Origin: a virus
Reading direction: 5' to 3' (one strand)
Virus record (IMG/VR): IMGVR_UViG_3300032046_000032
Coordinates: 1-53,765 of that record
DNA: 53,765 nucleotides
In this document: positions 1-53,765 of the stretch, piece by piece
How the letters are laid out: the number at the start of each line of letters is the position of its first letter
How positions within the stretch are numbered: the stretch's first letter is position 1
The notes under the pieces: model-generated
Told to the model about the DNA's origin: nothing
Database searches by the model: none
The model's input: the letters and a program-made list of their open reading frames with translations, nothing else
Translations under genes and position numbers: made by a program

Positions 1-846
1 GCGAAGAGAATTCGCGAGATGGAGCAGGACCACCAGATTGAAATGGCCCGTGATTTGGAGGATCACGAAGATAGACAACGAGAGTTATTGGAGTCACGCG
101 ACGGGCTGGCGATGATACGTGAAGACGAAGCGTATGAGAAAGAACGCCGGCGTAAAGAGGAAGATTATGCGTTAGAGATGGGTCGCATTAGCGAAGAGTA
201 TGCTGCACGGTTACGCGAGACTGAAGCGCAGTTTGCTCGAGAACGCGCTCAACGCCAAGACGACTTTGCCCAAAGGATGGCAGACAACGCGGCGGATCAC
301 GCCCTTGAGGTAGCACAGGCCGCTGCTGCCCAAAAAGCCGCCCTAGAAAAACTAAAGGTCGAACGTGACGAGCAGAAGAAGACGCTTGAAGAGTCGTACG
401 AGGAGCAACTCTCCACTTTGGAGACAGCTTTCAGAGACAGACTACGGCTCATAGACCAAGCCATTCTAGGCGACTATGCTGCGGTTCAGGCTACAGCAGC
501 CCAGATGACTGCGGACTTCAGAGCATGGCTAGCGGCTGTCGCTGCAAGCAATGCTACACCTATTCCTGGTCCCGAACACGCCGTGGGCGGTTACCTACAT
601 TTTCCAGGCGAAGAGTATGAGTTCCTTTTGAGTAATCGGTCTACCCAGATAGCAGAACGTGCTCTTGGCGGCAAATTGTCCCAAGAGCGAATCCTTGCGG
701 CTATGTTGGGTGGGGGTGGTGGCGGCAGGTATGTAGACCAGCGTACCATACAGTTTACTGGTATGACTGAAGCTGACCGCGCCGCCATTAGGCGCGATAT
801 CTACTATGTTACACAAGAAGTACTGACTGAGGCGATGAGATTATGA
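1..846 (+). CDS. Tail tape-measure protein, C-terminal part (begins at 52040)
   Basis: This is the downstream part of the tape-measure frame, open from base 1. It is dominated by a Glu/Arg/Gln-rich coiled coil (to about base 470), followed by a globular end with a Gly-rich turn (MLGGGGGGRY) and the sequence AIRRDIYYVTQEVLTEAMRL at the C-terminus. The stop TGA at 844-846 overlaps the ATG of the next gene (ATGA), so translation is coupled to the distal tail gene. The apparent start at base 19 is not the real one. Confidence 0.9.
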   Translation, partial: AKRIREMEQDHQIEMARDLEDHEDRQRELLESRDGLAMIREDEAYEKERRRKEEDYALEMGRISEEYAARLRETEAQFARERAQRQDDFAQRMADNAADHALEVAQAAAAQKAALEKLKVERDEQKKTLEESYEEQLSTLETAFRDRLRLIDQAILGDYAAVQATAAQMTADFRAWLAAVAASNATPIPGPEHAVGGYLHFPGEEYEFLLSNRSTQIAERALGGKLSQERILAAMLGGGGGGRYVDQRTIQFTGMTEADRAAIRRDIYYVTQEVLTEAMRL

Positions 847-1349
847 CCACCCTATATAACTTTGTGATGGGTACTCTCTTGGACAGTATGACTAACTTGG
901 AGTTGCTTGCAGTCCCTGTCACTCCCCCCAAATCTACCTATTCGCCGTATTCGTCGGTGATAGAACTGGCTGACGGGAGTAAGCGTGGTATAGGTGCCCC
1001 TATTGCAACATGGCATTGGGGTTTCCTGCCTCGTAACATGCGTGACCAGCTACGGGTGTTCTGCCCAGGAGCGTCATCATTAATACATATCGGTACGTAT
1101 ACTAAAGACAACGCAGGTGAGCTGAGACTATTTCAATGCGAGATGATATGGCCGGTGACTGACGAGGAGACGGAGACTACCAGAACCGTTGATTTCACTA
1201 TAGAGTTTAGGCAGCTTATCGACAAGACAGGACTCGGAGGACTGCTTGGCGAGCTTGCCTTAGTCAGCACTGGAACAGTAGCAATATCCGGCGTACTGGC
1301 TCAAACTCTTGGTCCTCTTACGTTAGTTAGCACTGGAACGGTTGTGTAA
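843..1349 (+). CDS. Tail protein after tape measure (distal-tail-like)
   Basis: A 168-residue protein starting at an ATGA overlap with the tape-measure stop. Its place suggests a distal tail or minor tail component, but I cannot assign a family from sequence alone. The C-terminal 40 residues hold two copies of a short hydrophobic repeat ending LVSTGTV (residues about 136-147 and 159-168), the kind of beta repeat seen in phage structural proteins. The preceding domain is beta-rich with an Arg/Thr-rich strand (TTRTVDFTIEF). Confidence 0.6.
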   Translation: MTTLYNFVMGTLLDSMTNLELLAVPVTPPKSTYSPYSSVIELADGSKRGIGAPIATWHWGFLPRNMRDQLRVFCPGASSLIHIGTYTKDNAGELRLFQCEMIWPVTDEETETTRTVDFTIEFRQLIDKTGLGGLLGELALVSTGTVAISGVLAQTLGPLTLVSTGTVV

Positions 1350-1372
1350 TAACGGCACAAGGAGCATGTATA

Positions 1373-1777
1373 ATGACTATTCAACTTTCTATAGCAGTAC
1401 GAAATGCTAGACTGAATACGATCGAAGCAACTGTCGGCACAGCTGCGAAGCTCGGTATACGTACTGGCGCGCAACCAATTGACTGTGCGTCCGCTAACTC
1501 CGGTACTTTGTTAGCTACGTTGACTTTACAGTCGGACTGGATGGCTGCTGCTGCGGACGGCTCTAAGGCGAAGTTAGGGACATGGGCGGTGGCAGCAGTA
1601 GGTGCAGGAGTTGCAGCTCACTGGCGATTGTACGAGTCCGACGGTGTCACCTGTCATGCACAGGGTACTATCACAGGCACCGGTGGAGGCGGTAACATGA
1701 CTCTTGATAATACTTCTATTGCAGAAGATCAGGTTGTTACCGTTACCGGATTCACTCTTACGGATGCTAACGCGTGA
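1373..1777 (+). CDS. Conserved virion structural protein
   Basis: A 134-residue protein with a good ribosome binding site (AAGGAG 10 bases before ATG 1373). The sequence (MTIQLSIAVRNARLNTIEAT, DWMAAAADGSKAKLGTW, a GTGGGGNMTLDN loop, VTVTGFTLTDANA) matches my recollection of a small beta-rich protein common in tail gene blocks of environmental phages. Its exact virion role is not known to me. The stop overlaps the GTG start of the next gene (GTGA). Confidence 0.6.
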   Translation: MTIQLSIAVRNARLNTIEATVGTAAKLGIRTGAQPIDCASANSGTLLATLTLQSDWMAAAADGSKAKLGTWAVAAVGAGVAAHWRLYESDGVTCHAQGTITGTGGGGNMTLDNTSIAEDQVVTVTGFTLTDANA

Positions 1778-4680
1778 CAGTTCGTCCTGCTAGCGCTGGA
1801 GAATTGCAGTACTTTAGAACTGACGGTCAACACAGTCAGTTGTATTTGGCGTTTCCCCAACCAGCAATAGTGTTCAGAGCTAAGGTTAACAGCCCTGTAG
1901 GTCCTACCAGTCCCGCTGCCCTCGTTAAGGACATGATTGTTAGCGTGCCGTATGACTCAGTTACGTTTGGCGCTCACGCGGATATAATCCCTAATATGAC
2001 TTTGTTAGTAGGCTCAGACTACGGCATGCATGATCTGGGGATAGCACGAATACGCAAAGCCGCTTCGAGCACTATGCTGCATATTGGCGAGACGTCTGAA
2101 GTGAGATTTGCAGACAACGTGTACCTGACCGTTATCGACGAATACGGGCTGTGGCCGCGTCATAAGTTTGTTCAGTCAGGGACAGAGCATATTGACTATA
2201 TGGACCGGGACATAGTGTACATTGATCAACACAAGTTCCTGGACCCTGTGCCTGTGTTGGGGCCTGATCGGGTACTATTCTATCAAGGGACCCTGGGGGG
2301 AGCTAATACCATAGCTGCCACCATGGATGGCTCTGGATCGTATTGCCTAGGCTCGTCTATTAGCGCTTATTCATGGGCGGCACCGGGAGCATCAGCTACT
2401 GGCGGGTTGAATACTGCAACACCTACGCTCACGTATAACGCCCCAGGCACATATCGCATAACCTGTCTGGTTACTGCAGCGAACGGCAAGAGTTTCACCG
2501 GCCGCCGCGTTATAGTAGTATACGACGATACTGCTCCGCCCGTCAGCGACTTCAAACTCCTGTCTTGCAGGGGAGACTACCAGGAGGGTGGTTGGAGCTT
2601 CAAAGTAGCTATGTACGACAACGCGACTCTGTCTCTAGTTCGGGATAGAGCTCAGGTGATCCTGTTTGCACGAGACTGGTATGGCAATACAGAGATTAGC
2701 ATCGGCCCAATCCCGCAATGCGAAAACATCATAGCCAACGGTTGGATAGACAAAGAAGACCTGGAGCTAGACATCGATGGCGGGACTGCATCGTTCACTG
2801 CTTACGGGCCTAACCACTGGCTCAACCAAATGGAAGGCTTTATCTCTGGTTTACGACACAGTGAAACCGCTCCAACTGAATGGAACTACATGCTAGACCT
2901 GACAATCGATAAAGGTTTGTGGGATTTACTTCACTGGAAGGCGACCGCTACTGTGATGATGGATATCATACTGACAGGCAATCCTCAGCTGGTGCCCACC
3001 ATGGAGTCGGCGTCAATAGGCTCGTTATGGGAACAACTGACAGGCATGGCAAATACTACGATACTGGCTACTGCGTGCTGCGATCGCTACGGGCGACTGT
3101 TCGTCGAAGTTAACGGTCAGTATGTCCCGATAGCCGAAAGAGCATTTGTCAACGTAATGACTGTCGAGTCATACGACCGTGCGGGTGAAATAGAACTTGA
3201 ACGCGTGACCGTCAGACCAGTTAGCACGATTGATCTCTCAGGCGTATGGTTCAACGGGGTAACTGGGTACGCGATAAGAGCACTGGCTAGCGGCCATGTT
3301 ATGGACAGGTACGGTAGAGTAGAAATAATAGACAAGCTAATCATAGAAGACCAGGCACATTGCTGCGAGCTAGCCGCACGCGTCCTAGCCCACCGCCGCA
3401 ATGAATATCCCCGTATGAGTATTGAGCTAGCTAGCAACATGCGGTTGATAGACGTATGCCCTCAGCAGCAGTTGTTCATAACAACTGCTACTGACATGAA
3501 CCCACGTGAGACTGCTGTCAGCAATGACGTGTTCGTAAGAAGCGTAGCGTTCGTGCTCGACGATAAAAACAAAAGTATATCGGTCGAAGTTGAAGGGGAA
3601 CCCGAGACCACCGAAATAGTCAACTCAGTCCCAGGTGATATACCTATCATCGTTCCATTCGTGTACCCATTCCCCGTCTGGCCAATTCCACCATTCCCAC
3701 CTATTCCACCTATTCCACCTCCTCCACCTCCTCCACCTCCTCCGCCGCCCATTCCATCAGAAGAATGCCTAGACGGAGCATATCCGACCGGCCCGTTTCC
3801 ATCTACTTGGGATAGACGATGGATTGATGGGAACCCACTAACTCCCGAAACTCACAAAACTCGTATGTGGCTGCCATGCTGGCTGCGGTCAGCGTACGCG
3901 GACTATGACTCGCGTGTTGAGTTCTCTATCGGAAATAAGGGACTCGCCTACCAACACCTGCATCTCTACGGCATTGACGCAAGCGGGGCACGAGTTGCTA
4001 CCGGAATTGTCAGTGTAGTCACATACACAGAAGACTTCAAGACATTTTTCATGCGGGCTATTTTCGCCCTCGCTAGTGCTGTCGCAGTAGCTGGATTCGA
4101 ACTAGAGATTGACGAAGGGTTCGACAGTGAAGGGGCGACAATAGAGGAACCTACCTATGGAATCTGGGAAGAAGAGTATGGCAATTCTTGGGTTACGATT
4201 ACAACACCCGCTGAATGCACCCTAATTGGTGAAAACGGAGCAATGTTTTATTGGGGCGGTGACACTTATGGCTGGGGCGTGCTCTGGGGAGACGCGTACT
4301 ACCAGGCGAGAATTCACCTGAACGTTCATTTCGCTGTAGTGGCAGGACAGCACTCTAAGATATGGATGTTTGTAAATCTTATGGTCACTGGAGGAGTAGA
4401 TGGAATAGGCGGCGACGGCATTCCACTCGGCCCCAACTACGGCCCAGGAGTTGGTAACTGGGCATACTATGGTCCCGAGCACGCTTTCTTAGAGTTTATA
4501 GGAGGTGATAGTATCGACGCTAGTTGGTATGCAGGTTCTTCGCAAACTATGTTCGACAATCCGTGTACTCGGGATGCCGTTGTACACGTCGAAGGTGCAT
4601 TGATACTAATGGCGTCAGACTTACAGCCGATCGTCCGCTCTGCAGGTCTCGGCTACGTTGCCGTCTTTAACATTTGTTGA
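1774..4680 (+). CDS. Large tail protein (baseplate/tail-tip candidate) with PKD-like domain and polyproline hinge
   Basis: 968 residues from GTG 1774, overlapping the previous stop. The N-terminal third has an Ig/PKD-like module at about residues 170-255 (ending PGTYRITCLVTAANGKSFTG then a RRVIVVYDD strand). A middle region follows (about 255-610) resembling the folded part of tail-tip proteins. At about residues 625-665 a very proline-rich linker of repeated Pro-Ile and Pro runs separates a C-terminal lectin-like part rich in Trp, Tyr and Gly. Position after the distal tail gene fits a tail-tip or Tal-like hub protein carrying an adhesin. No peptidase motif is evident. The CCACCT-type repeats in the linker are prone to length change. 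Confidence 0.6.
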   Translation: MTVRPASAGELQYFRTDGQHSQLYLAFPQPAIVFRAKVNSPVGPTSPAALVKDMIVSVPYDSVTFGAHADIIPNMTLLVGSDYGMHDLGIARIRKAASSTMLHIGETSEVRFADNVYLTVIDEYGLWPRHKFVQSGTEHIDYMDRDIVYIDQHKFLDPVPVLGPDRVLFYQGTLGGANTIAATMDGSGSYCLGSSISAYSWAAPGASATGGLNTATPTLTYNAPGTYRITCLVTAANGKSFTGRRVIVVYDDTAPPVSDFKLLSCRGDYQEGGWSFKVAMYDNATLSLVRDRAQVILFARDWYGNTEISIGPIPQCENIIANGWIDKEDLELDIDGGTASFTAYGPNHWLNQMEGFISGLRHSETAPTEWNYMLDLTIDKGLWDLLHWKATATVMMDIILTGNPQLVPTMESASIGSLWEQLTGMANTTILATACCDRYGRLFVEVNGQYVPIAERAFVNVMTVESYDRAGEIELERVTVRPVSTIDLSGVWFNGVTGYAIRALASGHVMDRYGRVEIIDKLIIEDQAHCCELAARVLAHRRNEYPRMSIELASNMRLIDVCPQQQLFITTATDMNPRETAVSNDVFVRSVAFVLDDKNKSISVEVEGEPETTEIVNSVPGDIPIIVPFVYPFPVWPIPPFPPIPPIPPPPPPPPPPPPIPSEECLDGAYPTGPFPSTWDRRWIDGNPLTPETHKTRMWLPCWLRSAYADYDSRVEFSIGNKGLAYQHLHLYGIDASGARVATGIVSVVTYTEDFKTFFMRAIFALASAVAVAGFELEIDEGFDSEGATIEEPTYGIWEEEYGNSWVTITTPAECTLIGENGAMFYWGGDTYGWGVLWGDAYYQARIHLNVHFAVVAGQHSKIWMFVNLMVTGGVDGIGGDGIPLGPNYGPGVGNWAYYGPEHAFLEFIGGDSIDASWYAGSSQTMFDNPCTRDAVVHVEGALILMASDLQPIVRSAGLGYVAVFNIC

Positions 4681-4683
4681 CGA

Positions 4684-6627
4684 GTGACAGCCATGAAGAT
4701 AAAAAACGTTGTAGCTAAACGGTTAGAAAAGTACCAAGAGACGCCAAACGTTCTGTTTGGGGTTATTGGTGACATTTCAACTGGCAACATAGAAGTGCCA
4801 GGTAGGACGTCGATGATCTATGTAACGCTCTTCTCGGGAATAGTCATCGACAACGTTCTAAATGTGCGCGTGCCTAACCTACTAGGACAGCAAGTTAGAA
4901 TTGGTCATGACCCGCTTAACCTTCCTGGTACTCTTCAAGTTTTAGGGGTACGAGACACATACTATGGAGACGTCGACAACCCCGGAACTGGACCTGTCTG
5001 GCACCGCAAACAACACGAGTGGCCAGCCGGAGACACTGTCTACACTTGGGGCGAGCAATTCCTGCCGTCGTTATACTACCCCATCGCGGGCACCTTAACG
5101 GTCAGTATTTACCCCGGCGTATGCTATTTAAGCACGGGCTGGGCGGTCCGTACGCAAAAGACTACTGTCAGCCTAGCTGCAAGTGTGGCGTCTATTACTG
5201 TTGGGCATGCTAGGTTTGCCCTTATAGTCATTGATTCAAATGGGGACCTCGTAGTTCGTGACGGCGACCTTGTAGCGGAGCAGGCGGACCCATTCATCTC
5301 AGCATATATGATGTTAACACCAGCCGACATCCCCGCTCCCGCAGCTGGAGATAGCGCGATTTGTGCGGTTAAACTGTTCTACGGTCAGACTGAGTTACGT
5401 TGTAACGGTAATGTCAACGATTTTGTAGATTTACGTTTCTCTGGTGCAGGTATTAGCGGTGGAGGGGGCGGAGGCGCGCACATCATCCAGGAAGAAGGTA
5501 CTTCACTGACGCTACGCGCTAAGTTAAACTTCATCGGCTCAGGTGTCACAGCAGAGGACGACGTAGCTAACAATGCCACAAAGGTTACGGTGGCGGAGGT
5601 GCCGACATCCCCAATACCGATACGTGCAGCTGTTTTCACCTTTGAAGGTTTGTTGACTGTAGCTAGCGGTGTAGTCCGAATATACAACAAACTGGGTGTG
5701 GTAGCGATTATTTCCCAAGTATACCTTACGGTCACTACTCCACCTACTGGAGCGGCGATTATCGTGGATGTCCATAAAGACGGGACGACCATTTTCACGA
5801 ACCAGGCACACCGTCCGCAGATCGCCGCTAGCGCGAACACAGGTTACTCAACAGATATTGATGTTGGCTCTTGGGCTGATGGTAGCTACTTATCAGTGGA
5901 TATAGACCAAGGCGGAAGTACCTTCGCTGGTGCCGATCTAACTGTCCACGTGATTGCTACATTTAACTTCCCCGCGGGCGCAGGCGGGGGAGATATGACC
6001 CAAGCCATTTATGATACGGATGAAGACGGTATCGTAGACAAAGCAGAAATGCTTGACGACGGAGCAGGACATACGGCAACCGCCACAGCCACCGAAGACG
6101 CAGTCACGAAGAAACACACTCAGAACACTGACACCGCGTTAGGCACCGTGGGAACCAAGAACCCGCCCGTCGATGCAGACAAAGCTCTTTACAGGAATAG
6201 TGCAGCTTCCGATGTTTTGGTCACTTCCACATGGACACAGATAAAGGCGTTTCTCAAAACGTACTTCGACACGCTGTATCTTGCGAAAGATACACGCTCA
6301 CAGGTACAAATTGGAGAATCGCAGGTCATAGATGATGATACAGTATATTCATTTTCACCACCTGCAGCCAATGGCATAATAGTCGTTTTTGGAGCAATCT
6401 TAGCCTCGTCCGTGTATTTCCTTATGGCTAACTTTAGGGTTACGGGTACGGCAGTTATGACGGCAATGAACATTGGCGCAGACGTGGTGGTTGGGACGGG
6501 TGTACTGACTGATGGAACCGGTGATGGAACGGATACCAAACTAAACGTGCACGCTCACACGGACGGCAAAATATACATCAAGAACCGTACCGGTACAAGC
6601 AGAACGTATGTTATCAAAGTTATGTAG
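4684..6627 (+). CDS. Tail fibre / receptor-binding candidate
   Basis: 647 residues if GTG 4684 is used; ATG 4693 (MKIKNV) is an equally good start. Beta-rich modules are joined by Gly-rich linkers (GAGISGGGGGGAH near residue 260, FPAGAGGG near 435). At about residues 445-456 DTDEDGIVDKAE looks like an EF-hand or dockerin-type calcium loop. C-terminal repeats contain YLAKDTRSQ and VIDDDTVYSF, typical of trimeric fibre or host-contact proteins. It lies between the large tail-tip gene and a lectin-like gene, which supports a host-recognition role. Confidence 0.6.
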   Translation: MTAMKIKNVVAKRLEKYQETPNVLFGVIGDISTGNIEVPGRTSMIYVTLFSGIVIDNVLNVRVPNLLGQQVRIGHDPLNLPGTLQVLGVRDTYYGDVDNPGTGPVWHRKQHEWPAGDTVYTWGEQFLPSLYYPIAGTLTVSIYPGVCYLSTGWAVRTQKTTVSLAASVASITVGHARFALIVIDSNGDLVVRDGDLVAEQADPFISAYMMLTPADIPAPAAGDSAICAVKLFYGQTELRCNGNVNDFVDLRFSGAGISGGGGGGAHIIQEEGTSLTLRAKLNFIGSGVTAEDDVANNATKVTVAEVPTSPIPIRAAVFTFEGLLTVASGVVRIYNKLGVVAIISQVYLTVTTPPTGAAIIVDVHKDGTTIFTNQAHRPQIAASANTGYSTDIDVGSWADGSYLSVDIDQGGSTFAGADLTVHVIATFNFPAGAGGGDMTQAIYDTDEDGIVDKAEMLDDGAGHTATATATEDAVTKKHTQNTDTALGTVGTKNPPVDADKALYRNSAASDVLVTSTWTQIKAFLKTYFDTLYLAKDTRSQVQIGESQVIDDDTVYSFSPPAANGIIVVFGAILASSVYFLMANFRVTGTAVMTAMNIGADVVVGTGVLTDGTGDGTDTKLNVHAHTDGKIYIKNRTGTSRTYVIKVM

Positions 6628-6636
6628 GAAGGTACA

Positions 6637-7662
6637 ATGACTCGACTATGGACCGATGGCGCTGAAGGTGGAGGTTTAGGTAGGTGGTCTGCCTATTCTG
6701 GCAGCAACCTTGCTGCAGTCACCACCTTGCCCAGAACCGGCACCTACTCATACCTAATGAAAACTGCAGCCAGCGACTCCCCTTACTACACCATCATTTT
6801 CGCGGCAGGCAAGACTGAATTTTATGCACGGTTTGCTATATACTTCCTCGCCGATGATAATAATCCCTTTTTATATTGGATGAATGGTGGATCTGCAGGC
6901 GGTAGTCTGCGCACGGTAACATTTGGTACTGTTGGTACTGTTTCGATGTACGATGGCGGAACTCTCCGAGCAACAAGTTCCCCTATCAACCTGAATATCA
7001 ACGAATGGCATGTCTTTGAAGTCCACGTGAAAATTGCTGCTAGTCCGAACGGTGTCTTCCAATTGAAATTCGACGGCACTCTTGTCATTGACTGGGCAGG
7101 GGCTACTAACGCACAGGCTAGTATGGACCGCCTCAAATTTGTGAATATCCTCTTCGGTGTTAATCTGAATAGTTATCGCTTAGATGACATAGCCGTTAAC
7201 GATATTGTTGGCGCGAACGACAATGCCTGGCCCGGCGATGGCGGTGTACTAGCAGCTTTAGTGCCGACCGGTGTAGGTAACTATACCGATTTGATTGCCA
7301 GCGCTGGCGACGCTTGGGCTTGCGTGGATGAAATTCCATCCAACAGTGATACCGACTACGCTTATGAATCTACGATAGATAAGAAGTCTACCTATGTTAT
7401 GTCTAACCTAGCCGGACTGCCAACAAATGCTTCTATTCCCCGGGTGTGGGTAGAACTGGCTGCTAAGCAGACAGCAGCTGAGGGAGACAAGATTGCTACA
7501 TTCTTACGCAGTGCTACAACAAACGCACAGGGAGCAGATCAGGCTCTGACAATAGCCTATGCCCGCTATTTGTCTGCTGAATACCTGACAGACCCGGCAG
7601 ACGCAGCTGCCTGGACGCAGGCTAAAGTAGACGCCCTCCAAGCAGGCGCAATAGTGAGATAA
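6637..7662 (+). CDS. Lectin/glucanase-like (concanavalin A fold) tail protein
   Basis: 341 residues. The first 190 residues have the spacing of a LamG/concanavalin A-like jelly roll: FYARFAIYF strand, INEWHVFEVHVKI, LKFDGTLVIDWAG, then a closing YRLDDIAVNDIVG strand. The C-terminal part is a separate alpha/beta domain with TYVMSNLAG and a final helix. Proteins of this type bind surface glycans on phage tails. The ribosome binding site is AGGAAGG ahead of ATG 6637. Confidence 0.6.
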   Translation: MTRLWTDGAEGGGLGRWSAYSGSNLAAVTTLPRTGTYSYLMKTAASDSPYYTIIFAAGKTEFYARFAIYFLADDNNPFLYWMNGGSAGGSLRTVTFGTVGTVSMYDGGTLRATSSPINLNINEWHVFEVHVKIAASPNGVFQLKFDGTLVIDWAGATNAQASMDRLKFVNILFGVNLNSYRLDDIAVNDIVGANDNAWPGDGGVLAALVPTGVGNYTDLIASAGDAWACVDEIPSNSDTDYAYESTIDKKSTYVMSNLAGLPTNASIPRVWVELAAKQTAAEGDKIATFLRSATTNAQGADQALTIAYARYLSAEYLTDPADAAAWTQAKVDALQAGAIVR

Positions 7663-7668
7663 AGAGCC

Positions 7669-7875
7669 ATGTCAGATCGTAGAATTACCCAAGTCCTGAC
7701 AGAAGCCGAATACGCAACAGCTATCAGACTCCGGCGAGTTACTCAGACGTTGGTGATGATAGAATACGCAACCGCTGTCAGGTTGCGTAGAGTTACTCAA
7801 GTACTAGTAATGGTCGAATACCGCAAGTCATGGCCGATACCTGGCCGAGAAGGCCCCCCCGTGCAAATAATCTAG
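7669..7875 (+). CDS. Short repeat protein (three 18-residue repeats)
   Basis: 68 residues, built almost entirely from three near-copies of an 18-residue unit starting at about bases 7678, 7732 and 7786 (pattern RRVTQ.LVM.EYATA.RL). The regular alternation of Arg/Tyr and hydrophobic residues suggests a repeating beta structure. The function is unknown; position between the lectin-like gene and the endolysin suggests a small structural or lysis-associated product. The stop lies at the edge of the CTAG tandem repeat. Confidence 0.55.
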   Translation: MSDRRITQVLTEAEYATAIRLRRVTQTLVMIEYATAVRLRRVTQVLVMVEYRKSWPIPGREGPPVQII

Positions 7876-7898
7876 CTAGCTAGCTAGCTAGTCTAGAC
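7872..7898. repeat. (CTAG)5 microsatellite with flanking TCTAGA
   Basis: Five perfect CTAG units at 7872-7891 are followed by TCTAGAC. The block is self-complementary and places TAG stops in all three frames on both strands, just before the endolysin ribosome binding site (AAAGGAG at about 7899). Confidence 0.9.
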
Positions 7899-7910
7899 AA
7901 AGGAGAAACT

Positions 7911-8723
7911 ATGTTACAAGGAATTGACGTATCACTCTATGAACCAGAAGTTGACTGGCCACGCGTTGTCGCCTCGGGAAAAGTCAACTTCGTCTTTGTC
8001 CGCGCTGGGCAAGGCATCGTCCCCGACTCGTCGTTCTGGACACACTGGATAGGTGCAAGGAATGCCAGCCTACCCCGCGGCGCTTACTGGGTTTACGACC
8101 CGCGTTACAGAACAGTCGAGCCTCAGCGACAAGCTGAGAAGTTCATTGAGACACTGAACGGTGACTACGGTGAGCTACCTCTAGTGGCTGACATTGAAGC
8201 CTACACTTCTGGCCCTCACCACGGCTGGAAGAAGTGGGCAGACTTCCTAGAGTATACAAAGAGACTCCTACCGGAGAACTTCAAGGCTAGGTGGAGTGAC
8301 TTTGAGCCAATGATAGTCTACACGGGATACTATTATTGGCGTGACCAGGGGGGACCTGCCTGGTGGGATGTCAACGCGCAGAAATATTTTGCGAAGCACC
8401 TTCTCTGGCTCGCTTACTACGGCACGGGGGATGGTGACCTGAACAACACACCGCAGAAGGCTAAGCTACTCCCACTACACAAATGGCTGGAGTGGACGTT
8501 CTGGCAGTACGCCGATCATCTAACGATGGACGGTATTACCAACGAACTCGGCAAGTCAACAAATGTTGACTTGAACGTCTTTGTTGGAGAGCGAGATGCG
8601 TTCAACGAGATGTTCAAGTTGTCCGCGCTGCCCCCACCACCACCGCCGCCCCCACCGAAAACACTAGCTGCGCGTGTAACTGTACTAGAGACACAGGCAC
8701 AAGCACACGGATGGAGTATATGA
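7911..8723 (+). CDS. Endolysin, GH25 muramidase
   Basis: 270 residues. Residues 1-225 match glycoside hydrolase family 25 (Chalaropsis-type lysozyme): GIDVSLYEPEVDW at the start, FVFVRAGQG, the catalytic strand PLVADIEAY carrying the Asp-Ile-Glu pair, and TFWQYADH near the end of the barrel. It hydrolyses the MurNAc-GlcNAc bond of peptidoglycan. A run of nine prolines (about residues 241-249) links to a short C-terminal helix (VTVLETQAQAHGW). There is no signal peptide, so export needs a holin. The start is set by AAAGGAGAAACT directly before the ATG. Confidence 0.9.
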   Translation: MLQGIDVSLYEPEVDWPRVVASGKVNFVFVRAGQGIVPDSSFWTHWIGARNASLPRGAYWVYDPRYRTVEPQRQAEKFIETLNGDYGELPLVADIEAYTSGPHHGWKKWADFLEYTKRLLPENFKARWSDFEPMIVYTGYYYWRDQGGPAWWDVNAQKYFAKHLLWLAYYGTGDGDLNNTPQKAKLLPLHKWLEWTFWQYADHLTMDGITNELGKSTNVDLNVFVGERDAFNEMFKLSALPPPPPPPPPKTLAARVTVLETQAQAHGWSI

Positions 8724-8727
8724 TACT

Positions 8728-9042
8728 ATGCCACCGAAACCTAAAAACTCGCCTGACTACTTGGAAAAAAAGGTCGACGACCTTGCCACCGCGTTCAACA
8801 ACTTTTGCGTGACCTACGAGCTTGATATGCGGGGTAACAAGGACGTCGATGATGGGAATATCGGAATTGTCGGAGCAATTCGGGAGATACAAAAATACCC
8901 GTCTATACTGTCGCTGTTAGTAAAGCATCCTCTGCCCACAGTCACAGTCATACTTTCAATCCTGCTTTTGACAAACTGGCTTTCAGACACCATCCTAAAG
9001 TGGCTTGTAGTACTAGGAGTGTTTAGACTTCCCCTACCTTAA
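8728..9042 (+). CDS. Small membrane protein, holin or antiholin candidate
   Basis: 104 residues immediately after the endolysin. A charged N-terminal helix (residues 10-60) precedes one or two hydrophobic segments (about 64-100: TVTVILSILLLTNWL, then KWLVVLGVF). The soluble helix plus C-terminal membrane anchor resembles XhlA-like lysis accessory proteins. Its place between endolysin and holin supports a lysis role. Confidence 0.55.
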   Translation: MPPKPKNSPDYLEKKVDDLATAFNNFCVTYELDMRGNKDVDDGNIGIVGAIREIQKYPSILSLLVKHPLPTVTVILSILLLTNWLSDTILKWLVVLGVFRLPLP

Positions 9043-9071
9043 CCTGCGATGCAAGGCACACCTGTCATTAA

Positions 9072-9085
9072 CCGGCGTAAGCCGG
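9072..9085 (+). promoter_or_regulatory. Short stem-loop ahead of holin ribosome binding site
   Basis: CCGGC-GTAA-GCCGG with one extra flanking A pair, about 18 bases before ATG 9104 and just upstream of AAAGGAG. There is no T-run, so it is not a terminator. Confidence 0.5.
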
Positions 9086-9103
9086 AATTAGAAAGGAGAT
9101 AGT

Positions 9104-9514
9104 ATGAAGAAGTTCACGTTCGTTGATCTGCTCGCCGTACTTGGAGCTCTACTGATCACAGGGCTCGGCTGGGCTGTCGGACACCCAGAGGCAGCGTTGT
9201 CGTTACTCGCTGTCGGACTAATCTGGGTGATCAACTTCCTGTTCACGTGGAAGGGAATCAAGCTGCACAAATCGTGGCTGACAACAGGGCTATTCGTAAT
9301 AGCTTTTGGCTTAACCGGTCTGTTTCAGCCAATGCTATTCCCCCCATGGCCAAGTGTTACAGGAGACCCCCAGGCCATTGCTATAGCTATATACTTGTGG
9401 ATCGGTACAATGATTATTTCCGCCGGCCCTATCGTAGCCTATGCAACTGGACTGTACAACATACTGCTGGCCAAGCTTCTTGAGAAACTGCTATATCAAC
9501 CCCAACTCAAGTAG
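9104..9514 (+). CDS. Putative holin, four membrane segments
   Basis: 136 residues with hydrophobic segments at about 8-25, 30-48, 60-80 and 95-120, a short basic N-terminus and a positively charged tail. It follows the endolysin and a second membrane gene, and is the last gene before the late terminator. Size, topology and position fit a multi-span holin, though no family motif proves it. The ribosome binding site AGAAAGGAGATAGT is strong. Confidence 0.6.
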   Translation: MKKFTFVDLLAVLGALLITGLGWAVGHPEAALSLLAVGLIWVINFLFTWKGIKLHKSWLTTGLFVIAFGLTGLFQPMLFPPWPSVTGDPQAIAIAIYLWIGTMIISAGPIVAYATGLYNILLAKLLEKLLYQPQLK

Positions 9515-9775
9515 CTTCGGTCTCAGGATGTTCTCCAGCCCGCATCGTGAAGGAAGATGCGGGCTTATTTTTTGCATGAATGCCGCCAATTCTACACGTT
9601 TGCTAAGTACCCAGACAAACCCGGATCCGTGTCTGTAGGAATGACCACCAAACGTACGTTTGAGGACGTCCAACTCGATCTCCTTGGTAGTAAACACTTG
9701 TAACTGAGGGTACTTGCCTCGGTAAAGATAGGCGTGTCCTCGTTCGAGTACAATGTCTCGCGCGGTCTCTATCAT
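9491..9775 (-). CDS. LAGLIDADG-like protein lacking the LAGLIDADG helix
   Basis: 94 residues. The body (YPQLQVFTTKEIELDVLKR, FGGHSYRHGSGFVWVLSKR, ELAAFMQKISPHL) follows the pattern of single-motif LAGLIDADG homing endonucleases downstream of their catalytic helix. The N-terminus reads MIETARDIVLERGHAYLYRG instead of the usual GxxxGEG-type helix, so nuclease activity is doubtful. It starts 4 bases after the polymerase stop and its 3' end overlaps both the late terminator and the last codons of the holin gene. Compare the intact relative at 15037-15426. Confidence 0.55.
   Translation of the reverse strand: MIETARDIVLERGHAYLYRGKYPQLQVFTTKEIELDVLKRTFGGHSYRHGSGFVWVLSKRVELAAFMQKISPHLPSRCGLENILRPKLLELGLI
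9537..9573 (+). terminator. Rho-independent terminator of the late operon
   Basis: A 10-bp GC-rich stem (AGCCCGCATC / GATGCGGGCT) with a 9-base loop is followed by TATTTTTTT. It works for rightward transcription only. It lies inside the 3' part of the oppositely oriented gene 9491-9775. Confidence 0.9.
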
Positions 9776-9779
9776 ATTG

Positions 9780-12179
9780 TCACCATTCCGTCACGAAGTC
9801 TTCCGTCGCTTCATGGAATGTCCACTCAGTGCCTTGTCTAACCCAACACTCACCACCAAACCAGTATTTACGAATCTCGACATCCACCTTCCAGGGGACG
9901 CCCGGAAGGTGCTTCTCACCCATTTGAACCATCACCCGTTGCATGTCTTCAGCCTGCTTGAATAACTCAGGATGGCTTTCAGGTGTGTCTGTCATATTAC
10001 CGTCGACTTCGGCCATGTTACTGTCGTGGACTGTCAACACCATAGGAATATGGTAGTCACGCTGGAGCACTATAAGGGACTTCAAGGTCAGGTCTGACGC
10101 TGTACCCGCAATAACCGCGTGTACACAGGCCTTACGTGCATCGTCCAGGTTCTCACGTGTGAGGAGCTTGTAGTGCCTTCTGCGATGGAAAACGTTCTCA
10201 ACCCAACCCACCGTCTTCATTTGTACAAGCTGCGCACGCTTCCAAGCTAGCATCGTGGGCATACTTCTGTTATAGTCTACGACGAACTGATGTGCAACGT
10301 GTAGTGGCAAGCCAGCGTCCTGCGCAAAGGAATACTCAGTACCGCCGTACATGTAGGAGAAGTTAAACATCTTGCACAGGGCCCTCTGCGCCTTCGTATA
10401 GTCATCGCCGTACATTGCCTTGGCAACTTCGGAGTGTAAGTCGCGGTCATGCTGGTAGGCGTCGATCAGGAATGGTTCATTACTATAATACGCCATCGTA
10501 CGCAACTCCGCTTGCGAAAAGTCCGCGACTATGAGGACTTTGCCAGGCCCTGCTACATACATATGTCGAATGAGCGCGCCTGCCCAGTCATCAGGCCGTG
10601 GTATCGTTTGGAGCGCCGGGTTCCTAATTGACAAGCGGCCAACTTCAGTGCCATTAATCAGGACTGTTCCGTGAACTCTGCTATCGCTATCTCGCATAAC
10701 GCGCACATTGTCAACGTACGACGTCTTCAACTTATTCACGCGACGGTAATCACCGATGACCTCTATTATTGGGTGACGGCCTTTCAACTTATCCAAAGCC
10801 TCTGCACCCGTTGACCTCGGTTTCACATGCACGCTTTTAAGGAGCGGGAGGCCTATCTCGTCATACAATACACGGGCGAGCTGTACCGGTGATGCAGGAT
10901 TGAGGTCTGGGTGCCCGGAAAGCTCGATGAGCTTTCCGCGTGCCGCGTCGGCACGTTCTGTAAGTAACCTACCCGCCTCTTCCATCTGTGTCTCGTCGAC
11001 CGCTAACCCCAGGAGCTCCATATCTCTGAACGCTCTCGAAGCTTCCATGATGGGCTTCAGGAAGGGTTCTTCATACTGACCCTCAGCTCGTAGCCGAGCT
11101 TCGAATATCTCCCGTAGTTTCAAAGTAACTGCCACATCAAGTACGCCGTATTCTGCAAGCGCTTCAAAAGGTATCTTGGAGTACTTGTCGTTACGTGATG
11201 TCAAGTACTGCCCAATAAGCACCTCTTCATAATCGGGCAGACCGAACTCCAACTTTGCGATGGGCTTCAACCCTAGCGGGAAGGTCTCGTCGAGCACATA
11301 CTGTGCTAGCATCGTATCGAAGTCAAGTGCAACATCGACATCTAAGTGGGATTTCAGAAAGACGCAGTCAAACTTCCCGTTGTGAGCAGCTGTAAGTACA
11401 CGCCGAAAGAAAGCCTCCAGCACAGGGCCTGTGCCAGGTTCGTCGTACAACAGAGCATCGTCAACAACAACACCGAAGCTCTGATCCCAGCACATCTGCA
11501 GCATCAAAATGGGGTCGCGTGCCTTAGATACGGAGTCGCACCACTGGACCTGATCTGTTTCGAGATCGAATGCGGTCCAAGCATTGTCGGGGCACCCTGC
11601 AAGAATCTTCTTGAGATCCTTGAGGTCCCTCGCGACAACCACTTCGGGGTCAAACCCCAAGCGGAGTGAAGGACCTGCGATCGTCGAGGCCACCTCGGCT
11701 AGGAACACATTCGCTTCGGCCGCCTTCCTTAGAACATAAGCAGGATGCCAAGCAGGCTTCAGCCAATGCGTTTTGTCCCACTGAATCCATGCACTCTTGT
11801 GGGTAAAGGGTATGCCCAGCACTTCACAGGCTGTCTTGCCTAGGGTCATGATCGGCCCACTTGTCGCTCGAAGCTCAGCGACAAGTCGATCGCGACAGCA
11901 TACAAGCTCATTGTCATGCGGTGTGCGGTTATCCGGGGGCCTGCACAATACAGCGTTCGTCCGGTAAGTGTCCAGAGGATCACTACCTGCTTCCGCGATA
12001 GCAATGTCTAGAAGTTGCCCAGCCATCCCGACAAAGGGTTTACCCAGTTCAACTTCAGTAGCACCTGGCGCTTCACCCACACAAACTAACGCCGCGTCGT
12101 ACCTTCCTGAGGGAGGTACGAAAGGCTCGTCCTTCAGCGTACATAAGTTGCACTTAGCGTGCAAGGCCTTAGGTTTCAT
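9780..12179 (-). CDS. Uracil-DNA glycosylase (family 4) / family A DNA polymerase fusion
   Basis: 799 residues. Residues 1-190 form a family 4 UDG: CNLC at 10-13, motif GEAPGATEVELGKPFVGMAG, CRPPDNRTP and CC as the other Fe-S cysteines, and the HPAYVLR motif. Residues about 205-390 form a 3'-5' exonuclease with intact ExoI (AFDLETD), ExoII (HNGKFD) and ExoIII (YGVLDVAVT). The rest is a Pol I-type polymerase: motif A VADFSQAELR, motif B RALCKMFNFSYMYG with Phe at the nucleotide-selectivity position, and motif C TVHDSNMAEV, where the usual HDE is HDS. It is the replicative polymerase; the UDG part could remove or sense uracil. The start overlaps the stop of 12176-12424. Confidence 0.93.
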   Translation of the reverse strand: MKPKALHAKCNLCTLKDEPFVPPSGRYDAALVCVGEAPGATEVELGKPFVGMAGQLLDIAIAEAGSDPLDTYRTNAVLCRPPDNRTPHDNELVCCRDRLVAELRATSGPIMTLGKTACEVLGIPFTHKSAWIQWDKTHWLKPAWHPAYVLRKAAEANVFLAEVASTIAGPSLRLGFDPEVVVARDLKDLKKILAGCPDNAWTAFDLETDQVQWCDSVSKARDPILMLQMCWDQSFGVVVDDALLYDEPGTGPVLEAFFRRVLTAAHNGKFDCVFLKSHLDVDVALDFDTMLAQYVLDETFPLGLKPIAKLEFGLPDYEEVLIGQYLTSRNDKYSKIPFEALAEYGVLDVAVTLKLREIFEARLRAEGQYEEPFLKPIMEASRAFRDMELLGLAVDETQMEEAGRLLTERADAARGKLIELSGHPDLNPASPVQLARVLYDEIGLPLLKSVHVKPRSTGAEALDKLKGRHPIIEVIGDYRRVNKLKTSYVDNVRVMRDSDSRVHGTVLINGTEVGRLSIRNPALQTIPRPDDWAGALIRHMYVAGPGKVLIVADFSQAELRTMAYYSNEPFLIDAYQHDRDLHSEVAKAMYGDDYTKAQRALCKMFNFSYMYGGTEYSFAQDAGLPLHVAHQFVVDYNRSMPTMLAWKRAQLVQMKTVGWVENVFHRRRHYKLLTRENLDDARKACVHAVIAGTASDLTLKSLIVLQRDYHIPMVLTVHDSNMAEVDGNMTDTPESHPELFKQAEDMQRVMVQMGEKHLPGVPWKVDVEIRKYWFGGECWVRQGTEWTFHEATEDFVTEW

Positions 12180-12424
12180 GGTTTGACCTTTGAGAGTACG
12201 ACTAGCCCAGGTGTTCTTACCCAGCCGAATGCTTCCAGTTGCTCGACGGCCGCAGTGGGCACGACCAGCCGGACAGCAGGAACTTTCATCGCGAACGCGA
12301 TAGCGATAAGCTCATCTAGCCGCTCGATATCTCCCTCAAGAATAATTGCAGAGCCCGACTCACGCTCGATGCATAGAATGCCCTCGACTTCTTTCGTGAG
12401 CTGGTTCTTCAGTATCACATGCAT
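12176..12424 (-). CDS. Hypothetical protein in que/polymerase operon
   Basis: 82 residues, alpha/beta pattern (EGILCIERESGSAIILEGD, VPAVRLVVPTAAVEQLEAFGW, LVVLSKVKP). The spacing faintly recalls the end of a GNAT acetyltransferase fold, but it is far too short to call one. Both ends overlap neighbours (the dpdA-like stop upstream, the polymerase start downstream), so it is translated as part of the operon. Confidence 0.6.
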   Translation of the reverse strand: MHVILKNQLTKEVEGILCIERESGSAIILEGDIERLDELIAIAFAMKVPAVRLVVPTAAVEQLEAFGWVRTPGLVVLSKVKP

Positions 12425-13122
12425 GCTAGGATCGCCTCGAGGTTCAGCTCTATACGCTCCAGGGGGATAGGAGCATCCCAGTCCAAAGAAGCGTGCCCGC
12501 TATGCAACGCCATACTGTGCTGAGCGTAGGCAATGGGGGCTCCAGAATCAACGCCCCTAACAGGCATTTGCATTGCCTTGATATGACTGAGCTCTCGAAG
12601 AGGATCTTCATAGAAGCCTAGCAAGTGAATGTCATACTTTCGAGTGAGCCCTAAGTCGTGGATAAGTCTCAAGGCGTGTGCTCTGCCGCCAGCAAGCGCT
12701 TCGTAGCGCTTAGCTATACCAATGGAGCGCCCACCTATCTCTTCAAGCTGTTGCAAGCATGCGGACCACTCACCCCAGGTCTTGCCTTGGGGGATTAGCA
12801 TACGCTTGCAAGGCGGAACGAAATGGGCAGCATCCCAAGTAGCTCTGGCGGTTGCAGGTCCGTCATCCAACACGTCGGGCATACAGATCTCATCCGCATC
12901 GACCCTCTCAGCGGCTGCAAGAACTTGGCCAAACGGAAGACCTGCATGCTCTGCCGCCCCGTTGTCGACAATGATAAAGTCGCCGCGTTCGTGTGCACGC
13001 GCATAGAACCTTACGTAGTCAGAGTCGTCGCCGGCATACTGACTCAGGACCATGTGGTACGAGAGTCTATACTGAAGCACAAGGGTGGACGCCCACAGGG
13101 GCGCGATTAGTGCGAACTTCAT
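12415..13122 (-). CDS. dpdA: DpdA-like 7-deazaguanine DNA transglycosylase
   Basis: 235 residues. Motifs IIVDNGAAEHAG, DEICMPDVLDDGPAT, RMLIPQGKTWGEW and GVDSGAPIAYAQ match phage DpdA proteins, a branch of the tRNA-guanine transglycosylase TIM-barrel family. These replace guanine in DNA with preQ0 or a derivative. The Asp residues in DNGA and GVDSG are the catalytic candidates. There is no Cys-rich zinc site of tRNA TGT. It overlaps folE by ATGA and sits with queC, queD and queE, which supplies the substrate. No QueF or amidotransferase partner is present, so preQ0 itself is the likely base. Confidence 0.8.
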   Translation of the reverse strand: MKFALIAPLWASTLVLQYRLSYHMVLSQYAGDDSDYVRFYARAHERGDFIIVDNGAAEHAGLPFGQVLAAAERVDADEICMPDVLDDGPATARATWDAAHFVPPCKRMLIPQGKTWGEWSACLQQLEEIGGRSIGIAKRYEALAGGRAHALRLIHDLGLTRKYDIHLLGFYEDPLRELSHIKAMQMPVRGVDSGAPIAYAQHSMALHSGHASLDWDAPIPLERIELNLEAILACM

Positions 13123-13718
13123 TTTGTCAATCCTGACAGGACGAGGAACTCCTGACGGGCTTCTGACGCCGTTAAGTAGACACCACGCATCTCGGAAGTA
13201 CGCATGACAGCGTTATGTTCGTTCACTCCACGACATGACATACAGGTGTGTACGGCTTCAACAACTACCGCGACGCCCATTGCTTTGAGGTTATGCTTCA
13301 AGAAAGAAGCAATGTCTCTCGTTAACTGTTCCTGCACTGAAGGACGCTTAGCGTACCAATGTACTAGACGGGGTATTTTACTCACGCCGACCTGCAACTC
13401 GTTTGGAATATAGCCGACGTGACACTTACCATAGTACGAAAACAGGTGATGCCGGCATATCGAGCTAAACTCGATGCCTGCAACAACAATCATCTGGTTC
13501 GCGACAGCAGGGAATGTCGTGAACTTGAACGGCATCTCCGTCTCCGGCCTGAACTCAAGCATCGCTGCCAGCCAGCGTTCCGCCGTTCGGTATGCAGAGT
13601 CATCCCAGCACTCGTTGCCGAAGATATCCTGTAGCATGATCTCTAAAGCTTGGACGCTGTCAATATCAATTGGAGTATACTCTCTCTCTATGTCATGATT
13701 GTTCGAAGGACCGGTCAT
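13119..13718 (-). CDS. folE: GTP cyclohydrolase I
   Basis: 199 residues from ATG 13718, chosen because AAAGGAG lies 7 bases upstream and the ATG overlaps the preceding stop (ATGA). FolE signatures: SSICRHHLFSYYGKCHVGYIP-like strand with the zinc Cys and His, VGVSKIPRLVHWYAKRPSVQE, and EAVHTCMSCRGV with the third zinc Cys. It converts GTP to dihydroneopterin triphosphate, the first step toward preQ0. The family is usually about 180-220 residues, so this is full length. Confidence 0.95.
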   Translation of the reverse strand: MTGPSNNHDIEREYTPIDIDSVQALEIMLQDIFGNECWDDSAYRTAERWLAAMLEFRPETEMPFKFTTFPAVANQMIVVAGIEFSSICRHHLFSYYGKCHVGYIPNELQVGVSKIPRLVHWYAKRPSVQEQLTRDIASFLKHNLKAMGVAVVVEAVHTCMSCRGVNEHNAVMRTSEMRGVYLTASEARQEFLVLSGLTK

Positions 13719-13930
13719 TGGTGCTCCTTTCTCCATATTATGATTGTTCGAATGTTAAAGCATATCAAAACGACTTGTAGGCTAACTACAGCCCAGGACG
13801 TGGGTGTGATGGTCAAAGCCCAAGTCATAAAGACAACGCTGGACACCATGTACACATACATCGCGGCCATGCGATGGCGCGCCAGCAACCATGTACCTAC
13901 TAAGCTTAATCCCGCGCCGAGCCAGTCCAT
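13715..13930 (-). CDS. Small membrane protein (PnuC-like fold resemblance)
   Basis: 71 residues with three hydrophobic segments (about 3-18, 24-42 and 44-62) ending IRTIIIWRKEHQ. The pattern WLGAGLSLVGTWLLARHR and VSLQVVLICFNIRTI resembles a half-size PnuC-type vitamin transporter. It lies between queE and folE with stop/start overlaps on both sides, so a role in precursor uptake is possible but only inferred from position. Confidence 0.6.
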   Translation of the reverse strand: MDWLGAGLSLVGTWLLARHRMAAMYVYMVSSVVFMTWALTITPTSWAVVSLQVVLICFNIRTIIIWRKEHQ

Positions 13931-14571
13931 TACTTCACACCGATCCTAAACTGTAATCTGTCGCCGTAGCGCCAGTCGGGATGTTTGTTAAGCCAGGATA
14001 GCGCCTTTACAATATGCTCCTGCGAAGGCGGCGTGCCCTCAGGCATCAAGGTACATATAGGGGCTCTTCGTGACACCACGGCAACCTCCTGCATAACCTT
14101 CTCAACGAGGTGCACGTCAAGGATGTCGTCCACAACCCACTTGACCTCAAAAGCCTGTACTTGGATGTCCTTCGGAGCGGCATACTTAAGGCGCTCCTTC
14201 GGGGACCAAGTTATAAAGTCCGGAGTGCGAACGCCTTTCAGCGAGTTCTGTCCCGATGTCTCGAGCTGAATGCGAAAGTCGTGGCTCCACAAAGATTGAC
14301 CTGCGTCACGAAGTTCGACGAACAACTTGTCGAGGTCGTATAGCGTAGGTTCGCCGCCTGTCACGACCACCAAAGGTCTAATAGGCTTGCAGGTGGCAAG
14401 TATCTCGTCGACTGTCATTTGCTTGCCACCTTTAGTCCAGGTGTACTTGGTGTCACACCATGTACAGCCTACGGAACATCCTTGGAGACGGATAAAGGTT
14501 GCAGGTGTGCCTGCTAGTACACCTTCTCCTTGGATTGACTGGAATATTTCGTTCACGGAATACGTAGTCAT
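13930..14571 (-). CDS. queE: 7-carboxy-7-deazaguanine synthase (radical SAM)
   Basis: 213 residues from ATG 14571, which has AGGAGG four bases upstream. Radical SAM cluster motif is GCSVGCTWCDTKYTW (CxxxCxxC type, with the QueE-typical extra spacing), preceded by FQSIQGEGVLAGTPATFIRL and followed by VVVTGGEPTLYDL, LETSGQ and FRIQ strands. It converts 6-carboxy-tetrahydropterin to 7-carboxy-7-deazaguanine. A pseudoknot-like RNA abuts its ribosome binding site (see separate entry). Confidence 0.95.
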   Translation of the reverse strand: MTTYSVNEIFQSIQGEGVLAGTPATFIRLQGCSVGCTWCDTKYTWTKGGKQMTVDEILATCKPIRPLVVVTGGEPTLYDLDKLFVELRDAGQSLWSHDFRIQLETSGQNSLKGVRTPDFITWSPKERLKYAAPKDIQVQAFEVKWVVDDILDVHLVEKVMQEVAVVSRRAPICTLMPEGTPPSQEHIVKALSWLNKHPDWRYGDRLQFRIGVK

Positions 14572-14575
14572 AAGG

Positions 14576-14625
14576 CCTCCTGGGGGCAAGCAGGTACTGC
14601 CTCGCCCCTGTGTAAGTGCACCTGC
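14576..14625 (-). promoter_or_regulatory. H-type pseudoknot abutting queE ribosome binding site
   Basis: On the minus strand, GCAGGT (14625-14620) pairs with ACCTGC (14595-14590), and GGGGC (14608-14604), inside that loop, pairs with GCCCC (14587-14583). This is a classical crossed pseudoknot. Its last strand touches AGGAGG at 14581-14576, and its first base is the last base of the upstream TAG stop. Ribosomes finishing the upstream gene would unfold it, so coupling or a translational switch is plausible. Confidence 0.55.
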
Positions 14626-14993
14626 TACTTCTTCAGTGGCACAGTCTCGAACTTGATTTGCGGAACCTTCGGCGCGTCAGGATTGACGTGCGTCTCCAAC
14701 AGCTCGTCTTTCCAGTTCGCAATAGCATTACCGTCCTTGTCGACATCGCGGCGTTGGAGATACAGCTTCGGATTGCGAAGAATCGGTCGGATAGGCAAGA
14801 TGTGGTTCTTCGAATAAGCGGCAATGCTTGCGCTCACTGAAGCGGGTTTCCGACCGATCTCGCTACTGTCAACTTCGGCCATGAAGAAGCCAGTGTTCAG
14901 GAAGGCCGTAACGATCGGTCCGATCACGCCACCGCGTGAAGACAGGACGCCTTGCGCTTCAACGGCGTCTGGATCAACCTGCAGGAATTTCAT
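14625..14993 (-). CDS. Hypothetical protein between endonuclease and queE
   Basis: 122 residues, unrecognised. The N-terminal half has a hydrophobic strand-helix pattern (GGVIGPIVTAFLNTGFFMAEVD); the C-terminal half is Lys/Pro-rich (NPDAPKVPQIKFETVPLKK). The ribosome binding site is GAAGGAACAAA before ATG 14993. Its stop forms the start of the queE leader pseudoknot. Position inside the que cluster hints at a DNA-modification link but nothing in the sequence proves it. Confidence 0.6.
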   Translation of the reverse strand: MKFLQVDPDAVEAQGVLSSRGGVIGPIVTAFLNTGFFMAEVDSSEIGRKPASVSASIAAYSKNHILPIRPILRNPKLYLQRRDVDKDGNAIANWKDELLETHVNPDAPKVPQIKFETVPLKK

Positions 14994-15036
14994 TTTGTTC
15001 CTTCTCTTTCTCTAGATAATCGATAGCCAGTTTGCA

Positions 15037-15426
15037 CTAGCTAGGGTGGTTCGCCGCTTGTATCATGCCGGCGAGTTCATAACGACGAGCAACCCAATCG
15101 GCTGGAATGGGATGTCCCGAAGTACCCATAAGATTGGTCATTTCGAGCGCCCAGAGGGCACGTTGCTTCTTAACGACTAAGAAAGGCAGAATAGAGCTCA
15201 GGATCTCAGCGGCCTTCTTACCGCCCCACTTGAGATTAGTAACCCTACTACCGCCAGGATGCATCGTGCCGCCATGCATCTGTTGGATAGCCTTGAGGAT
15301 GGTTTGATCGTTCTGCGAGATGACTACTGAAGGCATCGGCACCGAACTCGTTCTATCTACCGTCACGCACCCTTCGCCCTCGAAGAATCCTGCAATCCAT
15401 TCATCAGTAATATGGTACTCAGGCAT
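15037..15426 (-). CDS. LAGLIDADG homing endonuclease (single motif)
   Basis: 129 residues from ATG 15426. The catalytic helix is WIAGFFEGEGCVTVDR at residues about 9-24, followed by PSVVISQNDQTILKAIQQ and AAEILSSILPFLVVKKQRAL, standard for single-motif homodimeric enzymes. It sits as a free-standing gene, its start overlapping the previous gene by 8 bases with AGGAGG inside that gene. Such enzymes spread themselves by cutting DNA lacking the insertion. Confidence 0.85.
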   Translation of the reverse strand: MPEYHITDEWIAGFFEGEGCVTVDRTSSVPMPSVVISQNDQTILKAIQQMHGGTMHPGGSRVTNLKWGGKKAAEILSSILPFLVVKKQRALWALEMTNLMGTSGHPIPADWVARRYELAGMIQAANHPS

Positions 15427-15679
15427 GCTCCTCCTTTTTAAGGTAATCAATGGCTAACTGTGCGTAACCCTGTATGTCACGCCAGCCGTCAACCTTAGCT
15501 GGGTTGCCTAACAACCGGATGGCTTTGTTAAAGACCATCACTAGTGGGAACCATAGCGCAGGGAAGGCCTTGTGCAAGTTCAGTAACGGTTCCCAGAACT
15601 GCTGTAAGAACTCACCCGTGGTACGCCAGGCGTCTGCGTATTCGGCGTTACGCTCTTCAACGAGCTTCTTAACGTCCAT
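15419..15679 (-). CDS. Conserved phage protein, Nmad1/MazG-like resemblance
   Basis: 86 residues from ATG 15679 (AGGAGGTGCTG upstream). The pattern KLVEERNAEYADAWRTTG, VFNKAIRLLGNP, DGWRDIQGYAQLAIDYLKK resembles all-alpha phage proteins distantly like MazG pyrophosphohydrolases or Nmad1 (nucleotide modification associated). The Glu-rich metal site is not complete, so an enzymatic role is uncertain. Confidence 0.55.
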   Translation of the reverse strand: MDVKKLVEERNAEYADAWRTTGEFLQQFWEPLLNLHKAFPALWFPLVMVFNKAIRLLGNPAKVDGWRDIQGYAQLAIDYLKKEEHA

Positions 15680-15689
15680 CAGCACCTCC

Positions 15690-15992
15690 TTATCCTTGCC
15701 GCAGGTACGCGGCAGCTTTCTCAAGTAAGATAGGGTCATCCTGAAAGAGGCCGATAGCCGTATTACAGGCAGGACAGAGAAGACTACGTATAGCTCCTGT
15801 ACCATGATCGTGATCGACTACGAACTGCTTCCTAAAGTACGACTGGTCGCGACCGCAGATCGCGCACTTGCCATTCTGCTTAATAAACAGTGCAGTATAC
15901 TCGTCGGGTGTAATCCCATACAATCGTTTGAGATTCGACCGCCGGTGAGCAGCTCGCCCTTGAGGTGTCTTGTAATACGGCTTCTTGGTCAT
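15690..15992 (-). CDS. HNH endonuclease, recombination endonuclease VII family
   Basis: 100 residues. YGITPDEYTALFIKQNGKCAIC-type start, zinc cysteines CAICGR and CPACN, the DHDHGTGAIRSLLC active-site strand and FQDDPILLEKAAAYL tail match the endonuclease VII family. It may act as a junction or homing endonuclease. Its ATG overlaps the queD stop (ATGA) and it ends 11 bases before the next start. Confidence 0.88.
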   Translation of the reverse strand: MTKKPYYKTPQGRAAHRRSNLKRLYGITPDEYTALFIKQNGKCAICGRDQSYFRKQFVVDHDHGTGAIRSLLCPACNTAIGLFQDDPILLEKAAAYLRQG

Positions 15993-16432
15993 TCAGCCTC
16001 GTATACGTACGTAGCAGTACTCTTTGGTGTTTCATTTACAGTGATGACAAGTTCGTTGCGGGCACATCCATATATTGTAGCCCGTAAATCCGTGAAGACT
16101 TCGTGCCACAGAAACCTAGCGAGAAACTCGGCTGTTGATGCAGGCGCGTCTAGCAGGAACGCGTCGCCGCGTGCCTGCGCCACCACCGCGTAAGGGTCGA
16201 GGGCATTATGGTTACTTCGTGACACGATGTACCGATGGTCGATCGAGTCAACAATTGGCTTCACAATTTTGTCCAGTTCACCGTAATCGATGAGCATCCC
16301 ATCTCCCGGAAGGATCTTGCCAGCGTACGCGACGACGACTTCGTAATTATGGCCGTGGAGCCGGCCACATTTGGGGTGACCCTCAATTCGGTGAGCTGCA
16401 CAGAATGAATACTTACGTGTTATCGTGTACAT
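15989..16432 (-). CDS. queD: 6-carboxy-5,6,7,8-tetrahydropterin synthase
   Basis: 147 residues from ATG 16432 (GGAGG five bases upstream), sharing one base with the queC stop (TAATG). Zinc histidines are in FCAAHRI and GRLHGHNYEV, with the catalytic Cys in HPKCGRLHGH; MLIDYGELDKIVKPIVDSIDHRYI and PASTAEFLARFL complete the family pattern. It converts the FolE product to 6-carboxytetrahydropterin. Confidence 0.93.
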   Translation of the reverse strand: MYTITRKYSFCAAHRIEGHPKCGRLHGHNYEVVVAYAGKILPGDGMLIDYGELDKIVKPIVDSIDHRYIVSRSNHNALDPYAVVAQARGDAFLLDAPASTAEFLARFLWHEVFTDLRATIYGCARNELVITVNETPKSTATYVYEAE

Positions 16433-17166
16433 TAGAGCCTCCACATTTTCCTAACGCAGCCATCCCAGTCAACAGGAACGCGGTACGGAACAGGGTCGAC
16501 GACACCATTATGCTTGAACGCTTCGATACGCTCGATGCAAGTTGGACACTCGCCGCACTGTAAGTAACCTCCGTTGCTAATGCCTACAGGTGAGTAGCAA
16601 GACCACGTTAGATGAAGAGGCGCCCACAGCTCCAACGCGCGCTTACAAACGTCAGCCTTCGACATCCAGATAAACGGGAACAGCAGGCGAACTTCATGAT
16701 ACGAGCCGACATAGACTGCGTTCGCCATGGCCCCGAGGAATTCCGGCGTGCAGTCCGGGTAAGCAAAATTATGGGCATCTTCCCCGTGCATACCGGCGTA
16801 GACGTACTGCGCCTTATGCGTGATGGCAATCGTTGTCGCGATGCTCAGCAGGTTCGCGTTACGGAAAGGGGCAACTGTGGGTGACGGTCCCACCGCTTGA
16901 CCCATCTCTTGATAGGTCAAGTGGGGCATCGTACCTTCGCCCATCAGAGCGGAGTTAGCACCCGTGAAGATACGTGGCAGTTCGACAACGACGTGTTCAG
17001 CATGGAACCATTCTGCAAGTTCCTTCGCAGCGTTCATCTCAGCCTGTTGATGTAAGCTACCGTAGCCTGCTGTTACGGCAACAAGTTCGTTGCAACCGTC
17101 TGCTCGTGCTTGTTCTGCGACGGTGCAAGAATCCATGCCGCCAGAAAGTAATACAATTGCCTTCAT
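16432..17166 (-). CDS. queC: 7-cyano-7-deazaguanine synthase
   Basis: 244 residues from ATG 17166 (AAAGGAGCTCT upstream). The N-type PP-loop SGGMDSCT is at residues about 8-15; zinc cysteines are in SCYSP and LQCGECPTCIER near the C-terminus. It makes preQ0 from 7-carboxy-7-deazaguanine, ATP and ammonia. There is no glutamine amidotransferase extension. The reading frame stays open another 80 codons upstream into the HNH gene, but there is no ribosome binding site supporting a longer protein. Confidence 0.94.
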   Translation of the reverse strand: MKAIVLLSGGMDSCTVAEQARADGCNELVAVTAGYGSLHQQAEMNAAKELAEWFHAEHVVVELPRIFTGANSALMGEGTMPHLTYQEMGQAVGPSPTVAPFRNANLLSIATTIAITHKAQYVYAGMHGEDAHNFAYPDCTPEFLGAMANAVYVGSYHEVRLLFPFIWMSKADVCKRALELWAPLHLTWSCYSPVGISNGGYLQCGECPTCIERIEAFKHNGVVDPVPYRVPVDWDGCVRKMWRL

Positions 17167-17311
17167 AGAGCTCCTTTCTTTGGTAGTTAGTGAAAGTGTT
17201 ACTTGTACACTCGGTGTCATAGCTGCGGACACAAACGTCGGAGTTTCGAACATCAGAACCTCACTAGTTGAGCGTCGCAGAGACATGGGATATGCGGTTG
17301 TCAGACAGATG

Positions 17312-17668
17312 TCATTCATCGCTTGCCCGGCCTCTACGGCGCTCAAGTTGTTGCACCAACTTCTTTTCATGTTCGACGATGCGATGACAGTTAGCGCATA
17401 AGACATCGCACTTCGGGAGTTCTTCTTTTAGCATGTCAAAGCCTATCCGCCACCAGTCCGATATCGGTACGATCTTCTCAGTCGGGTCAGTATGATGCAT
17501 CTCAAGGACAATTGGATTCCGTTCACCACATCGGCGACATCCTCGTTCAGCTTTGTAATCAAGTAGCCACTGCCGACGCTTCTCAACCGATTTGGCGTGC
17601 GACGCCTTACGGGCACGTCGGTGCTCCACCTGATCTTCCGCATAATACACCTGGTCACTATAAGTCAT
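17312..17668 (-). CDS. HNH endonuclease
   Basis: 118 residues. A basic N-terminal helix is followed by CRRCGERNPIVLEMHHTDP, where HH is the HNH catalytic pair, then LPKCDVLCANCHRIVEHEKK with the second zinc pair and final His. It sits between the primase-helicase (TAATG overlap) and queC, and is probably a free-standing homing-type nuclease. The 145 bases after its stop carry no separate gene I can support. Confidence 0.88.
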   Translation of the reverse strand: MTYSDQVYYAEDQVEHRRARKASHAKSVEKRRQWLLDYKAERGCRRCGERNPIVLEMHHTDPTEKIVPISDWWRIGFDMLKEELPKCDVLCANCHRIVEHEKKLVQQLERRRGRASDE

Positions 17669-20067
17669 TAGAACCTCACAATGAAGACTCTATCAGGAAC
17701 CTTCGTTGGGATATCTAATCCAGCGTCAACGGCCTTTTGTAGGTCTATGCCGTACATCCAACTGTCGTTCATTACCATCGGCACCACTGAATACGGCGCT
17801 TCCTTCAGCTGTGCTCTTATAGCGTCCCTCTCAAGTGCTCCCCGGCCTTGACGTCGACGTGAACTAACCCAATAGGAATGTGCTGGTGCAAGCTGGAACC
17901 AAAACGTATTATCTTCTGCTCGCAGGACGCAATTGAAGTTACCTGAGCCCTGCGCTATTGCATTAACTATATCTTCAACCATCGAGTCTGCTAACGTAGC
18001 TGCACGTCCGGACTTAATATTGAACACTGAGCTGATGCTCTCTTCTAACGCCGTCGGTGCTGGCAACGGCGTGTCGGTCACTTGACACCAAAGCATCATA
18101 CCGAAATATGCGACGATGTGATTAGCTCTCACACGGTCGGGAAGCTTCGTTGGGTATGTCGCGAAGACCGCTGCGCGGGCTTCGGCAAGTATTGCTTGCC
18201 ACTCAGGCTCTAGCCCTAACACCTGTTGGATGTAGTAGCCACCGAAGTTAGGCGGCATCTTATCACGTAGCTCTTGAAAAGCGTTGTACGCACTCGAGTC
18301 TTCTGCAATGGCATTTGGATGCAGCTGTGCGACAACTAGCCGCTCACGTGCCGCGGGGTCGGCGATAAGGTCTTCCCCATCGACACTAAAAGGTGCAGAC
18401 AGCGGGTAATCAACTGTCGTCTGATCGCCTCTACCGCGGGCATCATGCCCTGTGTCGTACGCTAGTAGGATCGTCCTAAGCAACCGCTCCACTAGCTCAT
18501 AGCGAAATTCGCTGAACGCGATAGGCACGGCGTTGGATGAACCTAACAAAGCAAGCGTGACAAACCTTGTTGTCCCGGCGTCGTACGTCTTCGGATCCAC
18601 CTGGCCTAGGAGTGGCAGGAATACCCGCTGGATTAGCGTCGTCTTGCCTGAACCTTTTGTCCCTGCGACGTTTAGTATAGGGAACCGGTAGTGGTGTTCC
18701 TCTAACCATGGCTTTAAGGTACTCGCAGCGTACCATCCAATCATCGGCCATATTGTAGTCTCCTCGTTTAACTTTGGTACAAGTTCTTTGATGAGCTTGA
18801 GCTCCGTCTTGCTTAGCTCTGGAACCAAAGCTAAGTCGGGATGTTCCTTCTGTACAGGAAGCCAGCAAACCGGACCGTCATGCCCTTGCCAAATCTCCTT
18901 CGCGCTGACAACTTGCTTGTTACCGAGGAACAGCCACGTGTCATGTATCTTGTGTAAACCAAGCACCGATGTAGCGCCGACTTTAGGGAGCCCCGCCCCC
19001 CTAAGTATATCAAGAAGGTACGGGAGGAGAGCTCGTATGTCATCGTCATGGCCCAACCACTGCCATGCGGCAACAGGCGCTTCTCTATCAAACCTACGGA
19101 CGGACGTAAATGCGGAGCGAGAAAACGTAATACCTGGCCAAGTGTACCCGGCAGCATGTACATCTCCAACAATCGCATCTTCGGCTCCAAACTTAGATCC
19201 GTCCAGTAAGACGGTCGGCGCAATTGTAAAGGTGCTGAGGCGCTTAGTCCCTCGTTTTGTGTTGACGATGTATCCATCTTCGGACTCCTCGATCTCACTA
19301 GCCGAAGCAACAGCTAACGTACTTGGGGCTTTCGCCCTAACTTGTCCTATTGTCTGCTGCAGATATACGCTGTTCTCACTTGACTTATCACCGCAAGGTT
19401 GCCCAGCAAAAATAACTCGAATGAGGTCGTCACTGGAGCCACACCGTACAAGCTGTCCAACGACCGCCCAGTCACGCTCACTACGAGACCTGTAACCTCG
19501 ACTATCTCCGGTTCGAATCTTATGCCGTGTCTTATTGTCCAGTCCTGCAACAACCTCAATATCGGCAGAGCTGTAGCGTCTCTCGGGCTGATAGAGCTCC
19601 AAACGAACGCGAACATGCGGTTCCTCCTTCTTGTTCAGAGTGCCTGAGACTCTAAGCACTCTGTTTGCGTTCCAACAGGCCTTGTCTGCAGTCGCTACAT
19701 CCTCTATCATAATCTTGTTCAGGGTCTCTAAAGGCTCAACACCGAGTACCGGAGTATCTAGAAACCAGTATACATGCCAACCGTGACCCGAGAATACTGT
19801 AGCAGAAGGCGGAAGCGTGCACAAAGGCTTTTGTGCGTCATCAACGTCTACCCACAAAGTTGCTGACCCAAGGACATCTGTCTTCTCCGTACCAGCAGTC
19901 GATCGCATCGCAGGGCCGAAGTAAACATCCTTATCGCCTGGTATCTCAAGAGTGATAAGCTCTTCAGGTGTGTAGTACTTAGTAAAAGCAGGCAACGGCT
20001 TATCTATTGCAATAGCCATTAGCCCACCGAACGCGAGCTGTTTTAGGAACTCAAGAGATGCATCCAT
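17668..20067 (-). CDS. Primase-helicase (AEP-type primase plus P-loop ATPase)
   Basis: 799 residues. An archaeo-eukaryotic primase-like N-terminal domain carries ATLWVDVDDAQ (metal-binding acids, about residue 72) and FSGHGWHVYWFLDTP (about 92-106, the sGxGxHxYW signature). The C-terminal helicase has Walker A NVAGTKGSGKTTL near residue 467 and AFSEFRYELVERL downstream. It would prime and unwind at the phage fork beside the fused polymerase. ATG 20067 has no clear ribosome binding site; the leader instead carries one arm of a 22-bp inverted repeat. Confidence 0.85.
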   Translation of the reverse strand: MDASLEFLKQLAFGGLMAIAIDKPLPAFTKYYTPEELITLEIPGDKDVYFGPAMRSTAGTEKTDVLGSATLWVDVDDAQKPLCTLPPSATVFSGHGWHVYWFLDTPVLGVEPLETLNKIMIEDVATADKACWNANRVLRVSGTLNKKEEPHVRVRLELYQPERRYSSADIEVVAGLDNKTRHKIRTGDSRGYRSRSERDWAVVGQLVRCGSSDDLIRVIFAGQPCGDKSSENSVYLQQTIGQVRAKAPSTLAVASASEIEESEDGYIVNTKRGTKRLSTFTIAPTVLLDGSKFGAEDAIVGDVHAAGYTWPGITFSRSAFTSVRRFDREAPVAAWQWLGHDDDIRALLPYLLDILRGAGLPKVGATSVLGLHKIHDTWLFLGNKQVVSAKEIWQGHDGPVCWLPVQKEHPDLALVPELSKTELKLIKELVPKLNEETTIWPMIGWYAASTLKPWLEEHHYRFPILNVAGTKGSGKTTLIQRVFLPLLGQVDPKTYDAGTTRFVTLALLGSSNAVPIAFSEFRYELVERLLRTILLAYDTGHDARGRGDQTTVDYPLSAPFSVDGEDLIADPAARERLVVAQLHPNAIAEDSSAYNAFQELRDKMPPNFGGYYIQQVLGLEPEWQAILAEARAAVFATYPTKLPDRVRANHIVAYFGMMLWCQVTDTPLPAPTALEESISSVFNIKSGRAATLADSMVEDIVNAIAQGSGNFNCVLRAEDNTFWFQLAPAHSYWVSSRRRQGRGALERDAIRAQLKEAPYSVVPMVMNDSWMYGIDLQKAVDAGLDIPTKVPDRVFIVRF

Positions 20068-20089
20068 GGATTTAATTGAGCGGAGCAGC
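20068..20089 (+). repeat. Left arm of 22-bp inverted repeat around the DUF669 gene
   Basis: This matches the reverse complement of 20534-20555 with one mismatch in 22 bp (the adjacent bases 20067/20556 also match). It lies immediately upstream of the primase-helicase ATG and replaces the expected ribosome binding site. Confidence 0.9.
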
Positions 20090-20091
20090 AG

Positions 20092-20112
20092 TTCGCTAGC
20101 TCTGCTAGCGAA
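20092..20112 (-). promoter_or_regulatory. Hairpin across the DUF669 stop codon
   Basis: A perfect 9-bp stem TTCGCTAGC / GCTAGCGAA with a 3-base loop. The TAG stop of the DUF669-like gene is in the stem. There is no T-run, so it is more likely an RNA-processing or translation element than a terminator. Confidence 0.7.
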
Positions 20113-20497
20113 TTAGGGTGATCTTCTTGATGCGGTTGCGTGGTGGGTAGGGCTCGCCAGTCTCCGGGTCGACCCCGCTGCCGGGTTGAATGTCGACGGT
20201 GATCTTGGCGGTCTTGCCGACGAGCTGCTCGGGCCTAACCTCACCCTTGAACTTCTTGTCGAAGCCCAACGCAATCAGGGTTGCTTTGACGCGGAACTCA
20301 GCCTTCGCGGTGAAGGTCAAGGTGTCAAATACGATGCGGCCGTCGAGAGGGCCGCCGTCGACCTTCCATTGAAGGTCGATCTTTTCATTGCCAGCCTTGG
20401 ACTCGCCTGTTTCCGCCTTAACGATGGAAGCTGTATAGGTACCAACAGGTAGAGGCTCAAGGCCCTGAACTTTACTGAAGTCAATCGCAGGTGCCAT
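20105..20497 (-). CDS. DUF669-like protein, probable ssDNA-binding factor
   Basis: 130 residues. GLEPLPVGTYTASIVKAETG, NEKIDLQWKVDGGPLDGRIV and the Lys-rich NRIKKITLIR end follow the DUF669 pattern found beside RecA-like ATPases in phages, where an OB-like ssDNA-binding role is supposed. The ribosome binding site is AAGGAGACTGACAC. The gene is bracketed by an inverted repeat (20068-20089, 20534-20555). Confidence 0.75.
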   Translation of the reverse strand: MAPAIDFSKVQGLEPLPVGTYTASIVKAETGESKAGNEKIDLQWKVDGGPLDGRIVFDTLTFTAKAEFRVKATLIALGFDKKFKGEVRPEQLVGKTAKITVDIQPGSGVDPETGEPYPPRNRIKKITLIR

Positions 20498-20530
20498 GTG
20501 TCAGTCTCCTTGTGTCTTGTGTCTGGGTGA

Positions 20531-21328
20531 TTAGCTGCTCCGCTCAATCAAATCCAGGATACTCGACATTGTGGGGTTGATTATGTGGCCAACGCCACAC
20601 ATATACTGGTCCTTAGCATAAGATGATTTCGTTGGTAGTACCTGCCCGACGTTGAAGACGTCTTCGCCGAAGACGGCAGTGTCGGTAGCCTTGATATCAC
20701 CATCTACGCGGGCCTGTACGGTGAGACGCATTACGAGTAACGCGTAACCGCATAACTCCAGACCCGATTGACCCCAGATAAGAGGCTCGTAGTGGAAGAT
20801 TTGCTTCTCGTCCTGTTTCCAGGACTCATGACAGTTAAAGATGACGTTGAGACTGTGGGGCGGCTGCGTGAGATCAAGCATCTTCCTTGACCAATGCATC
20901 ATAGTGCCTAGTAACTTACCGAAGCCTTGTCGACCCAGATCGCCCACTAGCGTCCCGGGCTCCGAGTTGAGTGAGCCGTTGATAATGGACGCGATGAACC
21001 GTTGTACTTCGGTCGTACTGTCAATAAAGACAGTCTTGTATGGAGGACTGAGCCGCATCTCTTTAGCATAGCGGTCTTTAGGTTCCTGCCCGTCCATCAG
21101 CCAACGGTAAGGCTCGTTAAAGTCTTCCATAACCTCTAAGGTTATGATGTCCGGCTTGACAGCGCGTTTGCGTAGGGCCTGTGGATTGCCGTATGCGTTC
21201 AAGTCAAGCACTCGGCCGAAACGTGCATCATCGCACGCGGTGGCCAGAAGTGTAGTCTTGCCGCAACCAGGCTGACCGTAGATAAGGATCTTCAGACCCT
21301 CGTCTTCCTCACTGAAACGTTTAGCCAT
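20531..21328 (-). CDS. RecA-like phage ATPase (AAA_24/Sak4-like)
   Basis: 265 residues. Walker A is ILIYGQPGCGKTTLLATACD (residues about 14-33) and Walker B-like strand is YKTVFIDSTTEVQRF. This organisation matches the short RecA-like ATPases (AAA_24, some called Sak4) that work with a DUF669 partner and a Cas4-like nuclease in phage recombination; all three are adjacent here. The C-terminal codons form one arm of the inverted repeat. Confidence 0.82.
   Translation of the reverse strand: MAKRFSEEDEGLKILIYGQPGCGKTTLLATACDDARFGRVLDLNAYGNPQALRKRAVKPDIITLEVMEDFNEPYRWLMDGQEPKDRYAKEMRLSPPYKTVFIDSTTEVQRFIASIINGSLNSEPGTLVGDLGRQGFGKLLGTMMHWSRKMLDLTQPPHSLNVIFNCHESWKQDEKQIFHYEPLIWGQSGLELCGYALLVMRLTVQARVDGDIKATDTAVFGEDVFNVGQVLPTKSSYAKDQYMCGVGHIINPTMSSILDLIERSS
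20534..20555 (-). repeat. Right arm of 22-bp inverted repeat around the DUF669 gene
   Basis: It encodes the last residues of the RecA-like ATPase (DLIERSS). Together with 20068-20089 it brackets the whole DUF669-like gene. Confidence 0.9.
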
Positions 21329-21339
21329 TATGACCTCCG

Positions 21340-22431
21340 TTAAGTTCGTTCATCTGTGTTACTCCCGTTACTACGAATTGAATGCGTTGATACCCGCTGC
21401 TGATATTCAGCATTGAGTAGCACTTCGTAATCGCTGCCGGCGTTCATTGCCAGACAGGGACTACGAAAATGGCACATTGTACAGTTTAACCACCCTGGTG
21501 CAGGGTACCTTTTCACCGTTGTCGGCCTTACCATCTCACACCCTGTGTAGTATATGTTCTTCATCAGCTCTCGAACTTCGTATAGACTACGGTAGACCGG
21601 GAACCTTAGGAAGAACGCTTGCTCCTTCTCCTTTAAGACTTCTAGGAAGGGCCCGTAGAAACCTTGAATCGTATCAGCCGACCAATCAGGGTACAGCTGA
21701 TGGATACACCACACATAGAAGAACGAGGTACAGTCAGCTCTCGTTGACTGTGATAACATCCCGTTTTGCAACAAGTCAGGGCTTGCAGGAACCTTCTTAC
21801 GTATGATATTGTAAAGCACGCCTTTGATAGGCACCTTTAGCATCTTAGAAGCTGCGTGTACGTAAACACCGCACTGTTCATCGTTAGCTAAGGAGTTCAC
21901 AAGTTCCTGTATAGAGCGAGTGGTCTTGCACTCCCAGATCCAGTACTCGCCTGTTGGAATGTGCTTGACAACGCCGTCAAACCTGCCACCGAGGCGCATC
22001 TTCTGGGATGCTCGTCCACTCGGCGTCAGCATCGGAATATCGAACTCTGTTTCCAAACTAATGAACTCCAGGTTCTCGTCACTATACATCTTGTGGTCGT
22101 GTTCGACCCAAAGTTTATAATGGCCCAACAGACCTCGCATCATTTCAATCTGCTCCGCGAAGGTAATCTCCTCCTGCGGCCACAGAGCTCCGATTTTGTC
22201 GATTTCAGTCTTCTCGTCAGCAAGAAACTTATCGAGTGACTTGTCTAGCGGAATGTGCTGGGGTCCGTAATACATCTCTAAGCAGTGATGAATCGCTCTT
22301 CCAGTGAAAAACGGTATGTAAGGCACAGTCGGCTCTAGGTTACGCCCCATCGCTGACGACCAATGCCAGCGCCTTCTACAAGTGCGGAATGTTCTTACGT
22401 CGCTAATGTGAATTGAAGTGCTAGTACTCAT
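21340..22431 (-). CDS. PD-(D/E)XK nuclease, Cas4/RecB-like, with Fe-S cysteines
   Basis: 363 residues. VRTFRTCRRRWHW gives the first cluster Cys, and NCTMCHFRSPC at about residue 330 the other three. The catalytic core is LGGRFDGVVKH (Asp) then YWIWECKTTRSIQE (Glu-x-Lys). It would act as a 5' exonuclease with the RecA-like ATPase in recombination or replication. The ribosome binding site is GGAGG eight bases before ATG 22431. It has its own promoter and leader hairpin. Confidence 0.87.
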   Translation of the reverse strand: MSTSTSIHISDVRTFRTCRRRWHWSSAMGRNLEPTVPYIPFFTGRAIHHCLEMYYGPQHIPLDKSLDKFLADEKTEIDKIGALWPQEEITFAEQIEMMRGLLGHYKLWVEHDHKMYSDENLEFISLETEFDIPMLTPSGRASQKMRLGGRFDGVVKHIPTGEYWIWECKTTRSIQELVNSLANDEQCGVYVHAASKMLKVPIKGVLYNIIRKKVPASPDLLQNGMLSQSTRADCTSFFYVWCIHQLYPDWSADTIQGFYGPFLEVLKEKEQAFFLRFPVYRSLYEVRELMKNIYYTGCEMVRPTTVKRYPAPGWLNCTMCHFRSPCLAMNAGSDYEVLLNAEYQQRVSTHSIRSNGSNTDERT

Positions 22432-22458
22432 GTTTGCCGCCTCCAGGTCGGCTAATGA

Positions 22459-22496
22459 AGGTAGGGAGAAGTGCCTGGAGCACTTCCGCCCTACCT
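22459..22496 (-). promoter_or_regulatory. Leader hairpin upstream of Cas4-like gene
   Basis: A long imperfect stem (AGGTAGGG / CCCTACCT outside, GAAGTGC / GCACTTC inside) lies between promoter 22513-22541 and the gene's GGAGG. Confidence 0.8.
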
Positions 22497-22512
22497 ATAT
22501 CTGAAGTATCTT

Positions 22513-22541
22513 ATTATAAAGGCAAGTCTAAAAAAGCACAA
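22513..22541 (-). promoter_or_regulatory. Promoter for Cas4-like nuclease operon
   Basis: Minus strand: -35 TTGTGC (22541-22536), 17-bp spacer, -10 TATAAT (22518-22513). A TGACCC-type block precedes the -35, overlapping the helicase stop codon. Confidence 0.8.
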
Positions 22542-22545
22542 GGGG

Positions 22546-23868
22546 TCAGCTAGGGACTCTGTCAGCCTGCTCGAGATCCTTGAGAAAGTAGAACACGAGT
22601 TCGGCTTCCGACCACTTTTTGTCAAGTGCGTCGAGGACAAGCCGGTCCGCACGACACGACCATAACAGGTAAATGTTCTTCGATTCCTTAATGTCGATAC
22701 GGTGAATGCGGTCGATCGCTTGCGTCATTTTGATCGTGCTCCAGTGACTATCTAGGAAGACAGCATGCTTAGCCCATTGAAGGTTCAGGCCTTCGCCCAT
22801 CGCATCGATGGTGCCTACCAGCAGCCCTGTGCTGCCTACTGGTCGGCGTTCGCCGCCCATGATAAGGCCGCACTTGAGCTTGTCGGCTAAGTGGAGTGCC
22901 AAGGCTCTGAAGCGGGTGAAGATAACCGTAGGCTCACCTTCATGATCTTCTAGGAAGTCATCTAACCATAGCATCTTGCCTGACGGGCCGGTAAGGCCTA
23001 ACAACGGTGGCCACGCGGCTATTTGCTGCAGCCGTGTAATTAGCGCGAGCACGTTTGGTATAAGTAAGTGCTTGTCTTCGACGGTCACTTCAATATCCTT
23101 CTGCTTCTTAACCGACGCGTAGGCTGCTTGTTGCCTTTCATCCATCGCCACGTGCTCCTCGACAACAATCTTTTCAGGAAGCTCGGGCATTACCTCTTCC
23201 TTTGTTCGCCTAATCATGTAAGGCTTGAGCATCTTGCCGAAAGCAACAGGGTTCTTAGGGCCATCCACCTTGTACTTATCGAAGTATCCTGACGTGATGT
23301 TCAAGTGCCGCGTTACCCAACCCCAGTATGCGGGAAACACTTCAGAGTCAAGGAAGTTAAGCATCGACCACAAGTCTGCGGGGTTCTTCTCCATAGGCGT
23401 ACCTGTCAAGGCAACCTTACGAGCGGCTGTAACCTGCTTGATTGCCACTGTCGTCTTTGCTTTACGGTTTTTGATTCGGTGTGCTTCATCGATGATCATA
23501 CAGTCCCAGACCAAGTCACAGATACCCCTTAGGGTATCTGCATGCAAGAAATCATAGTAAGACATTATCACGTAACCGTCCACGCTGAGAAAGTCATACG
23601 GAATCCTCCTAGGCACGACAATAGGCCAACCCGGGTCCTGGTCGTAGATGGCGTCAATCCATTGCTGTGTTAGGCTTGGCGGGCACGTCACCAAGGTTCT
23701 CCAAGGGAACATCACGTCGCCGTCAGCGTACTTCTCCCTGGCAGCTTTTGCAATCTCGATCGAGGTGACGGTCTTGCCTAGACCGCATTCGTCTGCGATC
23801 AAGCAGTAGGGTAGCCCTTCAAGCGCCCAATCAACTGCTGCTTGCTGAAATGGATAGGGTACTTTCAT
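22546..23868 (-). CDS. SNF2-type DEAH helicase
   Basis: 440 residues from ATG 23868, which shares a base with the previous stop (TAATG) and has GGAG six bases upstream. Motif I is DECGLGKT (residues about 26-33), II IIDEAHRIKN, III ALTGTPMEKN, IV/V VIFTRFRALAL and VI MTQAIDRIHRID. This is a compact SNF2/SSL2-like ATPase of the kind many phages carry next to their recombination genes; it probably translocates on or remodels DNA forks. Confidence 0.92.
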   Translation of the reverse strand: MKVPYPFQQAAVDWALEGLPYCLIADECGLGKTVTSIEIAKAAREKYADGDVMFPWRTLVTCPPSLTQQWIDAIYDQDPGWPIVVPRRIPYDFLSVDGYVIMSYYDFLHADTLRGICDLVWDCMIIDEAHRIKNRKAKTTVAIKQVTAARKVALTGTPMEKNPADLWSMLNFLDSEVFPAYWGWVTRHLNITSGYFDKYKVDGPKNPVAFGKMLKPYMIRRTKEEVMPELPEKIVVEEHVAMDERQQAAYASVKKQKDIEVTVEDKHLLIPNVLALITRLQQIAAWPPLLGLTGPSGKMLWLDDFLEDHEGEPTVIFTRFRALALHLADKLKCGLIMGGERRPVGSTGLLVGTIDAMGEGLNLQWAKHAVFLDSHWSTIKMTQAIDRIHRIDIKESKNIYLLWSCRADRLVLDALDKKWSEAELVFYFLKDLEQADRVPS

Positions 23869-24032
23869 TAACCGCTCCGACGGTGAACTACAACAAATGG
23901 CCAAGTTTTCCACACTGACACATGCCATAACAAGAGTCGAAACTCAAAGAGCATGTCAGCCAGGAGCCATCTCTTAATTTCCTTAGCTTGGTCACTATTC
24001 ATCAATAGACGAATTTGATCTGCGTCATTCAT
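23868..24032 (-). CDS. Small hypothetical protein
   Basis: 54 residues from ATG 24032 with GGAGGCGAA upstream. A charged N-terminal half (MNDADQIRLLMNSDQAKEIK) precedes an amphipathic to hydrophobic segment (LLADMLFEFRLLLWHVSVW). It overlaps the stop of the 51-residue gene (ATGA) and the helicase start (TAATG). It is probably translated for coupling or as a small partner; function unknown. Confidence 0.65.
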   Translation of the reverse strand: MNDADQIRLLMNSDQAKEIKRWLLADMLFEFRLLLWHVSVWKTWPFVVVHRRSG

Positions 24033-24184
24033 TTCGCCTCCTTCACTGTCTTGATAATCGCCGCTACGAGTTTGTCTAGTTCGGTTAGCGGGAACAGCAC
24101 CTGGCAACCGCCGTTAGGGCGACGTACAAACCAGGGCTTGAACAGTGCAGCGATCTGAGAGGACACTGTCTTCTTCTTCTTCAT
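24029..24184 (-). CDS. Small basic hypothetical protein (51 residues)
   Basis: ATG 24184 overlaps the exonuclease stop (ATGA) and the TGA end overlaps the next ATG. The sequence starts MKKKKTVSSQIAALFKPW and contains RRPNGGCQVLFPLTELDKL. Overlap at both ends and the strong codon continuity make it a real gene. Function unknown. Confidence 0.65.
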   Translation of the reverse strand: MKKKKTVSSQIAALFKPWFVRRPNGGCQVLFPLTELDKLVAAIIKTVKEAK

Positions 24185-24855
24185 TTCGTGATCCTTGCGT
24201 ACGTGATCTTCGAGACAGCGTCGTCGAACCTGTCAGTCCATGCGCAATACCCGTATATGATGTCGATGGCTGCTTCCCAGGTAGTCTTCTGGTCCGCAAT
24301 GTAGCGTAGAAGGGCTAATGTGGCGTGGGCGTCTGTCAGCGCGTTGTGCGCGACACCGTCAAATATCAGATTGCATTGCATCAGGGCTTCTCCAAGTTTG
24401 TGCCACTTGAAGGTGCCATACGCTGGACTTATGTCCCCCCTGAATGCCGCGTAGCATAACATAACGTCGAAGATGTTGTCCTTCGGGGGTATGAAGGCGA
24501 TATTCTTCAGACGTAGAGAATGCGACAGCGCCTTGATGTCATAAGACAAGTTGTAGCCAATTAGCTTCTGAGAGGTCCGTAGACTACCTACCTGCGTCCA
24601 GTAGGTGTCGATGGACTTAGCTTCGCTGACCATTTCGTTGGTAATACCGTGGACAGCTGTAGCGCCCCGTTCGATAAGTGCTACAGGCTTTACAAGCGTG
24701 CAGAAGTTGTACCCCGTAGCATCAATGCACGCAAACTGACACACTTCAGGATTAGTCAGTCCCGTCGTCTCACAGTCGAGAACGACGAATGACCCTAACA
24801 GGGTTATTCGTGCTTCCAAGACAGCTTGGTCGTGGGCATATGCTTTGTCTAGCAT
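24181..24855 (-). CDS. DnaQ-like 3'-5' exonuclease
   Basis: 224 residues. ExoI FVVLDCETTG (Asp27, Glu29), ExoII IGYNLSYDIKAL and ExoIII HNALTDAHATLALL (HxAxxD) are intact, the DEDDh pattern. It could proofread, repair or process phage or host DNA or RNA. The ribosome binding site is AAAGGAGTGCC. Confidence 0.9.
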   Translation of the reverse strand: MLDKAYAHDQAVLEARITLLGSFVVLDCETTGLTNPEVCQFACIDATGYNFCTLVKPVALIERGATAVHGITNEMVSEAKSIDTYWTQVGSLRTSQKLIGYNLSYDIKALSHSLRLKNIAFIPPKDNIFDVMLCYAAFRGDISPAYGTFKWHKLGEALMQCNLIFDGVAHNALTDAHATLALLRYIADQKTTWEAAIDIIYGYCAWTDRFDDAVSKITYARITK

Positions 24856-24874
24856 GGCACTCCTTTCATCTAGG

Positions 24875-24947
24875 TAGCGGGGGGTGGACTCGAACCACCG
24901 ACCTCCTGGTTATGAGCCAGGCGAGCTGACCGCTGCTCTACCCCGCA
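24875..24947 (-). tRNA. tRNA with CAU anticodon (Met or modified Ile)
   Basis: Minus strand cloverleaf: acceptor GCGGGG/CCCCGC with a U1-U72 terminal mismatch, D-stem GAGC/GCTC, anticodon stem CCTGG/CCAGG with loop CTCATAA (CAU at 24914-24912), T-arm GGTGG-TTCGAGT-CCACC. A73 is followed by CCT, not CCA, so CCA must be added. The anticodon stem lacks the three G-C pairs of an initiator and the T-loop is elongator-type. An Ile-CAU identity is possible. Confidence 0.9.
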
Positions 24948-25138
24948 TCGTTTTCTTTCTGAATACGTTCAACCTGCTTTGGATCCAGGTCGAGATGTGG
25001 TAGCTGACACTTGCCTTTCTGCCGAATTTTCGTGTCTGTTCTCTGGGCAGCCTGGAGTAGTTCGTGAAAGGTGTCTGCCGTCACGACTAACCAATGTTTC
25101 GTACCGCTTTGCTTTGGGGTGACATGAATTGGAGCCAT
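24938..25138 (-). CDS. Small hypothetical protein overlapping the tRNA
   Basis: 66 residues (MAPIHVTPKQSGTKHWLVVT start, DLDPKQVERIQKENDAG end). The TAG stop lies within the first ten bases of the tRNA. It begins 2 bases after the RuvC-like gene. Function unknown. Confidence 0.6.
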   Translation of the reverse strand: MAPIHVTPKQSGTKHWLVVTADTFHELLQAAQRTDTKIRQKGKCQLPHLDLDPKQVERIQKENDAG

Positions 25139-25140
25139 CG

Positions 25141-25593
25141 CTATCGTTTACTAGTGGTGAGACAATAATAGCGCGCATGACGGTAAGCGTCCTGCGCATG
25201 AATAAGGGTCGATAGCATGGCAGAGTGTTGCTGCAAAATTTCAACACGACCAATGACCGAGGGATCTTGAAGTACGAGCAGCGGCTCCGGGGTGCACAAA
25301 CTGGCGAAGGCTTCCACGATTCCGATTATACGTACCGACGGAAACACCGAGCCAACTTGCTCCATTGCACGTCCAGGGCGAAGGTGGAAGGATTCGATTA
25401 CTACGACCTCAGGCAGTTGCGGCTTACCTTGATTGGTAAACGTGCCGTGGAGCAGGGCCGGGAAGAACGATAGTCTGTCCTCCCAAGGTATCTGCCACAC
25501 GCCTACTACCTGAAAGTCGTTACTCCTGTCGTCTGCTACGATAAGGCAGACGCCTGTGGTGGTGCCTGGATCTACGCCAACGATAGACGCCAT
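25141..25593 (-). CDS. RuvC-like Holliday junction resolvase
   Basis: 150 residues, RNase H fold: VGVDPGTTTGVCLI (Asp8), EVVVIESFHLR (Glu), and HAQDAYRHARYY near the C-terminus with the last Asp. It would resolve branched replication or recombination DNA before packaging. The start is set by AGGAGGGCAT. Its leader contains three hairpins. Confidence 0.85.
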   Translation of the reverse strand: MASIVGVDPGTTTGVCLIVADDRSNDFQVVGVWQIPWEDRLSFFPALLHGTFTNQGKPQLPEVVVIESFHLRPGRAMEQVGSVFPSVRIIGIVEAFASLCTPEPLLVLQDPSVIGRVEILQQHSAMLSTLIHAQDAYRHARYYCLTTSKR

Positions 25594-25611
25594 ATGCCCT
25601 CCTAAGGGGAG

Positions 25612-25742
25612 TGCAGGCAGATCTCCTTCGATGCGTGAGACCTGCCTGCAGATGCCGCCCCACCGTCAAACGAAGGCCGTTAGGCCTCCGACACAAGTGG
25701 GACAGCTCAGCGAGTGGGAGGGTCGTTCACCACCTCCCACTC
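25612..25742 (-). promoter_or_regulatory. Three-hairpin leader of the RuvC-like gene
   Basis: Stems are TGCAGGCAG/CTGCCTGCA (25612-25650), AGGCC/GGCCT with flanking pairs (25671-25690) and GAGTGGGAGG/CCTCCCACTC (25712-25742). All lie between the HTH gene stop and the RuvC-like ribosome binding site. No T-run follows any of them. Confidence 0.75.
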
Positions 25743-25769
25743 ACAGTGAAACAACGCGGAGGTTAGGCG

Positions 25770-26213
25770 TTATTTCTGAAAGGGCGACGGCGCGACCACC
25801 TTGCGGATGGGCTTGCCGTGGCTGTCAAGGCCTTTGGCCTTCAAATCCGCGGCGCGCTTGATCCGGTACTGCTTCTGGCCAGCGTAATCGTACCGCTGCT
25901 CGAGAACGATGCCGAGCGGCTTCAGGGCTACGATCACCTTCTCGTAGTCGGACGGTTTGACGTGGATGACCCACGCTTTGCCGGCCGCGGAAGCCTTGCC
26001 ACCGGCTCTACGAACCCGTGGGGTGACCTTGTATTCGTCCAAGTGGGCTTTCGTGAACGTCCACTGGCCGGCGTCGTTCTTGGCACCTTTTAGGGTGCCC
26101 TCACGAGCCAGCGTGCGGATGCGCATCTCGCCGAGGCCCAAATAGAGCGCGGCGGTCCGCAGATCCATAGGATCTGGGAACTTGACACTGCTGAGGTCGA
26201 TCTGAGTAGACAT
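25770..26213 (-). CDS. HTH protein of the phage-specific paralogue family
   Basis: 147 residues. An excisionase/MerR-like helix-turn-helix (LRTAALYLGLGEMRIRTLAREGTL) is followed by a wing and a C-terminal domain with a tyrosine strand (YRIKRAADLKAKG). It is one of six related proteins in this genome (27279, 29893, 31022, 38049 and a weaker match). Likely a DNA-binding regulator. It has its own promoter at 26259-26287. Confidence 0.7.
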   Translation of the reverse strand: MSTQIDLSSVKFPDPMDLRTAALYLGLGEMRIRTLAREGTLKGAKNDAGQWTFTKAHLDEYKVTPRVRRAGGKASAAGKAWVIHVKPSDYEKVIVALKPLGIVLEQRYDYAGQKQYRIKRAADLKAKGLDSHGKPIRKVVAPSPFQK

Positions 26214-26258
26214 GACTTGCTCCTTTTCTGAACTGAGAATGTTTTGGACTACACGCTC

Positions 26259-26287
26259 ATTGTAAGCTAAGCGCGCATAAAAAGCAA
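26259..26287 (-). promoter_or_regulatory. Promoter of HTH gene 25770
   Basis: Minus strand: -35 TTGCTT (26287-26282), 17-bp spacer, -10 TACAAT (26264-26259). It lacks the CAATGACCC block. Confidence 0.7.
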
Positions 26288-26303
26288 GAGAGGAACTTAG
26301 GTC

Positions 26304-26519
26304 TCATTTACCATGGTTTTTGTGCTCCTTTCCACTAACTAAGTCCCAAAGTTCTTTGGGAGCATCACCTGGCATAGATTTAGGATCCAGGTGGACATGT
26401 TCGGCGAACCACTCTAGGGCTCGTTGGTGCCGGAATAAGGTACGGTTAGTGAAGAAGGCTTCAGCAGCATTAGCTAGCACTACCGCAGCGAGTATAATGA
26501 CTACCGTATCGTTGCTCAT
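26304..26519 (-). CDS. Small membrane-anchored protein
   Basis: 71 residues with one N-terminal membrane segment (VVIILAAVVLANAAEAFF) and a charged cytoplasmic tail containing HQRALEWFAEHVHLDPK. The start overlaps the preceding basic protein's stop (ATGA). Function unknown; small anchored early proteins often act on host targets. Confidence 0.65.
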   Translation of the reverse strand: MSNDTVVIILAAVVLANAAEAFFTNRTLFRHQRALEWFAEHVHLDPKSMPGDAPKELWDLVSGKEHKNHGK

Positions 26520-26647
26520 TTACGCCTCTTTGAGCCCTTCTTAGCACGCTGGCGGTTCACTTTCACGCTCGCCTTTGCTCTCTTGAGACGCTTCTTCTCT
26601 TTGGCTTCAGCAACCTTGTCGTGCCAGTAACAGGGTGTGTCAGTCAT
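26516..26647 (-). CDS. Small highly basic protein (43 residues)
   Basis: ATG 26647 with AGAAGGAGCCACA upstream; the TGA overlaps the next ATG. The chain MTDTPCYWHDKVAEAKEKKR then continues with Lys/Arg every second or third residue. It is the first gene of a transcript from promoter 26704-26732. Nucleic-acid binding is suggested by charge only. Confidence 0.65.
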   Translation of the reverse strand: MTDTPCYWHDKVAEAKEKKRLKRAKASVKVNRQRAKKGSKRRK

Positions 26648-26703
26648 TGTGGCTCCTTCTATATAGGAAATAGGCAGCCGTACGCCTTGTTTAGTTATGA
26701 TTC

Positions 26704-26741
26704 ATTATAATAGCATTCTCGGTTTTTCACAAGGGTCATTG
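26704..26741 (-). promoter_or_regulatory. Early promoter (CAATGACCC family)
   Basis: Minus strand: CAATGACCC, -35 TTGTGA (26732-26727), 17-bp spacer, -10 TATAAT (26709-26704). A leader stem AGGC/GCCT lies at 26672-26687. Confidence 0.9.
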
Positions 26742-26752
26742 ATGTAATCAAC

Positions 26753-27295
26753 TTAGGTCGTAGGCTCGGAAGCCTGCGACATCACTTCCGCGCAAAGCAT
26801 TAGATAGTGAAACAACTCAGGCTTCACCCTGTTACGCATGCGGCCGTCCTTCAATGCATGGTATAGGTATGACGCCCAGCTAGGGTTCCGTTGCCACAGG
26901 ACGACAAACGCGCGACGTGAAATTGCCCAGTCCCATTCCCTTGGAGGCTCTACAGCTTGGTACGCTCGGCGGACAGTATCCGTGTATGCTAGGATGAAAT
27001 CAGCGGCACTGTACTCGATCGCGTGGATGCCAACGCTCGTCGTTTGGTTATAAGGTATCGCCCTAAGCAGGTTGAGCACACGCCAGATGCGAACGGGTTT
27101 GTCAGTTCCCCGGTGCATGTACACCTCAAGTCTTGCGCAGCAGAGTCTTGCTGTGATGAGTTGGCCCCACATCCCTCTGCAGCTTACCCGAAGCGACTGC
27201 CAAATAGGCTCGTATGCCATCGCAGGCCATGACTGCTCGGGGTATTCTTCAAGCAGTTCGCTGTCATACACGTGGAACTTAGGCCTCGTGTACAT
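26753..27295 (-). CDS. Hypothetical protein
   Basis: 180 residues if ATG 27295 is used (GTG 27304 adds three residues). It is unrecognised, mainly alpha-helical, with WQSLRVSCRGMWGQLITARL, WRVLNLLRAI and SRRAFVVLWQRNPSW. Its start overlaps the end of the HTH gene. The ribosome binding site is weak, so it relies on coupling. Confidence 0.6.
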   Translation of the reverse strand: MYTRPKFHVYDSELLEEYPEQSWPAMAYEPIWQSLRVSCRGMWGQLITARLCCARLEVYMHRGTDKPVRIWRVLNLLRAIPYNQTTSVGIHAIEYSAADFILAYTDTVRRAYQAVEPPREWDWAISRRAFVVLWQRNPSWASYLYHALKDGRMRNRVKPELFHYLMLCAEVMSQASEPTT

Positions 27296-27671
27296 TGTGT
27301 ACACGCTTTTTCGGCTTAGCTACCTTAACCGGGGCTGTGCCGATGACGCCCTTAACAGGGTTCCATGTTCGCATGGTCTCTACCACTCCAGCAAGGCCGT
27401 TCTCTGTAAGCACGATCTTGACGGCCTCGTACTCGGTACGTGTCATGTAAACGACGTACTTGTTACGTCCGTCAGCTCTGTGTGTTTGCCGCTTGGACTG
27501 GCTGAGGAAGAGTTTGATGTCTTCGTCAGTGATTACGTGTCGCTTCACAAGCGACTCAGGGACTATAGGCTCCAGCCCTGATACTAGTTGTCCCTTACGG
27601 ATCAGCGAGCGGACGTAGGCGGGCGTAAAGCCCATCACCTTCGCCGCTTCAGCAATGTTATGTTTTGCCAT
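27279..27671 (-). CDS. HTH protein of the paralogue family
   Basis: 130 residues. Helix-turn-helix AAKVMGFTPAYVRSLIRKG at the N-terminus, a wing (VSGLEPIVPESLVKRHVITD), then RADGRNKYVVYMTRTEYEAV, a motif shared with the protein at 31022 (RADGRTKYFLYAT). The C-terminal end is Lys-rich. Probably a small DNA-binding regulator. Confidence 0.75.
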   Translation of the reverse strand: MAKHNIAEAAKVMGFTPAYVRSLIRKGQLVSGLEPIVPESLVKRHVITDEDIKLFLSQSKRQTHRADGRNKYVVYMTRTEYEAVKIVLTENGLAGVVETMRTWNPVKGVIGTAPVKVAKPKKRVHNVHEA

Positions 27672-27879
27672 CTTGTATCTCCTTTAGGGCGTGTAGGACG
27701 CTACGCATCCCTGCACGCTCAACTAACACAACTAGGACGTCGAACGCGGTTTTATCCGAGCCTGTGATTGGTATCGTACGCAGGTCAATTATGTCCGGAG
27801 ACATAATTGCAGGCTTCGTAGAGTCCAGTGCTCGATCGATACGTACTGCATCTCCTAGCAATAGTCTGCGGGCAGGCAT
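27658..27879 (-). CDS. Hypothetical protein
   Basis: 73 residues (MPARRLLLGDAVRIDRALDS start). The C-terminal helix VLVVLVERAGMRSVLHALKEI is amphipathic. It is translated between two overlapping or abutting genes (27880 upstream, 27671 downstream). Not recognised. Confidence 0.6.
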   Translation of the reverse strand: MPARRLLLGDAVRIDRALDSTKPAIMSPDIIDLRTIPITGSDKTAFDVLVVLVERAGMRSVLHALKEIQDGKT

Positions 27880-28020
27880 TTATGACCCACCGTTCAGGTA
27901 ATGGACACGAGCAGCCGCAGACTCGCGGTCGGCATGATCGCTGTCTATGTGCCATTTGCCAGACGGGTCGTAGAATCCAACTGTCCACAGGCCTGGTTCG
28001 GACTGAATGTAGACGTACAT
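27880..28020 (-). CDS. Conserved small phage protein (46 residues)
   Basis: ATG 28020 with GAAGGAGAGAGCT upstream; the stop abuts the next ATG. The sequence MYVYIQSEPGLWTVGFYDPS, KWHIDSDHADRESAAARVHY, LNGG recalls a small protein family I have seen widely in phages, with conserved Trp, Ser-Asp-His and LNGG. Function unknown. Confidence 0.75.
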   Translation of the reverse strand: MYVYIQSEPGLWTVGFYDPSGKWHIDSDHADRESAAARVHYLNGGS

Positions 28021-28057
28021 AGCTCTCTCCTTCTATATAGTTACTTGATGATGCCTA

Positions 28058-28096
28058 ATTATAACATGAACCAAAGGTTTTTCATAAGGGGCATTG
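28058..28096 (-). promoter_or_regulatory. Early promoter (CAATGCCCC variant)
   Basis: Minus strand: CAATGCCCC, -35 TTATGA (28087-28082), 18-bp spacer, -10 TATAAT (28063-28058). It drives the 28020 gene. Confidence 0.9.
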
Positions 28097-28112
28097 ATAC
28101 AATCGACTTTGG

Positions 28113-28373
28113 TTAATCTGGTAGGGGCTGTCTACTATAGCGGACTTGGCCGCCATCGCGAATTACCTGACGGACTAAGGCGTCGAACTCCGCTTGAGCC
28201 CTATCCAGCTTTTCGTAATACATGTCCGAGTGTCGCATCAGAAAACTGTTGCCGGGGTCAAGACTCACGACGACACACTTGACGCGGTACCCGTTACCGT
28301 ATTCGAAAACGTCTACGGTAGCTTCGTAGGGCCTGTGGGCGTCTTCAAACGTAGCGATTACACGGTTATTCAT
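28113..28373 (-). CDS. Hypothetical protein
   Basis: 86 residues: a beta-rich N-terminal part (VIATFEDAHRPYEATVDVFE) and a helix LDRAQAEFDALVRQVIRDGG. The ribosome binding site is GAAAGGAGAGTAGAAG. Not recognised. Confidence 0.65.
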   Translation of the reverse strand: MNNRVIATFEDAHRPYEATVDVFEYGNGYRVKCVVVSLDPGNSFLMRHSDMYYEKLDRAQAEFDALVRQVIRDGGQVRYSRQPLPD

Positions 28374-28402
28374 CTTCTACTCTCCTTTCGTAGGTTGAAG
28401 CG

Positions 28403-28735
28403 TTATGGGCGGTATTGCATACTTGCCCAATTGGGGAACAAGGTTCTTGCAGTGTCTGCATCTAGCTTATCTCCTGCGCCCAAGACATCTTCAGGCCTAT
28501 GCAGCTGTGTGCAGTACCAAATGTAATCAGGGTTAGCCTGTTCTTCGACCTTGAGTTGCGCTAGCCCAGGCCAACCAATGTAGGCAGCCCAGTCCCCGAT
28601 TGCACCTTCTTTGGCAACAATGTGAACGATAGCAACGTTAGGGTCTCTTACCAATTTGGTAAAGAACTCCTTTGCTTCACACTCTGGTAACTCTGCAACT
28701 GTACACGATTTCACTTCCGTATGGTGGATTCCCAT
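28403..28735 (-). CDS. Hypothetical protein
   Basis: 110 residues, acidic, Trp-rich (AAYIGWPGLAQLK, PDYIWYCTQLH, FPNWASMQYRP). The start follows GAAAGGAGACTGAGA. Its leader carries a long 13-bp-stem RNA element and a tRNA-like T-arm. Not recognised. Confidence 0.65.
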   Translation of the reverse strand: MGIHHTEVKSCTVAELPECEAKEFFTKLVRDPNVAIVHIVAKEGAIGDWAAYIGWPGLAQLKVEEQANPDYIWYCTQLHRPEDVLGAGDKLDADTARTLFPNWASMQYRP

Positions 28736-28764
28736 TCTCAGTCTCCTTTCTTCGAGCGAACATA

Positions 28765-28833
28765 GGTGGTGCAGGACTCCCGATAACCAGTCGGTAGGAG
28801 GGGGGCAATGAACAGTCCCTGTCCTGCACCACC
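28765..28833 (-). promoter_or_regulatory. Long-stem RNA element in the leader of 28403
   Basis: A perfect 13-bp stem, GGTGGTGCAGGAC with GTCCTGCACCACC, encloses a 43-base domain that itself contains a CTCC..CCGA/TCGG..GGAG hairpin. It lies between the stop of 28882 and the ribosome binding site of 28403. No T-run. Confidence 0.8.
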
Positions 28834-28834
28834 A

Positions 28835-28879
28835 GGTGTGAGGGCAGGAATCGAACCTGCCTGTAACACCAGGCTCACC
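28835..28879 (-). ncRNA. tRNA-like remnant with T-arm
   Basis: Minus strand: GTGAG pairs with CTCAC as an acceptor-like stem enclosing a short hairpin (CCTG/CAGG) and a perfect T-arm (GCAGG-TTCGATT-CCTGC), then CACCT. The D-arm and a normal anticodon arm are absent, so it is not a functional tRNA of normal form. Confidence 0.5.
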
Positions 28880-28881
28880 GA

Positions 28882-29121
28882 TTACTCCTTGTAGATGGAG
28901 AAAAACCGCACGCCCTTATATTCAAAGAAGGACTTGAAAGGGTATTCACTGTCTCCGCGTGACGTGGTAACCAACTCACATCCTGAGTAGGCAGGCATAA
29001 GTTCACGCAGGTTAGCTAACCCGCGGATGTACACGCCGTCAGCAGTGATGCTTACAAGTGGCGTCGAGTGGTAGACTTTGGTGAACTTCTTCTGCATCCT
29101 AACGAGCTCTTCAATGTTCAT
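28882..29121 (-). CDS. Hypothetical protein
   Basis: 79 residues: a helix (EELVRMQKKFTKVYH) then beta strands (PLVSITADGVYIRGL, FKSFFEYKGVRFFSIYKE). The ribosome binding site is AAAGGAGAAACAG after a leader hairpin. Not recognised. Confidence 0.65.
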   Translation of the reverse strand: MNIEELVRMQKKFTKVYHSTPLVSITADGVYIRGLANLRELMPAYSGCELVTTSRGDSEYPFKSFFEYKGVRFFSIYKE

Positions 29122-29138
29122 CTGTTTCTCCTTTCAGG

Positions 29139-29195
29139 GCTGAACCGCCCCTGGCTGGCCATCAGTTCACTGGTGGCCAGGTGTGAAGGTTCAGC
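29139..29195 (-). promoter_or_regulatory. TGAAC/GTTCA leader element, copy 1
   Basis: Outer stem GCTGAACC/GGTTCAGC; inner long hairpin CTGGCCA/TGGCCAG with CAG/CTG. It sits between the stop of 29200 and AAAGGAG of 28882. Copies 2 and 3 are at 29469 and 34127. Confidence 0.8.
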
Positions 29196-29199
29196 TAGG

Positions 29200-29442
29200 C
29201 TACTCGCCTGGGGCCATCTTGCGGCCCACGTACATGTTGATCCTCAGGTCGGTGCCGGGGACTTTGGTGAAGCCGCCGGTGTTGGCGACGCCCATCATCT
29301 TGCCACTGTTCGACAGCCCAGTTTCTTCGTGCAAGTCGACGACCAAGATGAGTAGATGTTTGTCCTCGATAATAATGGAAGAGACGTTATTGCCGACATA
29401 CTTCATCTCTCCGAGGTCAACGGTTACGGTATCAGGGGGCAT
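29200..29442 (-). CDS. Hypothetical protein
   Basis: 80 residues, beta-rich: DTVTVDLGEMKYVGNNVSSI, DKHLLILVVDL, LRINMYVGRK. This looks like a small beta-barrel; nothing more can be said. The ribosome binding site is AAAGGAGAATACT. Confidence 0.65.
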   Translation of the reverse strand: MPPDTVTVDLGEMKYVGNNVSSIIIEDKHLLILVVDLHEETGLSNSGKMMGVANTGGFTKVPGTDLRINMYVGRKMAPGE

Positions 29443-29468
29443 AGTATTCTCCTTTCAGTTACTGAGGC

Positions 29469-29532
29469 TGAACCGCCTCGGCTTGCAGACAAACAGCGGC
29501 GTTGCCACTTGTCTGCATGCGGTGGACGTTCA
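29469..29532 (-). promoter_or_regulatory. TGAAC/GTTCA leader element, copy 2
   Basis: Outer TGAAC (29532-29528) with GTTCA (29473-29469); inner 9-bp stem TGCAGACAA/TTGTCTGCA. The TGA of the outer strand is the stop codon of the upstream gene. Confidence 0.8.
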
Positions 29533-29751
29533 GTGACTGTTAATGCACTGTTGTAGGAAGACACTGCCGGTGCCGTCTACAAAGTTACCGTTGAGCTGGT
29601 TGCAGAAGAATTCAACTTGGGCAGCTGTGCTTGCACGACGAAACTCTTCGATGAACTCGAGACGCTGTTGCGGTGGTACGAGTCGCTGCCACTTAGATAG
29701 GAACTGGAACTGGACTCCTGTTGCTTGATGTAGGGACATCGATAGTGTCAT
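29530..29751 (-). CDS. Hypothetical protein
   Basis: 73 residues from ATG 29751, chosen for GGAGGTAAC upstream and the ATGA overlap with the proline-rich gene. Helical: QFQFLSKWQRLVPPQQRLEF, RRASTAAQVEFFCNQLN. Not recognised. Confidence 0.65.
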   Translation of the reverse strand: MTLSMSLHQATGVQFQFLSKWQRLVPPQQRLEFIEEFRRASTAAQVEFFCNQLNGNFVDGTGSVFLQQCINSH

Positions 29752-29909
29752 GTTACCTCCACAGGCGTCGGCAGCTCGATCGGGATTGGCTTTGGAACGG
29801 GCCAATTTGGTACTGCGATTGGCTCTTCCTTGGGCTTCGGCACCCTCTTTGGAATGGGCTGGGGAATCGGGCGCTCAGTGATTCTTACATGTTTACCAAT
29901 CTGGGACAT
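29748..29909 (-). CDS. Small proline-rich protein (53 residues)
   Basis: Starts at ATG 29909 (TGAGGTACCAAG upstream). After MSQIGKHVRITERPIPQPIP the chain repeats Pro-X-Pro-Lys/Ile almost to its end, a likely extended polyproline rod. Overlaps both neighbours. Function unknown; possibly an SH3-ligand-like or membrane-spanning spacer, but no partner is evident. Confidence 0.6.
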   Translation of the reverse strand: MSQIGKHVRITERPIPQPIPKRVPKPKEEPIAVPNWPVPKPIPIELPTPVEVT

Positions 29910-30168
29910 CTTGGTACCTCATTTCTTTGAGCAATACGCGGACTGCGTCTTCTTCTTCTGCAGTGAGACGCAGCTTTACAGTACGGCGTACTCTGCGGGA
30001 TTCCATGTACGCCTTAACGCTTTCTTTGGTAAGGTACACTTTGTTTACGCCAGCATTGATTGGCTCAGTATGATCGACCACCAAGCGTCCCCGTTTCACG
30101 AGTGCGCGTACGAAGTGGTGATCGCAACCGATCCTTAAACTGGCTTCTTTGATACTTATGTAGTCCAT
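29893..30168 (-). CDS. HTH protein of the paralogue family (short)
   Basis: 91 residues. MDYISIKEASLRIGCDHHFV is a classic excisionase-like HTH, with NKVYLTKESVKAYMESRRV as the wing and following helix. The C-terminal part (LTAEEEDAVRVLLKEM) differs from its paralogues. Probable DNA-binding regulator. The ribosome binding site is GGAGAGACCCT. Confidence 0.75.
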   Translation of the reverse strand: MDYISIKEASLRIGCDHHFVRALVKRGRLVVDHTEPINAGVNKVYLTKESVKAYMESRRVRRTVKLRLTAEEEDAVRVLLKEMRYQDVPDW

Positions 30169-30887
30169 AGGGTCTCTCCAGCAGGTAGCACGTCGTTAGG
30201 ACTGAGTACGGGGACCCCGTACAGCCTCGATACTACCTTGGCGAAGTGCTTGTTAGGGTAGTTTAGCACCCCCGTGATAACCGCGTACTCCGCTCTGCAG
30301 CCGACGGCACACTCGATAATCGTACCGCCAATCTGCGCTCGGACTACGACAGCCCTTGATGAAACGTAGGCCGCTGCATCCTTTACCCCCCAAAAAAAGT
30401 ACAGACCGCAGGAGCAAGTCTCCCCCATGCATGCTCCAGCGTAACCGGGCCGCGGACGCTTGGCACAATACGCGCGGGTTACTTTGTGCGGGTGCCAACA
30501 GAAGTCACCGTCTCTTGATCCTAGGATTCGCTCTCCTCGGCTATCGACTGTTAGGCATATGGCCTTCCAGGCTACGTCTACTGAAGGTAAGTTAGATTCA
30601 GGCTCTGGCTCTGGCTCTAGTACAGCCCCAAGTGTAGCAATGGTACACGGCGGAAAGTGTGTTATAACAAGTACGCCTAGGTCGCGTAAGTTAGCGCCAT
30701 GCTTGAGGGCTATATGCCTAAGGGAGCGTAGGTGCGATCCAGAGTTACTTGTCCATTGGGCGCCCGCGCACTCGGCACATGTGTCGTCGATCGGTGGGTG
30801 CCAGTAGCCCCGTGCGTCAAGATGCAGGTTTGGCGGCTGTAGCCGCTTGGCGACATACTCTGCAAACGCGCTGTCTAATGCCTTCAT
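30156..30887 (-). CDS. Cysteine-rich protein with CxCG domain
   Basis: 243 residues. An N-terminal zinc-finger-like part has TCAECAGAQW and His pairs at HLRSLRHIALKH. The C-terminal half contains CAKRP, ACMGETCSCGLYFFWGV, then RAQIGGTIIECAVGCRAEYA, a Cys-rich pattern of a type I recall from phage proteins with a CSCGIYA-like motif. Substrate unknown; zinc binding is likely. Leader RNA hairpins lie upstream. Confidence 0.65.
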   Translation of the reverse strand: MKALDSAFAEYVAKRLQPPNLHLDARGYWHPPIDDTCAECAGAQWTSNSGSHLRSLRHIALKHGANLRDLGVLVITHFPPCTIATLGAVLEPEPEPESNLPSVDVAWKAICLTVDSRGERILGSRDGDFCWHPHKVTRAYCAKRPRPGYAGACMGETCSCGLYFFWGVKDAAAYVSSRAVVVRAQIGGTIIECAVGCRAEYAVITGVLNYPNKHFAKVVSRLYGVPVLSPNDVLPAGETLWTT

Positions 30888-30919
30888 TGATTCCTCCTTT
30901 CGTATCGAGGTTGGTGGGC

Positions 30920-31007
30920 AGGGGCTAGGGGGAGATAACCCAGCCCCTACCGACCAGTGAGTAAATGCTCACCAGCGCAGCCACTAGCCCCCCCCGCTAA
31001 TGGCTGC
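30920..31007 (-). promoter_or_regulatory. Multi-hairpin leader of the Cys-rich gene
   Basis: Stems: AGGGGCT/AGCCCCT (30920-30948), GTGAG/CTCAC (30957-30971) and GCAGCCA..AGC / GCT..TGGCTGC (30977-31007). They fill the gap between the HTH gene stop and AAAGGAGGAATCA. Confidence 0.75.
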
Positions 31008-31021
31008 TAGGTGCGCACCAG

Positions 31022-31366
31022 TTACTGTGGAACAGCAACTGCAACGAGCTTCGCAGCTTTAGCTTTGGGGACGTACGCACGCTTCAGGTTGACGCGCAGC
31101 CCTGTGGGCAGCGTGGCAATCTCTTCGGCGGTAGCGTACAGGAAGTACTTCGTGCGCCCGTCCGCGCGGCCGAACCGCTTGCCGACGCCTTTGCGCCAGG
31201 CTTCGAGGTCCGTACCTAGGATCTCGTGGCGCACACCTTCCTTGCGTCCTTCGATCGGCGCTAGTACGCTAATCAGCGCACCAGTCTTGATCGCGTGGCG
31301 AACGTACTGGGCGGTCAGGCCCACTTTCTTCGCCGCGGTTGTGATGGTGTACACGTTCGATTTCAT
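31022..31366 (-). CDS. HTH protein of the paralogue family
   Basis: 114 residues from ATG 31366 (AAAGGAGAACATC upstream). Helix-turn-helix YTITTAAKKVGLTAQYVRHA, a wing with EGVRHEILGTDLEAWRKG, then RADGRTKYFLYATAEEIATL shared with 27279. Basic tail. The AWRK motif is shared with 38049 on the other strand. Confidence 0.75.
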   Translation of the reverse strand: MKSNVYTITTAAKKVGLTAQYVRHAIKTGALISVLAPIEGRKEGVRHEILGTDLEAWRKGVGKRFGRADGRTKYFLYATAEEIATLPTGLRVNLKRAYVPKAKAAKLVAVAVPQ

Positions 31367-31418
31367 GATGTTCTCCTTTCTATATAGGTTTCGAGCAGTC
31401 TTGTAGCTCGATAAACAA

Positions 31419-31456
31419 ATTATAACCTGTCTCCTATGAACTTCATAAGGGGCATT
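31419..31456 (-). promoter_or_regulatory. Early promoter (CAATGCCCC variant)
   Basis: Minus strand: CAATGCCCC, -35 TTATGA (31448-31443), 18-bp spacer, -10 TATAAT (31424-31419). Leader hairpin CGAGC/GCTCG (31392-31410). Confidence 0.9.
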
Positions 31457-31460
31457 GCGG

Positions 31461-31868
31461 CTAGCTCTTTTCTGGATTGTGGAAGCCGTATTTCTCTGCA
31501 ACAGCCCGGTAAAGTGGAAGGCCGTACGGCGCGTACTCTGAAAAGTTGACGAGGTCGTCTTCGAGGATCCATAGCCACATCTTGACGACGCCATACATTA
31601 GCGATGATGAGATCCCTCGCCCGTTGATGGCCTTCTCAAATGCAAACGCCAGATCTTCTGAGAGCTGACGGCGTACGGCTTCTTCTGTCCACGGTAGCGC
31701 CGTCCAACTGTTAGGATCTGCTTTGTAGCCAAACTTCTCTACTTCGGTGACTGGGAAGAAGCTTACGAGGCGTGAGTAGTCGCGGCTGTCGATTATTGCA
31801 CATGTTCGACGGTCATAGCCAACAGTACCGTCTTCCACAGCTTTCAAGACTGCGTCTTGAGTTAGCAT
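31461..31868 (-). CDS. Hypothetical protein
   Basis: 135 residues: MLTQDAVLKAVEDGTVGYDR, a helix QLSEDLAFAFEKAINGRGIS and MWLWILEDDLVNF. Not recognised. The ribosome binding site is AAAGGAGAGTCAC. Confidence 0.65.
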   Translation of the reverse strand: MLTQDAVLKAVEDGTVGYDRRTCAIIDSRDYSRLVSFFPVTEVEKFGYKADPNSWTALPWTEEAVRRQLSEDLAFAFEKAINGRGISSSLMYGVVKMWLWILEDDLVNFSEYAPYGLPLYRAVAEKYGFHNPEKS

Positions 31869-31883
31869 GTGACTCTCCTTTCG

Positions 31884-32060
31884 TTAGTCGACTGGGTCGA
31901 GCTCGTCGCGTTCGTTTTCGCGGCGAGCCAATTCTCGGGCGAATTCCGCCCAGCGAGGGTTGCTCTCGTCGATCATCTGAGCGAGCTGTTCGTCGGTGTA
32001 GGACTCTACGGGGTCCATTCGGTTCCTGAATAGGAAGTCCGCGATTGGTTCTGTTATCAT
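31884..32060 (-). CDS. Small acidic hypothetical protein
   Basis: 58 residues from ATG 32060 (AAAGGAGACGT upstream). MITEPIADFLFRNRMDPVES then DEQLAQMIDESNPRWAEFAR. Helical and acidic. Its leader holds a two-layer hairpin. Not recognised. Confidence 0.65.
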   Translation of the reverse strand: MITEPIADFLFRNRMDPVESYTDEQLAQMIDESNPRWAEFARELARRENERDELDPVD

Positions 32061-32095
32061 ACGTCTCCTTTCTGTGGCTTGGTTACTTAGGTAAA

Positions 32096-32175
32096 GCGCA
32101 CATTGAGGGGCCCTATCGTCACACATGCCCGACGTTGATAAGGCCCCGTGATGTACGCTCAGCACAGGGCTGAGT
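32096..32175 (-). promoter_or_regulatory. Two-hairpin leader
   Basis: Outer GCGTACAT/ATGTGCGC with inner GATA-GGGGCC type stem (32107-32147), plus CTCAG/CTGAG (32159-32175). It separates the stop of 32208 from the ribosome binding site of 31884. Confidence 0.75.
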
Positions 32176-32207
32176 GTTATATCGATTCTGGTGTCAGCTG
32201 TTAGCTG

Positions 32208-32399
32208 TCAGGCGTCGATGCCGGCTTCGCGTTTGTCTGCGCATGTGTCGCAGTAGTACCCACTAGGCCGGCCTTCAGTGTGCTTCCTGTAGCGCCACTT
32301 CCATGTAGGCCCTGTGCGTGGCAGCTTCTTTCCACAACTGCATCGCCACGTACTACGTGTTGACGCGCGGGTATGGTTTCCGTTCTTAGTCCTAGTCAT
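32208..32399 (-). CDS. Small zinc-ribbon-like basic protein
   Basis: 63 residues from ATG 32399 (AAAGGAGAGAAACA). Cys pairs WRCSCGKKL and YYCDTCADK frame a basic middle (WKWRYRKHTEGRP). Probably binds zinc and nucleic acid. Confidence 0.65.
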   Translation of the reverse strand: MTRTKNGNHTRASTRSTWRCSCGKKLPRTGPTWKWRYRKHTEGRPSGYYCDTCADKREAGIDA

Positions 32400-32417
32400 T
32401 GTTTCTCTCCTTTTGGT

Positions 32418-32454
32418 CGATCGGGTCGATCGTAAGTCTGTGGCATGTGCCACA
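32418..32454 (-). promoter_or_regulatory. Two inverted repeats between genes
   Basis: Palindromes CGATCG..CGATCG (32418-32432) and TGTGGCA-TG-TGCCACA (32439-32454), just upstream of the AAAGGAG for 32399. They may act as DNA operators or leader hairpins. Confidence 0.65.
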
Positions 32455-32505
32455 TTCGCAAGCGCGCTACCGTCTAGGTGGTACGCTAGCGGTTGGGGTC
32501 ATGCG

Positions 32506-32772
32506 TTATGCAAAGATACCGCTTTCCAGCATACGCGCCAACATATGTTTGCATACTATGCCTCGGTACGCATGGTCAGGGCACTCGCACCGCCAAATGG
32601 TGGTGTGGTACTTGGTGATGCTTGCCTGGTACGTGTCGCTGGTGAGTGCCAAGACGAGTGCGCTAGCCAGCCTACTAGGATCGTAACGCTCAGGCCGCTT
32701 TTCTATCAGCGTGAGAGCGAACTCGTGGTTGGATGCTATGCGCTCTTCTGATGTGAAGGGTTCAGGGTGCAT
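32506..32772 (-). CDS. SWIM zinc-finger-like protein
   Basis: 88 residues from ATG 32772. The C-terminal part TIWRCECPDHAYRGIVCKHM has the SWIM pattern CxC(n)CxH. SWIM domains bind DNA or proteins. The gene overlaps the preceding stop by 11 bases and has GGAG 10 bases upstream. Confidence 0.75.
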   Translation of the reverse strand: MHPEPFTSEERIASNHEFALTLIEKRPERYDPSRLASALVLALTSDTYQASITKYHTTIWRCECPDHAYRGIVCKHMLARMLESGIFA

Positions 32773-33037
32773 CTGCACTGAACTCCGTATGCAGGTGCGA
32801 TATCCTGTCGATGAACACCTTGCCGGTGTTGTCAACGGTGATCTCGGCTACGTACTCTTCGAGGATGTCGACACCGAAGCCCTGGTCGAAGGTGGCCATC
32901 ACCGGGTCGGAGTCTTGCTCGAGATCATTGTGCTCGCAGGTCTTGATGACGACGTTGAACGCGTCGCAGTCATCTGGGAGCTTGGCAAGCATCGCATCCA
33001 GTGCGTCGTGTGCTGCTTTCTTCTGATTCGTGTTCAT
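32762..33037 (-). CDS. Hypothetical acidic protein
   Basis: 91 residues from ATG 33037 (GAAGGAGTACT; ATGA overlap with the previous gene). Acidic: PDDCDAFNVVIKTCEHNDLE, FGVDILEEYVAEITVDNTG. Not recognised. Confidence 0.65.
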   Translation of the reverse strand: MNTNQKKAAHDALDAMLAKLPDDCDAFNVVIKTCEHNDLEQDSDPVMATFDQGFGVDILEEYVAEITVDNTGKVFIDRISHLHTEFSADAP

Positions 33038-33297
33038 AGTACTCCTTCGTTGACGTGGTCGATCGCGAAACAGGTTTTCATCACGAGGTCGTAACAGCTC
33101 ACGTGCATCTCGTCTTGCGCATTCCAATCCATGTCCGCAAGGATTTGATCCTGCGGGAGCTCGAGCTCGGCACGCGTCTCTGCATCAGGCTCGAAGGCGT
33201 CGGTCATCAATGCGACCGCAATCTTGTCGCCATCTTCGATCTTGCCACCGCATACCTTACACTTGCGGCTGATACTGGTAAGTGGGGATACGCTCAT
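33034..33297 (-). CDS. Small zinc-ribbon protein
   Basis: 87 residues from ATG 33297 (GAAAGGAGAGAAACA). CKVCGGKI near the N-terminus, a middle rich in Glu/Asp and HVSCYDL as the second half-site. Zinc binding likely; function unknown. Confidence 0.65.
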   Translation of the reverse strand: MSVSPLTSISRKCKVCGGKIEDGDKIAVALMTDAFEPDAETRAELELPQDQILADMDWNAQDEMHVSCYDLVMKTCFAIDHVNEGVL

Positions 33298-33322
33298 TGT
33301 TTCTCTCCTTTCGATTCGATTC

Positions 33323-33799
33323 CTAGTTATATCGAATCCAGAGCTCCTGTTCATCGCGCCAATCGAACAAGACGCTCTCAAAGTCGCAGTGAACCGGTAG
33401 TAGTGCTCGTGCGGCTTGCTCGTAGATCTCTTTGGCGGTCTCATATTCATCTGGGTATGTCTCAGATGTTTTAGGTGGGGCAGGTCTAAGTTCTCCTGTA
33501 GCCTCGCTTATGCGATACGCGAATGGAGGCGCGAAGTAGACGCGCTCACAATACTTGTATCCTTCGATCTCTTGATGTATCGCGCTGATATCATCATGAG
33601 ATACGATCTCAGGATCTTTATTGAATGTTACCTTGTTACTTATGGGGGCGATCACGTCGACGTTTGCTATGTCAAAATCAACAGCGCACGCGTCGCCGAT
33701 GCTCTCAACAGCTTCGACCGCAGCTTTGAGCAGGGCTTCTAGAGCAGAATCTTGCTCTTGCTCTGTCTCTACGTATATGGTGATACGTTTCTGGGACAT
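33323..33799 (-). CDS. Hypothetical protein, paralogue of 36902
   Basis: 158 residues. The second half shares PEIVSHDDISAIHQE and the C-terminal FDWRDEQELWIRYN with the rightward gene at 36902. The first half (about 65 residues, ITIYVETEQEQDSALEALLK) is similar to the start of 34188. A two-module early protein; function unknown. It is driven by a CAATGACCC promoter. Confidence 0.65.
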   Translation of the reverse strand: MSQKRITIYVETEQEQDSALEALLKAAVEAVESIGDACAVDFDIANVDVIAPISNKVTFNKDPEIVSHDDISAIHQEIEGYKYCERVYFAPPFAYRISEATGELRPAPPKTSETYPDEYETAKEIYEQAARALLPVHCDFESVLFDWRDEQELWIRYN

Positions 33800-33851
33800 T
33801 GCTTCTCTCCTTTCTATATAGGTTCCAAGCAGTATGGTAGCTTGATAAATA

Positions 33852-33890
33852 ATTATAACATGGCTCCTATGATTTACATAAGGGTCATTG
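33852..33890 (-). promoter_or_regulatory. Early promoter (CAATGACCC family)
   Basis: Minus strand: CAATGACCC, -35 TTATGT (33881-33876), 18-bp spacer, -10 TATAAT (33857-33852). Leader hairpin CAAGC/GCTTG. Confidence 0.92.
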
Positions 33891-33912
33891 AACGGATCAC
33901 TTTATTGATCCG

Positions 33913-34101
33913 TTATATGCCTACCATCTTGCCGAAGCCTGTATGCTGGCGCTCGGTCTCAATGCGCCATTCGTCTAGGATTTCGTCAACTTGAACCCAG
34001 TCGCCGTCGATATCGTACTGATCGCGCATCCAAAGTGCAATCAGCTTGTTGCCGAGCTTAGCGAGGGCCCAGGCAATCTTGCTCTTTAGCCGTGCCTTCA
34101 T
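33913..34101 (-). CDS. Small hypothetical protein
   Basis: 62 residues: a basic amphipathic N-terminal helix (MKARLKSKIAWALAKLGNKL), then an acidic part QYDIDGDWVQVDEILDEWRI. The ribosome binding site is AAAGGAGAGACGCA after TGAAC/GTTCA copy 3. Not recognised. Confidence 0.65.
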   Translation of the reverse strand: MKARLKSKIAWALAKLGNKLIALWMRDQYDIDGDWVQVDEILDEWRIETERQHTGFGKMVGI

Positions 34102-34126
34102 TGCGTCTCTCCTTTGCTACTGCAGC

Positions 34127-34179
34127 TGAACGGCTGCATGATGAGATGCACTAGCGGTGGTGCTAGTGCATCTGGTTCA
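34127..34179 (-). promoter_or_regulatory. TGAAC/GTTCA leader element, copy 3
   Basis: Outer TGAAC (34179-34175) with GTTCA (34131-34127); inner perfect 12-bp stem AGATGCACTAGC/GCTAGTGCATCT. Confidence 0.85.
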
Positions 34180-34187
34180 CGCATCTG

Positions 34188-34595
34188 TTACATGCAAGTG
34201 TACTCCGCATCATCGTGATATTCGCAATCGATGTCGCCGAAGCTCACGAGCAGGGCGCTGATCTTATGTTCCCATTTATCAACGAGCTCTGCAGTGAACT
34301 TATCAGGGTCCTTCGCAACGATCTTGATACCGCGGATATCTTCGCCATCGATCTCTGCATCGCGGTAGTGTCCTGCGATCATGTCGTGGAGCTCGTATTC
34401 ATCGATCTGAACAATGTTCTTCATATCATCGAGCCACTTATACGGCTCGGCTCCTTCGACGACGGCTTCGATATCGACTGCCTGTATCTGTGCGTCGGAG
34501 ACCTTCGCAACGGCTTCGATGCATGCGCGCTGCAGCTTCGTTACATCATCTGCTGAGCACGTTTCCATGGCTAACGTTACCTTGATCTGAATCAT
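34188..34595 (-). CDS. Hypothetical acidic protein
   Basis: 135 residues from ATG 34595 (AAAGGAGGCATAAC). MIQIKVTLAMETCSADDVTK is related in pattern to the start of 33323. Acidic with DEYELHDMIAGHYRDAEID, ending CEYHDDAEYTCM. Function unknown; acidic early proteins can mimic DNA but this is not shown here. Confidence 0.65.
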   Translation of the reverse strand: MIQIKVTLAMETCSADDVTKLQRACIEAVAKVSDAQIQAVDIEAVVEGAEPYKWLDDMKNIVQIDEYELHDMIAGHYRDAEIDGEDIRGIKIVAKDPDKFTAELVDKWEHKISALLVSFGDIDCEYHDDAEYTCM

Positions 34596-34652
34596 GTTAT
34601 GCCTCCTTTCATATAATATCGATTTCAAGCAGCATGATAGCTTGATAAAATA

Positions 34653-34691
34653 ATTATAACATGGCTCATATGATCTACATAAGGGTCATTG
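34653..34691 (-). promoter_or_regulatory. Early promoter (CAATGACCC family)
   Basis: Minus strand: CAATGACCC, -35 TTATGT (34682-34677), 18-bp spacer, -10 TATAAT (34658-34653). Leader hairpin TCAAGC/GCTTGA. Confidence 0.92.
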
Positions 34692-34702
34692 ATATGAGCA
34701 AC

Positions 34703-35296
34703 TTATTGGTCGCTCTCCAGGCTAATCTCGAATGCGTTACGATCAGCTTCAGGGCCTAGCGGTACCTCTACGGTTGCGGGTACGGCTCTCGGCGCTAAAG
34801 CGTCGAGAGGCTTACGCCAGATCCATGGATTGTCGTATCCAATGCTGACTTCAGGGTATCCTGCTGCGTTGACGCTGGTACCTTCGACATACAGCCCTGC
34901 GATTGCGACTAGCTCGAAGCCTGCGGCGAATGCATGGCGTACATGGTTTACATGCAACGTACCGCAGCCCTTTACCGTGAGCAGGGCACCAGGCTTCAGG
35001 ACCCTGTATACTTCAGCGTACGCGGCTCTGAAGTCGTTATCCCCTGCATCTGATTCTAGGAAACAGCTGCCGAGCGCTTCGCTGAAATGGTCGCTCGGCA
35101 TCTCAGGCATACGCGCGTAGTCGCCAACGTAATTATACGTTACGCCGTCGCCGGATACGCTGCCATCATCGGATATAGAAATAGCGTCTTCGGCTTCGTA
35201 GCATGCCGTGCCGCCGAGATCCAGTTTATGGTACTGGGCCATGTTACGCGGTAACTTATGCGTCGCGTAACGTTCGCCATCCTTTCTACGTCTCAT
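34703..35296 (-). CDS. SAM methyltransferase-like protein with truncated N-terminus
   Basis: 197 residues from ATG 35296 (AAGGAGAGAAGCG). The C-terminal half has the class I methyltransferase post-core pattern AAYAEVYRVLKPGALLTVKG and a following strand FELVAIAGLYVEG. Motif I is reduced to HKLDLGGTACYEAED, without the GxGxG loop. Either a degenerate methyltransferase or one with an unusual SAM site. The substrate is unknown. Confidence 0.6.
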   Translation of the reverse strand: MRRRKDGERYATHKLPRNMAQYHKLDLGGTACYEAEDAISISDDGSVSGDGVTYNYVGDYARMPEMPSDHFSEALGSCFLESDAGDNDFRAAYAEVYRVLKPGALLTVKGCGTLHVNHVRHAFAAGFELVAIAGLYVEGTSVNAAGYPEVSIGYDNPWIWRKPLDALAPRAVPATVEVPLGPEADRNAFEISLESDQ

Positions 35297-35355
35297 CGCT
35301 TCTCTCCTTATATATAGGTTCCAGGCAGATGGATGCCTGGTTTTATTATATAATA

Positions 35356-35394
35356 ATTATAATACGGATCCTATGTTTTACGTAAGGGTCATTG
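35356..35394 (-). promoter_or_regulatory. Early promoter (CAATGACCC family)
   Basis: Minus strand: CAATGACCC, -35 TTACGT (35385-35380), 18-bp spacer, -10 TATAAT (35361-35356). Leader hairpin CCAGGC/GCCTGG. Confidence 0.92.
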
Positions 35395-35426
35395 ATGCGA
35401 TCGGTTAATTGATAACATATCATTGG

Positions 35427-35708
35427 TTACCGCCGCTTGGCTTCCTTCTCTAGATCCAATCCTTTGATGCAATCGATGCAATGGAACTCGTATTCATGGG
35501 GCCACTGCAGCCGGCTCATGCGACCGTAATCAAGCGGCAGCAACTGTTGACAGCATGGGCATCTGAAGCAAGGACACGCTGTATCCTTGGCTCTCTGCAA
35601 CGCGAGCCGTCGCAAGACGACCGGGTTCTTTATCTGTCTGCCTTTGCTCGTATCCCAATCGTCCGGCATTGATGGCCATATCTTATACCGTAGCTGGTTC
35701 CTATTCAT
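35427..35708 (-). CDS. Zinc-binding hypothetical protein
   Basis: 93 residues. Cys pairs CPCFRCPCCQQLL and FHCIDCIKGL with a basic N-terminus (MNRNQLRYKIWPSMPDDWDT). A probable zinc ribbon. The ribosome binding site is AGGAGCTTATCAT. Confidence 0.65.
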   Translation of the reverse strand: MNRNQLRYKIWPSMPDDWDTSKGRQIKNPVVLRRLALQRAKDTACPCFRCPCCQQLLPLDYGRMSRLQWPHEYEFHCIDCIKGLDLEKEAKRR

Positions 35709-35751
35709 ATGATAAGCTCCTGGTTACGTTAGATATGTGGTTCATAATATA

Positions 35752-35790
35752 ATTATAATCTGGATCCTATGTTTTCTACAAGGGTCATTG
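35752..35790 (-). promoter_or_regulatory. Early promoter (CAATGACCC family)
   Basis: Minus strand: CAATGACCC, -35 TTGTAG (35781-35776), 18-bp spacer, -10 TATAAT (35757-35752). Confidence 0.92.
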
Positions 35791-35794
35791 AAGG

Positions 35795-36467
35795 GGGCAG
35801 TTTCAGGCAGACTGCTTGGGGACTTAGCCGAGTTGTTGATCAAATGATCAACAACTCTTCTCATATGCGGATTCTTACCAGGACATATATGTATAATACT
35901 TAATAATGAATATTATCTTCGATAATTATACCATTGATATGCATTACAGAATCATCAAGAGAAAAACATAGATTATTATAATTGATTATCATTATATTGT
36001 ATACTTAAGTACCCTGTTAGGGTACTTGAGCATCCTGCTTAGGACTTACGCTAGGGGTGTTGCCACGGTGGACGGGGGTAGGGAGAGGGGACGGTGAAAG
36101 AGCTCCCGTGTCACAAGCAAGCACCCCGCATTTTACCCCAGCCCCAGCCGCAGTTCGTACGTCTGCAGCCACGCCCGGCGGCATGCAACAGAGCGCAATG
36201 CGACTGGAAGAAGATATAATGGCCCAGTACAGTCACATGGCGGGGAGCCTGAGGGTCGATCGGGATCCAAGATCAGGGCGCATACTTTCCGCTAGACGGC
36301 CACCTAGCGGGCAGCCGCGGTCGTAGGTCATACATAGCTCTGAAACTGGTCACAGATTTTTACCATCTGCCGGGTGCCATGCGGTTCGCCTGACGCCCAA
36401 CGCTGCGCGGCGCCAAGGCCCTGTGCTGTGGTAGCGTGGCTTCGGATGCGGTCGCGGAGACTGGATC
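35795..36467. other. Non-coding pivot region: AT-rich DNA and palindromes (origin candidate)
   Basis: No gene is supported here. It contains an 11-bp-arm palindrome GTTGTTGATCA/TGATCAACAAC (35832-35855), a strongly AT-rich stretch (about 35880-36005) and a 9-bp-arm inverted repeat AAGTACCCT/AGGGTACTT (36007-36027). A GC-rich part follows (36050-36460) whose longest open frame, 36057-36326, has a TTG start and no ribosome binding site. This is the obvious place for an origin or control site; that is inference. Confidence 0.5.
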
Positions 36468-36674
36468 TTATGATTTGTTCCTGTTACTTATCGCGGCGTC
36501 TGACGAATATGTAAGGAACAGATGATAATCATCCATGATCTGTGCATCGGTCATCGTATCGTAGGCGACGTCCTCTCCTGTATCGATGACTCCCGAGATG
36601 TACTCCTCGACCATATCCGCGGCGATATCGTTGGCTACGAGGATCTTTCTGATCCGTGCTAAGCGCTTATCCAT
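36468..36674 (-). CDS. Small hypothetical protein
   Basis: 68 residues from ATG 36674 (AGGAGAGAATCA). Acidic, helical: LARIRKILVANDIAADMVEE, DAQIMDDYHLFLTYSSDA. Leader hairpin GGATCCA/TGGATCC. Driven by promoter 36723-36752. Confidence 0.65.
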   Translation of the reverse strand: MDKRLARIRKILVANDIAADMVEEYISGVIDTGEDVAYDTMTDAQIMDDYHLFLTYSSDAAISNRNKS

Positions 36675-36722
36675 TGATTCTCTCCTAGGATCCACATACG
36701 ATGGATCCAGATTATATATATA

Positions 36723-36761
36723 ATTATAACAGGGATCCTAGGATTTTTACAAGGGTCCTTG
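36723..36761 (-). promoter_or_regulatory. Early promoter (CAAGGACCC variant)
   Basis: Minus strand: CAAGGACCC, -35 TTGTAA (36752-36747), 18-bp spacer, -10 TATAAT (36728-36723). Confidence 0.88.
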
Positions 36762-36817
36762 CGGGCATCACCTTCGTGCGGGGCGCCGTGGGGTACGGAT
36801 CAACAAAGAGATCCGAT

Positions 36818-36856
36818 CGATGACCCTTATGAAGATCATATGATCTGTATTATAAT
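36818..36856 (+). promoter_or_regulatory. Rightward early promoter, with palindromic spacer
   Basis: CGATGACCC, -35 TTATGA (36827-36832), 18-bp spacer containing the palindrome GATCATATGATC, -10 TATAAT (36851-36856). Leader hairpin GGTTACAT/ATGTAACC just before AAGGAG. Confidence 0.9.
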
Positions 36857-36901
36857 TATATATAATCAGGTTACATCGATATGTAACCAAGGAGCGAATC
36901 A

Positions 36902-37252
36902 ATGAACGTAGCATATCGTAAGGATCCAAGGATCGTATCGCATGACGATGCAGCCGCGATACATCAAGAGGTAGGGTACATAGATCCCGCAACCGGTATC
37001 GAAGTACCCTATGATCACTGTATCCGCGTATCGTTCGCGGAGCCGTTCGCCGCGTATAAGGTTCCAGGCGATGATCCAGCAGCTGCGGAGGGCTTGGCTC
37101 TCGAGATGTATGAACAGAGAGCCGATGAATACGAAGCCGCGAAGGTAGCTTACGAAGCGTTCGCGGTAACGGAGCTCGGCATCGAGCTCAAGGAGCCGTA
37201 CACCTTCGATTGGCGCGATGAACAGGAGCTCTGGATTCGATATAACGATTAG
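36902..37252 (+). CDS. Hypothetical protein, paralogue of 33323 C-terminal half
   Basis: 116 residues. RIVSHDDAAAIHQEVGY and the C-terminal FDWRDEQELWIRYND are shared with 33323 on the opposite strand; the N-terminal module of that protein is missing here. The ribosome binding site is AAGGAGCGAATCA. Function unknown. Confidence 0.65.
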   Translation: MNVAYRKDPRIVSHDDAAAIHQEVGYIDPATGIEVPYDHCIRVSFAEPFAAYKVPGDDPAAAEGLALEMYEQRADEYEAAKVAYEAFAVTELGIELKEPYTFDWRDEQELWIRYND

Positions 37253-37325
37253 GTAGCCGAAGATCCGATCTCCCCGAGCGGATCTCTGTTTGCTGCCTTG
37301 GCACCTCGCATTAAGTTGATTCGAT

Positions 37326-37364
37326 CAATGACCCTTATGTTGATCATATGATCCATATTATAAT
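37326..37364 (+). promoter_or_regulatory. Rightward early promoter, with palindromic spacer
   Basis: CAATGACCC, -35 TTATGT (37335-37340), 18-bp spacer containing GATCATATGATC, -10 TATAAT (37359-37364). Leader hairpin GGATACAT/ATGTATCC. It is a near duplicate of the 36818 promoter and leader. Confidence 0.92.
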
Positions 37365-37410
37365 TATATATAATAACGGATACATCGATATGTATCCAAG
37401 GAGAGAATCC

Positions 37411-37611
37411 ATGAGAGCGACAAAGGTACCAGGTACAAGGGCTCGGGAGCGAAGCCGCGTTACCATAGCGAGGGACCTCGGAAGCCGGATCAAGGCGTAC
37501 ATCGCGTTGTGTAGCTGCGGAGACCCCGCATGTGATACGTGCAAGGTCGGGGTCGCGATCGGGCTCAAGGCTCTGGATCGCGCGTTTACCGCCGGCGCTA
37601 AGAGCAAGTAA
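37411..37611 (+). CDS. Small basic Cys-containing protein
   Basis: 66 residues from ATG 37411 (AAGGAGAGAATCC). Basic N-terminus (MRATKVPGTRARERSRVTIA) and the Cys cluster CSCGDPACDTC, probably zinc binding. Function unknown. Confidence 0.65.
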   Translation: MRATKVPGTRARERSRVTIARDLGSRIKAYIALCSCGDPACDTCKVGVAIGLKALDRAFTAGAKSK

Positions 37612-38048
37612 CCGGATCATAGGACGGTAGCTGCTGCAGGTGTCTACGTATCCACGGAGAGGAGGCCGCCTGGGTCATAGGGGATCCAAGATCCGGCGAC
37701 ACATTTTGAAACATAGCGGGGGTCTTGGGAGTCGATCGTTGGCGGGGCGCCTCCGGCGTTTTTTCGCACCATGCGGGTCGCTTGGAGGTCGATGGGGATC
37801 CCGGATCCTGGAAGAGGTTTTGGAGATGGGGTGAGGAAAGAATACGAAGAAGACCAAAATCATCTTATTAGAAAGTGCAAGCATGCAAGCACATAAACAC
37901 ATATGCACATATGCTTATATGCACATATACAACTTTCCACACCTTACAGATTTGTAAGGTTTATAATGCTTATACGCTTGCATTGTGCATATATATACTG
38001 TATAGTTGTTGTATAGGCTCTTGCGTTCACAAGAGCCGAGAGGATAAC
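37612..38048. other. Non-coding region with 12-bp direct repeats and promoter
   Basis: No gene is supported. The left part is GC-rich with a short stem CGCC/GGCG followed by six Ts (about 37750-37767), a weak terminator. Two perfect copies of ATATGCACATAT lie at 37901-37912 and 37917-37928, then the inverted repeat CCTTACA/TGTAAGG, then the promoter of gene 38049. Confidence 0.55.
37978..38037 (+). promoter_or_regulatory. Promoter and leader hairpin of HTH gene 38049
   Basis: -35 TTGCAT (37978-37983), 17-bp spacer, -10 TATAGT (38001-38006). The hairpin GGCTCTTG/CAAGAGCC follows at 38016-38037 and the GAGAGG ribosome binding site comes after it. Confidence 0.75.
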
Positions 38049-38372
38049 ATGTCAGAGCAAGCGCAAGAAAAGTACTTTACAATCGCAATGATTGTAAGGC
38101 AAGGCTTTTCTAGGGTGTACGTGCATAGGGCTTTCGTCAAGGGATGGTTACACGGCAAGAAGGTAACAATGCCTAATAACCCCCATGTCATGCAATGGGT
38201 TTGTTTGGAAAGCGAATACCGTGCGTGGCGTAAGCGATGCCTTGCTCATAGCAATGCCGGTATATTCACAGGTACGGCAAGGCAAATTGAAGGCTTGCAA
38301 GAGTACCTAAAAGATGCCAAACCTGATGATATCGCAGCATTGCGCAAATCATTATTACCTGACGACAAGTAG
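38049..38372 (+). CDS. HTH protein, rightward member of the paralogue family
   Basis: 107 residues from ATG 38049 (a longer frame upstream lacks coding character). YFTIAMIVRQGFSRVYVHRA and the SEYRAWRKR motif align with 31022. Candidate regulator of the pivot region because it faces away from the leftward block and has its own promoter and terminator. Confidence 0.7.
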   Translation: MSEQAQEKYFTIAMIVRQGFSRVYVHRAFVKGWLHGKKVTMPNNPHVMQWVCLESEYRAWRKRCLAHSNAGIFTGTARQIEGLQEYLKDAKPDDIAALRKSLLPDDK

Positions 38373-38394
38373 CATGTCAGGCAACATTTCAAAG

Positions 38395-38422
38395 ATACCC
38401 TTGCATACGCAAGGGTATTTTT
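38395..38422 (+). terminator. Rho-independent terminator after HTH gene 38049
   Basis: Stem ATACCCTTGC/GCAAGGGTAT with a 4-base loop, then TTTTT. It isolates 38049 from the late block. Confidence 0.9.
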
Positions 38423-38517
38423 ACGTCTGTTTTTACGCTATGAAAAACTTTCAGCTTTTCTTTTACGCACGCACACATTTACACCCTCTCCCTCATCCTC
38501 CAGATCGTCCATGTCAG

Positions 38518-38787
38518 CTACTTCCGACGGAGCGTGTCTACGCTAAAGCCGCCTAGAGTAGTATGGGCGGCTTTCTTCGCGACAATTAGCTTGTCGATGA
38601 CAGCAACCCGACGGTCAATCTCACTCCGTACAATCCGCGCAGCCAAGCCACTGACACGGATGCCAAGGAGTTCGTCGTGCAGCGCTGCCAGCTCAGCTAA
38701 CGTCGGAACGTAGTTACGGCGGGCTCTGCGAACAGCCACACGAAGCACGATGAAGGAGAGCAGACTTAGTTCAAATAGGGGGTCCAT
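38518..38787 (-). CDS. Small membrane-associated protein
   Basis: 89 residues. Hydrophobic N-terminus (FELSLLSFIVLRVAV) then a basic helical tail (RRVAVIDKLIVAKKAAHT). The ribosome binding site is AAGGAGGTAAAT. It follows the triple-HTH gene on the same transcript. Function unknown. Confidence 0.6.
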   Translation of the reverse strand: MDPLFELSLLSFIVLRVAVRRARRNYVPTLAELAALHDELLGIRVSGLAARIVRSEIDRRVAVIDKLIVAKKAAHTTLGGFSVDTLRRK

Positions 38788-38852
38788 ATTTACCTCCTTA
38801 GGTAGAACGAAATTTTGTATGCGGCCTGGTTTTACCCCGGACCCGCTAGCGG

Positions 38853-39302
38853 CTACAGCATCCTTGGCCGCCGCAGGGGTACACCTCGCCTGTGCAGCTC
38901 ACTGTGCAGAGTTGGCTGCATAATCCCAGTCTCTTGGCTGATGTTCCACAGTGGCAAGCCAGCGATGTATAACTCGACAGCTTTGTCCAATCGAGCGTTG
39001 GTAGTCACCAACGTCGCGACCTTACGCGTGGGTACATCGTTCTTGGCGAGTATGGAGTACAGTAGGGTGTAGGAAATGCCGTGTTGCTTCAGTATAGCGG
39101 GTACTGGGGTACTTTCCAAGTACTCCCGTACCACGGCTTCTTCGTCTACTGTCTTCAGACGCCGGCGGGCTGTCTCCTTCCCGTGGTCTTTGAGGACGCG
39201 TCTCGCAGTTTGCGGCGATACATTCAACTCACTCGCGATGCCGGCAAGATTAACGCCCGCGTCGTGCATCATCAGTATCTCTTGAACCTTTTCTTCTTCC
39301 AT
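38853..39302 (-). CDS. Triple helix-turn-helix DNA-binding protein
   Basis: 149 residues formed by three repeats of about 45 residues, each with a resolvase-type HTH: IASELNVSPQTARRVLKDHG, ILKQHGISYTLLYSILAKND and ISQETGIMQPTLHSELHRRG. Such proteins bind DNA at repeated sites. Placed divergently from the terminase operon with both promoters in the gap, it is the leading candidate for an early/late switch regulator; that is inference. The ribosome binding site is AAGGAGCCAAAC. Confidence 0.75.
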   Translation of the reverse strand: MEEEKVQEILMMHDAGVNLAGIASELNVSPQTARRVLKDHGKETARRRLKTVDEEAVVREYLESTPVPAILKQHGISYTLLYSILAKNDVPTRKVATLVTTNARLDKAVELYIAGLPLWNISQETGIMQPTLHSELHRRGVPLRRPRML

Positions 39303-39343
39303 GTTTGGCTCCTTATCCTAGGCTGGGTATAATCCTTATAAAG

Positions 39344-39372
39344 ATTATAAGTTCATTCTTTGTTTTTGACAA
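39344..39372 (-). promoter_or_regulatory. Promoter of triple-HTH gene
   Basis: Minus strand: -35 TTGTCA (39372-39367), 17-bp spacer, -10 TATAAT (39349-39344). Confidence 0.88.
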
Positions 39373-39445
39373 TAGCGCAATTGGAGGCTTAAGCGTACCG
39401 TTAGACAGGGTCTTCACCGAACGTGGTCGGCCTGTTTTTGGTACT

Positions 39446-39474
39446 GGGTTTTTTAGACTCAGATAGGGTATAAT
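39446..39474 (+). promoter_or_regulatory. Late promoter, probably leaderless start of the terminase operon
   Basis: -10 TATAAT at 39469-39474 with a weak -35 (GGGTTT at about 39446-39451). Seven bases downstream of the -10 is ATG 39481, so the transcript probably starts at the ATG. Confidence 0.65.
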
Positions 39475-39480
39475 TGGAGC

Positions 39481-40065
39481 ATGATGGACTCGATTGTTGT
39501 CAGCCCCGCACAAGTGCCAGCGGAAGTGCAAGTACAAGTGGAGGAGCCTACTACATATGCTTGGACGCAACGAGACGGCGAGCCATGGTTTTGGTTTAAC
39601 CGTTTCATTACGTACTTCTTGCCGCTAGGCCCGGGACGAAGCATCATCAAAGCCTACGAGACGATGGTCGCGGCCGAGCATCCTGAAGTGGCCGAAGCTC
39701 GTCGTCGTAGTAAGAAAAAGATGAATGCTACGGGTGCATGGTCAAAGAAAGCGCGCGATTGGGACTGGCGTGACAGAGCCAAGGCGTATGACCGATTTGC
39801 CTACGCAGAAGCTTTAGCGGAGGTCGATAAAGCACGTGTAACTCTCCTTGAGAGTGCGAACACAGCGGCTTTGACGCTTGCAGGTGCTCTTTCCGACGGC
39901 CGCTTGAAAGTGGCTGCCGCAAAAGAAATCCTTGATCGCGTAGGTCTCCCTGGTACAGTCAACGTCGGCGTTGGGCCTATTGAGAAGTTTACAGCCGACG
40001 AGCTCAGACAGGCGGAGAGAGAAGTCGACGAATGGGAACCGCTACCGAGTCCGAAATCCGAATAG
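39481..40065 (+). CDS. Terminase small subunit
   Basis: 194 residues (ATG 39481 or 39484). The charged helix EARRRSKKKMNATGAWSKKA, the DWDWRDRAKAYDRFA motif and a C-terminal domain starting ADGR-like LSDGRLKVAAAKEILDRVGL match phage small terminase subunits that bind the packaging site. It sits directly upstream of TerL. Whether translation is leaderless or uses GGAG is unclear. Confidence 0.75.
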   Translation: MMDSIVVSPAQVPAEVQVQVEEPTTYAWTQRDGEPWFWFNRFITYFLPLGPGRSIIKAYETMVAAEHPEVAEARRRSKKKMNATGAWSKKARDWDWRDRAKAYDRFAYAEALAEVDKARVTLLESANTAALTLAGALSDGRLKVAAAKEILDRVGLPGTVNVGVGPIEKFTADELRQAEREVDEWEPLPSPKSE

Positions 40066-41507
40066 AGTGGCTAAAGTGCTCAAAGTCCTGCGCCTACTTC
40101 ATTTACAACTACTGCATGATTTACGATGCAGCGATAGGTGACTGGATCCCGTTTCATCTTTGGCCCAAGCAAGTAGAAGTGCTCGACCTGCTCGTTAACA
40201 ACCTATTAAATGTCATCCTGAAGGCTAGACAACTTGGCCAAACATGGCTCGTACTGTGTTATATCCTATGGCGTATGATTTTCAAGCCGGTATTCACAGC
40301 ACTCGCCTTCTCGCGCCGCGAAAACGAAGCGATCTACCTCTTATGCGAACAGCGTCTACGGGGCATATACCGACGATTGCCTAAGTGGATGCGCGTTAGA
40401 CAGGTCGTTGCGAACGCGTCGCATGAGTGGGCGCTATCAAACGGGTCAATTGCTTATGCATTCCCAACAACGGCAGGCGACTCTTATACAGCAAGCTTCG
40501 CCTTTGTTGATGAAGCAGACCTAGTACCGGATCTCGCTGCTCTGATGAACGCGGTGAAACCGACCATCGACGGTGGTGGTGGCATGGTTTTGTTAAGCCG
40601 GTCAGACAAAACCAATCCGAACAGTCTGTTTAAGAACACCTACCGGGCCGCGAAAGAAGGTAGAGGGCCATGGAAGGCTATTTTCCTACCGTGGTACGCC
40701 CGGCCAGACCGCGATGCTGCGTGGTATCAGCTGCAAAAGGATGATATTCTAGCTCGCACTACTAGCCTCGATGACTTGTTCCAGCAGTACCCCGCAACAG
40801 ACGACGAAGCTTTGGCGCCCTCGCAGCTAGATCGCCGCATACCCTTCTTATGGATCACGAAATGCTACCACGAACTGCCTGTCCTAATCGACCACAAGTA
40901 CAGTTTACCGTTTTTACAGCTGTACGTGGCGCCGAACATAACACACCACTACATGATCGGCGCCGACCCTGCGGAAGGTGGTCCTGCAAGTAACGATAGT
41001 GTTGCGATTGTGGTCGACCAGACCACACTCGAAGAGGTCTGCGTCCTCGCAGGTAAGATAGAACCGAAGGTGTTTGCAGGATACCTGCATACCCTTTCGA
41101 AGATCTTTCACAACGCGAAGCTGATGGTCGAGCGTAACAATCACGGTCACGCAGTTTTGTTAGCACTCGAAGAAGTCCACAACTACAGAAGCCACCTACT
41201 CTGCGGTGAAGACCGCAACATTGGGTGGCAGACTACAAGTAAGAGTAAGGACCTGATGTATTCAGAAGGAGCCGATGTACTACGCGATAGTAGAGCAATC
41301 ATTCATTGTGCAGAGACCAAGACGCAATTATCCCTTATTGAAGGATCGACCCTCAAGGCTCCCGAGGGTAAAAGCGACGACTACGCGATCGCCTTTATGT
41401 TAGCCTTGATGAGCGCCGCTGCGAGACCTGTTGGCGCGTTCGCTGTTAACTACGTGGAGAAGCAACAATATGGCACTAGGCAGCCCCGTACCAGTAGTCA
41501 CCGTTGA
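40032..41507 (+). CDS. Terminase large subunit
   Basis: 491 residues. Walker A-like VILKARQLGQTW (about residues 61-72), Walker B FAFVDEADL, nuclease motifs YMIGADPAEGG and LMVERNNHGH, and DDYAIAFMLALMSAA for the last acidic site. The N-terminal Cys-rich segment CSKSCAYFIYNYC is an extra. It powers DNA packaging and cuts at the termini. It overlaps TerS by 34 bases. Confidence 0.93.
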   Translation: MGTATESEIRIEWLKCSKSCAYFIYNYCMIYDAAIGDWIPFHLWPKQVEVLDLLVNNLLNVILKARQLGQTWLVLCYILWRMIFKPVFTALAFSRRENEAIYLLCEQRLRGIYRRLPKWMRVRQVVANASHEWALSNGSIAYAFPTTAGDSYTASFAFVDEADLVPDLAALMNAVKPTIDGGGGMVLLSRSDKTNPNSLFKNTYRAAKEGRGPWKAIFLPWYARPDRDAAWYQLQKDDILARTTSLDDLFQQYPATDDEALAPSQLDRRIPFLWITKCYHELPVLIDHKYSLPFLQLYVAPNITHHYMIGADPAEGGPASNDSVAIVVDQTTLEEVCVLAGKIEPKVFAGYLHTLSKIFHNAKLMVERNNHGHAVLLALEEVHNYRSHLLCGEDRNIGWQTTSKSKDLMYSEGADVLRDSRAIIHCAETKTQLSLIEGSTLKAPEGKSDDYAIAFMLALMSAAARPVGAFAVNYVEKQQYGTRQPRTSSHR

Positions 41508-42990
41508 CATGTCCTACATTGACGCGCTGATTAAAGCGGTCGCAGCCGACGACGCTATTGTAGTCCTTGCCCGAAAGTACCATAACGGCGACCAGGACAC
41601 GTACATGTCGGAGCGGGTGAAGGAGTTTCTTAACCTGCACTCGGAGGTTAGGAAGTTCAACCTCAATGTTTGCCGCACAGTGACGCTTGCTGTTAAAGAT
41701 GAACTGTCGGTAAGCGGCTTTAACACGAATGAAGTTGCCGACCTTGCAGGCCTTAAAGCTCAAGCTAAGTGGGCTTGGGATCTCTGGACCACGAATCATA
41801 TGGATGCGGTACAGGCTGAGGTCCACGAATCTGCACTATCCGACCGCGAGACTTTTATTATAGTCGACTACGACTACGAGAAGTTGCGTCCGCGGTTCAT
41901 TCATAACTACAAGTACACACCTCTAGACGGAGGTGGCGACGGCCAAGGCTGTTGGATGCTTTACGAGAACGACGATGTAAATCAGCCTGCGAAATGTGCA
42001 GTTAAGCAATGGACTCAAACGGTCTACGACAAAACAGGTCAACCGACAGTAAGTCAGAGACGTACGATCTATTATCCTGACCACATTGAGAAGTGGGTTT
42101 ACGTGTCCGCGTGGGAACGTTATAGTGAGCCCCAGACGGACCCTAACACCCCTGTAGAACCGTGGCCGATCCCGTGGGTCTCGAGCGACGGCTCGCCACT
42201 CGGGATCCCTGTAATCCACTTCCGGAACGTGAATCTTACTCCTGAAGCATGGGATGCGATTCCGTTGCAAGATGCAATTAACAAGACACTAATAGATATA
42301 CTCGCAGCAAACGACCTCACTGCGTTTCAAATGCTTGCCGCGTTGGGTTGGTACCCCACCACCGACGGTGAGCCTCCTAAGGAAGATAAGTCGAACTTGC
42401 TCGCTGTAGGCCCTGGTCAGTTTATTGGCACAAAGGACCCAGAAGGTAAGTTACAGATCGTTACCGGAGGTGATTCGACAGCATTAATAAACACGCTTAA
42501 GGACCTCATACTGATGGCCGCGCAGATAACTAGTACGCCTACTTCGCGGTTCACTACCACGAAGTTGATCGCATCTCAAGAGACCCTTAAGGAACAGAAC
42601 ATTCAGCTAAAGAAGAAAGCGCAAGACCGCCGTGTCTTGTTCGGTGACGCTTGGGAAGCTTGTCTAGAGATGGCCCGCAAGGTTGCGAACATCTTTGGGG
42701 CTGCTAACCTTGATGAGCTCGTTGCATTTTCGACGATTTGGTCTAACAACGAGACGTTGGATGACCTCCAAGCGAAGTTGGCTCTCGGCGTCCCCCAAGA
42801 AACTGTCTGGAGTGAAGCTGGTTACACTCAAGAACAGGTTGTTAATATGAAGCACACAAATGAGTACCGCTTTGACATCCTAGCTAAGTTGTGGCCTCTG
42901 ATATCTGAGCAACCAGAAGCAGCAACGTATCTAGCCGCCCTAACAAAGGAATTTAGCTGGTTGCTTGTACCAGCCAGCAACAGTCCATGA
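41470..42990 (+). CDS. Portal protein (SPP1-like family)
   Basis: 506 residues from ATG 41470, overlapping the TerL end. N-terminal helical part, then YTPLDGGGDGQGCWMLYEND and a wing of beta strands, a helical C-terminal crown and QETLKEQNIQLKKKAQDRRV in the central helix. This matches the phage portal family of siphoviruses. The gene opens the head module. Confidence 0.85.
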   Translation: MALGSPVPVVTVDMSYIDALIKAVAADDAIVVLARKYHNGDQDTYMSERVKEFLNLHSEVRKFNLNVCRTVTLAVKDELSVSGFNTNEVADLAGLKAQAKWAWDLWTTNHMDAVQAEVHESALSDRETFIIVDYDYEKLRPRFIHNYKYTPLDGGGDGQGCWMLYENDDVNQPAKCAVKQWTQTVYDKTGQPTVSQRRTIYYPDHIEKWVYVSAWERYSEPQTDPNTPVEPWPIPWVSSDGSPLGIPVIHFRNVNLTPEAWDAIPLQDAINKTLIDILAANDLTAFQMLAALGWYPTTDGEPPKEDKSNLLAVGPGQFIGTKDPEGKLQIVTGGDSTALINTLKDLILMAAQITSTPTSRFTTTKLIASQETLKEQNIQLKKKAQDRRVLFGDAWEACLEMARKVANIFGAANLDELVAFSTIWSNNETLDDLQAKLALGVPQETVWSEAGYTQEQVVNMKHTNEYRFDILAKLWPLISEQPEAATYLAALTKEFSWLLVPASNSP

Positions 42991-43005
42991 AGACGGAGGT
43001 ATCGT

Positions 43006-43743
43006 ATGACTAACCAAGTTGCACTTGTGAGGGGCGACGGCAGAGAATTTGCTATCGAACTTGTAGATACTGGCAGTGTCGACCCCGAAACGGGAAGGGA
43101 GATATACCGCATTGGGGCAGTATTGGGAGCGACACCCACGATAGATATTGGAGATGTCACCCTGCTTGCTGGAACAGCACTTGTTGGTAAAGTTGGAATA
43201 GATCAGGCGACTGCCAATGCAAATGAAGTGGTTGTTAAAACTATGGCTGCTCTGGTTGCAAGCGAGGTACATGTTGGCGCAATTGGTGGACATACTATCG
43301 CAGTTGCTTTTACACCAGTTCTTACCGTTGCCGGAGCATATATAGCCGGTGATTATGTTGGCACGTCAGGTACTACCACGGCAATTACAGCTGCACGGGT
43401 TAATGCTGGTTCAGGTTGGGTGATTTCTGCCCGCTTGATAGACTATGCTCTCCAATCTGCATCGCTGGAGTGTTGGTTGTTCAATGCGGCAATAACCCCA
43501 CCTGCGGACAACGCCGCTTGGACACTATCCGATGCAGATATGCTTAAGTTGGTTTGCGTTATTCCATTCAGTACCTATTATGCCAGCGTTCTCAACAGCA
43601 CAGCGGGAGGCGCGCCAGTGGCTCCGGCTGCTTTCGTCTGTCCCGCGAGCGTGAAAACCTTGTTCCCGTACCTTGTGACACGCGGTACACCGACATACGC
43701 ATCATTAGACCTGACCGTAATATTCAGCATTTCACAGGATTAA
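43006..43743 (+). CDS. Structural protein after portal
   Basis: 245 residues. Repeated beta strands with Gly-Thr-rich loops (GDYVGTSGTTTAITAARVNA), a DNAAWTLSDADMLKLVCVIP part and LTVIFSISQD at the end. Looks like a virion accessory or head-fibre type protein; not assigned. It begins the compositionally different block, with the ribosome binding site ACGGAGGTATCGT. Confidence 0.55.
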   Translation: MTNQVALVRGDGREFAIELVDTGSVDPETGREIYRIGAVLGATPTIDIGDVTLLAGTALVGKVGIDQATANANEVVVKTMAALVASEVHVGAIGGHTIAVAFTPVLTVAGAYIAGDYVGTSGTTTAITAARVNAGSGWVISARLIDYALQSASLECWLFNAAITPPADNAAWTLSDADMLKLVCVIPFSTYYASVLNSTAGGAPVAPAAFVCPASVKTLFPYLVTRGTPTYASLDLTVIFSISQD

Positions 43744-43744
43744 T

Positions 43745-45409
43745 ATGGTGAACGCTTCAAAGAAGCTGATACTGTTTGCTGCCAGCAAGATTCCTTGGCG
43801 CATCAAGGAGGATTTTTTTACACCTACCGCAGCCGGTGCGCTGAACGGGCGTAAAGCCACGCCTGGGCCTGGCATATGGGTTGGCACGGACACATACAGC
43901 AAAATATCCGTGATAGTGGAGACGGGGCTGGACTTTGCCACGGGCGAGGCACAATATGACGGCGGCTGGCTGGACCCGCAGGCGAGAAAAGCGGGGCGGA
44001 TGCTGCTTGCAAAAATCACACCATCTGAGACCACAAACGGACGACCCGCAGTTGGATGGGATACAAATGCTGCTGGGGCGATACGCGATAGACTTCGATT
44101 TCAAGATACTGGCATTTTGGATATAAGTGCAGACGGAGGAACGGTGTTCAATGTTGGCGTCTACACAGCCACACCATACTGGATACTGGCTATCATGCGG
44201 GCGACCGGCTTCGTCTGGTTCGTCAAAGGCGGCGTGTTCACCTACTGGACACGCCTGATGTCCACCGCGTTGGGGACGGCGGCAGGACTGCCAGCGATTA
44301 ATGCAGGAGGTACAGTAAGCGTTTTCGTTGCCCCCAAAATCCGTGTCCCCGACATCCTGTGGCTGCCCAGACCAATCATCAGTGACGGCTTCTCGCTCGC
44401 GGGCATAACGGACGGGCTAGGTCATGCCGAAGGCATAGCGACAGGTATCGGCGCAGGCGGGGGCAGGCGAGCGTGGTCTGGGGCGACATGGTCGGTTGCA
44501 GGCGGATATGCGCTGAACACGCCTACGCTGGGGGCGGACATGTTTGACGCGGGCGCGGGGACTTTCGAGAGCGGGACGTACGCGTGGACGGTTTATGGAA
44601 CGAACACCATCGCTAATGTATCTAATACTTTAGAGGTGACGTATGTGGATAATGCGGCTGGGGCGCATTTAGAATTTAGCAATGCAGAAGATTTAAACGC
44701 CAACCTGACTATTGGACGATGGTATGTCGTCCAATTTGATGCAAGCGTAAACGCGGGTTCTTCCGTTATATTCAGGTCAGAATCAACAGAACTCGGTTAT
44801 AACACAACAATCACTTCAACCACTCCTGTTACCGTAAAGCATACATGGTGCTGCACAAATACCACTCTCGCAGTTCTCAGAAATAACTCTATGGGCGCGG
44901 GCGAGAAAGCCTATTGGGACAACATCAGCATCAAGCAGATTGATCCCACCACCCTGCACCAGAACATCACGGCGGGCACAGCCAACGTTGCAGTGAGAGG
45001 GCAGTCGGTCGGCATGGCCAACCCAGCCACGCAGGTTGGGGTATCCGTCAGGCTGGCAACAGACAGAAGCAGCGGGCTGAACCTGTACTGGGACGGTGCG
45101 GGCAACATCAAGTTGGACGAGTTCACCGCCACTGTCACCTACTCCAACCTGATGAGCGTGGTAAAGGCGTGGGCAACTAATGACAGCGTGGAGTTGCAGG
45201 TACGCGGCACGGCTTATCGCTGCTACCACATCACGGCAGCGGGCGTGATTACGCTGCTTGGGTCGGGGACGTGTACGGTGAACGGCAGCCTGGGGACGGA
45301 CGTGGGGACGTTCAGCACGGATAGCGGCAATACGATAGATAATTTTACGTGCTATCCCACGGGCGATGAGAACCAGTACGGAAATGATCTGGACAGGTTT
45401 ATACAATGA
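43745..45409 (+). CDS. Large beta-rich structural protein with carbohydrate-binding-like modules
   Basis: 554 residues. N-terminal domain contains PPIISDGFS-type loop ILWLPRPIISDGFSLAG; about residues 265-400 form a jelly-roll-like module (GAHLEFSNAEDLNANLTIGR, AYWDNISIKQIDPTT), then a second lectin-like module (SGLNLYWDGAGNIKLDEFTA). Gene position between portal and scaffold is unusual for a host-binding protein. Higher GC than neighbours and different Leu and Ala codon choice suggest recent acquisition. Confidence 0.55.
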   Translation: MVNASKKLILFAASKIPWRIKEDFFTPTAAGALNGRKATPGPGIWVGTDTYSKISVIVETGLDFATGEAQYDGGWLDPQARKAGRMLLAKITPSETTNGRPAVGWDTNAAGAIRDRLRFQDTGILDISADGGTVFNVGVYTATPYWILAIMRATGFVWFVKGGVFTYWTRLMSTALGTAAGLPAINAGGTVSVFVAPKIRVPDILWLPRPIISDGFSLAGITDGLGHAEGIATGIGAGGGRRAWSGATWSVAGGYALNTPTLGADMFDAGAGTFESGTYAWTVYGTNTIANVSNTLEVTYVDNAAGAHLEFSNAEDLNANLTIGRWYVVQFDASVNAGSSVIFRSESTELGYNTTITSTTPVTVKHTWCCTNTTLAVLRNNSMGAGEKAYWDNISIKQIDPTTLHQNITAGTANVAVRGQSVGMANPATQVGVSVRLATDRSSGLNLYWDGAGNIKLDEFTATVTYSNLMSVVKAWATNDSVELQVRGTAYRCYHITAAGVITLLGSGTCTVNGSLGTDVGTFSTDSGNTIDNFTCYPTGDENQYGNDLDRFIQ

Positions 45410-45822
45410 AAGGAAACTTCTTAACTACTTGGGCGAATGGCACTCCTGATTTACCCCAGATGGTTTCTGAAACCGGCGGGTTGCAACTATGCTACGTGGA
45501 GCAGGGTGAGCGCAAGGGCGGGTTCACGTGCGTGTCTGCGGCTTGCGCCAAGACGGTGATTGTGCAGGTGGACGCATCTGAGGCGACCATCGCGGCGATG
45601 AAGGCGGATGCCAGGTATCTGCTGGTGGATGACCTGACTGATGTGTCAAAGGCGATCAGCCTGGCCGGTCAAACAGCAATCAAGAATTGGTTGACTGCTA
45701 AAGGGATTTCCTCAACAGTTGCAAGCAAACTGAATTTATCTACAACCAAAGATGCAATCATATCCGTCTACAAGCTGCATAAATTGACCGAGGAACAGTA
45801 TCGGAGCGGAGGATTGGGATGA
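45406..45822 (+). CDS. Hypothetical structural-region protein
   Basis: 138 residues: MKGNFLTTWANGTPDLPQMV, a stretch CVSAACAKTVIVQVDASEAT and a C-terminal helix STTKDAIISVYKLHKLTEEQ. Overlaps the previous stop (ATGA) and belongs to the same acquired block. Not recognised. Confidence 0.6.
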   Translation: MKGNFLTTWANGTPDLPQMVSETGGLQLCYVEQGERKGGFTCVSAACAKTVIVQVDASEATIAAMKADARYLLVDDLTDVSKAISLAGQTAIKNWLTAKGISSTVASKLNLSTTKDAIISVYKLHKLTEEQYRSGGLG

Positions 45823-45932
45823 AATTTGACTTGAATAACCACTTCATAGACACAACACGTGTTGAAGAAGCAATACCAAAACCACCCGCCACGAAGGTGG
45901 GGACTCCCAGCGAGAAGCTGAAAGGACAATAA
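45819..45932 (+). CDS. Small hypothetical protein (37 residues)
   Basis: ATG 45819 overlaps the previous stop (ATGA) and has CGGAGG upstream. The sequence MKFDLNNHFIDTTRVEEAIP continues with Lys/Pro to KLKGQ. Too short for analysis; retained because of its overlap and ribosome binding site. Confidence 0.5.
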   Translation: MKFDLNNHFIDTTRVEEAIPKPPATKVGTPSEKLKGQ

Positions 45933-45933
45933 C

Positions 45934-46632
45934 ATGGCTACACCTGCACTAACACCTGAAGAAATTGCAGCAGCTCAAGCTACAGCTGTAGCAGCTGCCG
46001 CTGCGGCTAAGAAAGCCACAGATGACGCTGCTGCCGCCGATGCTGCTTTAGCAGCAGCGGAAGAAGAGATTCCCGAAGACGAGATCCCGGAGTTTTTGGC
46101 ATCAGCTTCAGCTGACGTCAAGAAGGCGTATCTCGCGCATAACAAGGGACTGCTGTCAGCTCTTCACAAGGAACGCGATTTCCACAAGACGCATAAGGAT
46201 TCCGCGAAGAAAGTCGCTGTGTTCGAAGCTGCTGAAGCTGCTCGCAAGACAGCGGAGATGAGCGACGCGGAAAAGCTCAAAGTAGCTAAGGAAACTGCCG
46301 AGAGCAAGGCCTTGAAGCTCGAAGACGAGCTGCAAGCCGAACGTATCAAAAACGCCGTACTGGCCGTGGCTGCGAAGATGCCCTTCGCTGACCCGCAAGA
46401 TGCCTACACTTTTGTTGACCCTGACGAGTTGGAGATCGACGACAAAGGGGTGGTAGTAGTATCAAGTGTAGAAGAGGCACTCAAGGCGTTGCTGAAAGCA
46501 AAACCCTACTTGGCTGGGGAGCCCGAACCTGGGCGCTTCAACCTCAACGCGGGCGACAAAGGGAAGCTCCCTAAAGGAGCAACCCAGGAAGAAATAATCA
46601 AGAAGAAACGCGTCCGCTACCATCCACTCTAA
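45934..46632 (+). CDS. Capsid scaffolding protein
   Basis: 232 residues. Ala-rich N-terminal helix (ATAVAAAAAAKKATDDAAAA), acidic stretch EEEIPEDEIPEFLASASADV, long charged helices (EMSDAEKLKVAKETAESKAL) and a basic C-terminal tail (KKKRVRYHPL) are the standard scaffold features. It precedes the capsid genes. Confidence 0.85.
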   Translation: MATPALTPEEIAAAQATAVAAAAAAKKATDDAAAADAALAAAEEEIPEDEIPEFLASASADVKKAYLAHNKGLLSALHKERDFHKTHKDSAKKVAVFEAAEAARKTAEMSDAEKLKVAKETAESKALKLEDELQAERIKNAVLAVAAKMPFADPQDAYTFVDPDELEIDDKGVVVVSSVEEALKALLKAKPYLAGEPEPGRFNLNAGDKGKLPKGATQEEIIKKKRVRYHPL

Positions 46633-46644
46633 AAGGAGTATAGT

Positions 46645-47547
46645 ATGACTCTAATTGCTCGTAGTCTCCTCGCCAGTCTCGATATCAACCAGCAGCACCA
46701 AGCTGTGGCTGGTCTCATCGCTGGCGCCGCCTTGGACGTCTGCGCTCCGTGCTACATCAAGAGCTCCGACGGCAAGGTATACATGTCTGACGCTACCGCC
46801 GCGAACGAAGCTGCAGAAGTTGTCGGCTTCACGCCACGTGCTGTACCCATCGGACAACCTGTCACGTTATTCGGGCCTGGTTCCAGGTTCAAGTACAGTG
46901 ACAGCTTACTCACCCCAGGTGATAAGTACTACCTGGGTGCAACCGCAGGTAGGCTGGACGCTGCTCCAACAACTGGCGATGCGTTCGGTTACGCCCAAGC
47001 ATTAACCCCGGAAGACATCGTGATCTTCCGCGTCTTCCACGGCTTGACTAGTGCAACCGTCGGCGATGGCACGATCACTGCAGCCAAGCTGGCCGCTGAT
47101 GCAGTAGAGACTGCAAAGATCCTAAACGTCAACGTCACACAGGCCAAGATCGAAGTAGGCGCTGCAGGTGCAGGGCTTACAGGCCTCGTCGCGAAATTCG
47201 TTGCTAGCGGCAACGTCATCGGCGGCATCCCGGTCATTCACCACATCCTCATGGTTGCGGGCGCTAATGGCAACACCGACATCACACTGACCCACAAGAC
47301 GCGCATCATCGGCGTTTGGGTGCATCCTCGTACGAGTGTTGCATCTGCTGTGGTGACTGTGAAGAACGTCGCCGACGCCCTCACTGATGCGATTGTCGCT
47401 GCCGTTGCAGGCGTCATAAACCCCGCTGCATCACTTGCTGTAGCTTACGATACCATCGCCGCAGGTACAGTCCTTCGTGCTACCGGTTCTGGTGGCATTA
47501 CTCAGCCTGACTGTGATGTTTACGTTCTAGGAATGAGGGTAGCATAA
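46645..47547 (+). CDS. Capsid accessory/decoration protein
   Basis: 300 residues. The first 130 residues (AVAGLIAGAALDVCAPCYIK, LFGPGSRFKYSDSLLTPGD) resemble the DUF2190-type decoration fold; the second half is a Val/Ala-rich beta module (VHPRTSVASAVVTVKNVADA). It directly precedes the major capsid gene, sharing TAATG. Confidence 0.65.
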   Translation: MTLIARSLLASLDINQQHQAVAGLIAGAALDVCAPCYIKSSDGKVYMSDATAANEAAEVVGFTPRAVPIGQPVTLFGPGSRFKYSDSLLTPGDKYYLGATAGRLDAAPTTGDAFGYAQALTPEDIVIFRVFHGLTSATVGDGTITAAKLAADAVETAKILNVNVTQAKIEVGAAGAGLTGLVAKFVASGNVIGGIPVIHHILMVAGANGNTDITLTHKTRIIGVWVHPRTSVASAVVTVKNVADALTDAIVAAVAGVINPAASLAVAYDTIAAGTVLRATGSGGITQPDCDVYVLGMRVA

Positions 47548-48605
47548 TGCCACTACAAACTGGTACCCACGATATCAATGATCTGTTAGCCGCTCGTTTT
47601 GCGAGCGCCGTTGAGTTCGGCCTGGATACGATCGAGAAGGTTCTCCTGGCTGACATTGCCGCACACAACACCATCGTCGCCGAGATGGCTGGCGAAATGT
47701 GCGAGTTTACTACCGACCGCCAACGCCTCTATGGCACGTCCGTCGGTGGCGACATGGTTGAAGTGGATGAGTATGGCTTGGCGCCAACTCAACGCGCACA
47801 GCCAGGTGCTACCGTTGGCTTCCCGCTACGGTTGTTCCAGTACAACGTTGGTTGGACGTACAAATGGCTACAGAACCACACACCTGCTGATATGGCAACG
47901 ATGGTTCTCGGCGCCCAATCGGCCCACTTCCGCAAGATTCAGGTCGAAATCAAGAAGTCCGTTTACGGGTCAGCGGCCTACACGTTCAACGATCACCTGG
48001 TGGATGGCGTTGCGCTAACCATCCGGCGCTTCCTGAACGCGGACTCCGTTCCAATCCCGAACGGCCCGAATGGTGAGGTCTTCGACCCCACAACCCACAC
48101 GCACTTTGATGCCAATGCGTCTCTGACTGCAGCGGTTGCCTTAGCTTGCATCAACGACGTCATCGAGCACGGCCACGGCGGCGCGGTTAAGCTGGCAATC
48201 AGCAAGACTGACGAAGCGGCGTTCCGTCTATTGACAGGCTTCCAAGCCTATATCGACCCACGCATGATCTATCGCGTGACGGACACTCCTGGCGTATCTG
48301 TTGATATCTCACGGCTTGACAACCGTGCTATCGGTATCTTCGGCGGCGCCGAAGTGTGGGTAAAGTCCTGGGCAATCGCGAACTACCTGTTCGCATGGGA
48401 CGCCGAGTCGCCTATGAAGCCTCTGGCCTTCCGCCAGCGAGCTGCTACGGCTCTCCAAGGTCTGCAGATCATGGCTGAGAATAACGACTATCCGTTGTTC
48501 GCCAGGGTCATGGAAGCTGAGTTCGGCCTTGGTGTTTGGACCCGTACCAACGGTGCTCTGCTCTACTTCGCCGGTGGTACTTGGGCTGATCCTACTATCA
48601 CGTAA
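47547..48605 (+). CDS. Major capsid protein (HK97 fold)
   Basis: 352 residues, start overlapping the previous stop. Helix LAARFASAVEFGLDTIEKVL, E-loop-like EFTTDRQRLYGTSVGGDMVE, then P-domain helices and KPLAFRQRAATALQGLQIMA before the last beta strands match HK97-fold capsid proteins. A strong hairpin lies just after the gene. Confidence 0.85.
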   Translation: MPLQTGTHDINDLLAARFASAVEFGLDTIEKVLLADIAAHNTIVAEMAGEMCEFTTDRQRLYGTSVGGDMVEVDEYGLAPTQRAQPGATVGFPLRLFQYNVGWTYKWLQNHTPADMATMVLGAQSAHFRKIQVEIKKSVYGSAAYTFNDHLVDGVALTIRRFLNADSVPIPNGPNGEVFDPTTHTHFDANASLTAAVALACINDVIEHGHGGAVKLAISKTDEAAFRLLTGFQAYIDPRMIYRVTDTPGVSVDISRLDNRAIGIFGGAEVWVKSWAIANYLFAWDAESPMKPLAFRQRAATALQGLQIMAENNDYPLFARVMEAEFGLGVWTRTNGALLYFAGGTWADPTIT

Positions 48606-48623
48606 GTTTCTTCTCCTCAGTAA

Positions 48624-48654
48624 GGGGAGCCTGGTCGGCAGGGCTAGGCTCCCC
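48624..48654 (+). promoter_or_regulatory. Hairpin after the major capsid gene
   Basis: Stem GGGGAGCCT/AGGCTCCCC with a 13-base loop, no T-run, ending beside the AAGGAG of the next gene. It may attenuate downstream expression. Confidence 0.8.
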
Positions 48655-48668
48655 AAGGAGCAAGTAAA

Positions 48669-48794
48669 ATGCCGGCTGCACTCGAACGCAAACTCAAGAA
48701 AGCCGCAAGACGCAAGCATCTCAAAGGTAAAGCACGTAATCGCTATATTTACGGGACCCTCCGAAAGACCGGATGGCGTCCCAGAAGGAGATAA
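48669..48794 (+). CDS. Small basic conserved phage protein (41 residues)
   Basis: ATG 48669 with AAGGAG upstream. MPAALERKLKKAARRKHLKG and YIYGTLRKTGWRP match my recollection of a very common small phage protein with the RKTGW motif. Function unknown. Confidence 0.75.
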   Translation: MPAALERKLKKAARRKHLKGKARNRYIYGTLRKTGWRPRRR

Positions 48795-48798
48795 TACT

Positions 48799-49005
48799 AT
48801 GGCAACTGCAAAGATCGCTGGTGGCCTATACATTGGTGTAGATGGCCAGTACCATGACGCTAACGGTAAGCCTATTCCGGACGAAGTCGTCCAGGCTGTC
48901 TTAGGCACAGTAGTACCTGCGTCGCCGACGGAAGAATCGACTGAAACCCCAGCCCCTGTGCTCCCTGAGGCTTCTACGCTGAAGGGCAAGGGCAAGGGCG
49001 GCTAA
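48799..49005 (+). CDS. Small hypothetical protein
   Basis: 68 residues from ATG 48799 (AGAAGGAGATAATACT). AKIAGGLYIGVDGQYHDANG then a Pro/Glu-rich stretch and a KGKGKGG end. Typical of short accessory genes between capsid and neck genes. Confidence 0.6.
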   Translation: MATAKIAGGLYIGVDGQYHDANGKPIPDEVVQAVLGTVVPASPTEESTETPAPVLPEASTLKGKGKGG

Positions 49006-49006
49006 C

Positions 49007-49465
49007 ATGGCTTACGGTACGTCTACAGGCGTTGCAGCCTTTGCACAGATGTGGACAGTTAGTGGTGTGTGGGTCGATCCTGCTGCAGGCCCCCCTGTTG
49101 TCACAGGTACGAATCCTACCTTGACCCAAGTAACATCATGGCTTGCTGAGATTTCGGCGATGATGGACTTGGCCTTGTCAAATGCAGGGTTCGTCGTACC
49201 TGTAACCGTATCAGCAGCCGTTGCAGCAATTACGCCTTACATCCAAGCTCTCGTCGCCGATCTATGCCACGCTGCAAACTCTTCAGGTAGATTCTTTACC
49301 GAGAGAATCATCGAGCGTGGCATGTCGCCAATGATAATTGTACAGCAGAACATCAACGGTTGGGTAGCTGATAACATGCAAGGCTTGATGAATTTAGGCG
49401 TACCATATGTAGGCACGGATCGACCCATAACTGCATTCTCGGTACCACCCAAAAGGCAGCTATAG
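49007..49465 (+). CDS. Head completion/adaptor protein candidate
   Basis: 152 residues. All-alpha pattern TQVTSWLAEISAMMDLALSN, ITPYIQALVADLCHAANSSG fits the head-tail connector (gp6/gp15-like) proteins that follow the capsid gene. The assignment rests on gene order plus helix pattern. Confidence 0.6.
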   Translation: MAYGTSTGVAAFAQMWTVSGVWVDPAAGPPVVTGTNPTLTQVTSWLAEISAMMDLALSNAGFVVPVTVSAAVAAITPYIQALVADLCHAANSSGRFFTERIIERGMSPMIIVQQNINGWVADNMQGLMNLGVPYVGTDRPITAFSVPPKRQL

Positions 49466-49469
49466 TCCT

Positions 49470-49979
49470 ATGCCGCAAGTAACGCTTCGTATTAGAAGTA
49501 ACATACCAATAGTGCGCCAAGGGTTTGAGCGCTTACGTAAAGCTGTACCAGAGATTGGTAGGATGCGTTTGTTCAGCGCCGCAAAGGAGCTTGTACGTAG
49601 GATGAGTATACCTGGCAGAGCCCCGACATATCCGATCCGTTGGGATACCGCCAAGCAGCGTAGGTCCTTCTTCGCGTCAAAAGGTTTTGGCCATGGGGTA
49701 CCTGCGGTACGGACAGACAGGTACATAAGTGGTTGGTCCGTTGAGCGCCACACTGCCCACAGTTATACCGTTGTCAATAAGGTGCTACATGCTAGATTTG
49801 TTGGTGGTCTACTGACTCGAGACACGCAATCCCAGATCCATAAAGGCAGGTGGCCACTACTGCGCGACATGTTTGAGAGGGTTGTTGCTACACTGCCCGA
49901 GACAGTTTCAAGGCACTTGATAAAGTACATAGCCCGAGGCATGAAGAGCGTGCCCACGGAAAGCGAAAGTGGCGAATGA
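49470..49979 (+). CDS. HK97 gp10-like / neck protein
   Basis: 169 residues. PQVTLRIRSNIPIVRQGFER, ELVRRMSIPGRAPTYPIRWD and the YISGWSVERHTAHSYTVVN strand with HARFVGG match gp10-like tail completion proteins. The pro-Arg-rich turn GRAPTYPIRWD is typical. Confidence 0.75.
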   Translation: MPQVTLRIRSNIPIVRQGFERLRKAVPEIGRMRLFSAAKELVRRMSIPGRAPTYPIRWDTAKQRRSFFASKGFGHGVPAVRTDRYISGWSVERHTAHSYTVVNKVLHARFVGGLLTRDTQSQIHKGRWPLLRDMFERVVATLPETVSRHLIKYIARGMKSVPTESESGE

Positions 49980-50440
49980 CCGACTTTTATAGTGAATGCG
50001 AAACCGGACTAGTGACCTTACTAAGGTCACTAACAACGTACTTCGTGCATGACTGGCAGGTGTCCGATGATGATTCGGTTATCATGCGCGGTGGCGAGTA
50101 CTTTGCTATTGTCCGGCCGGGAGCCTTTCCGTATACTAGGCAAACAGAGCGGCTGTCGATTGTTAACTGGACAGTTGTGATGGATATTTGCGTAAGGTAC
50201 GTGGAGTACAAAGCGTCTTGGAACAAATTCAAAGCGTTCCGTTCAGCCATATTCAACCTGTTGATGGAGTACCCCACGCTTAATGGGACAGCAGGTGTTA
50301 TCAGTGCCGACTTGACTGGTAGCGAGCAGGCTCAATACCTAAAGTTCTCTGACGCACCTGACGCGAAGCCTAACTTTATCATTCAAACAGTTAGGGCAGT
50401 GATAGCGCAGTACATCCAATATTCAGCAGGTGAGTTCTAG
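49976..50440 (+). CDS. Tail terminator/completion protein candidate
   Basis: 154 residues, overlapping the previous stop. Alpha/beta pattern MTDFYSECETGLVTLLRSLT, GGEYFAIVRPGAFPYTRQTE fits tail terminator (gpU-like) proteins by position and size. Confidence 0.65.
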   Translation: MTDFYSECETGLVTLLRSLTTYFVHDWQVSDDDSVIMRGGEYFAIVRPGAFPYTRQTERLSIVNWTVVMDICVRYVEYKASWNKFKAFRSAIFNLLMEYPTLNGTAGVISADLTGSEQAQYLKFSDAPDAKPNFIIQTVRAVIAQYIQYSAGEF

Positions 50441-50455
50441 TAGGAAGGAGTTGTT

Positions 50456-50635
50456 ATGACAGACAAAGTGAAGTGCCCGATTTGCGGCGAAATGATTGAG
50501 TTCGTACCGCACCCTGACAAGCCTGGTAGACAAGTTGCGTACTGCACTTGCCGAGGAGAAGAGGTGGCTGTGGTTGAAACCGAAACCACCTCGTCCGCCA
50601 GGGCCTCGTTCAAAGAGAAGGAGAGTGTGAAATGA
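50456..50635 (+). CDS. Small zinc-ribbon protein (59 residues)
   Basis: ATG 50456 with AGGAAGGAGTTGTT upstream; the TGA overlaps the major tail ATG. MTDKVKCPICGEMIEF and YCTCRGEEV give CxxC and CxC half-sites, then a charged tail. Function unknown. Confidence 0.7.
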   Translation: MTDKVKCPICGEMIEFVPHPDKPGRQVAYCTCRGEEVAVVETETTSSARASFKEKESVK

Positions 50636-51441
50636 CTGTTGTATCTGGTGAGCTGTATGCTGTTGGCGCCCGTCGTGCCATCTTGTTCGCGCTGAACGCT
50701 GCTGGGCTTCCATTGCCCACTGCGGCTGGCGCGACTGCGTACGAGGGCATCGAAGTCCTTGGTGTCAAGAACTTCGAGCTCGCTATCCCGGCTGTCCGCA
50801 AGATCACCCATAGTGGCAATGATCGTGTGATGGCCTACGACTTCCTACCCGCAATCGAAGGTGCTAGTGGGACGTTAACTGTTGCCGGACGTAGCTTATC
50901 CTTAGATGCTATGGTTGCCGGTGTCAAAGTAGTAACCTTGGCAGAGACAAAGCTCCTCGCGCAGATTACTGACCAGCAAGGCGCGGAACCTGACATAGCA
51001 CTGTTTATCGCCCAGCAGGCTAAAGATGCCTCGAGCCGCAGTCGTCGGTACCGCTACCAAATCGTTCCCAAGGGTGTCATCTCAGCAGTCCCACCTGGCA
51101 TGAACGAAAACCCAGCTGAGACGAAGTACGAGATCGTCATTAGTCCGACGACTAAGCACTTGTGGGGCTTGGCTTTCACAGTTGCTGCAGATGGTTGTCT
51201 AGAAGCTGGTGTGGTCGAAGGCATGGCAGAGGCGCGGCCTAACATTGTAGCTTGGTTGGGTAATAGCACCGTAACCGTGTTTAACTTCCCAACCGCCAAA
51301 CCTGCAGTGTCCGTTGGTAAGATTCACGCTACGTACAAGGATGGTGTGTTGGTTGTCCCAGACACCATTACTGTTACATCGCTTACGTTCACTACGCCTC
51401 CCGCTACTGGCTCCATCATCGTTACTATCTACGAGTATTAA
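50632..51441 (+). CDS. Major tail protein
   Basis: 269 residues. Beta-rich: GELYAVGARRAILFALNAAG, ITHSGNDRVMAYDFLPAIEG, YEIVISPTTKHLWGLAFTVA. It is followed by the G/GT chaperones and tape measure, as expected for the major tail tube subunit. A C-terminal Ig-like extension (about 225-269) is likely. Confidence 0.8.
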   Translation: MTVVSGELYAVGARRAILFALNAAGLPLPTAAGATAYEGIEVLGVKNFELAIPAVRKITHSGNDRVMAYDFLPAIEGASGTLTVAGRSLSLDAMVAGVKVVTLAETKLLAQITDQQGAEPDIALFIAQQAKDASSRSRRYRYQIVPKGVISAVPPGMNENPAETKYEIVISPTTKHLWGLAFTVAADGCLEAGVVEGMAEARPNIVAWLGNSTVTVFNFPTAKPAVSVGKIHATYKDGVLVVPDTITVTSLTFTTPPATGSIIVTIYEY

Positions 51442-51442
51442 C

Positions 51443-51802
51443 ATGGAGCTCAAACGTGAAGTTGTCGAGTTCCGAGATGGTACAGAGCTGACCGTAATAG
51501 AAGCTAACTGGGCTATCTCCATGCGGCTTCAGGAACTGGAAGCGCTGGCTGTGAAGAGCCCGCTTGAAGATGATGCACAGCAGACATTCAACTTGGTTAT
51601 ATATCCCAAGCTCGCAGCCTGCACCTCTGGTAAAGTTCCCAGTCTCCAAGAAGCACTTGAGATGCCTTCTACGGAGCTAGACAAGTGGTATTTCGCGGTC
51701 AAGCGTTTGAACCCTGACTGGTTCGTCGTACTGGAGCGAGCTTCGAAAGAAGCAGTCACGAAAAAAAAAGGGAAGAAGCCGATAGAATCTACGAAAGACT
51801 AA
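51443..51802 (+). CDS. Tail assembly chaperone G
   Basis: 119 residues from ATG 51443. MELKREVVEFRDGTELTVIE, QTFNLVIYPKLAACTSGKVP and the Lys-rich C-terminus (KKKGKKPIESTKD) match the G-type chaperone that lies between the major tail and tape measure genes. A nine-A run near its end is the frameshift site. Confidence 0.85.
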   Translation: MELKREVVEFRDGTELTVIEANWAISMRLQELEALAVKSPLEDDAQQTFNLVIYPKLAACTSGKVPSLQEALEMPSTELDKWYFAVKRLNPDWFVVLERASKEAVTKKKGKKPIESTKD

Positions 51803-52053
51803 TATCGGCATTTGGGAGCGACGGCACTGGTGACTTGCCTGATTACCTCGACCTGTCGGAAGAGGAAATTAACAAGTACTGGGGACAGTGGCTTTTGTGG
51901 CGAGCAACTGGTAGACGTCTCGATTTCGACGCCGCGCAGAAGGTGCCTGCTAGAATGCTACACGTGATTATGCTGCTCGACGACTTGTATGCACGACTTG
52001 AGATTCAACATGACAAAAATAAGGCCACAGGTGACATAAATGGCATGGGCTGA
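51443..52053 (+). CDS. GT tail assembly chaperone by -1 frameshift
   Basis: A -1 shift at the A-run joins G to the next frame (from about 51769), giving REEADRIYERLISAFGSD and then GDLPDYLDLSEEEINKYWGQ to the stop at 52053, about 203 residues in total. The T frame has no ATG of its own at its start (51835 is TTG). The GT product chaperones the tape measure. Confidence 0.85.
51761..51772 (+). promoter_or_regulatory. Slippery A9GGG frameshift site
   Basis: Nine A residues then GGG at 51761-51772. A -1 shift here enters the open T frame. Confidence 0.85.
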
Positions 52054-53765
52054 AAAACAGGGCGAAGTTGACGTCATACTGCGCTTCGAAATGGATGAGG
52101 CTGCTCAAAAGAGGGTTCAGCAGGGTATATCTACCATTGGCGAAGAGCTCGATAAGCTAAGAGTGATTGTAGCAGACGAAACTGCTTCTAAGTTAGCTCA
52201 CGCAAATGAGATGAAGCGTCTGAAGGATCTCGCGACTGAAGCCCTAAGAGTTCAGTCAGGCTGGAGACGCATGCAGTTTGCTGCACGGAGTATGGGGGAA
52301 GTGTTTATGATCACAACGGCTGCTAGTACAGCCATGTTTGTCGGAGCCGTTGCCTTAGCTAGCAAGTATGTTACAGACGCAAAAGCCGCAACTGCGGTCG
52401 TTCAGGGCTGGCGTGTAAGCGTCGACGAGCTAAAAACATCCCAAAGCCGTGTTGGAGCAGTGTTAGCGGCACAGATACTGCCTCTACTGGAGAAAGCGGC
52501 CGCTCTAGCTGATAAGGCAGCCGCATTTGCGGAAGCACATCCAGGCGCACTTAAGGCTGCTGTGAGCGTAGCGGGTGTGGTTATGGGTCTTTCCGCTATA
52601 GGCATGGCTGTCTCTAAGGGCATCAAAATCTATGCTGACATCGGCTACATGGCAGCGACGTACCGTCAGGCTGCAGCCGCAGCAGTATACGAAACAGCAT
52701 CAGTAGTAGACCTTGAAGCGGCTAACATACACATGGCAGCTGCTACTATGCAGGTTACTGGCGCTGTCGCAGCTCCTGTTGCCGGTGCTGTAACAGGCCC
52801 TGCAGCAGCCGCTGCCGCGGCATGGGCAGCAGCTAAATCGGCAGGTGCAGCAGCACAAAAAGCCTCTGAAACGGCAGCAAAGGCAGTAGCAGGCACGCTC
52901 GGGGCGAAATTGGCGGCGGAAAATGCAGTCATAGCTTGGGCAAAGGCACACGAAGCTGAAAACGCATACTGGAAAGCAGCGACAGCAGCTAGGGCAGCAG
53001 AAGCAGCTCCGCTAGGGGCCGCACCAGCTGCGGCTAAGGGTGCAGGCCTCCTGGCAACTCTCCCAGCTATCATTACGGTAGTGTTAGGGATTATGCTAGG
53101 CATGGGCATCTACGACAAGATCGCAGAAGCAACAGGTCGATCGAGTGCTAAGACCATCCTGGGCCAATGGACTTCAGTGGGTGCAGGAGCCGGGCTGGGT
53201 GCGCTTGGTGCAGGAGTTGCAGGGGTGAAAGCGCTGCTCTCAGGGAAGGATATCATTGAAGCCATACGTACGGGTGCCACGATTGGTTTCCGAGAAGGTT
53301 TTCTAGGAATGAGCAAGATGACCGGCGTTGCTCCTACCCCTGCCGTCGGTTCTACTGAGTACATGAGCATGTTTGTCAAGCAGAATCTCCAACTGTGGAT
53401 AGACTATAACAAGCAGATGACCACGGTGACTGAGACCTACAACAAGCAGCGGTTAGCTTTGGACGTTACCTACGAGAAACAACGTACTGACACGGTAGCT
53501 AGTTACAACCAGCAACGTGCGGCAGCTGAGGAGAGTTACAATCTTGGTGTTTCTAGGTCTTGGCGTGACTTCGAGGAGGGCGAAAGTGCTTCCATACAAC
53601 AGTACTACGAAGACAGAGTAAAAGCTGCCCAAGACTACGCGAAGAGAATTCGCGAGATGGAGCAGGACCACCAGATTGAAATGGCCCGTGATTTGGAGGA
53701 TCACGAAGATAGACAACGAGAGTTATTGGAGTCACGCGACGGGCTGGCGATGATACGTGAAGACG
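52040..53765 (+). CDS. Tail tape-measure protein, N-terminal part (continues at position 1)
   Basis: The frame opens at ATG 52040, overlaps the end of the T chaperone frame by 14 bases, and runs off the window without a stop. Because 53639-53765 equals 1-127, it continues in the same frame to the stop at 846, giving about 814 residues. The N-terminal part has charged helices, then hydrophobic stretches (for example AASTAMFVGAVALA, and an ITVVLGIMLGMG segment near 53080), long Ala-rich helices, and from about 53360 a charged coiled coil rich in Tyr, Gln, Glu and Arg. Tape measures set tail length and are released into the host envelope at injection. Position directly after the frameshifted G/GT pair is diagnostic. 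Confidence 0.9.
   Translation, partial: MAWAEKQGEVDVILRFEMDEAAQKRVQQGISTIGEELDKLRVIVADETASKLAHANEMKRLKDLATEALRVQSGWRRMQFAARSMGEVFMITTAASTAMFVGAVALASKYVTDAKAATAVVQGWRVSVDELKTSQSRVGAVLAAQILPLLEKAAALADKAAAFAEAHPGALKAAVSVAGVVMGLSAIGMAVSKGIKIYADIGYMAATYRQAAAAAVYETASVVDLEAANIHMAAATMQVTGAVAAPVAGAVTGPAAAAAAAWAAAKSAGAAAQKASETAAKAVAGTLGAKLAAENAVIAWAKAHEAENAYWKAATAARAAEAAPLGAAPAAAKGAGLLATLPAIITVVLGIMLGMGIYDKIAEATGRSSAKTILGQWTSVGAGAGLGALGAGVAGVKALLSGKDIIEAIRTGATIGFREGFLGMSKMTGVAPTPAVGSTEYMSMFVKQNLQLWIDYNKQMTTVTETYNKQRLALDVTYEKQRTDTVASYNQQRAAAEESYNLGVSRSWRDFEEGESASIQQYYEDRVKAAQDYAKRIREMEQDHQIEMARDLEDHEDRQRELLESRDGLAMIRED
53639..53765 (+). repeat. 127-bp copy of window start
   Basis: Identical to 1-127. 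It shows the contig is circular (or circularly permuted), with the repeat an assembly overlap rather than a physical terminus. Confidence 0.95.

Follow-up and report, generated by a model that had tools for sequence, protein, structure and literature searches.

Long-range pairings in mRNA that couple one gene to another are known from a few model cases, which were discovered by genetics. In such translational coupling the TIR of the downstream gene is paired within the upstream ORF and is opened by upstream translation (PMC10666635). The coat-replicase pair of MS2 is among the cases closest to the locus described here: a segment inside the upstream ORF pairs over a distance with the control region of the downstream replication gene; the two arms, at 1427-1433 and 1738-1744, are 7 nt long and about 300 nt apart, and the pairing is opened by ribosomes on the upstream gene (PMC11339067). 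A similar arrangement is found in rplJ-rplL of E. coli, where the downstream gene has its initiation region paired to the upstream ORF, whose translation unwinds it (Petersen 1989, as that work is cited in PMC10666635). Two further systems share a part of the architecture. In the S. aureus icaR mRNA, long-range pairing of the 5' and 3' UTRs at the Shine-Dalgarno region blocks initiation and forms a substrate for RNase III (PMC3868564), and the leader-trailer helix of rRNA is a long covarying helix that closes a large RNA segment in a loop (PMC10250234).

The window, that is the whole stretch of 53,765 bases analysed here, is a 53.8-kb viral contig of an uncultured phage. Judging from its comparison among related phages, an inverted repeat in the replication gene block probably encodes an RNA helix that spans a long distance in the polycistronic mRNA of these genes and gates translation of the primase.

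Results

The genes of the block all lie on the minus strand and follow each other in the mRNA as PDDEXK exonuclease, Sak4/RecA-like AAA_24 ATPase, DUF669/SSB-like gene and primase-helicase. The features, in mRNA order, are as follows.

22431-21340, minus strand: PDDEXK exonuclease.
20531-21328, minus strand: Sak4/RecA-like ATPase, the upstream gene, whose final 7-9 codons are the 5' arm (Pfam AAA_24, 3e-12; PHROG 124, Sak4-like ssDNA annealing protein, 1.3e-21).
20534-20559 (core 20534-20556), minus strand: 5' arm of the helix, within the ATPase coding sequence up to the stop codon (repeat search, recoding test, covariation).
20506-20511, minus strand: AAGGAG, a strong Shine-Dalgarno that serves the DUF669/SSB gene and follows closely on the 5' arm (anti-SD energy -8.5 kcal/mol).
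20105-20497, minus strand: DUF669/SSB-like gene, in the loop of the helix (Pfam DUF669, 1.1e-9; PHROG 378, ssDNA-binding protein, 1.3e-9).
20092-20112, minus strand: a small hairpin formed locally, TTCGCTAGC-AGA-GCTAGCGAA, which takes in the SSB stop codon and immediately precedes the 3' arm.
20064-20089 (core 20067-20089), minus strand: 3' arm, the primase ribosome-binding region and start codon, -22 to +3 from the A of the ATG (repeat search, RNA scoring; no Shine-Dalgarno).
17668-20067, minus strand: primase-helicase, the downstream gene, with its start under the 3' arm (PHROG 10514, DNA primase, 1.3e-15).

At 17312-17668 there is also an HNH endonuclease ORF (PHROG 2255), the start of which overlaps the primase stop. 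A similar ORF precedes the primase in the relative L157 (L212), at 3935-4288, and being placed after the primase in one phage and before it in the other, the gene seems to move around the primase. The region 13930-17406 holds QueC (Pfam 8.9e-46) together with a QueD-like member of the 6-pyruvoyl-tetrahydropterin synthase family and a radical SAM protein that is QueE-like by eye, a cluster that likely represents a 7-deazaguanine pathway, perhaps with a role in DNA modification.

The earlier note on this DNA had reported an inverted repeat with one mismatch, its right arm encoding the C-terminus of the ATPase and its left arm adjoining the primase ATG, and our repeat search of the window bore this out. 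The arms, at 20067-20089 and 20534-20556, are 23 nt long, 96% complementary and separated by 444 nt, and their sole mismatch becomes G.U in the mRNA sense; under RNA pairing rules the helix reaches 26 nt and then includes the primase start codon. The right arm (20534-20556) codes for the residues LDLIERSS, up to the stop codon. No further copy of either arm at up to 3 mismatches was found in the 53,765-base record (chance expectation 0.00), shuffled sequence yielded no copies either, and no inverted repeat of 18 nt or longer within 3 kb is stronger than the arm pair once the repeat-rich block at 33.8-37.4 kb is set aside. When the 3' end of the window ATPase was recoded synonymously, none of 2000 recodings attained the observed pairing. 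A chance origin of the repeat is ruled out by the copy-number expectation, by this recoding test and by the locus shuffles given below. The generic pattern GAGCGGAG-N430-460-CTCCGCTC had more than 100 matches in viral contigs, but it has 16 fixed bases, so most of these are expected by chance.

No Rfam 15 family matched the helix at or above its gathering threshold, the single match of the window being a tRNA gene on the minus strand (24875-24947, 65 bits). The SSB-primase spacer of the window has no predicted intrinsic terminator, in the sense of a compact hairpin followed by a U-run, and the reading of the spacer as a terminator was dropped on that account. The repeat-rich block itself (33816-37414) consists of imperfect, AT-rich repeats of 57-64 nt (TATAATTATAAT..GGATCCTATG..AAGGGTCATTGA), of which five share one orientation and two are inverted; they lie near the starts of short minus-strand ORFs and are divergent around 36.7-37.3 kb. 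The block looks like a repeated promoter/leader cassette.

Relatives of the locus were gathered from viral contigs by searches with three of its proteins (ATPase, primase and SSB), and in all 55 distinct loci scored the ATPase-SSB-primase order was intact and in one orientation. To search for the helix, the 3' end of the ATPase gene was scored for pairing without gaps to the SSB-primase spacer, each locus being set against 300 shuffles. Sixteen loci, the window included, had helices of 21-38 nt that were not matched by any shuffle, 15 of them in one group and the remaining one the distant L175. To the 15 was added L157 (L212), which has about 31 contiguous pairs and in which an inserted HNH ORF separates the arm from the primase; the helix group as used here is thus 16 loci, with L175 outside. 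In this group a helix of 25-38 nt joins the final ATPase codons to the ribosome-binding region of the primase and encloses the SSB gene. The remaining loci scored at background, except for L175 and the marginal L172, L198 and L236, whose weak helices were left out of the established set. The primases of the 15 relatives with the helix have an identity of 57-81%, and in the primase tree the 16 helix loci are separated from the others by a single supported branch and so form one clade. In the nearest full relative, L001, the ATPase of which is 74% identical, the repeat is found at the same place and differs from that of the window by a C-to-T change in one arm with the matching G-to-A change in the other. 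When about 4-5 kb around each helix were scanned, the helix ranked first for complementarity in 15 of 16 loci, and no other pair recurred. Primase relatives were absent from a collection of 84,980 species genomes, and 50,697 phage records gave only distant primase or ATPase matches (25-33% identity).

It had been proposed that the arms be compared in related phages, with relatives of the same gene order and no complementary arms counting against the pairing. Such relatives do exist, but only outside the helix clade; inside it the arms are present, conserved and covarying, in 16 of 16 loci. The distant L175 has a 14-bp perfect helix core on the primase start, with its 5' arm in the ATPase-SSB spacer, unlike the helix clade, and its helix may be of independent origin. 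In the likewise distant L236 the primase start may carry a perfect helix of 11 bp.

The arms of the 16 loci were aligned with one gap and then counted against the helix. Pairing was found in 90.0% of 431 cells, compared with 74.7% in shuffles and 32-42% when one arm was slid by 1-3 columns, a percentage that is biased towards the helix since the arms were excised with the helix as anchor. The two-sided changes and the recoding test are not affected by this anchoring in the same way. Among the 16 aligned arm pairs, 18 of the 27 base pairs had changed on both sides, and two-sided changes occupied 75 cells, against 21.3 in shuffles and 9-21 in slid arms, counts that come from related sequences and are not independent events. 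The covariation score was 0.556 versus 0.242 and was reached by none of 500 shuffles; RNAalifold recovered the same helix unprompted, and the mean pairing score was 55 for cognate arms and 28 for non-cognate ones. In folds of 767-847 nt the helix was part of the MFE structure in all 16 loci, with a mean pair probability of 0.80-1.00 and a cost of 14-38 kcal/mol for freeing the 3' arm. In each of the 16 species 0 or 1 of 300 synonymous recodings of the ATPase matched the real pairing: the codons that the ATPase uses are fitted to the partner arm. In L022 (L219) a small deletion shifts the C-terminal reading frame of the ATPase and the helix persists. Midway along the helix, alignment columns 17/52, one in each arm, fail to pair in 11 of the 15 sequences that have bases at this position, the usual combinations being A.C or A.A, and constitute a conserved mismatch inside the helix. 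The comparison shows a predicted helix that is maintained by compensatory change at the RNA level and that covers or abuts the primase start. The stem that the earlier note had drawn in the transcript, looping out the DUF669 gene and burying the primase start, is thereby strongly supported, with heavy covariation and 15 relatives that keep it.

That note had also offered an invertible segment, or a trace of past inversion or insertion, and dsDNA phages do carry invertible and recombination-type elements. Two nearly identical inverted arms flanking one gene would suit an element acting at the level of DNA, be it an invertible segment, a recombination or protein-binding site, or a scar of SSB insertion, but we regard any of these as extremely improbable. 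The SSB gene keeps the same place and orientation in 55 of 55 loci, so that both orientations were not met with among relatives, and no recombinase was detected by HMM among the five replication genes beside the arms. The arms diverge together from species to species, and their departures from Watson-Crick pairing favour G.U (28) over A.C (12), under a strand-symmetric scoring that treats the two alike. One helix pair is G.U in 12 of 16 loci and G-C in the other 4, which fits RNA and not DNA, where the arms would carry a fixed G opposite T in those 12 species. Single orientation and the G.U evidence together were the grounds for rejecting the invertible segment, the insertion scar and the DNA binding site as candidates.

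The position of the arms is as regular as their pairing. The 5' arm lies in the coding end of the ATPase in 16 of 16 helix-clade loci, and in 15 of 16 the 3' arm overlaps the ATG of the next ORF or ends at most 13 nt from it, a placement that fits a gate on the downstream gene. In L010 and L025 the 3' arm comes after the ATG, in the first codons, and in L157 the next ORF is the HNH endonuclease (PHROG match), which starts immediately behind the helix and has a 14-nt overlap with the start of the primase. The exception is L005, whose 3' arm ends 75 nt upstream of the assigned primase ATG.

That the window primase is without a Shine-Dalgarno, as first noticed by eye, was confirmed by its anti-SD energy of +1.7 kcal/mol; the SSB and ATPase genes have -8.5 and -10.2, respectively. 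The further statement that the repeat replaces the ribosome binding site holds in the sense that the arm lies where the Shine-Dalgarno should be. Across the helix clade the median energies are -9.8 (ATPase), -8.3 (SSB) and -3.2 kcal/mol (primase); the primases differ from the SSB genes at p = 5e-6, but from non-helix primases only marginally (p = 0.056), and weak Shine-Dalgarno-like bases occur in half of the primases of the clade.

Related phages that lack the helix often have a local GC hairpin in the SSB-primase spacer (18 of 25), followed by a T-run in 8 of 25, compared with 5 of 16 and 1 of 16, respectively, in the helix group. This suggests that the spacer may be a regulated point in both groups, a parallel that we infer from sequence. 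L001 has a hairpin at the same SSB-stop site as the window, with another sequence, and since such hairpins occur in 5 of 16 helix-clade loci they are not a constant part of the arrangement. It could be argued that the helix serves mainly mRNA stability or operon compaction, protecting the ends of the SSB mRNA or insulating SSB, without control of the primase: the arms close off the SSB gene exactly, and small hairpins flank its stop in those 5 of 16 loci. We consider this quite improbable, as such a role has no need for an arm on the primase start codon or inside the ATPase coding sequence, and it leaves the weak primase Shine-Dalgarno unexplained.

Discussion

In the mechanism that we propose, the 5' arm, made up of the last ATPase codons, would pair with the primase initiation region (the 3' arm), leaving the independently translated DUF669/SSB gene in the loop. 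While closed, the helix would keep ribosomes off the primase start, the primase having little or no Shine-Dalgarno; a ribosome arriving at the end of the ATPase gene would strip out the 5' arm, and the primase start, some 450 nt downstream, would open. Primase output would in this way be low and tied to ATPase translation, with SSB made freely from its own strong site. For the more specific form of the proposal, in which ribosomes completing the ATPase license the primase across an independently translated SSB gene looped out by a covarying helix of 25-38 nt, we put the chances at about even. Several points speak against gating. The helix is far longer than blocking requires (7 nt in MS2), and its length suits RNase III; the 3' arm of L005 stops 75 nt short of the assigned primase ATG; half of the helix-clade primases retain weak Shine-Dalgarno-like bases; and dense ribosome traffic could hold the helix permanently open.

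Any RNA helix of this length in a bacterium would be a likely RNase III substrate, and the leader-trailer stems of rRNA are RNase III targets. The main rival of gating, which we hold to be rather unlikely, is that host RNase III cuts the 25-38 nt helix, giving a separate SSB mRNA and new ends on the ATPase and primase mRNAs. The helices are mostly 25-32 nt with few mismatches, the size that this enzyme cuts, and a 3' end after SSB may be a goal shared with the many non-helix relatives that have a GC hairpin there, with its T-run in 8 of 25. However, the 5' arm lies in coding sequence in 16 of 16 loci, a placement that translational coupling requires and that would be costly for processing because a cut there removes the ATPase stop codon, and it is odd that this arm should be used when a noncoding spacer of at least 36 nt adjoins it. 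The constant feature is the position at the start codon and not the length. Double-stranded RNA of about two turns is present in the helix clade (25-38 nt) but not in L175 or L236, whose helices are just 14 and 11 bp, lengths below the typical RNase III substrate yet enough to block a start; in these two phages blocking is feasible and RNase III cutting unlikely, as the helices are too short. Our literature search found no report of phage RNase III processing involving SSB and primase. Pairing at a start region and cutting by RNase III do occur together in icaR (PMC3868564), and by analogy gating and cutting may both be at work here.

In a group of uncultured DNA phages, comparative sequence alone reveals a very long and strongly covarying helix within the replication operon. 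If the primase is indeed gated, the helix would be a simple means of obtaining unequal protein levels from one transcript, and the start of replication would be linked to recombinase synthesis. As a search rule, pairing may be sought between the ends of ORFs and the starts of genes further down.

Like MS2 and rplJ-rplL, the helix clade has one arm in a translated upstream ORF (16/16), the other at the downstream initiation region (15/16), and compensatory change between them (18/27 pairs). Coupling is proven in MS2, and here we infer it. MS2 is an RNA phage with arms of 7 nt, whereas the present helix, at 25-38 nt, belongs to an operon of a DNA phage, draws its 5' arm from the final codons of the upstream gene and holds a complete, separately translated gene in its loop. 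The rplJ-rplL pairing, in the account cited above, joins neighbouring genes; here coupling would skip a gene, from ATPase to primase across SSB. The icaR mRNA is monocistronic, pairs through a short UCCCC motif and has no ribosome-driven opening via an upstream ORF (PMC3868564), and the leader-trailer helix encloses rRNA and no coding gene, with arms neither in an ORF nor on a start codon. Compared with known coupling, what would be novel in this phage group is the length of the helix and the skipping of an intervening, independently translated gene.

Follow-up and report, generated by a model that had tools for sequence, protein, structure and literature searches.

Ten early promoters of an undescribed bacterial virus share a −35-adjacent element that differs in related viruses and may be bound by a phage-encoded HTH protein

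A common ∼55-bp promoter, in which a conserved block directly abuts a weak −35 element, occurs ten times in the early region of a previously undescribed bacterial virus, and in two related viruses the corresponding promoters carry a different block. We propose, with confidence and doubt about evenly balanced, that these are early promoters for the host sigma factor equipped with a lineage-specific control site that a phage HTH protein would bind, stimulation being favored over repression. The window, that is, the whole stretch of viral DNA analyzed (record G000), comprises 53,765 bases with 52% GC. Its genes include those for a T4-type large terminase, portal, major head protein, scaffold, and endolysin, together with a DNA polymerase, primase-like protein, helicase, and exonuclease. 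The genes for early functions and replication extend leftward from 36.8 kb and the late genes rightward from ∼39.5 kb. The 28–52 kb part of the window had no near match among 50,697 phage records, and scanning the contigs of the genome database for the portal and for the HTH protein yielded no relative.

Reading the sites directly from the sequence, we recovered all ten that the first-pass annotation had listed, eight leftward and two rightward, with the shared sequence AAgttGATnnnaTCAATGMCCCTTRTG-N18-TTATAATTAT. They are named here by the position at which the block starts, which in one case shifts by a base, from 31456 to 31457. On the leftward strand, P26741 (26700–26754; −35 TTGTGA, 17-bp spacer, TATAAT; first ATG at 26647; 56.6 bits) is followed by P28096 (28055–28109; ATG at 28020; 60.5 bits) and P31457 (31416–31470; ATG at 31366, which is the start of the HTH gene g48; 48.5 bits), both of which read CAATGCCCC and TTATGA-18-TATAAT. 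The remaining leftward sites are P33890 (33849–33903; ATG at 33799; 66.0 bits), P34691 (34650–34704; ATG at 34595; 64.1 bits), P35394 (35353–35407; ATG at 35296; 57.7 bits), P35790 (35749–35803; ATG at 35708; 55.0 bits), and P36761 (36720–36774; CAAGGACCC; ATG at 36674; 55.8 bits). P36761 is the outermost of these and stands back to back with the first rightward promoter, P36818 (36805–36859; CGATGACCC; ATG at 36902; 61.5 bits); the second is P37326 (37313–37367; ATG at 37411; 63.7 bits). At each of the ten sites, a small early gene with a ribosome-binding site follows, its start codon lying 75–96 bp after the site and 43–65 bp after TATAAT.

The scores above come from a two-part matrix built from the ten sites, with a reporting threshold of 8 bits. 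The sites span 48.5–66.0 bits (37.7–62.3 bits when each is left out of the matrix in turn), compared with a best score of 13.2 in 40 third-order Markov genomes (80 strand-scans), and a scan of the window genome returned nothing beyond the ten above 8 bits. The motif CAATGMCCC occurs eight times in the 53.8-kb genome against 0.57 expected; as had been read before, the two variant blocks are those at 36761 (CAAGG) and 36818 (CGATG), the other eight sites being exact. An equal frequency of the block away from TATAAT had been named as the result that would speak against a promoter element, and none of the eight exact blocks (0/8) lies away from TATAAT, a count that also led us to reject a stoperator array. 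The ten-site observation is thus real.

Conservation within the promoter extends further than the first-pass annotation had it, upstream to block position −13 (AA, G at −8, and T at −6) and into the spacer (C19, TA, and GGA). Numbered from the block, the positions of high information are −13/−12, −8, −6, 0 to 13, 15 to 28, and 32 to 41; upstream of −24 the information stays close to background, as it does, scattered hairpins apart, in the leader. This profile bears on the reading that the ten sites resemble one another merely through recent shared descent of duplicated cassettes, the block having no function of its own. Some cassettes are clearly paralogous (P36818 and P37326 are 89% identical over 57 nt, and P31457 and P34691 are 79% identical over 76 nt), and g55 and g63 are duplicated genes; however, the flanks and leaders have fallen to background while CAATGMCCCTT and TATAAT stayed fixed, and in the relative L007 the promoter orthologous to P31457 retains GACCCTT and TATAAT. 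We consider descent alone a very improbable explanation. The leader hairpins are found in about seven of the ten window leaders. One at 36869–36888 on the rightward strand (GGTTACATCGATATGTAACC) is compensated in the P37326 leader at 37378–37397 (GGATACAT/ATGTATCC), and another at 31391–31411 on the leftward strand (CGAGC..GCTCG) is compensated as CAAGC..GCTTG in the leaders of P33890 and P34691. Because few leaders of the relatives K and L016 have them, we rejected hairpins as a defining part of the promoter.

The block proved, as claimed, more constant than the −35 element. CCCTT, G4, and A2 are invariant in the ten sites, whereas the −35 hexamers vary (TTATGA and TTATGT three times each; TTGTGA, TTGTAA, TTGTAG, and TTACGT once each) and match TTGACA at only 2–4 of 6 positions. 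The earlier description of a TTRTRN −35, a 17–18-bp spacer, and TATAAT was also correct, the spacer measuring 18 bp at nine sites and 17 bp at 26741, and TATAAT being perfect in 10/10; judged by these features, the sites would class as sigma70/sigmaA-type promoters, which have TATAAT and a −35 hexamer 16–18 bp from it, and a TGn extended −10 is present in 4/10. The block begins 33 bp before TATAAT (32 at 26741), abuts the residual −35, and ends 24 bp before the −10. Its distance to the −35 is identical in all ten sites, and the single indel (at 26741) falls between the −35 and the −10, which links the block to the −35. A block held rigidly to a poor −35 in front of a perfect −10 suggests that sigma region 4 receives help from something bound at approximately −45 to −38.

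A further leftward site at 22541 (22506–22544), which had been taken for a looser copy, sits in a 115-bp gap before the exonuclease gene and reads CCCTTGTG-17-TATAAT. It is without the CAATG block and scores below the reporting threshold, and we rejected it as an eleventh copy because the parts in common are only CCCTTGTG and TATAAT. We regard the site as a probable promoter that shares the −35 core but stands outside the block class, and because it has the core without the block, core and block are separable. In the equivalent gap, K has GGCCCTTCC...TTATAAT. The TTTTTTAGACTT of the 22541 site resembles the motif of the terminase promoter, at +15 instead of +18.

Scanning the genome and its relatives with the motif, the check that had been suggested, gave ten sites in the window and two diverged ones in L007; K and L016 have another block. 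These relatives, together with shorter pieces, were found in IMG/VR by portal and terminase searches; their core proteins are ∼75–80% identical, and K is a 51.8-kb contig (3300035659_000022) with a 77% identical portal. In the matching early region, K (six sites, four leftward and two rightward) and L016 (three sites) each have a promoter family of their own, of the form CAAAAGAG-N3/4-CTTGTAAA-like −35 followed by TATAATTAT. The −10 (TATAATTAT), the TTGTAA-like −35, and the divergent layout are kept, whereas the block is CAAAAGAG, placed 35–37 bp from TATAAT, and the window matrix did not find the window block in K or L016 (block scores −1.2 to 6.4). Thus, the relatives retain the chassis but exchange the block. 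The two L007 sites are of the window type (block scores ∼15; totals 24.6 and 23.1 bits with the window matrix, against a 95% null of 13.9), and one of them, at 422 on the leftward strand, is the ortholog of P31457, with GGAGACAGG-N-TATAAT in common. IMG/VR scans for exact or near-exact window blocks gave only three matches, on contigs in which this early promoter family was not seen; of the 74 loci from a scan with the K-type block, almost all were lone chance matches, and only K and L016 contained at least two. The hosts of the window phage and its relatives may differ.

These comparisons bear on the possibility that the block is simply an extended element for host RNA polymerase, read by alpha-CTD, sigma region 4, or a general host factor with no phage protein involved. 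Strong early promoters of T4 have conserved sequence beyond the −35 and −10 and need no phage activator (PMC2988021). The perfect TATAAT, the TGn motifs, and the need of early genes for immediate reading by host RNA polymerase all fit such an element. We also counted in its favor the AAAAGAG of K, which resembles an A-rich proximal UP subsite. However, the window block (CAATGACCC) is not A/T-rich, and host polymerase contacts should change little between viruses that are ∼75–80% identical, yet there the block is wholly different and differently spaced. A block that changes among relatives so close suggests a phage protein over host RNA polymerase, and we hold the host-only explanation to be rather doubtful. 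The different motif in the relatives would instead suggest that each virus lineage has its own control protein.

The candidate binder that we favor is the product of g48 (31022–31366, leftward), the first gene behind P31457, a 114-aa protein predicted to have a MerR/BldC/Xis-like winged-HTH fold. Its AlphaFold model (N-domain pLDDT ∼90) contains an HTH, a beta-hairpin wing, and a third helix, as expected of this predicted fold, and Foldseek matched it to HiNmlR (MerR-family), the P2 DNA-binding protein (4lhf), RacA, mycobacteriophage Xis, and BldC with probability 1.00, the E-values being weak (best 0.008). In the window phage, K, L016, and L007 alike (4/4), a gene for such a protein, of ∼107–125 aa and with an RADGR(N/T)K(Y/F) segment, comes first behind one block promoter. 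Further, block type and recognition helix correspond across the four phages: QY(V/I)RHAI is common to g48 and the L007 protein (58% identical), and FRVRSAIRKGDL is common to K_b and L016_a (64% identical), with identities of 31–40% between the two types. Scanning for more homologs added only the distant L045 (31%), in which no clear block family was found.

Two observations temper this assignment. The HTH gene sits behind the very promoter that its product would bind, and the neighboring genes (g68 and the terminase small subunit) show the same split of window and L007 versus K and L016, so that co-inheritance of promoter and HTH gene could explain the match among these four phages. In addition, the binder is ambiguous because the window encodes several HTH paralogs, all leftward: g37 (27279–27671), which belongs to the P28096 unit and is a g48 paralog (39% over 77 aa); g46 (29893–30168), an HTH_17-like paralog; and g33 (25770–26213), an HTH_17 protein in the P26741 unit that exceeds the Pfam HTH_17 cut-off (E = 9e-7). 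The triple-HTH gene g68 (38853–39302) is a less likely source of the binder, since all relatives, including those whose blocks differ, retain its recognition segment; it also lies behind a separate and better sigma70-like promoter, TTGTCA-17-TATAAT.

A phage protein at the block might also act as a repressor, the block, perhaps with the spacer, being an operator for late shut-off of the early promoters or for superinfection exclusion, as in Cluster A. The spacer between the −35 and −10, a repressor position, is indeed conserved, the near-palindromes TTGATnnnATCAA and GATCATATGATC occur in a few sites, and the predicted g48 fold is like that of the P2 DNA-binding protein (4lhf) and MerR. Yet a repressor leaves the weak −35 unexplained, every site lies at a promoter with no stoperators, and a search of the window genome for an integrase or resolvase detected none. 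Nor is dyad symmetry across the ten sites significant (best-centre score, column permutation, p = 0.145), and on this value we rejected operator symmetry as a general feature, as unproven. We consider repression unlikely.

In the reading that we prefer, that of stimulation by a phage HTH protein, the ten sites would be the common promoters of a phage early regulon, read by the main host sigma factor through a perfect TATAAT and a weak TTRTRN −35. The lineage-specific control site would be the CAATGMCC element (about −45 to −38), with flanking contacts that extend into the spacer and as far as about −58. A phage-encoded winged-HTH protein of the MerR/BldC/Xis type, most likely the g48 product, would bind this element and adjoin sigma region 4, making up for the poor −35. 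Because g48 itself would be expressed from one of these promoters (P31457), either sign of regulation would couple the early units in one feedback loop. Of the proposal that a regulator site lies next to the −35, the common promoter class with an extra element is well supported; binding of a regulator is made likelier by the other block in K and L016, the weak −35, and the HTH protein in step with the block, short of proof. The suggestion that the block couples all early genes was too strong, as g68 and the HTH gene at 38049 have promoters of another kind, and most early genes could be reached by read-through only.

We tentatively raise a broader possibility, which we think less probable than not, that in an environmental phage family the whole early program is controlled through the −35-adjacent element and a small MerR/BldC-like protein, and that lineages exchange the two together, so that the early-promoter code of each would be private and orthogonal while the host-sigma promoter beneath it stays otherwise the same. 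If true, these phages would offer natural matched pairs of block and HTH protein on one promoter chassis, with which contact between a MerR/BldC/Xis-like protein and sigma region 4 and the evolution of private phage regulatory codes could be tested. The block sequence and the RADGR(N/T)K HTH protein would also serve as a handle for locating the early regions of uncultured members of this group.

The early promoters of T4 resemble the window sites in role, in being many copies of one strong-looking promoter before small early genes, and in their conservation beyond the −35 and −10, but they combine a good, near-consensus −35 with an A/T-rich UP consensus (PMC2988021), whereas the window has a poor −35 and a GC-containing element that differs between related phages. 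T4 middle promoters likewise combine a phage-specific box with a near-perfect −10, the −35 being weak or absent; there, however, the MotA box replaces the −35 at 12 ± 1 bp from the −10 in sigma appropriation (PMC2988021), whereas the window block lies upstream of a residual −35. The operators and stoperators of Cluster A mycobacteriophages are likewise multi-copy directional sites with a phage-specific consensus matching the cognate DNA-binding protein, but stoperators lie mostly away from promoters (PMC6550527), in contrast to 10/10 sites at promoters in the window. The predicted fold of the g48 N-terminal domain is like the MerR-like winged-HTH of BldC and phage Xis (PMC5859096), to which g48 adds the C-terminal RADGR(N/T)K(Y/F) segment; in the Foldseek comparison the TM-scores on target were 0.7–0.8. 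No 9-bp direct repeat was clearly demonstrated among the ten sites, and the 17–18-bp spacer differs from the 19–20-bp spacer with a dyad of MerR-type promoters. By analogy, the system would behave as an early regulon that is either activated in the class II manner or commonly repressed, and common early promoters of this sort are of a known kind; what is informative here is the swapped block, together with the HTH protein that accompanies it.

A promoter-like motif, TTTTWGACYC, precedes the terminase small-subunit gene in the window (39451-39482, plus strand) and is conserved upstream of that gene, likewise on the plus strand, in the related phages L007 (position 6906), L016 (5581), and K (20182) as well as in L012 (1860), L023 (1340), and L024 (2220). 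The start of the motif lies 18 nt from the TATAAT (or TATACT), and, because ∼12 nt separate the TATAAT from the ATG in several of these phages, their terminase small-subunit transcript would, judging from the sequence, be leaderless. The gene for the triple-HTH protein g68 (38853-39302, minus strand), which is kept in all relatives, is divergent from the motif, and g68 is a natural candidate for its predicted binder.

Hairpins are located close to the 5' end in approximately seven of the 10 leaders downstream of the block-containing early promoters of the window (31391-31411, 33824-33845, 35320-35341, 36684-36708, 36869-36888, and 37378-37397), and compensatory changes are seen between paralogous leaders. 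The paralogous early proteins g55 (33323-33799, minus strand) and g63 (36902-37252, plus strand), which match at 44% over 115 aa, are each encoded by the first gene after its block promoter, on opposite strands. Immediately upstream of the leftward early promoter P35790 is a perfect palindrome with 13-bp arms, GAGTTGTTGATCA-AA-TGATCAACAACTC (35830-35857), within a ∼600-bp stretch (35.8-36.45 kb) without a convincing gene. Further, an A/T-rich stretch with ATATGCACATATGC-type repeats (37880-38010) precedes the HTH gene at 38049, and we propose that it is origin-like or regulatory.

A tRNA-Met (CAT) gene (24873-24947, minus strand) sits amid the replication genes. Elsewhere, genes for GTP cyclohydrolase I, a QueE-like radical SAM protein, PTPS/QueD, and QueC (13119-17406, minus strand) together form a 7-deazaguanine (preQ0) set, and this gene content suggests that the phage DNA is modified.
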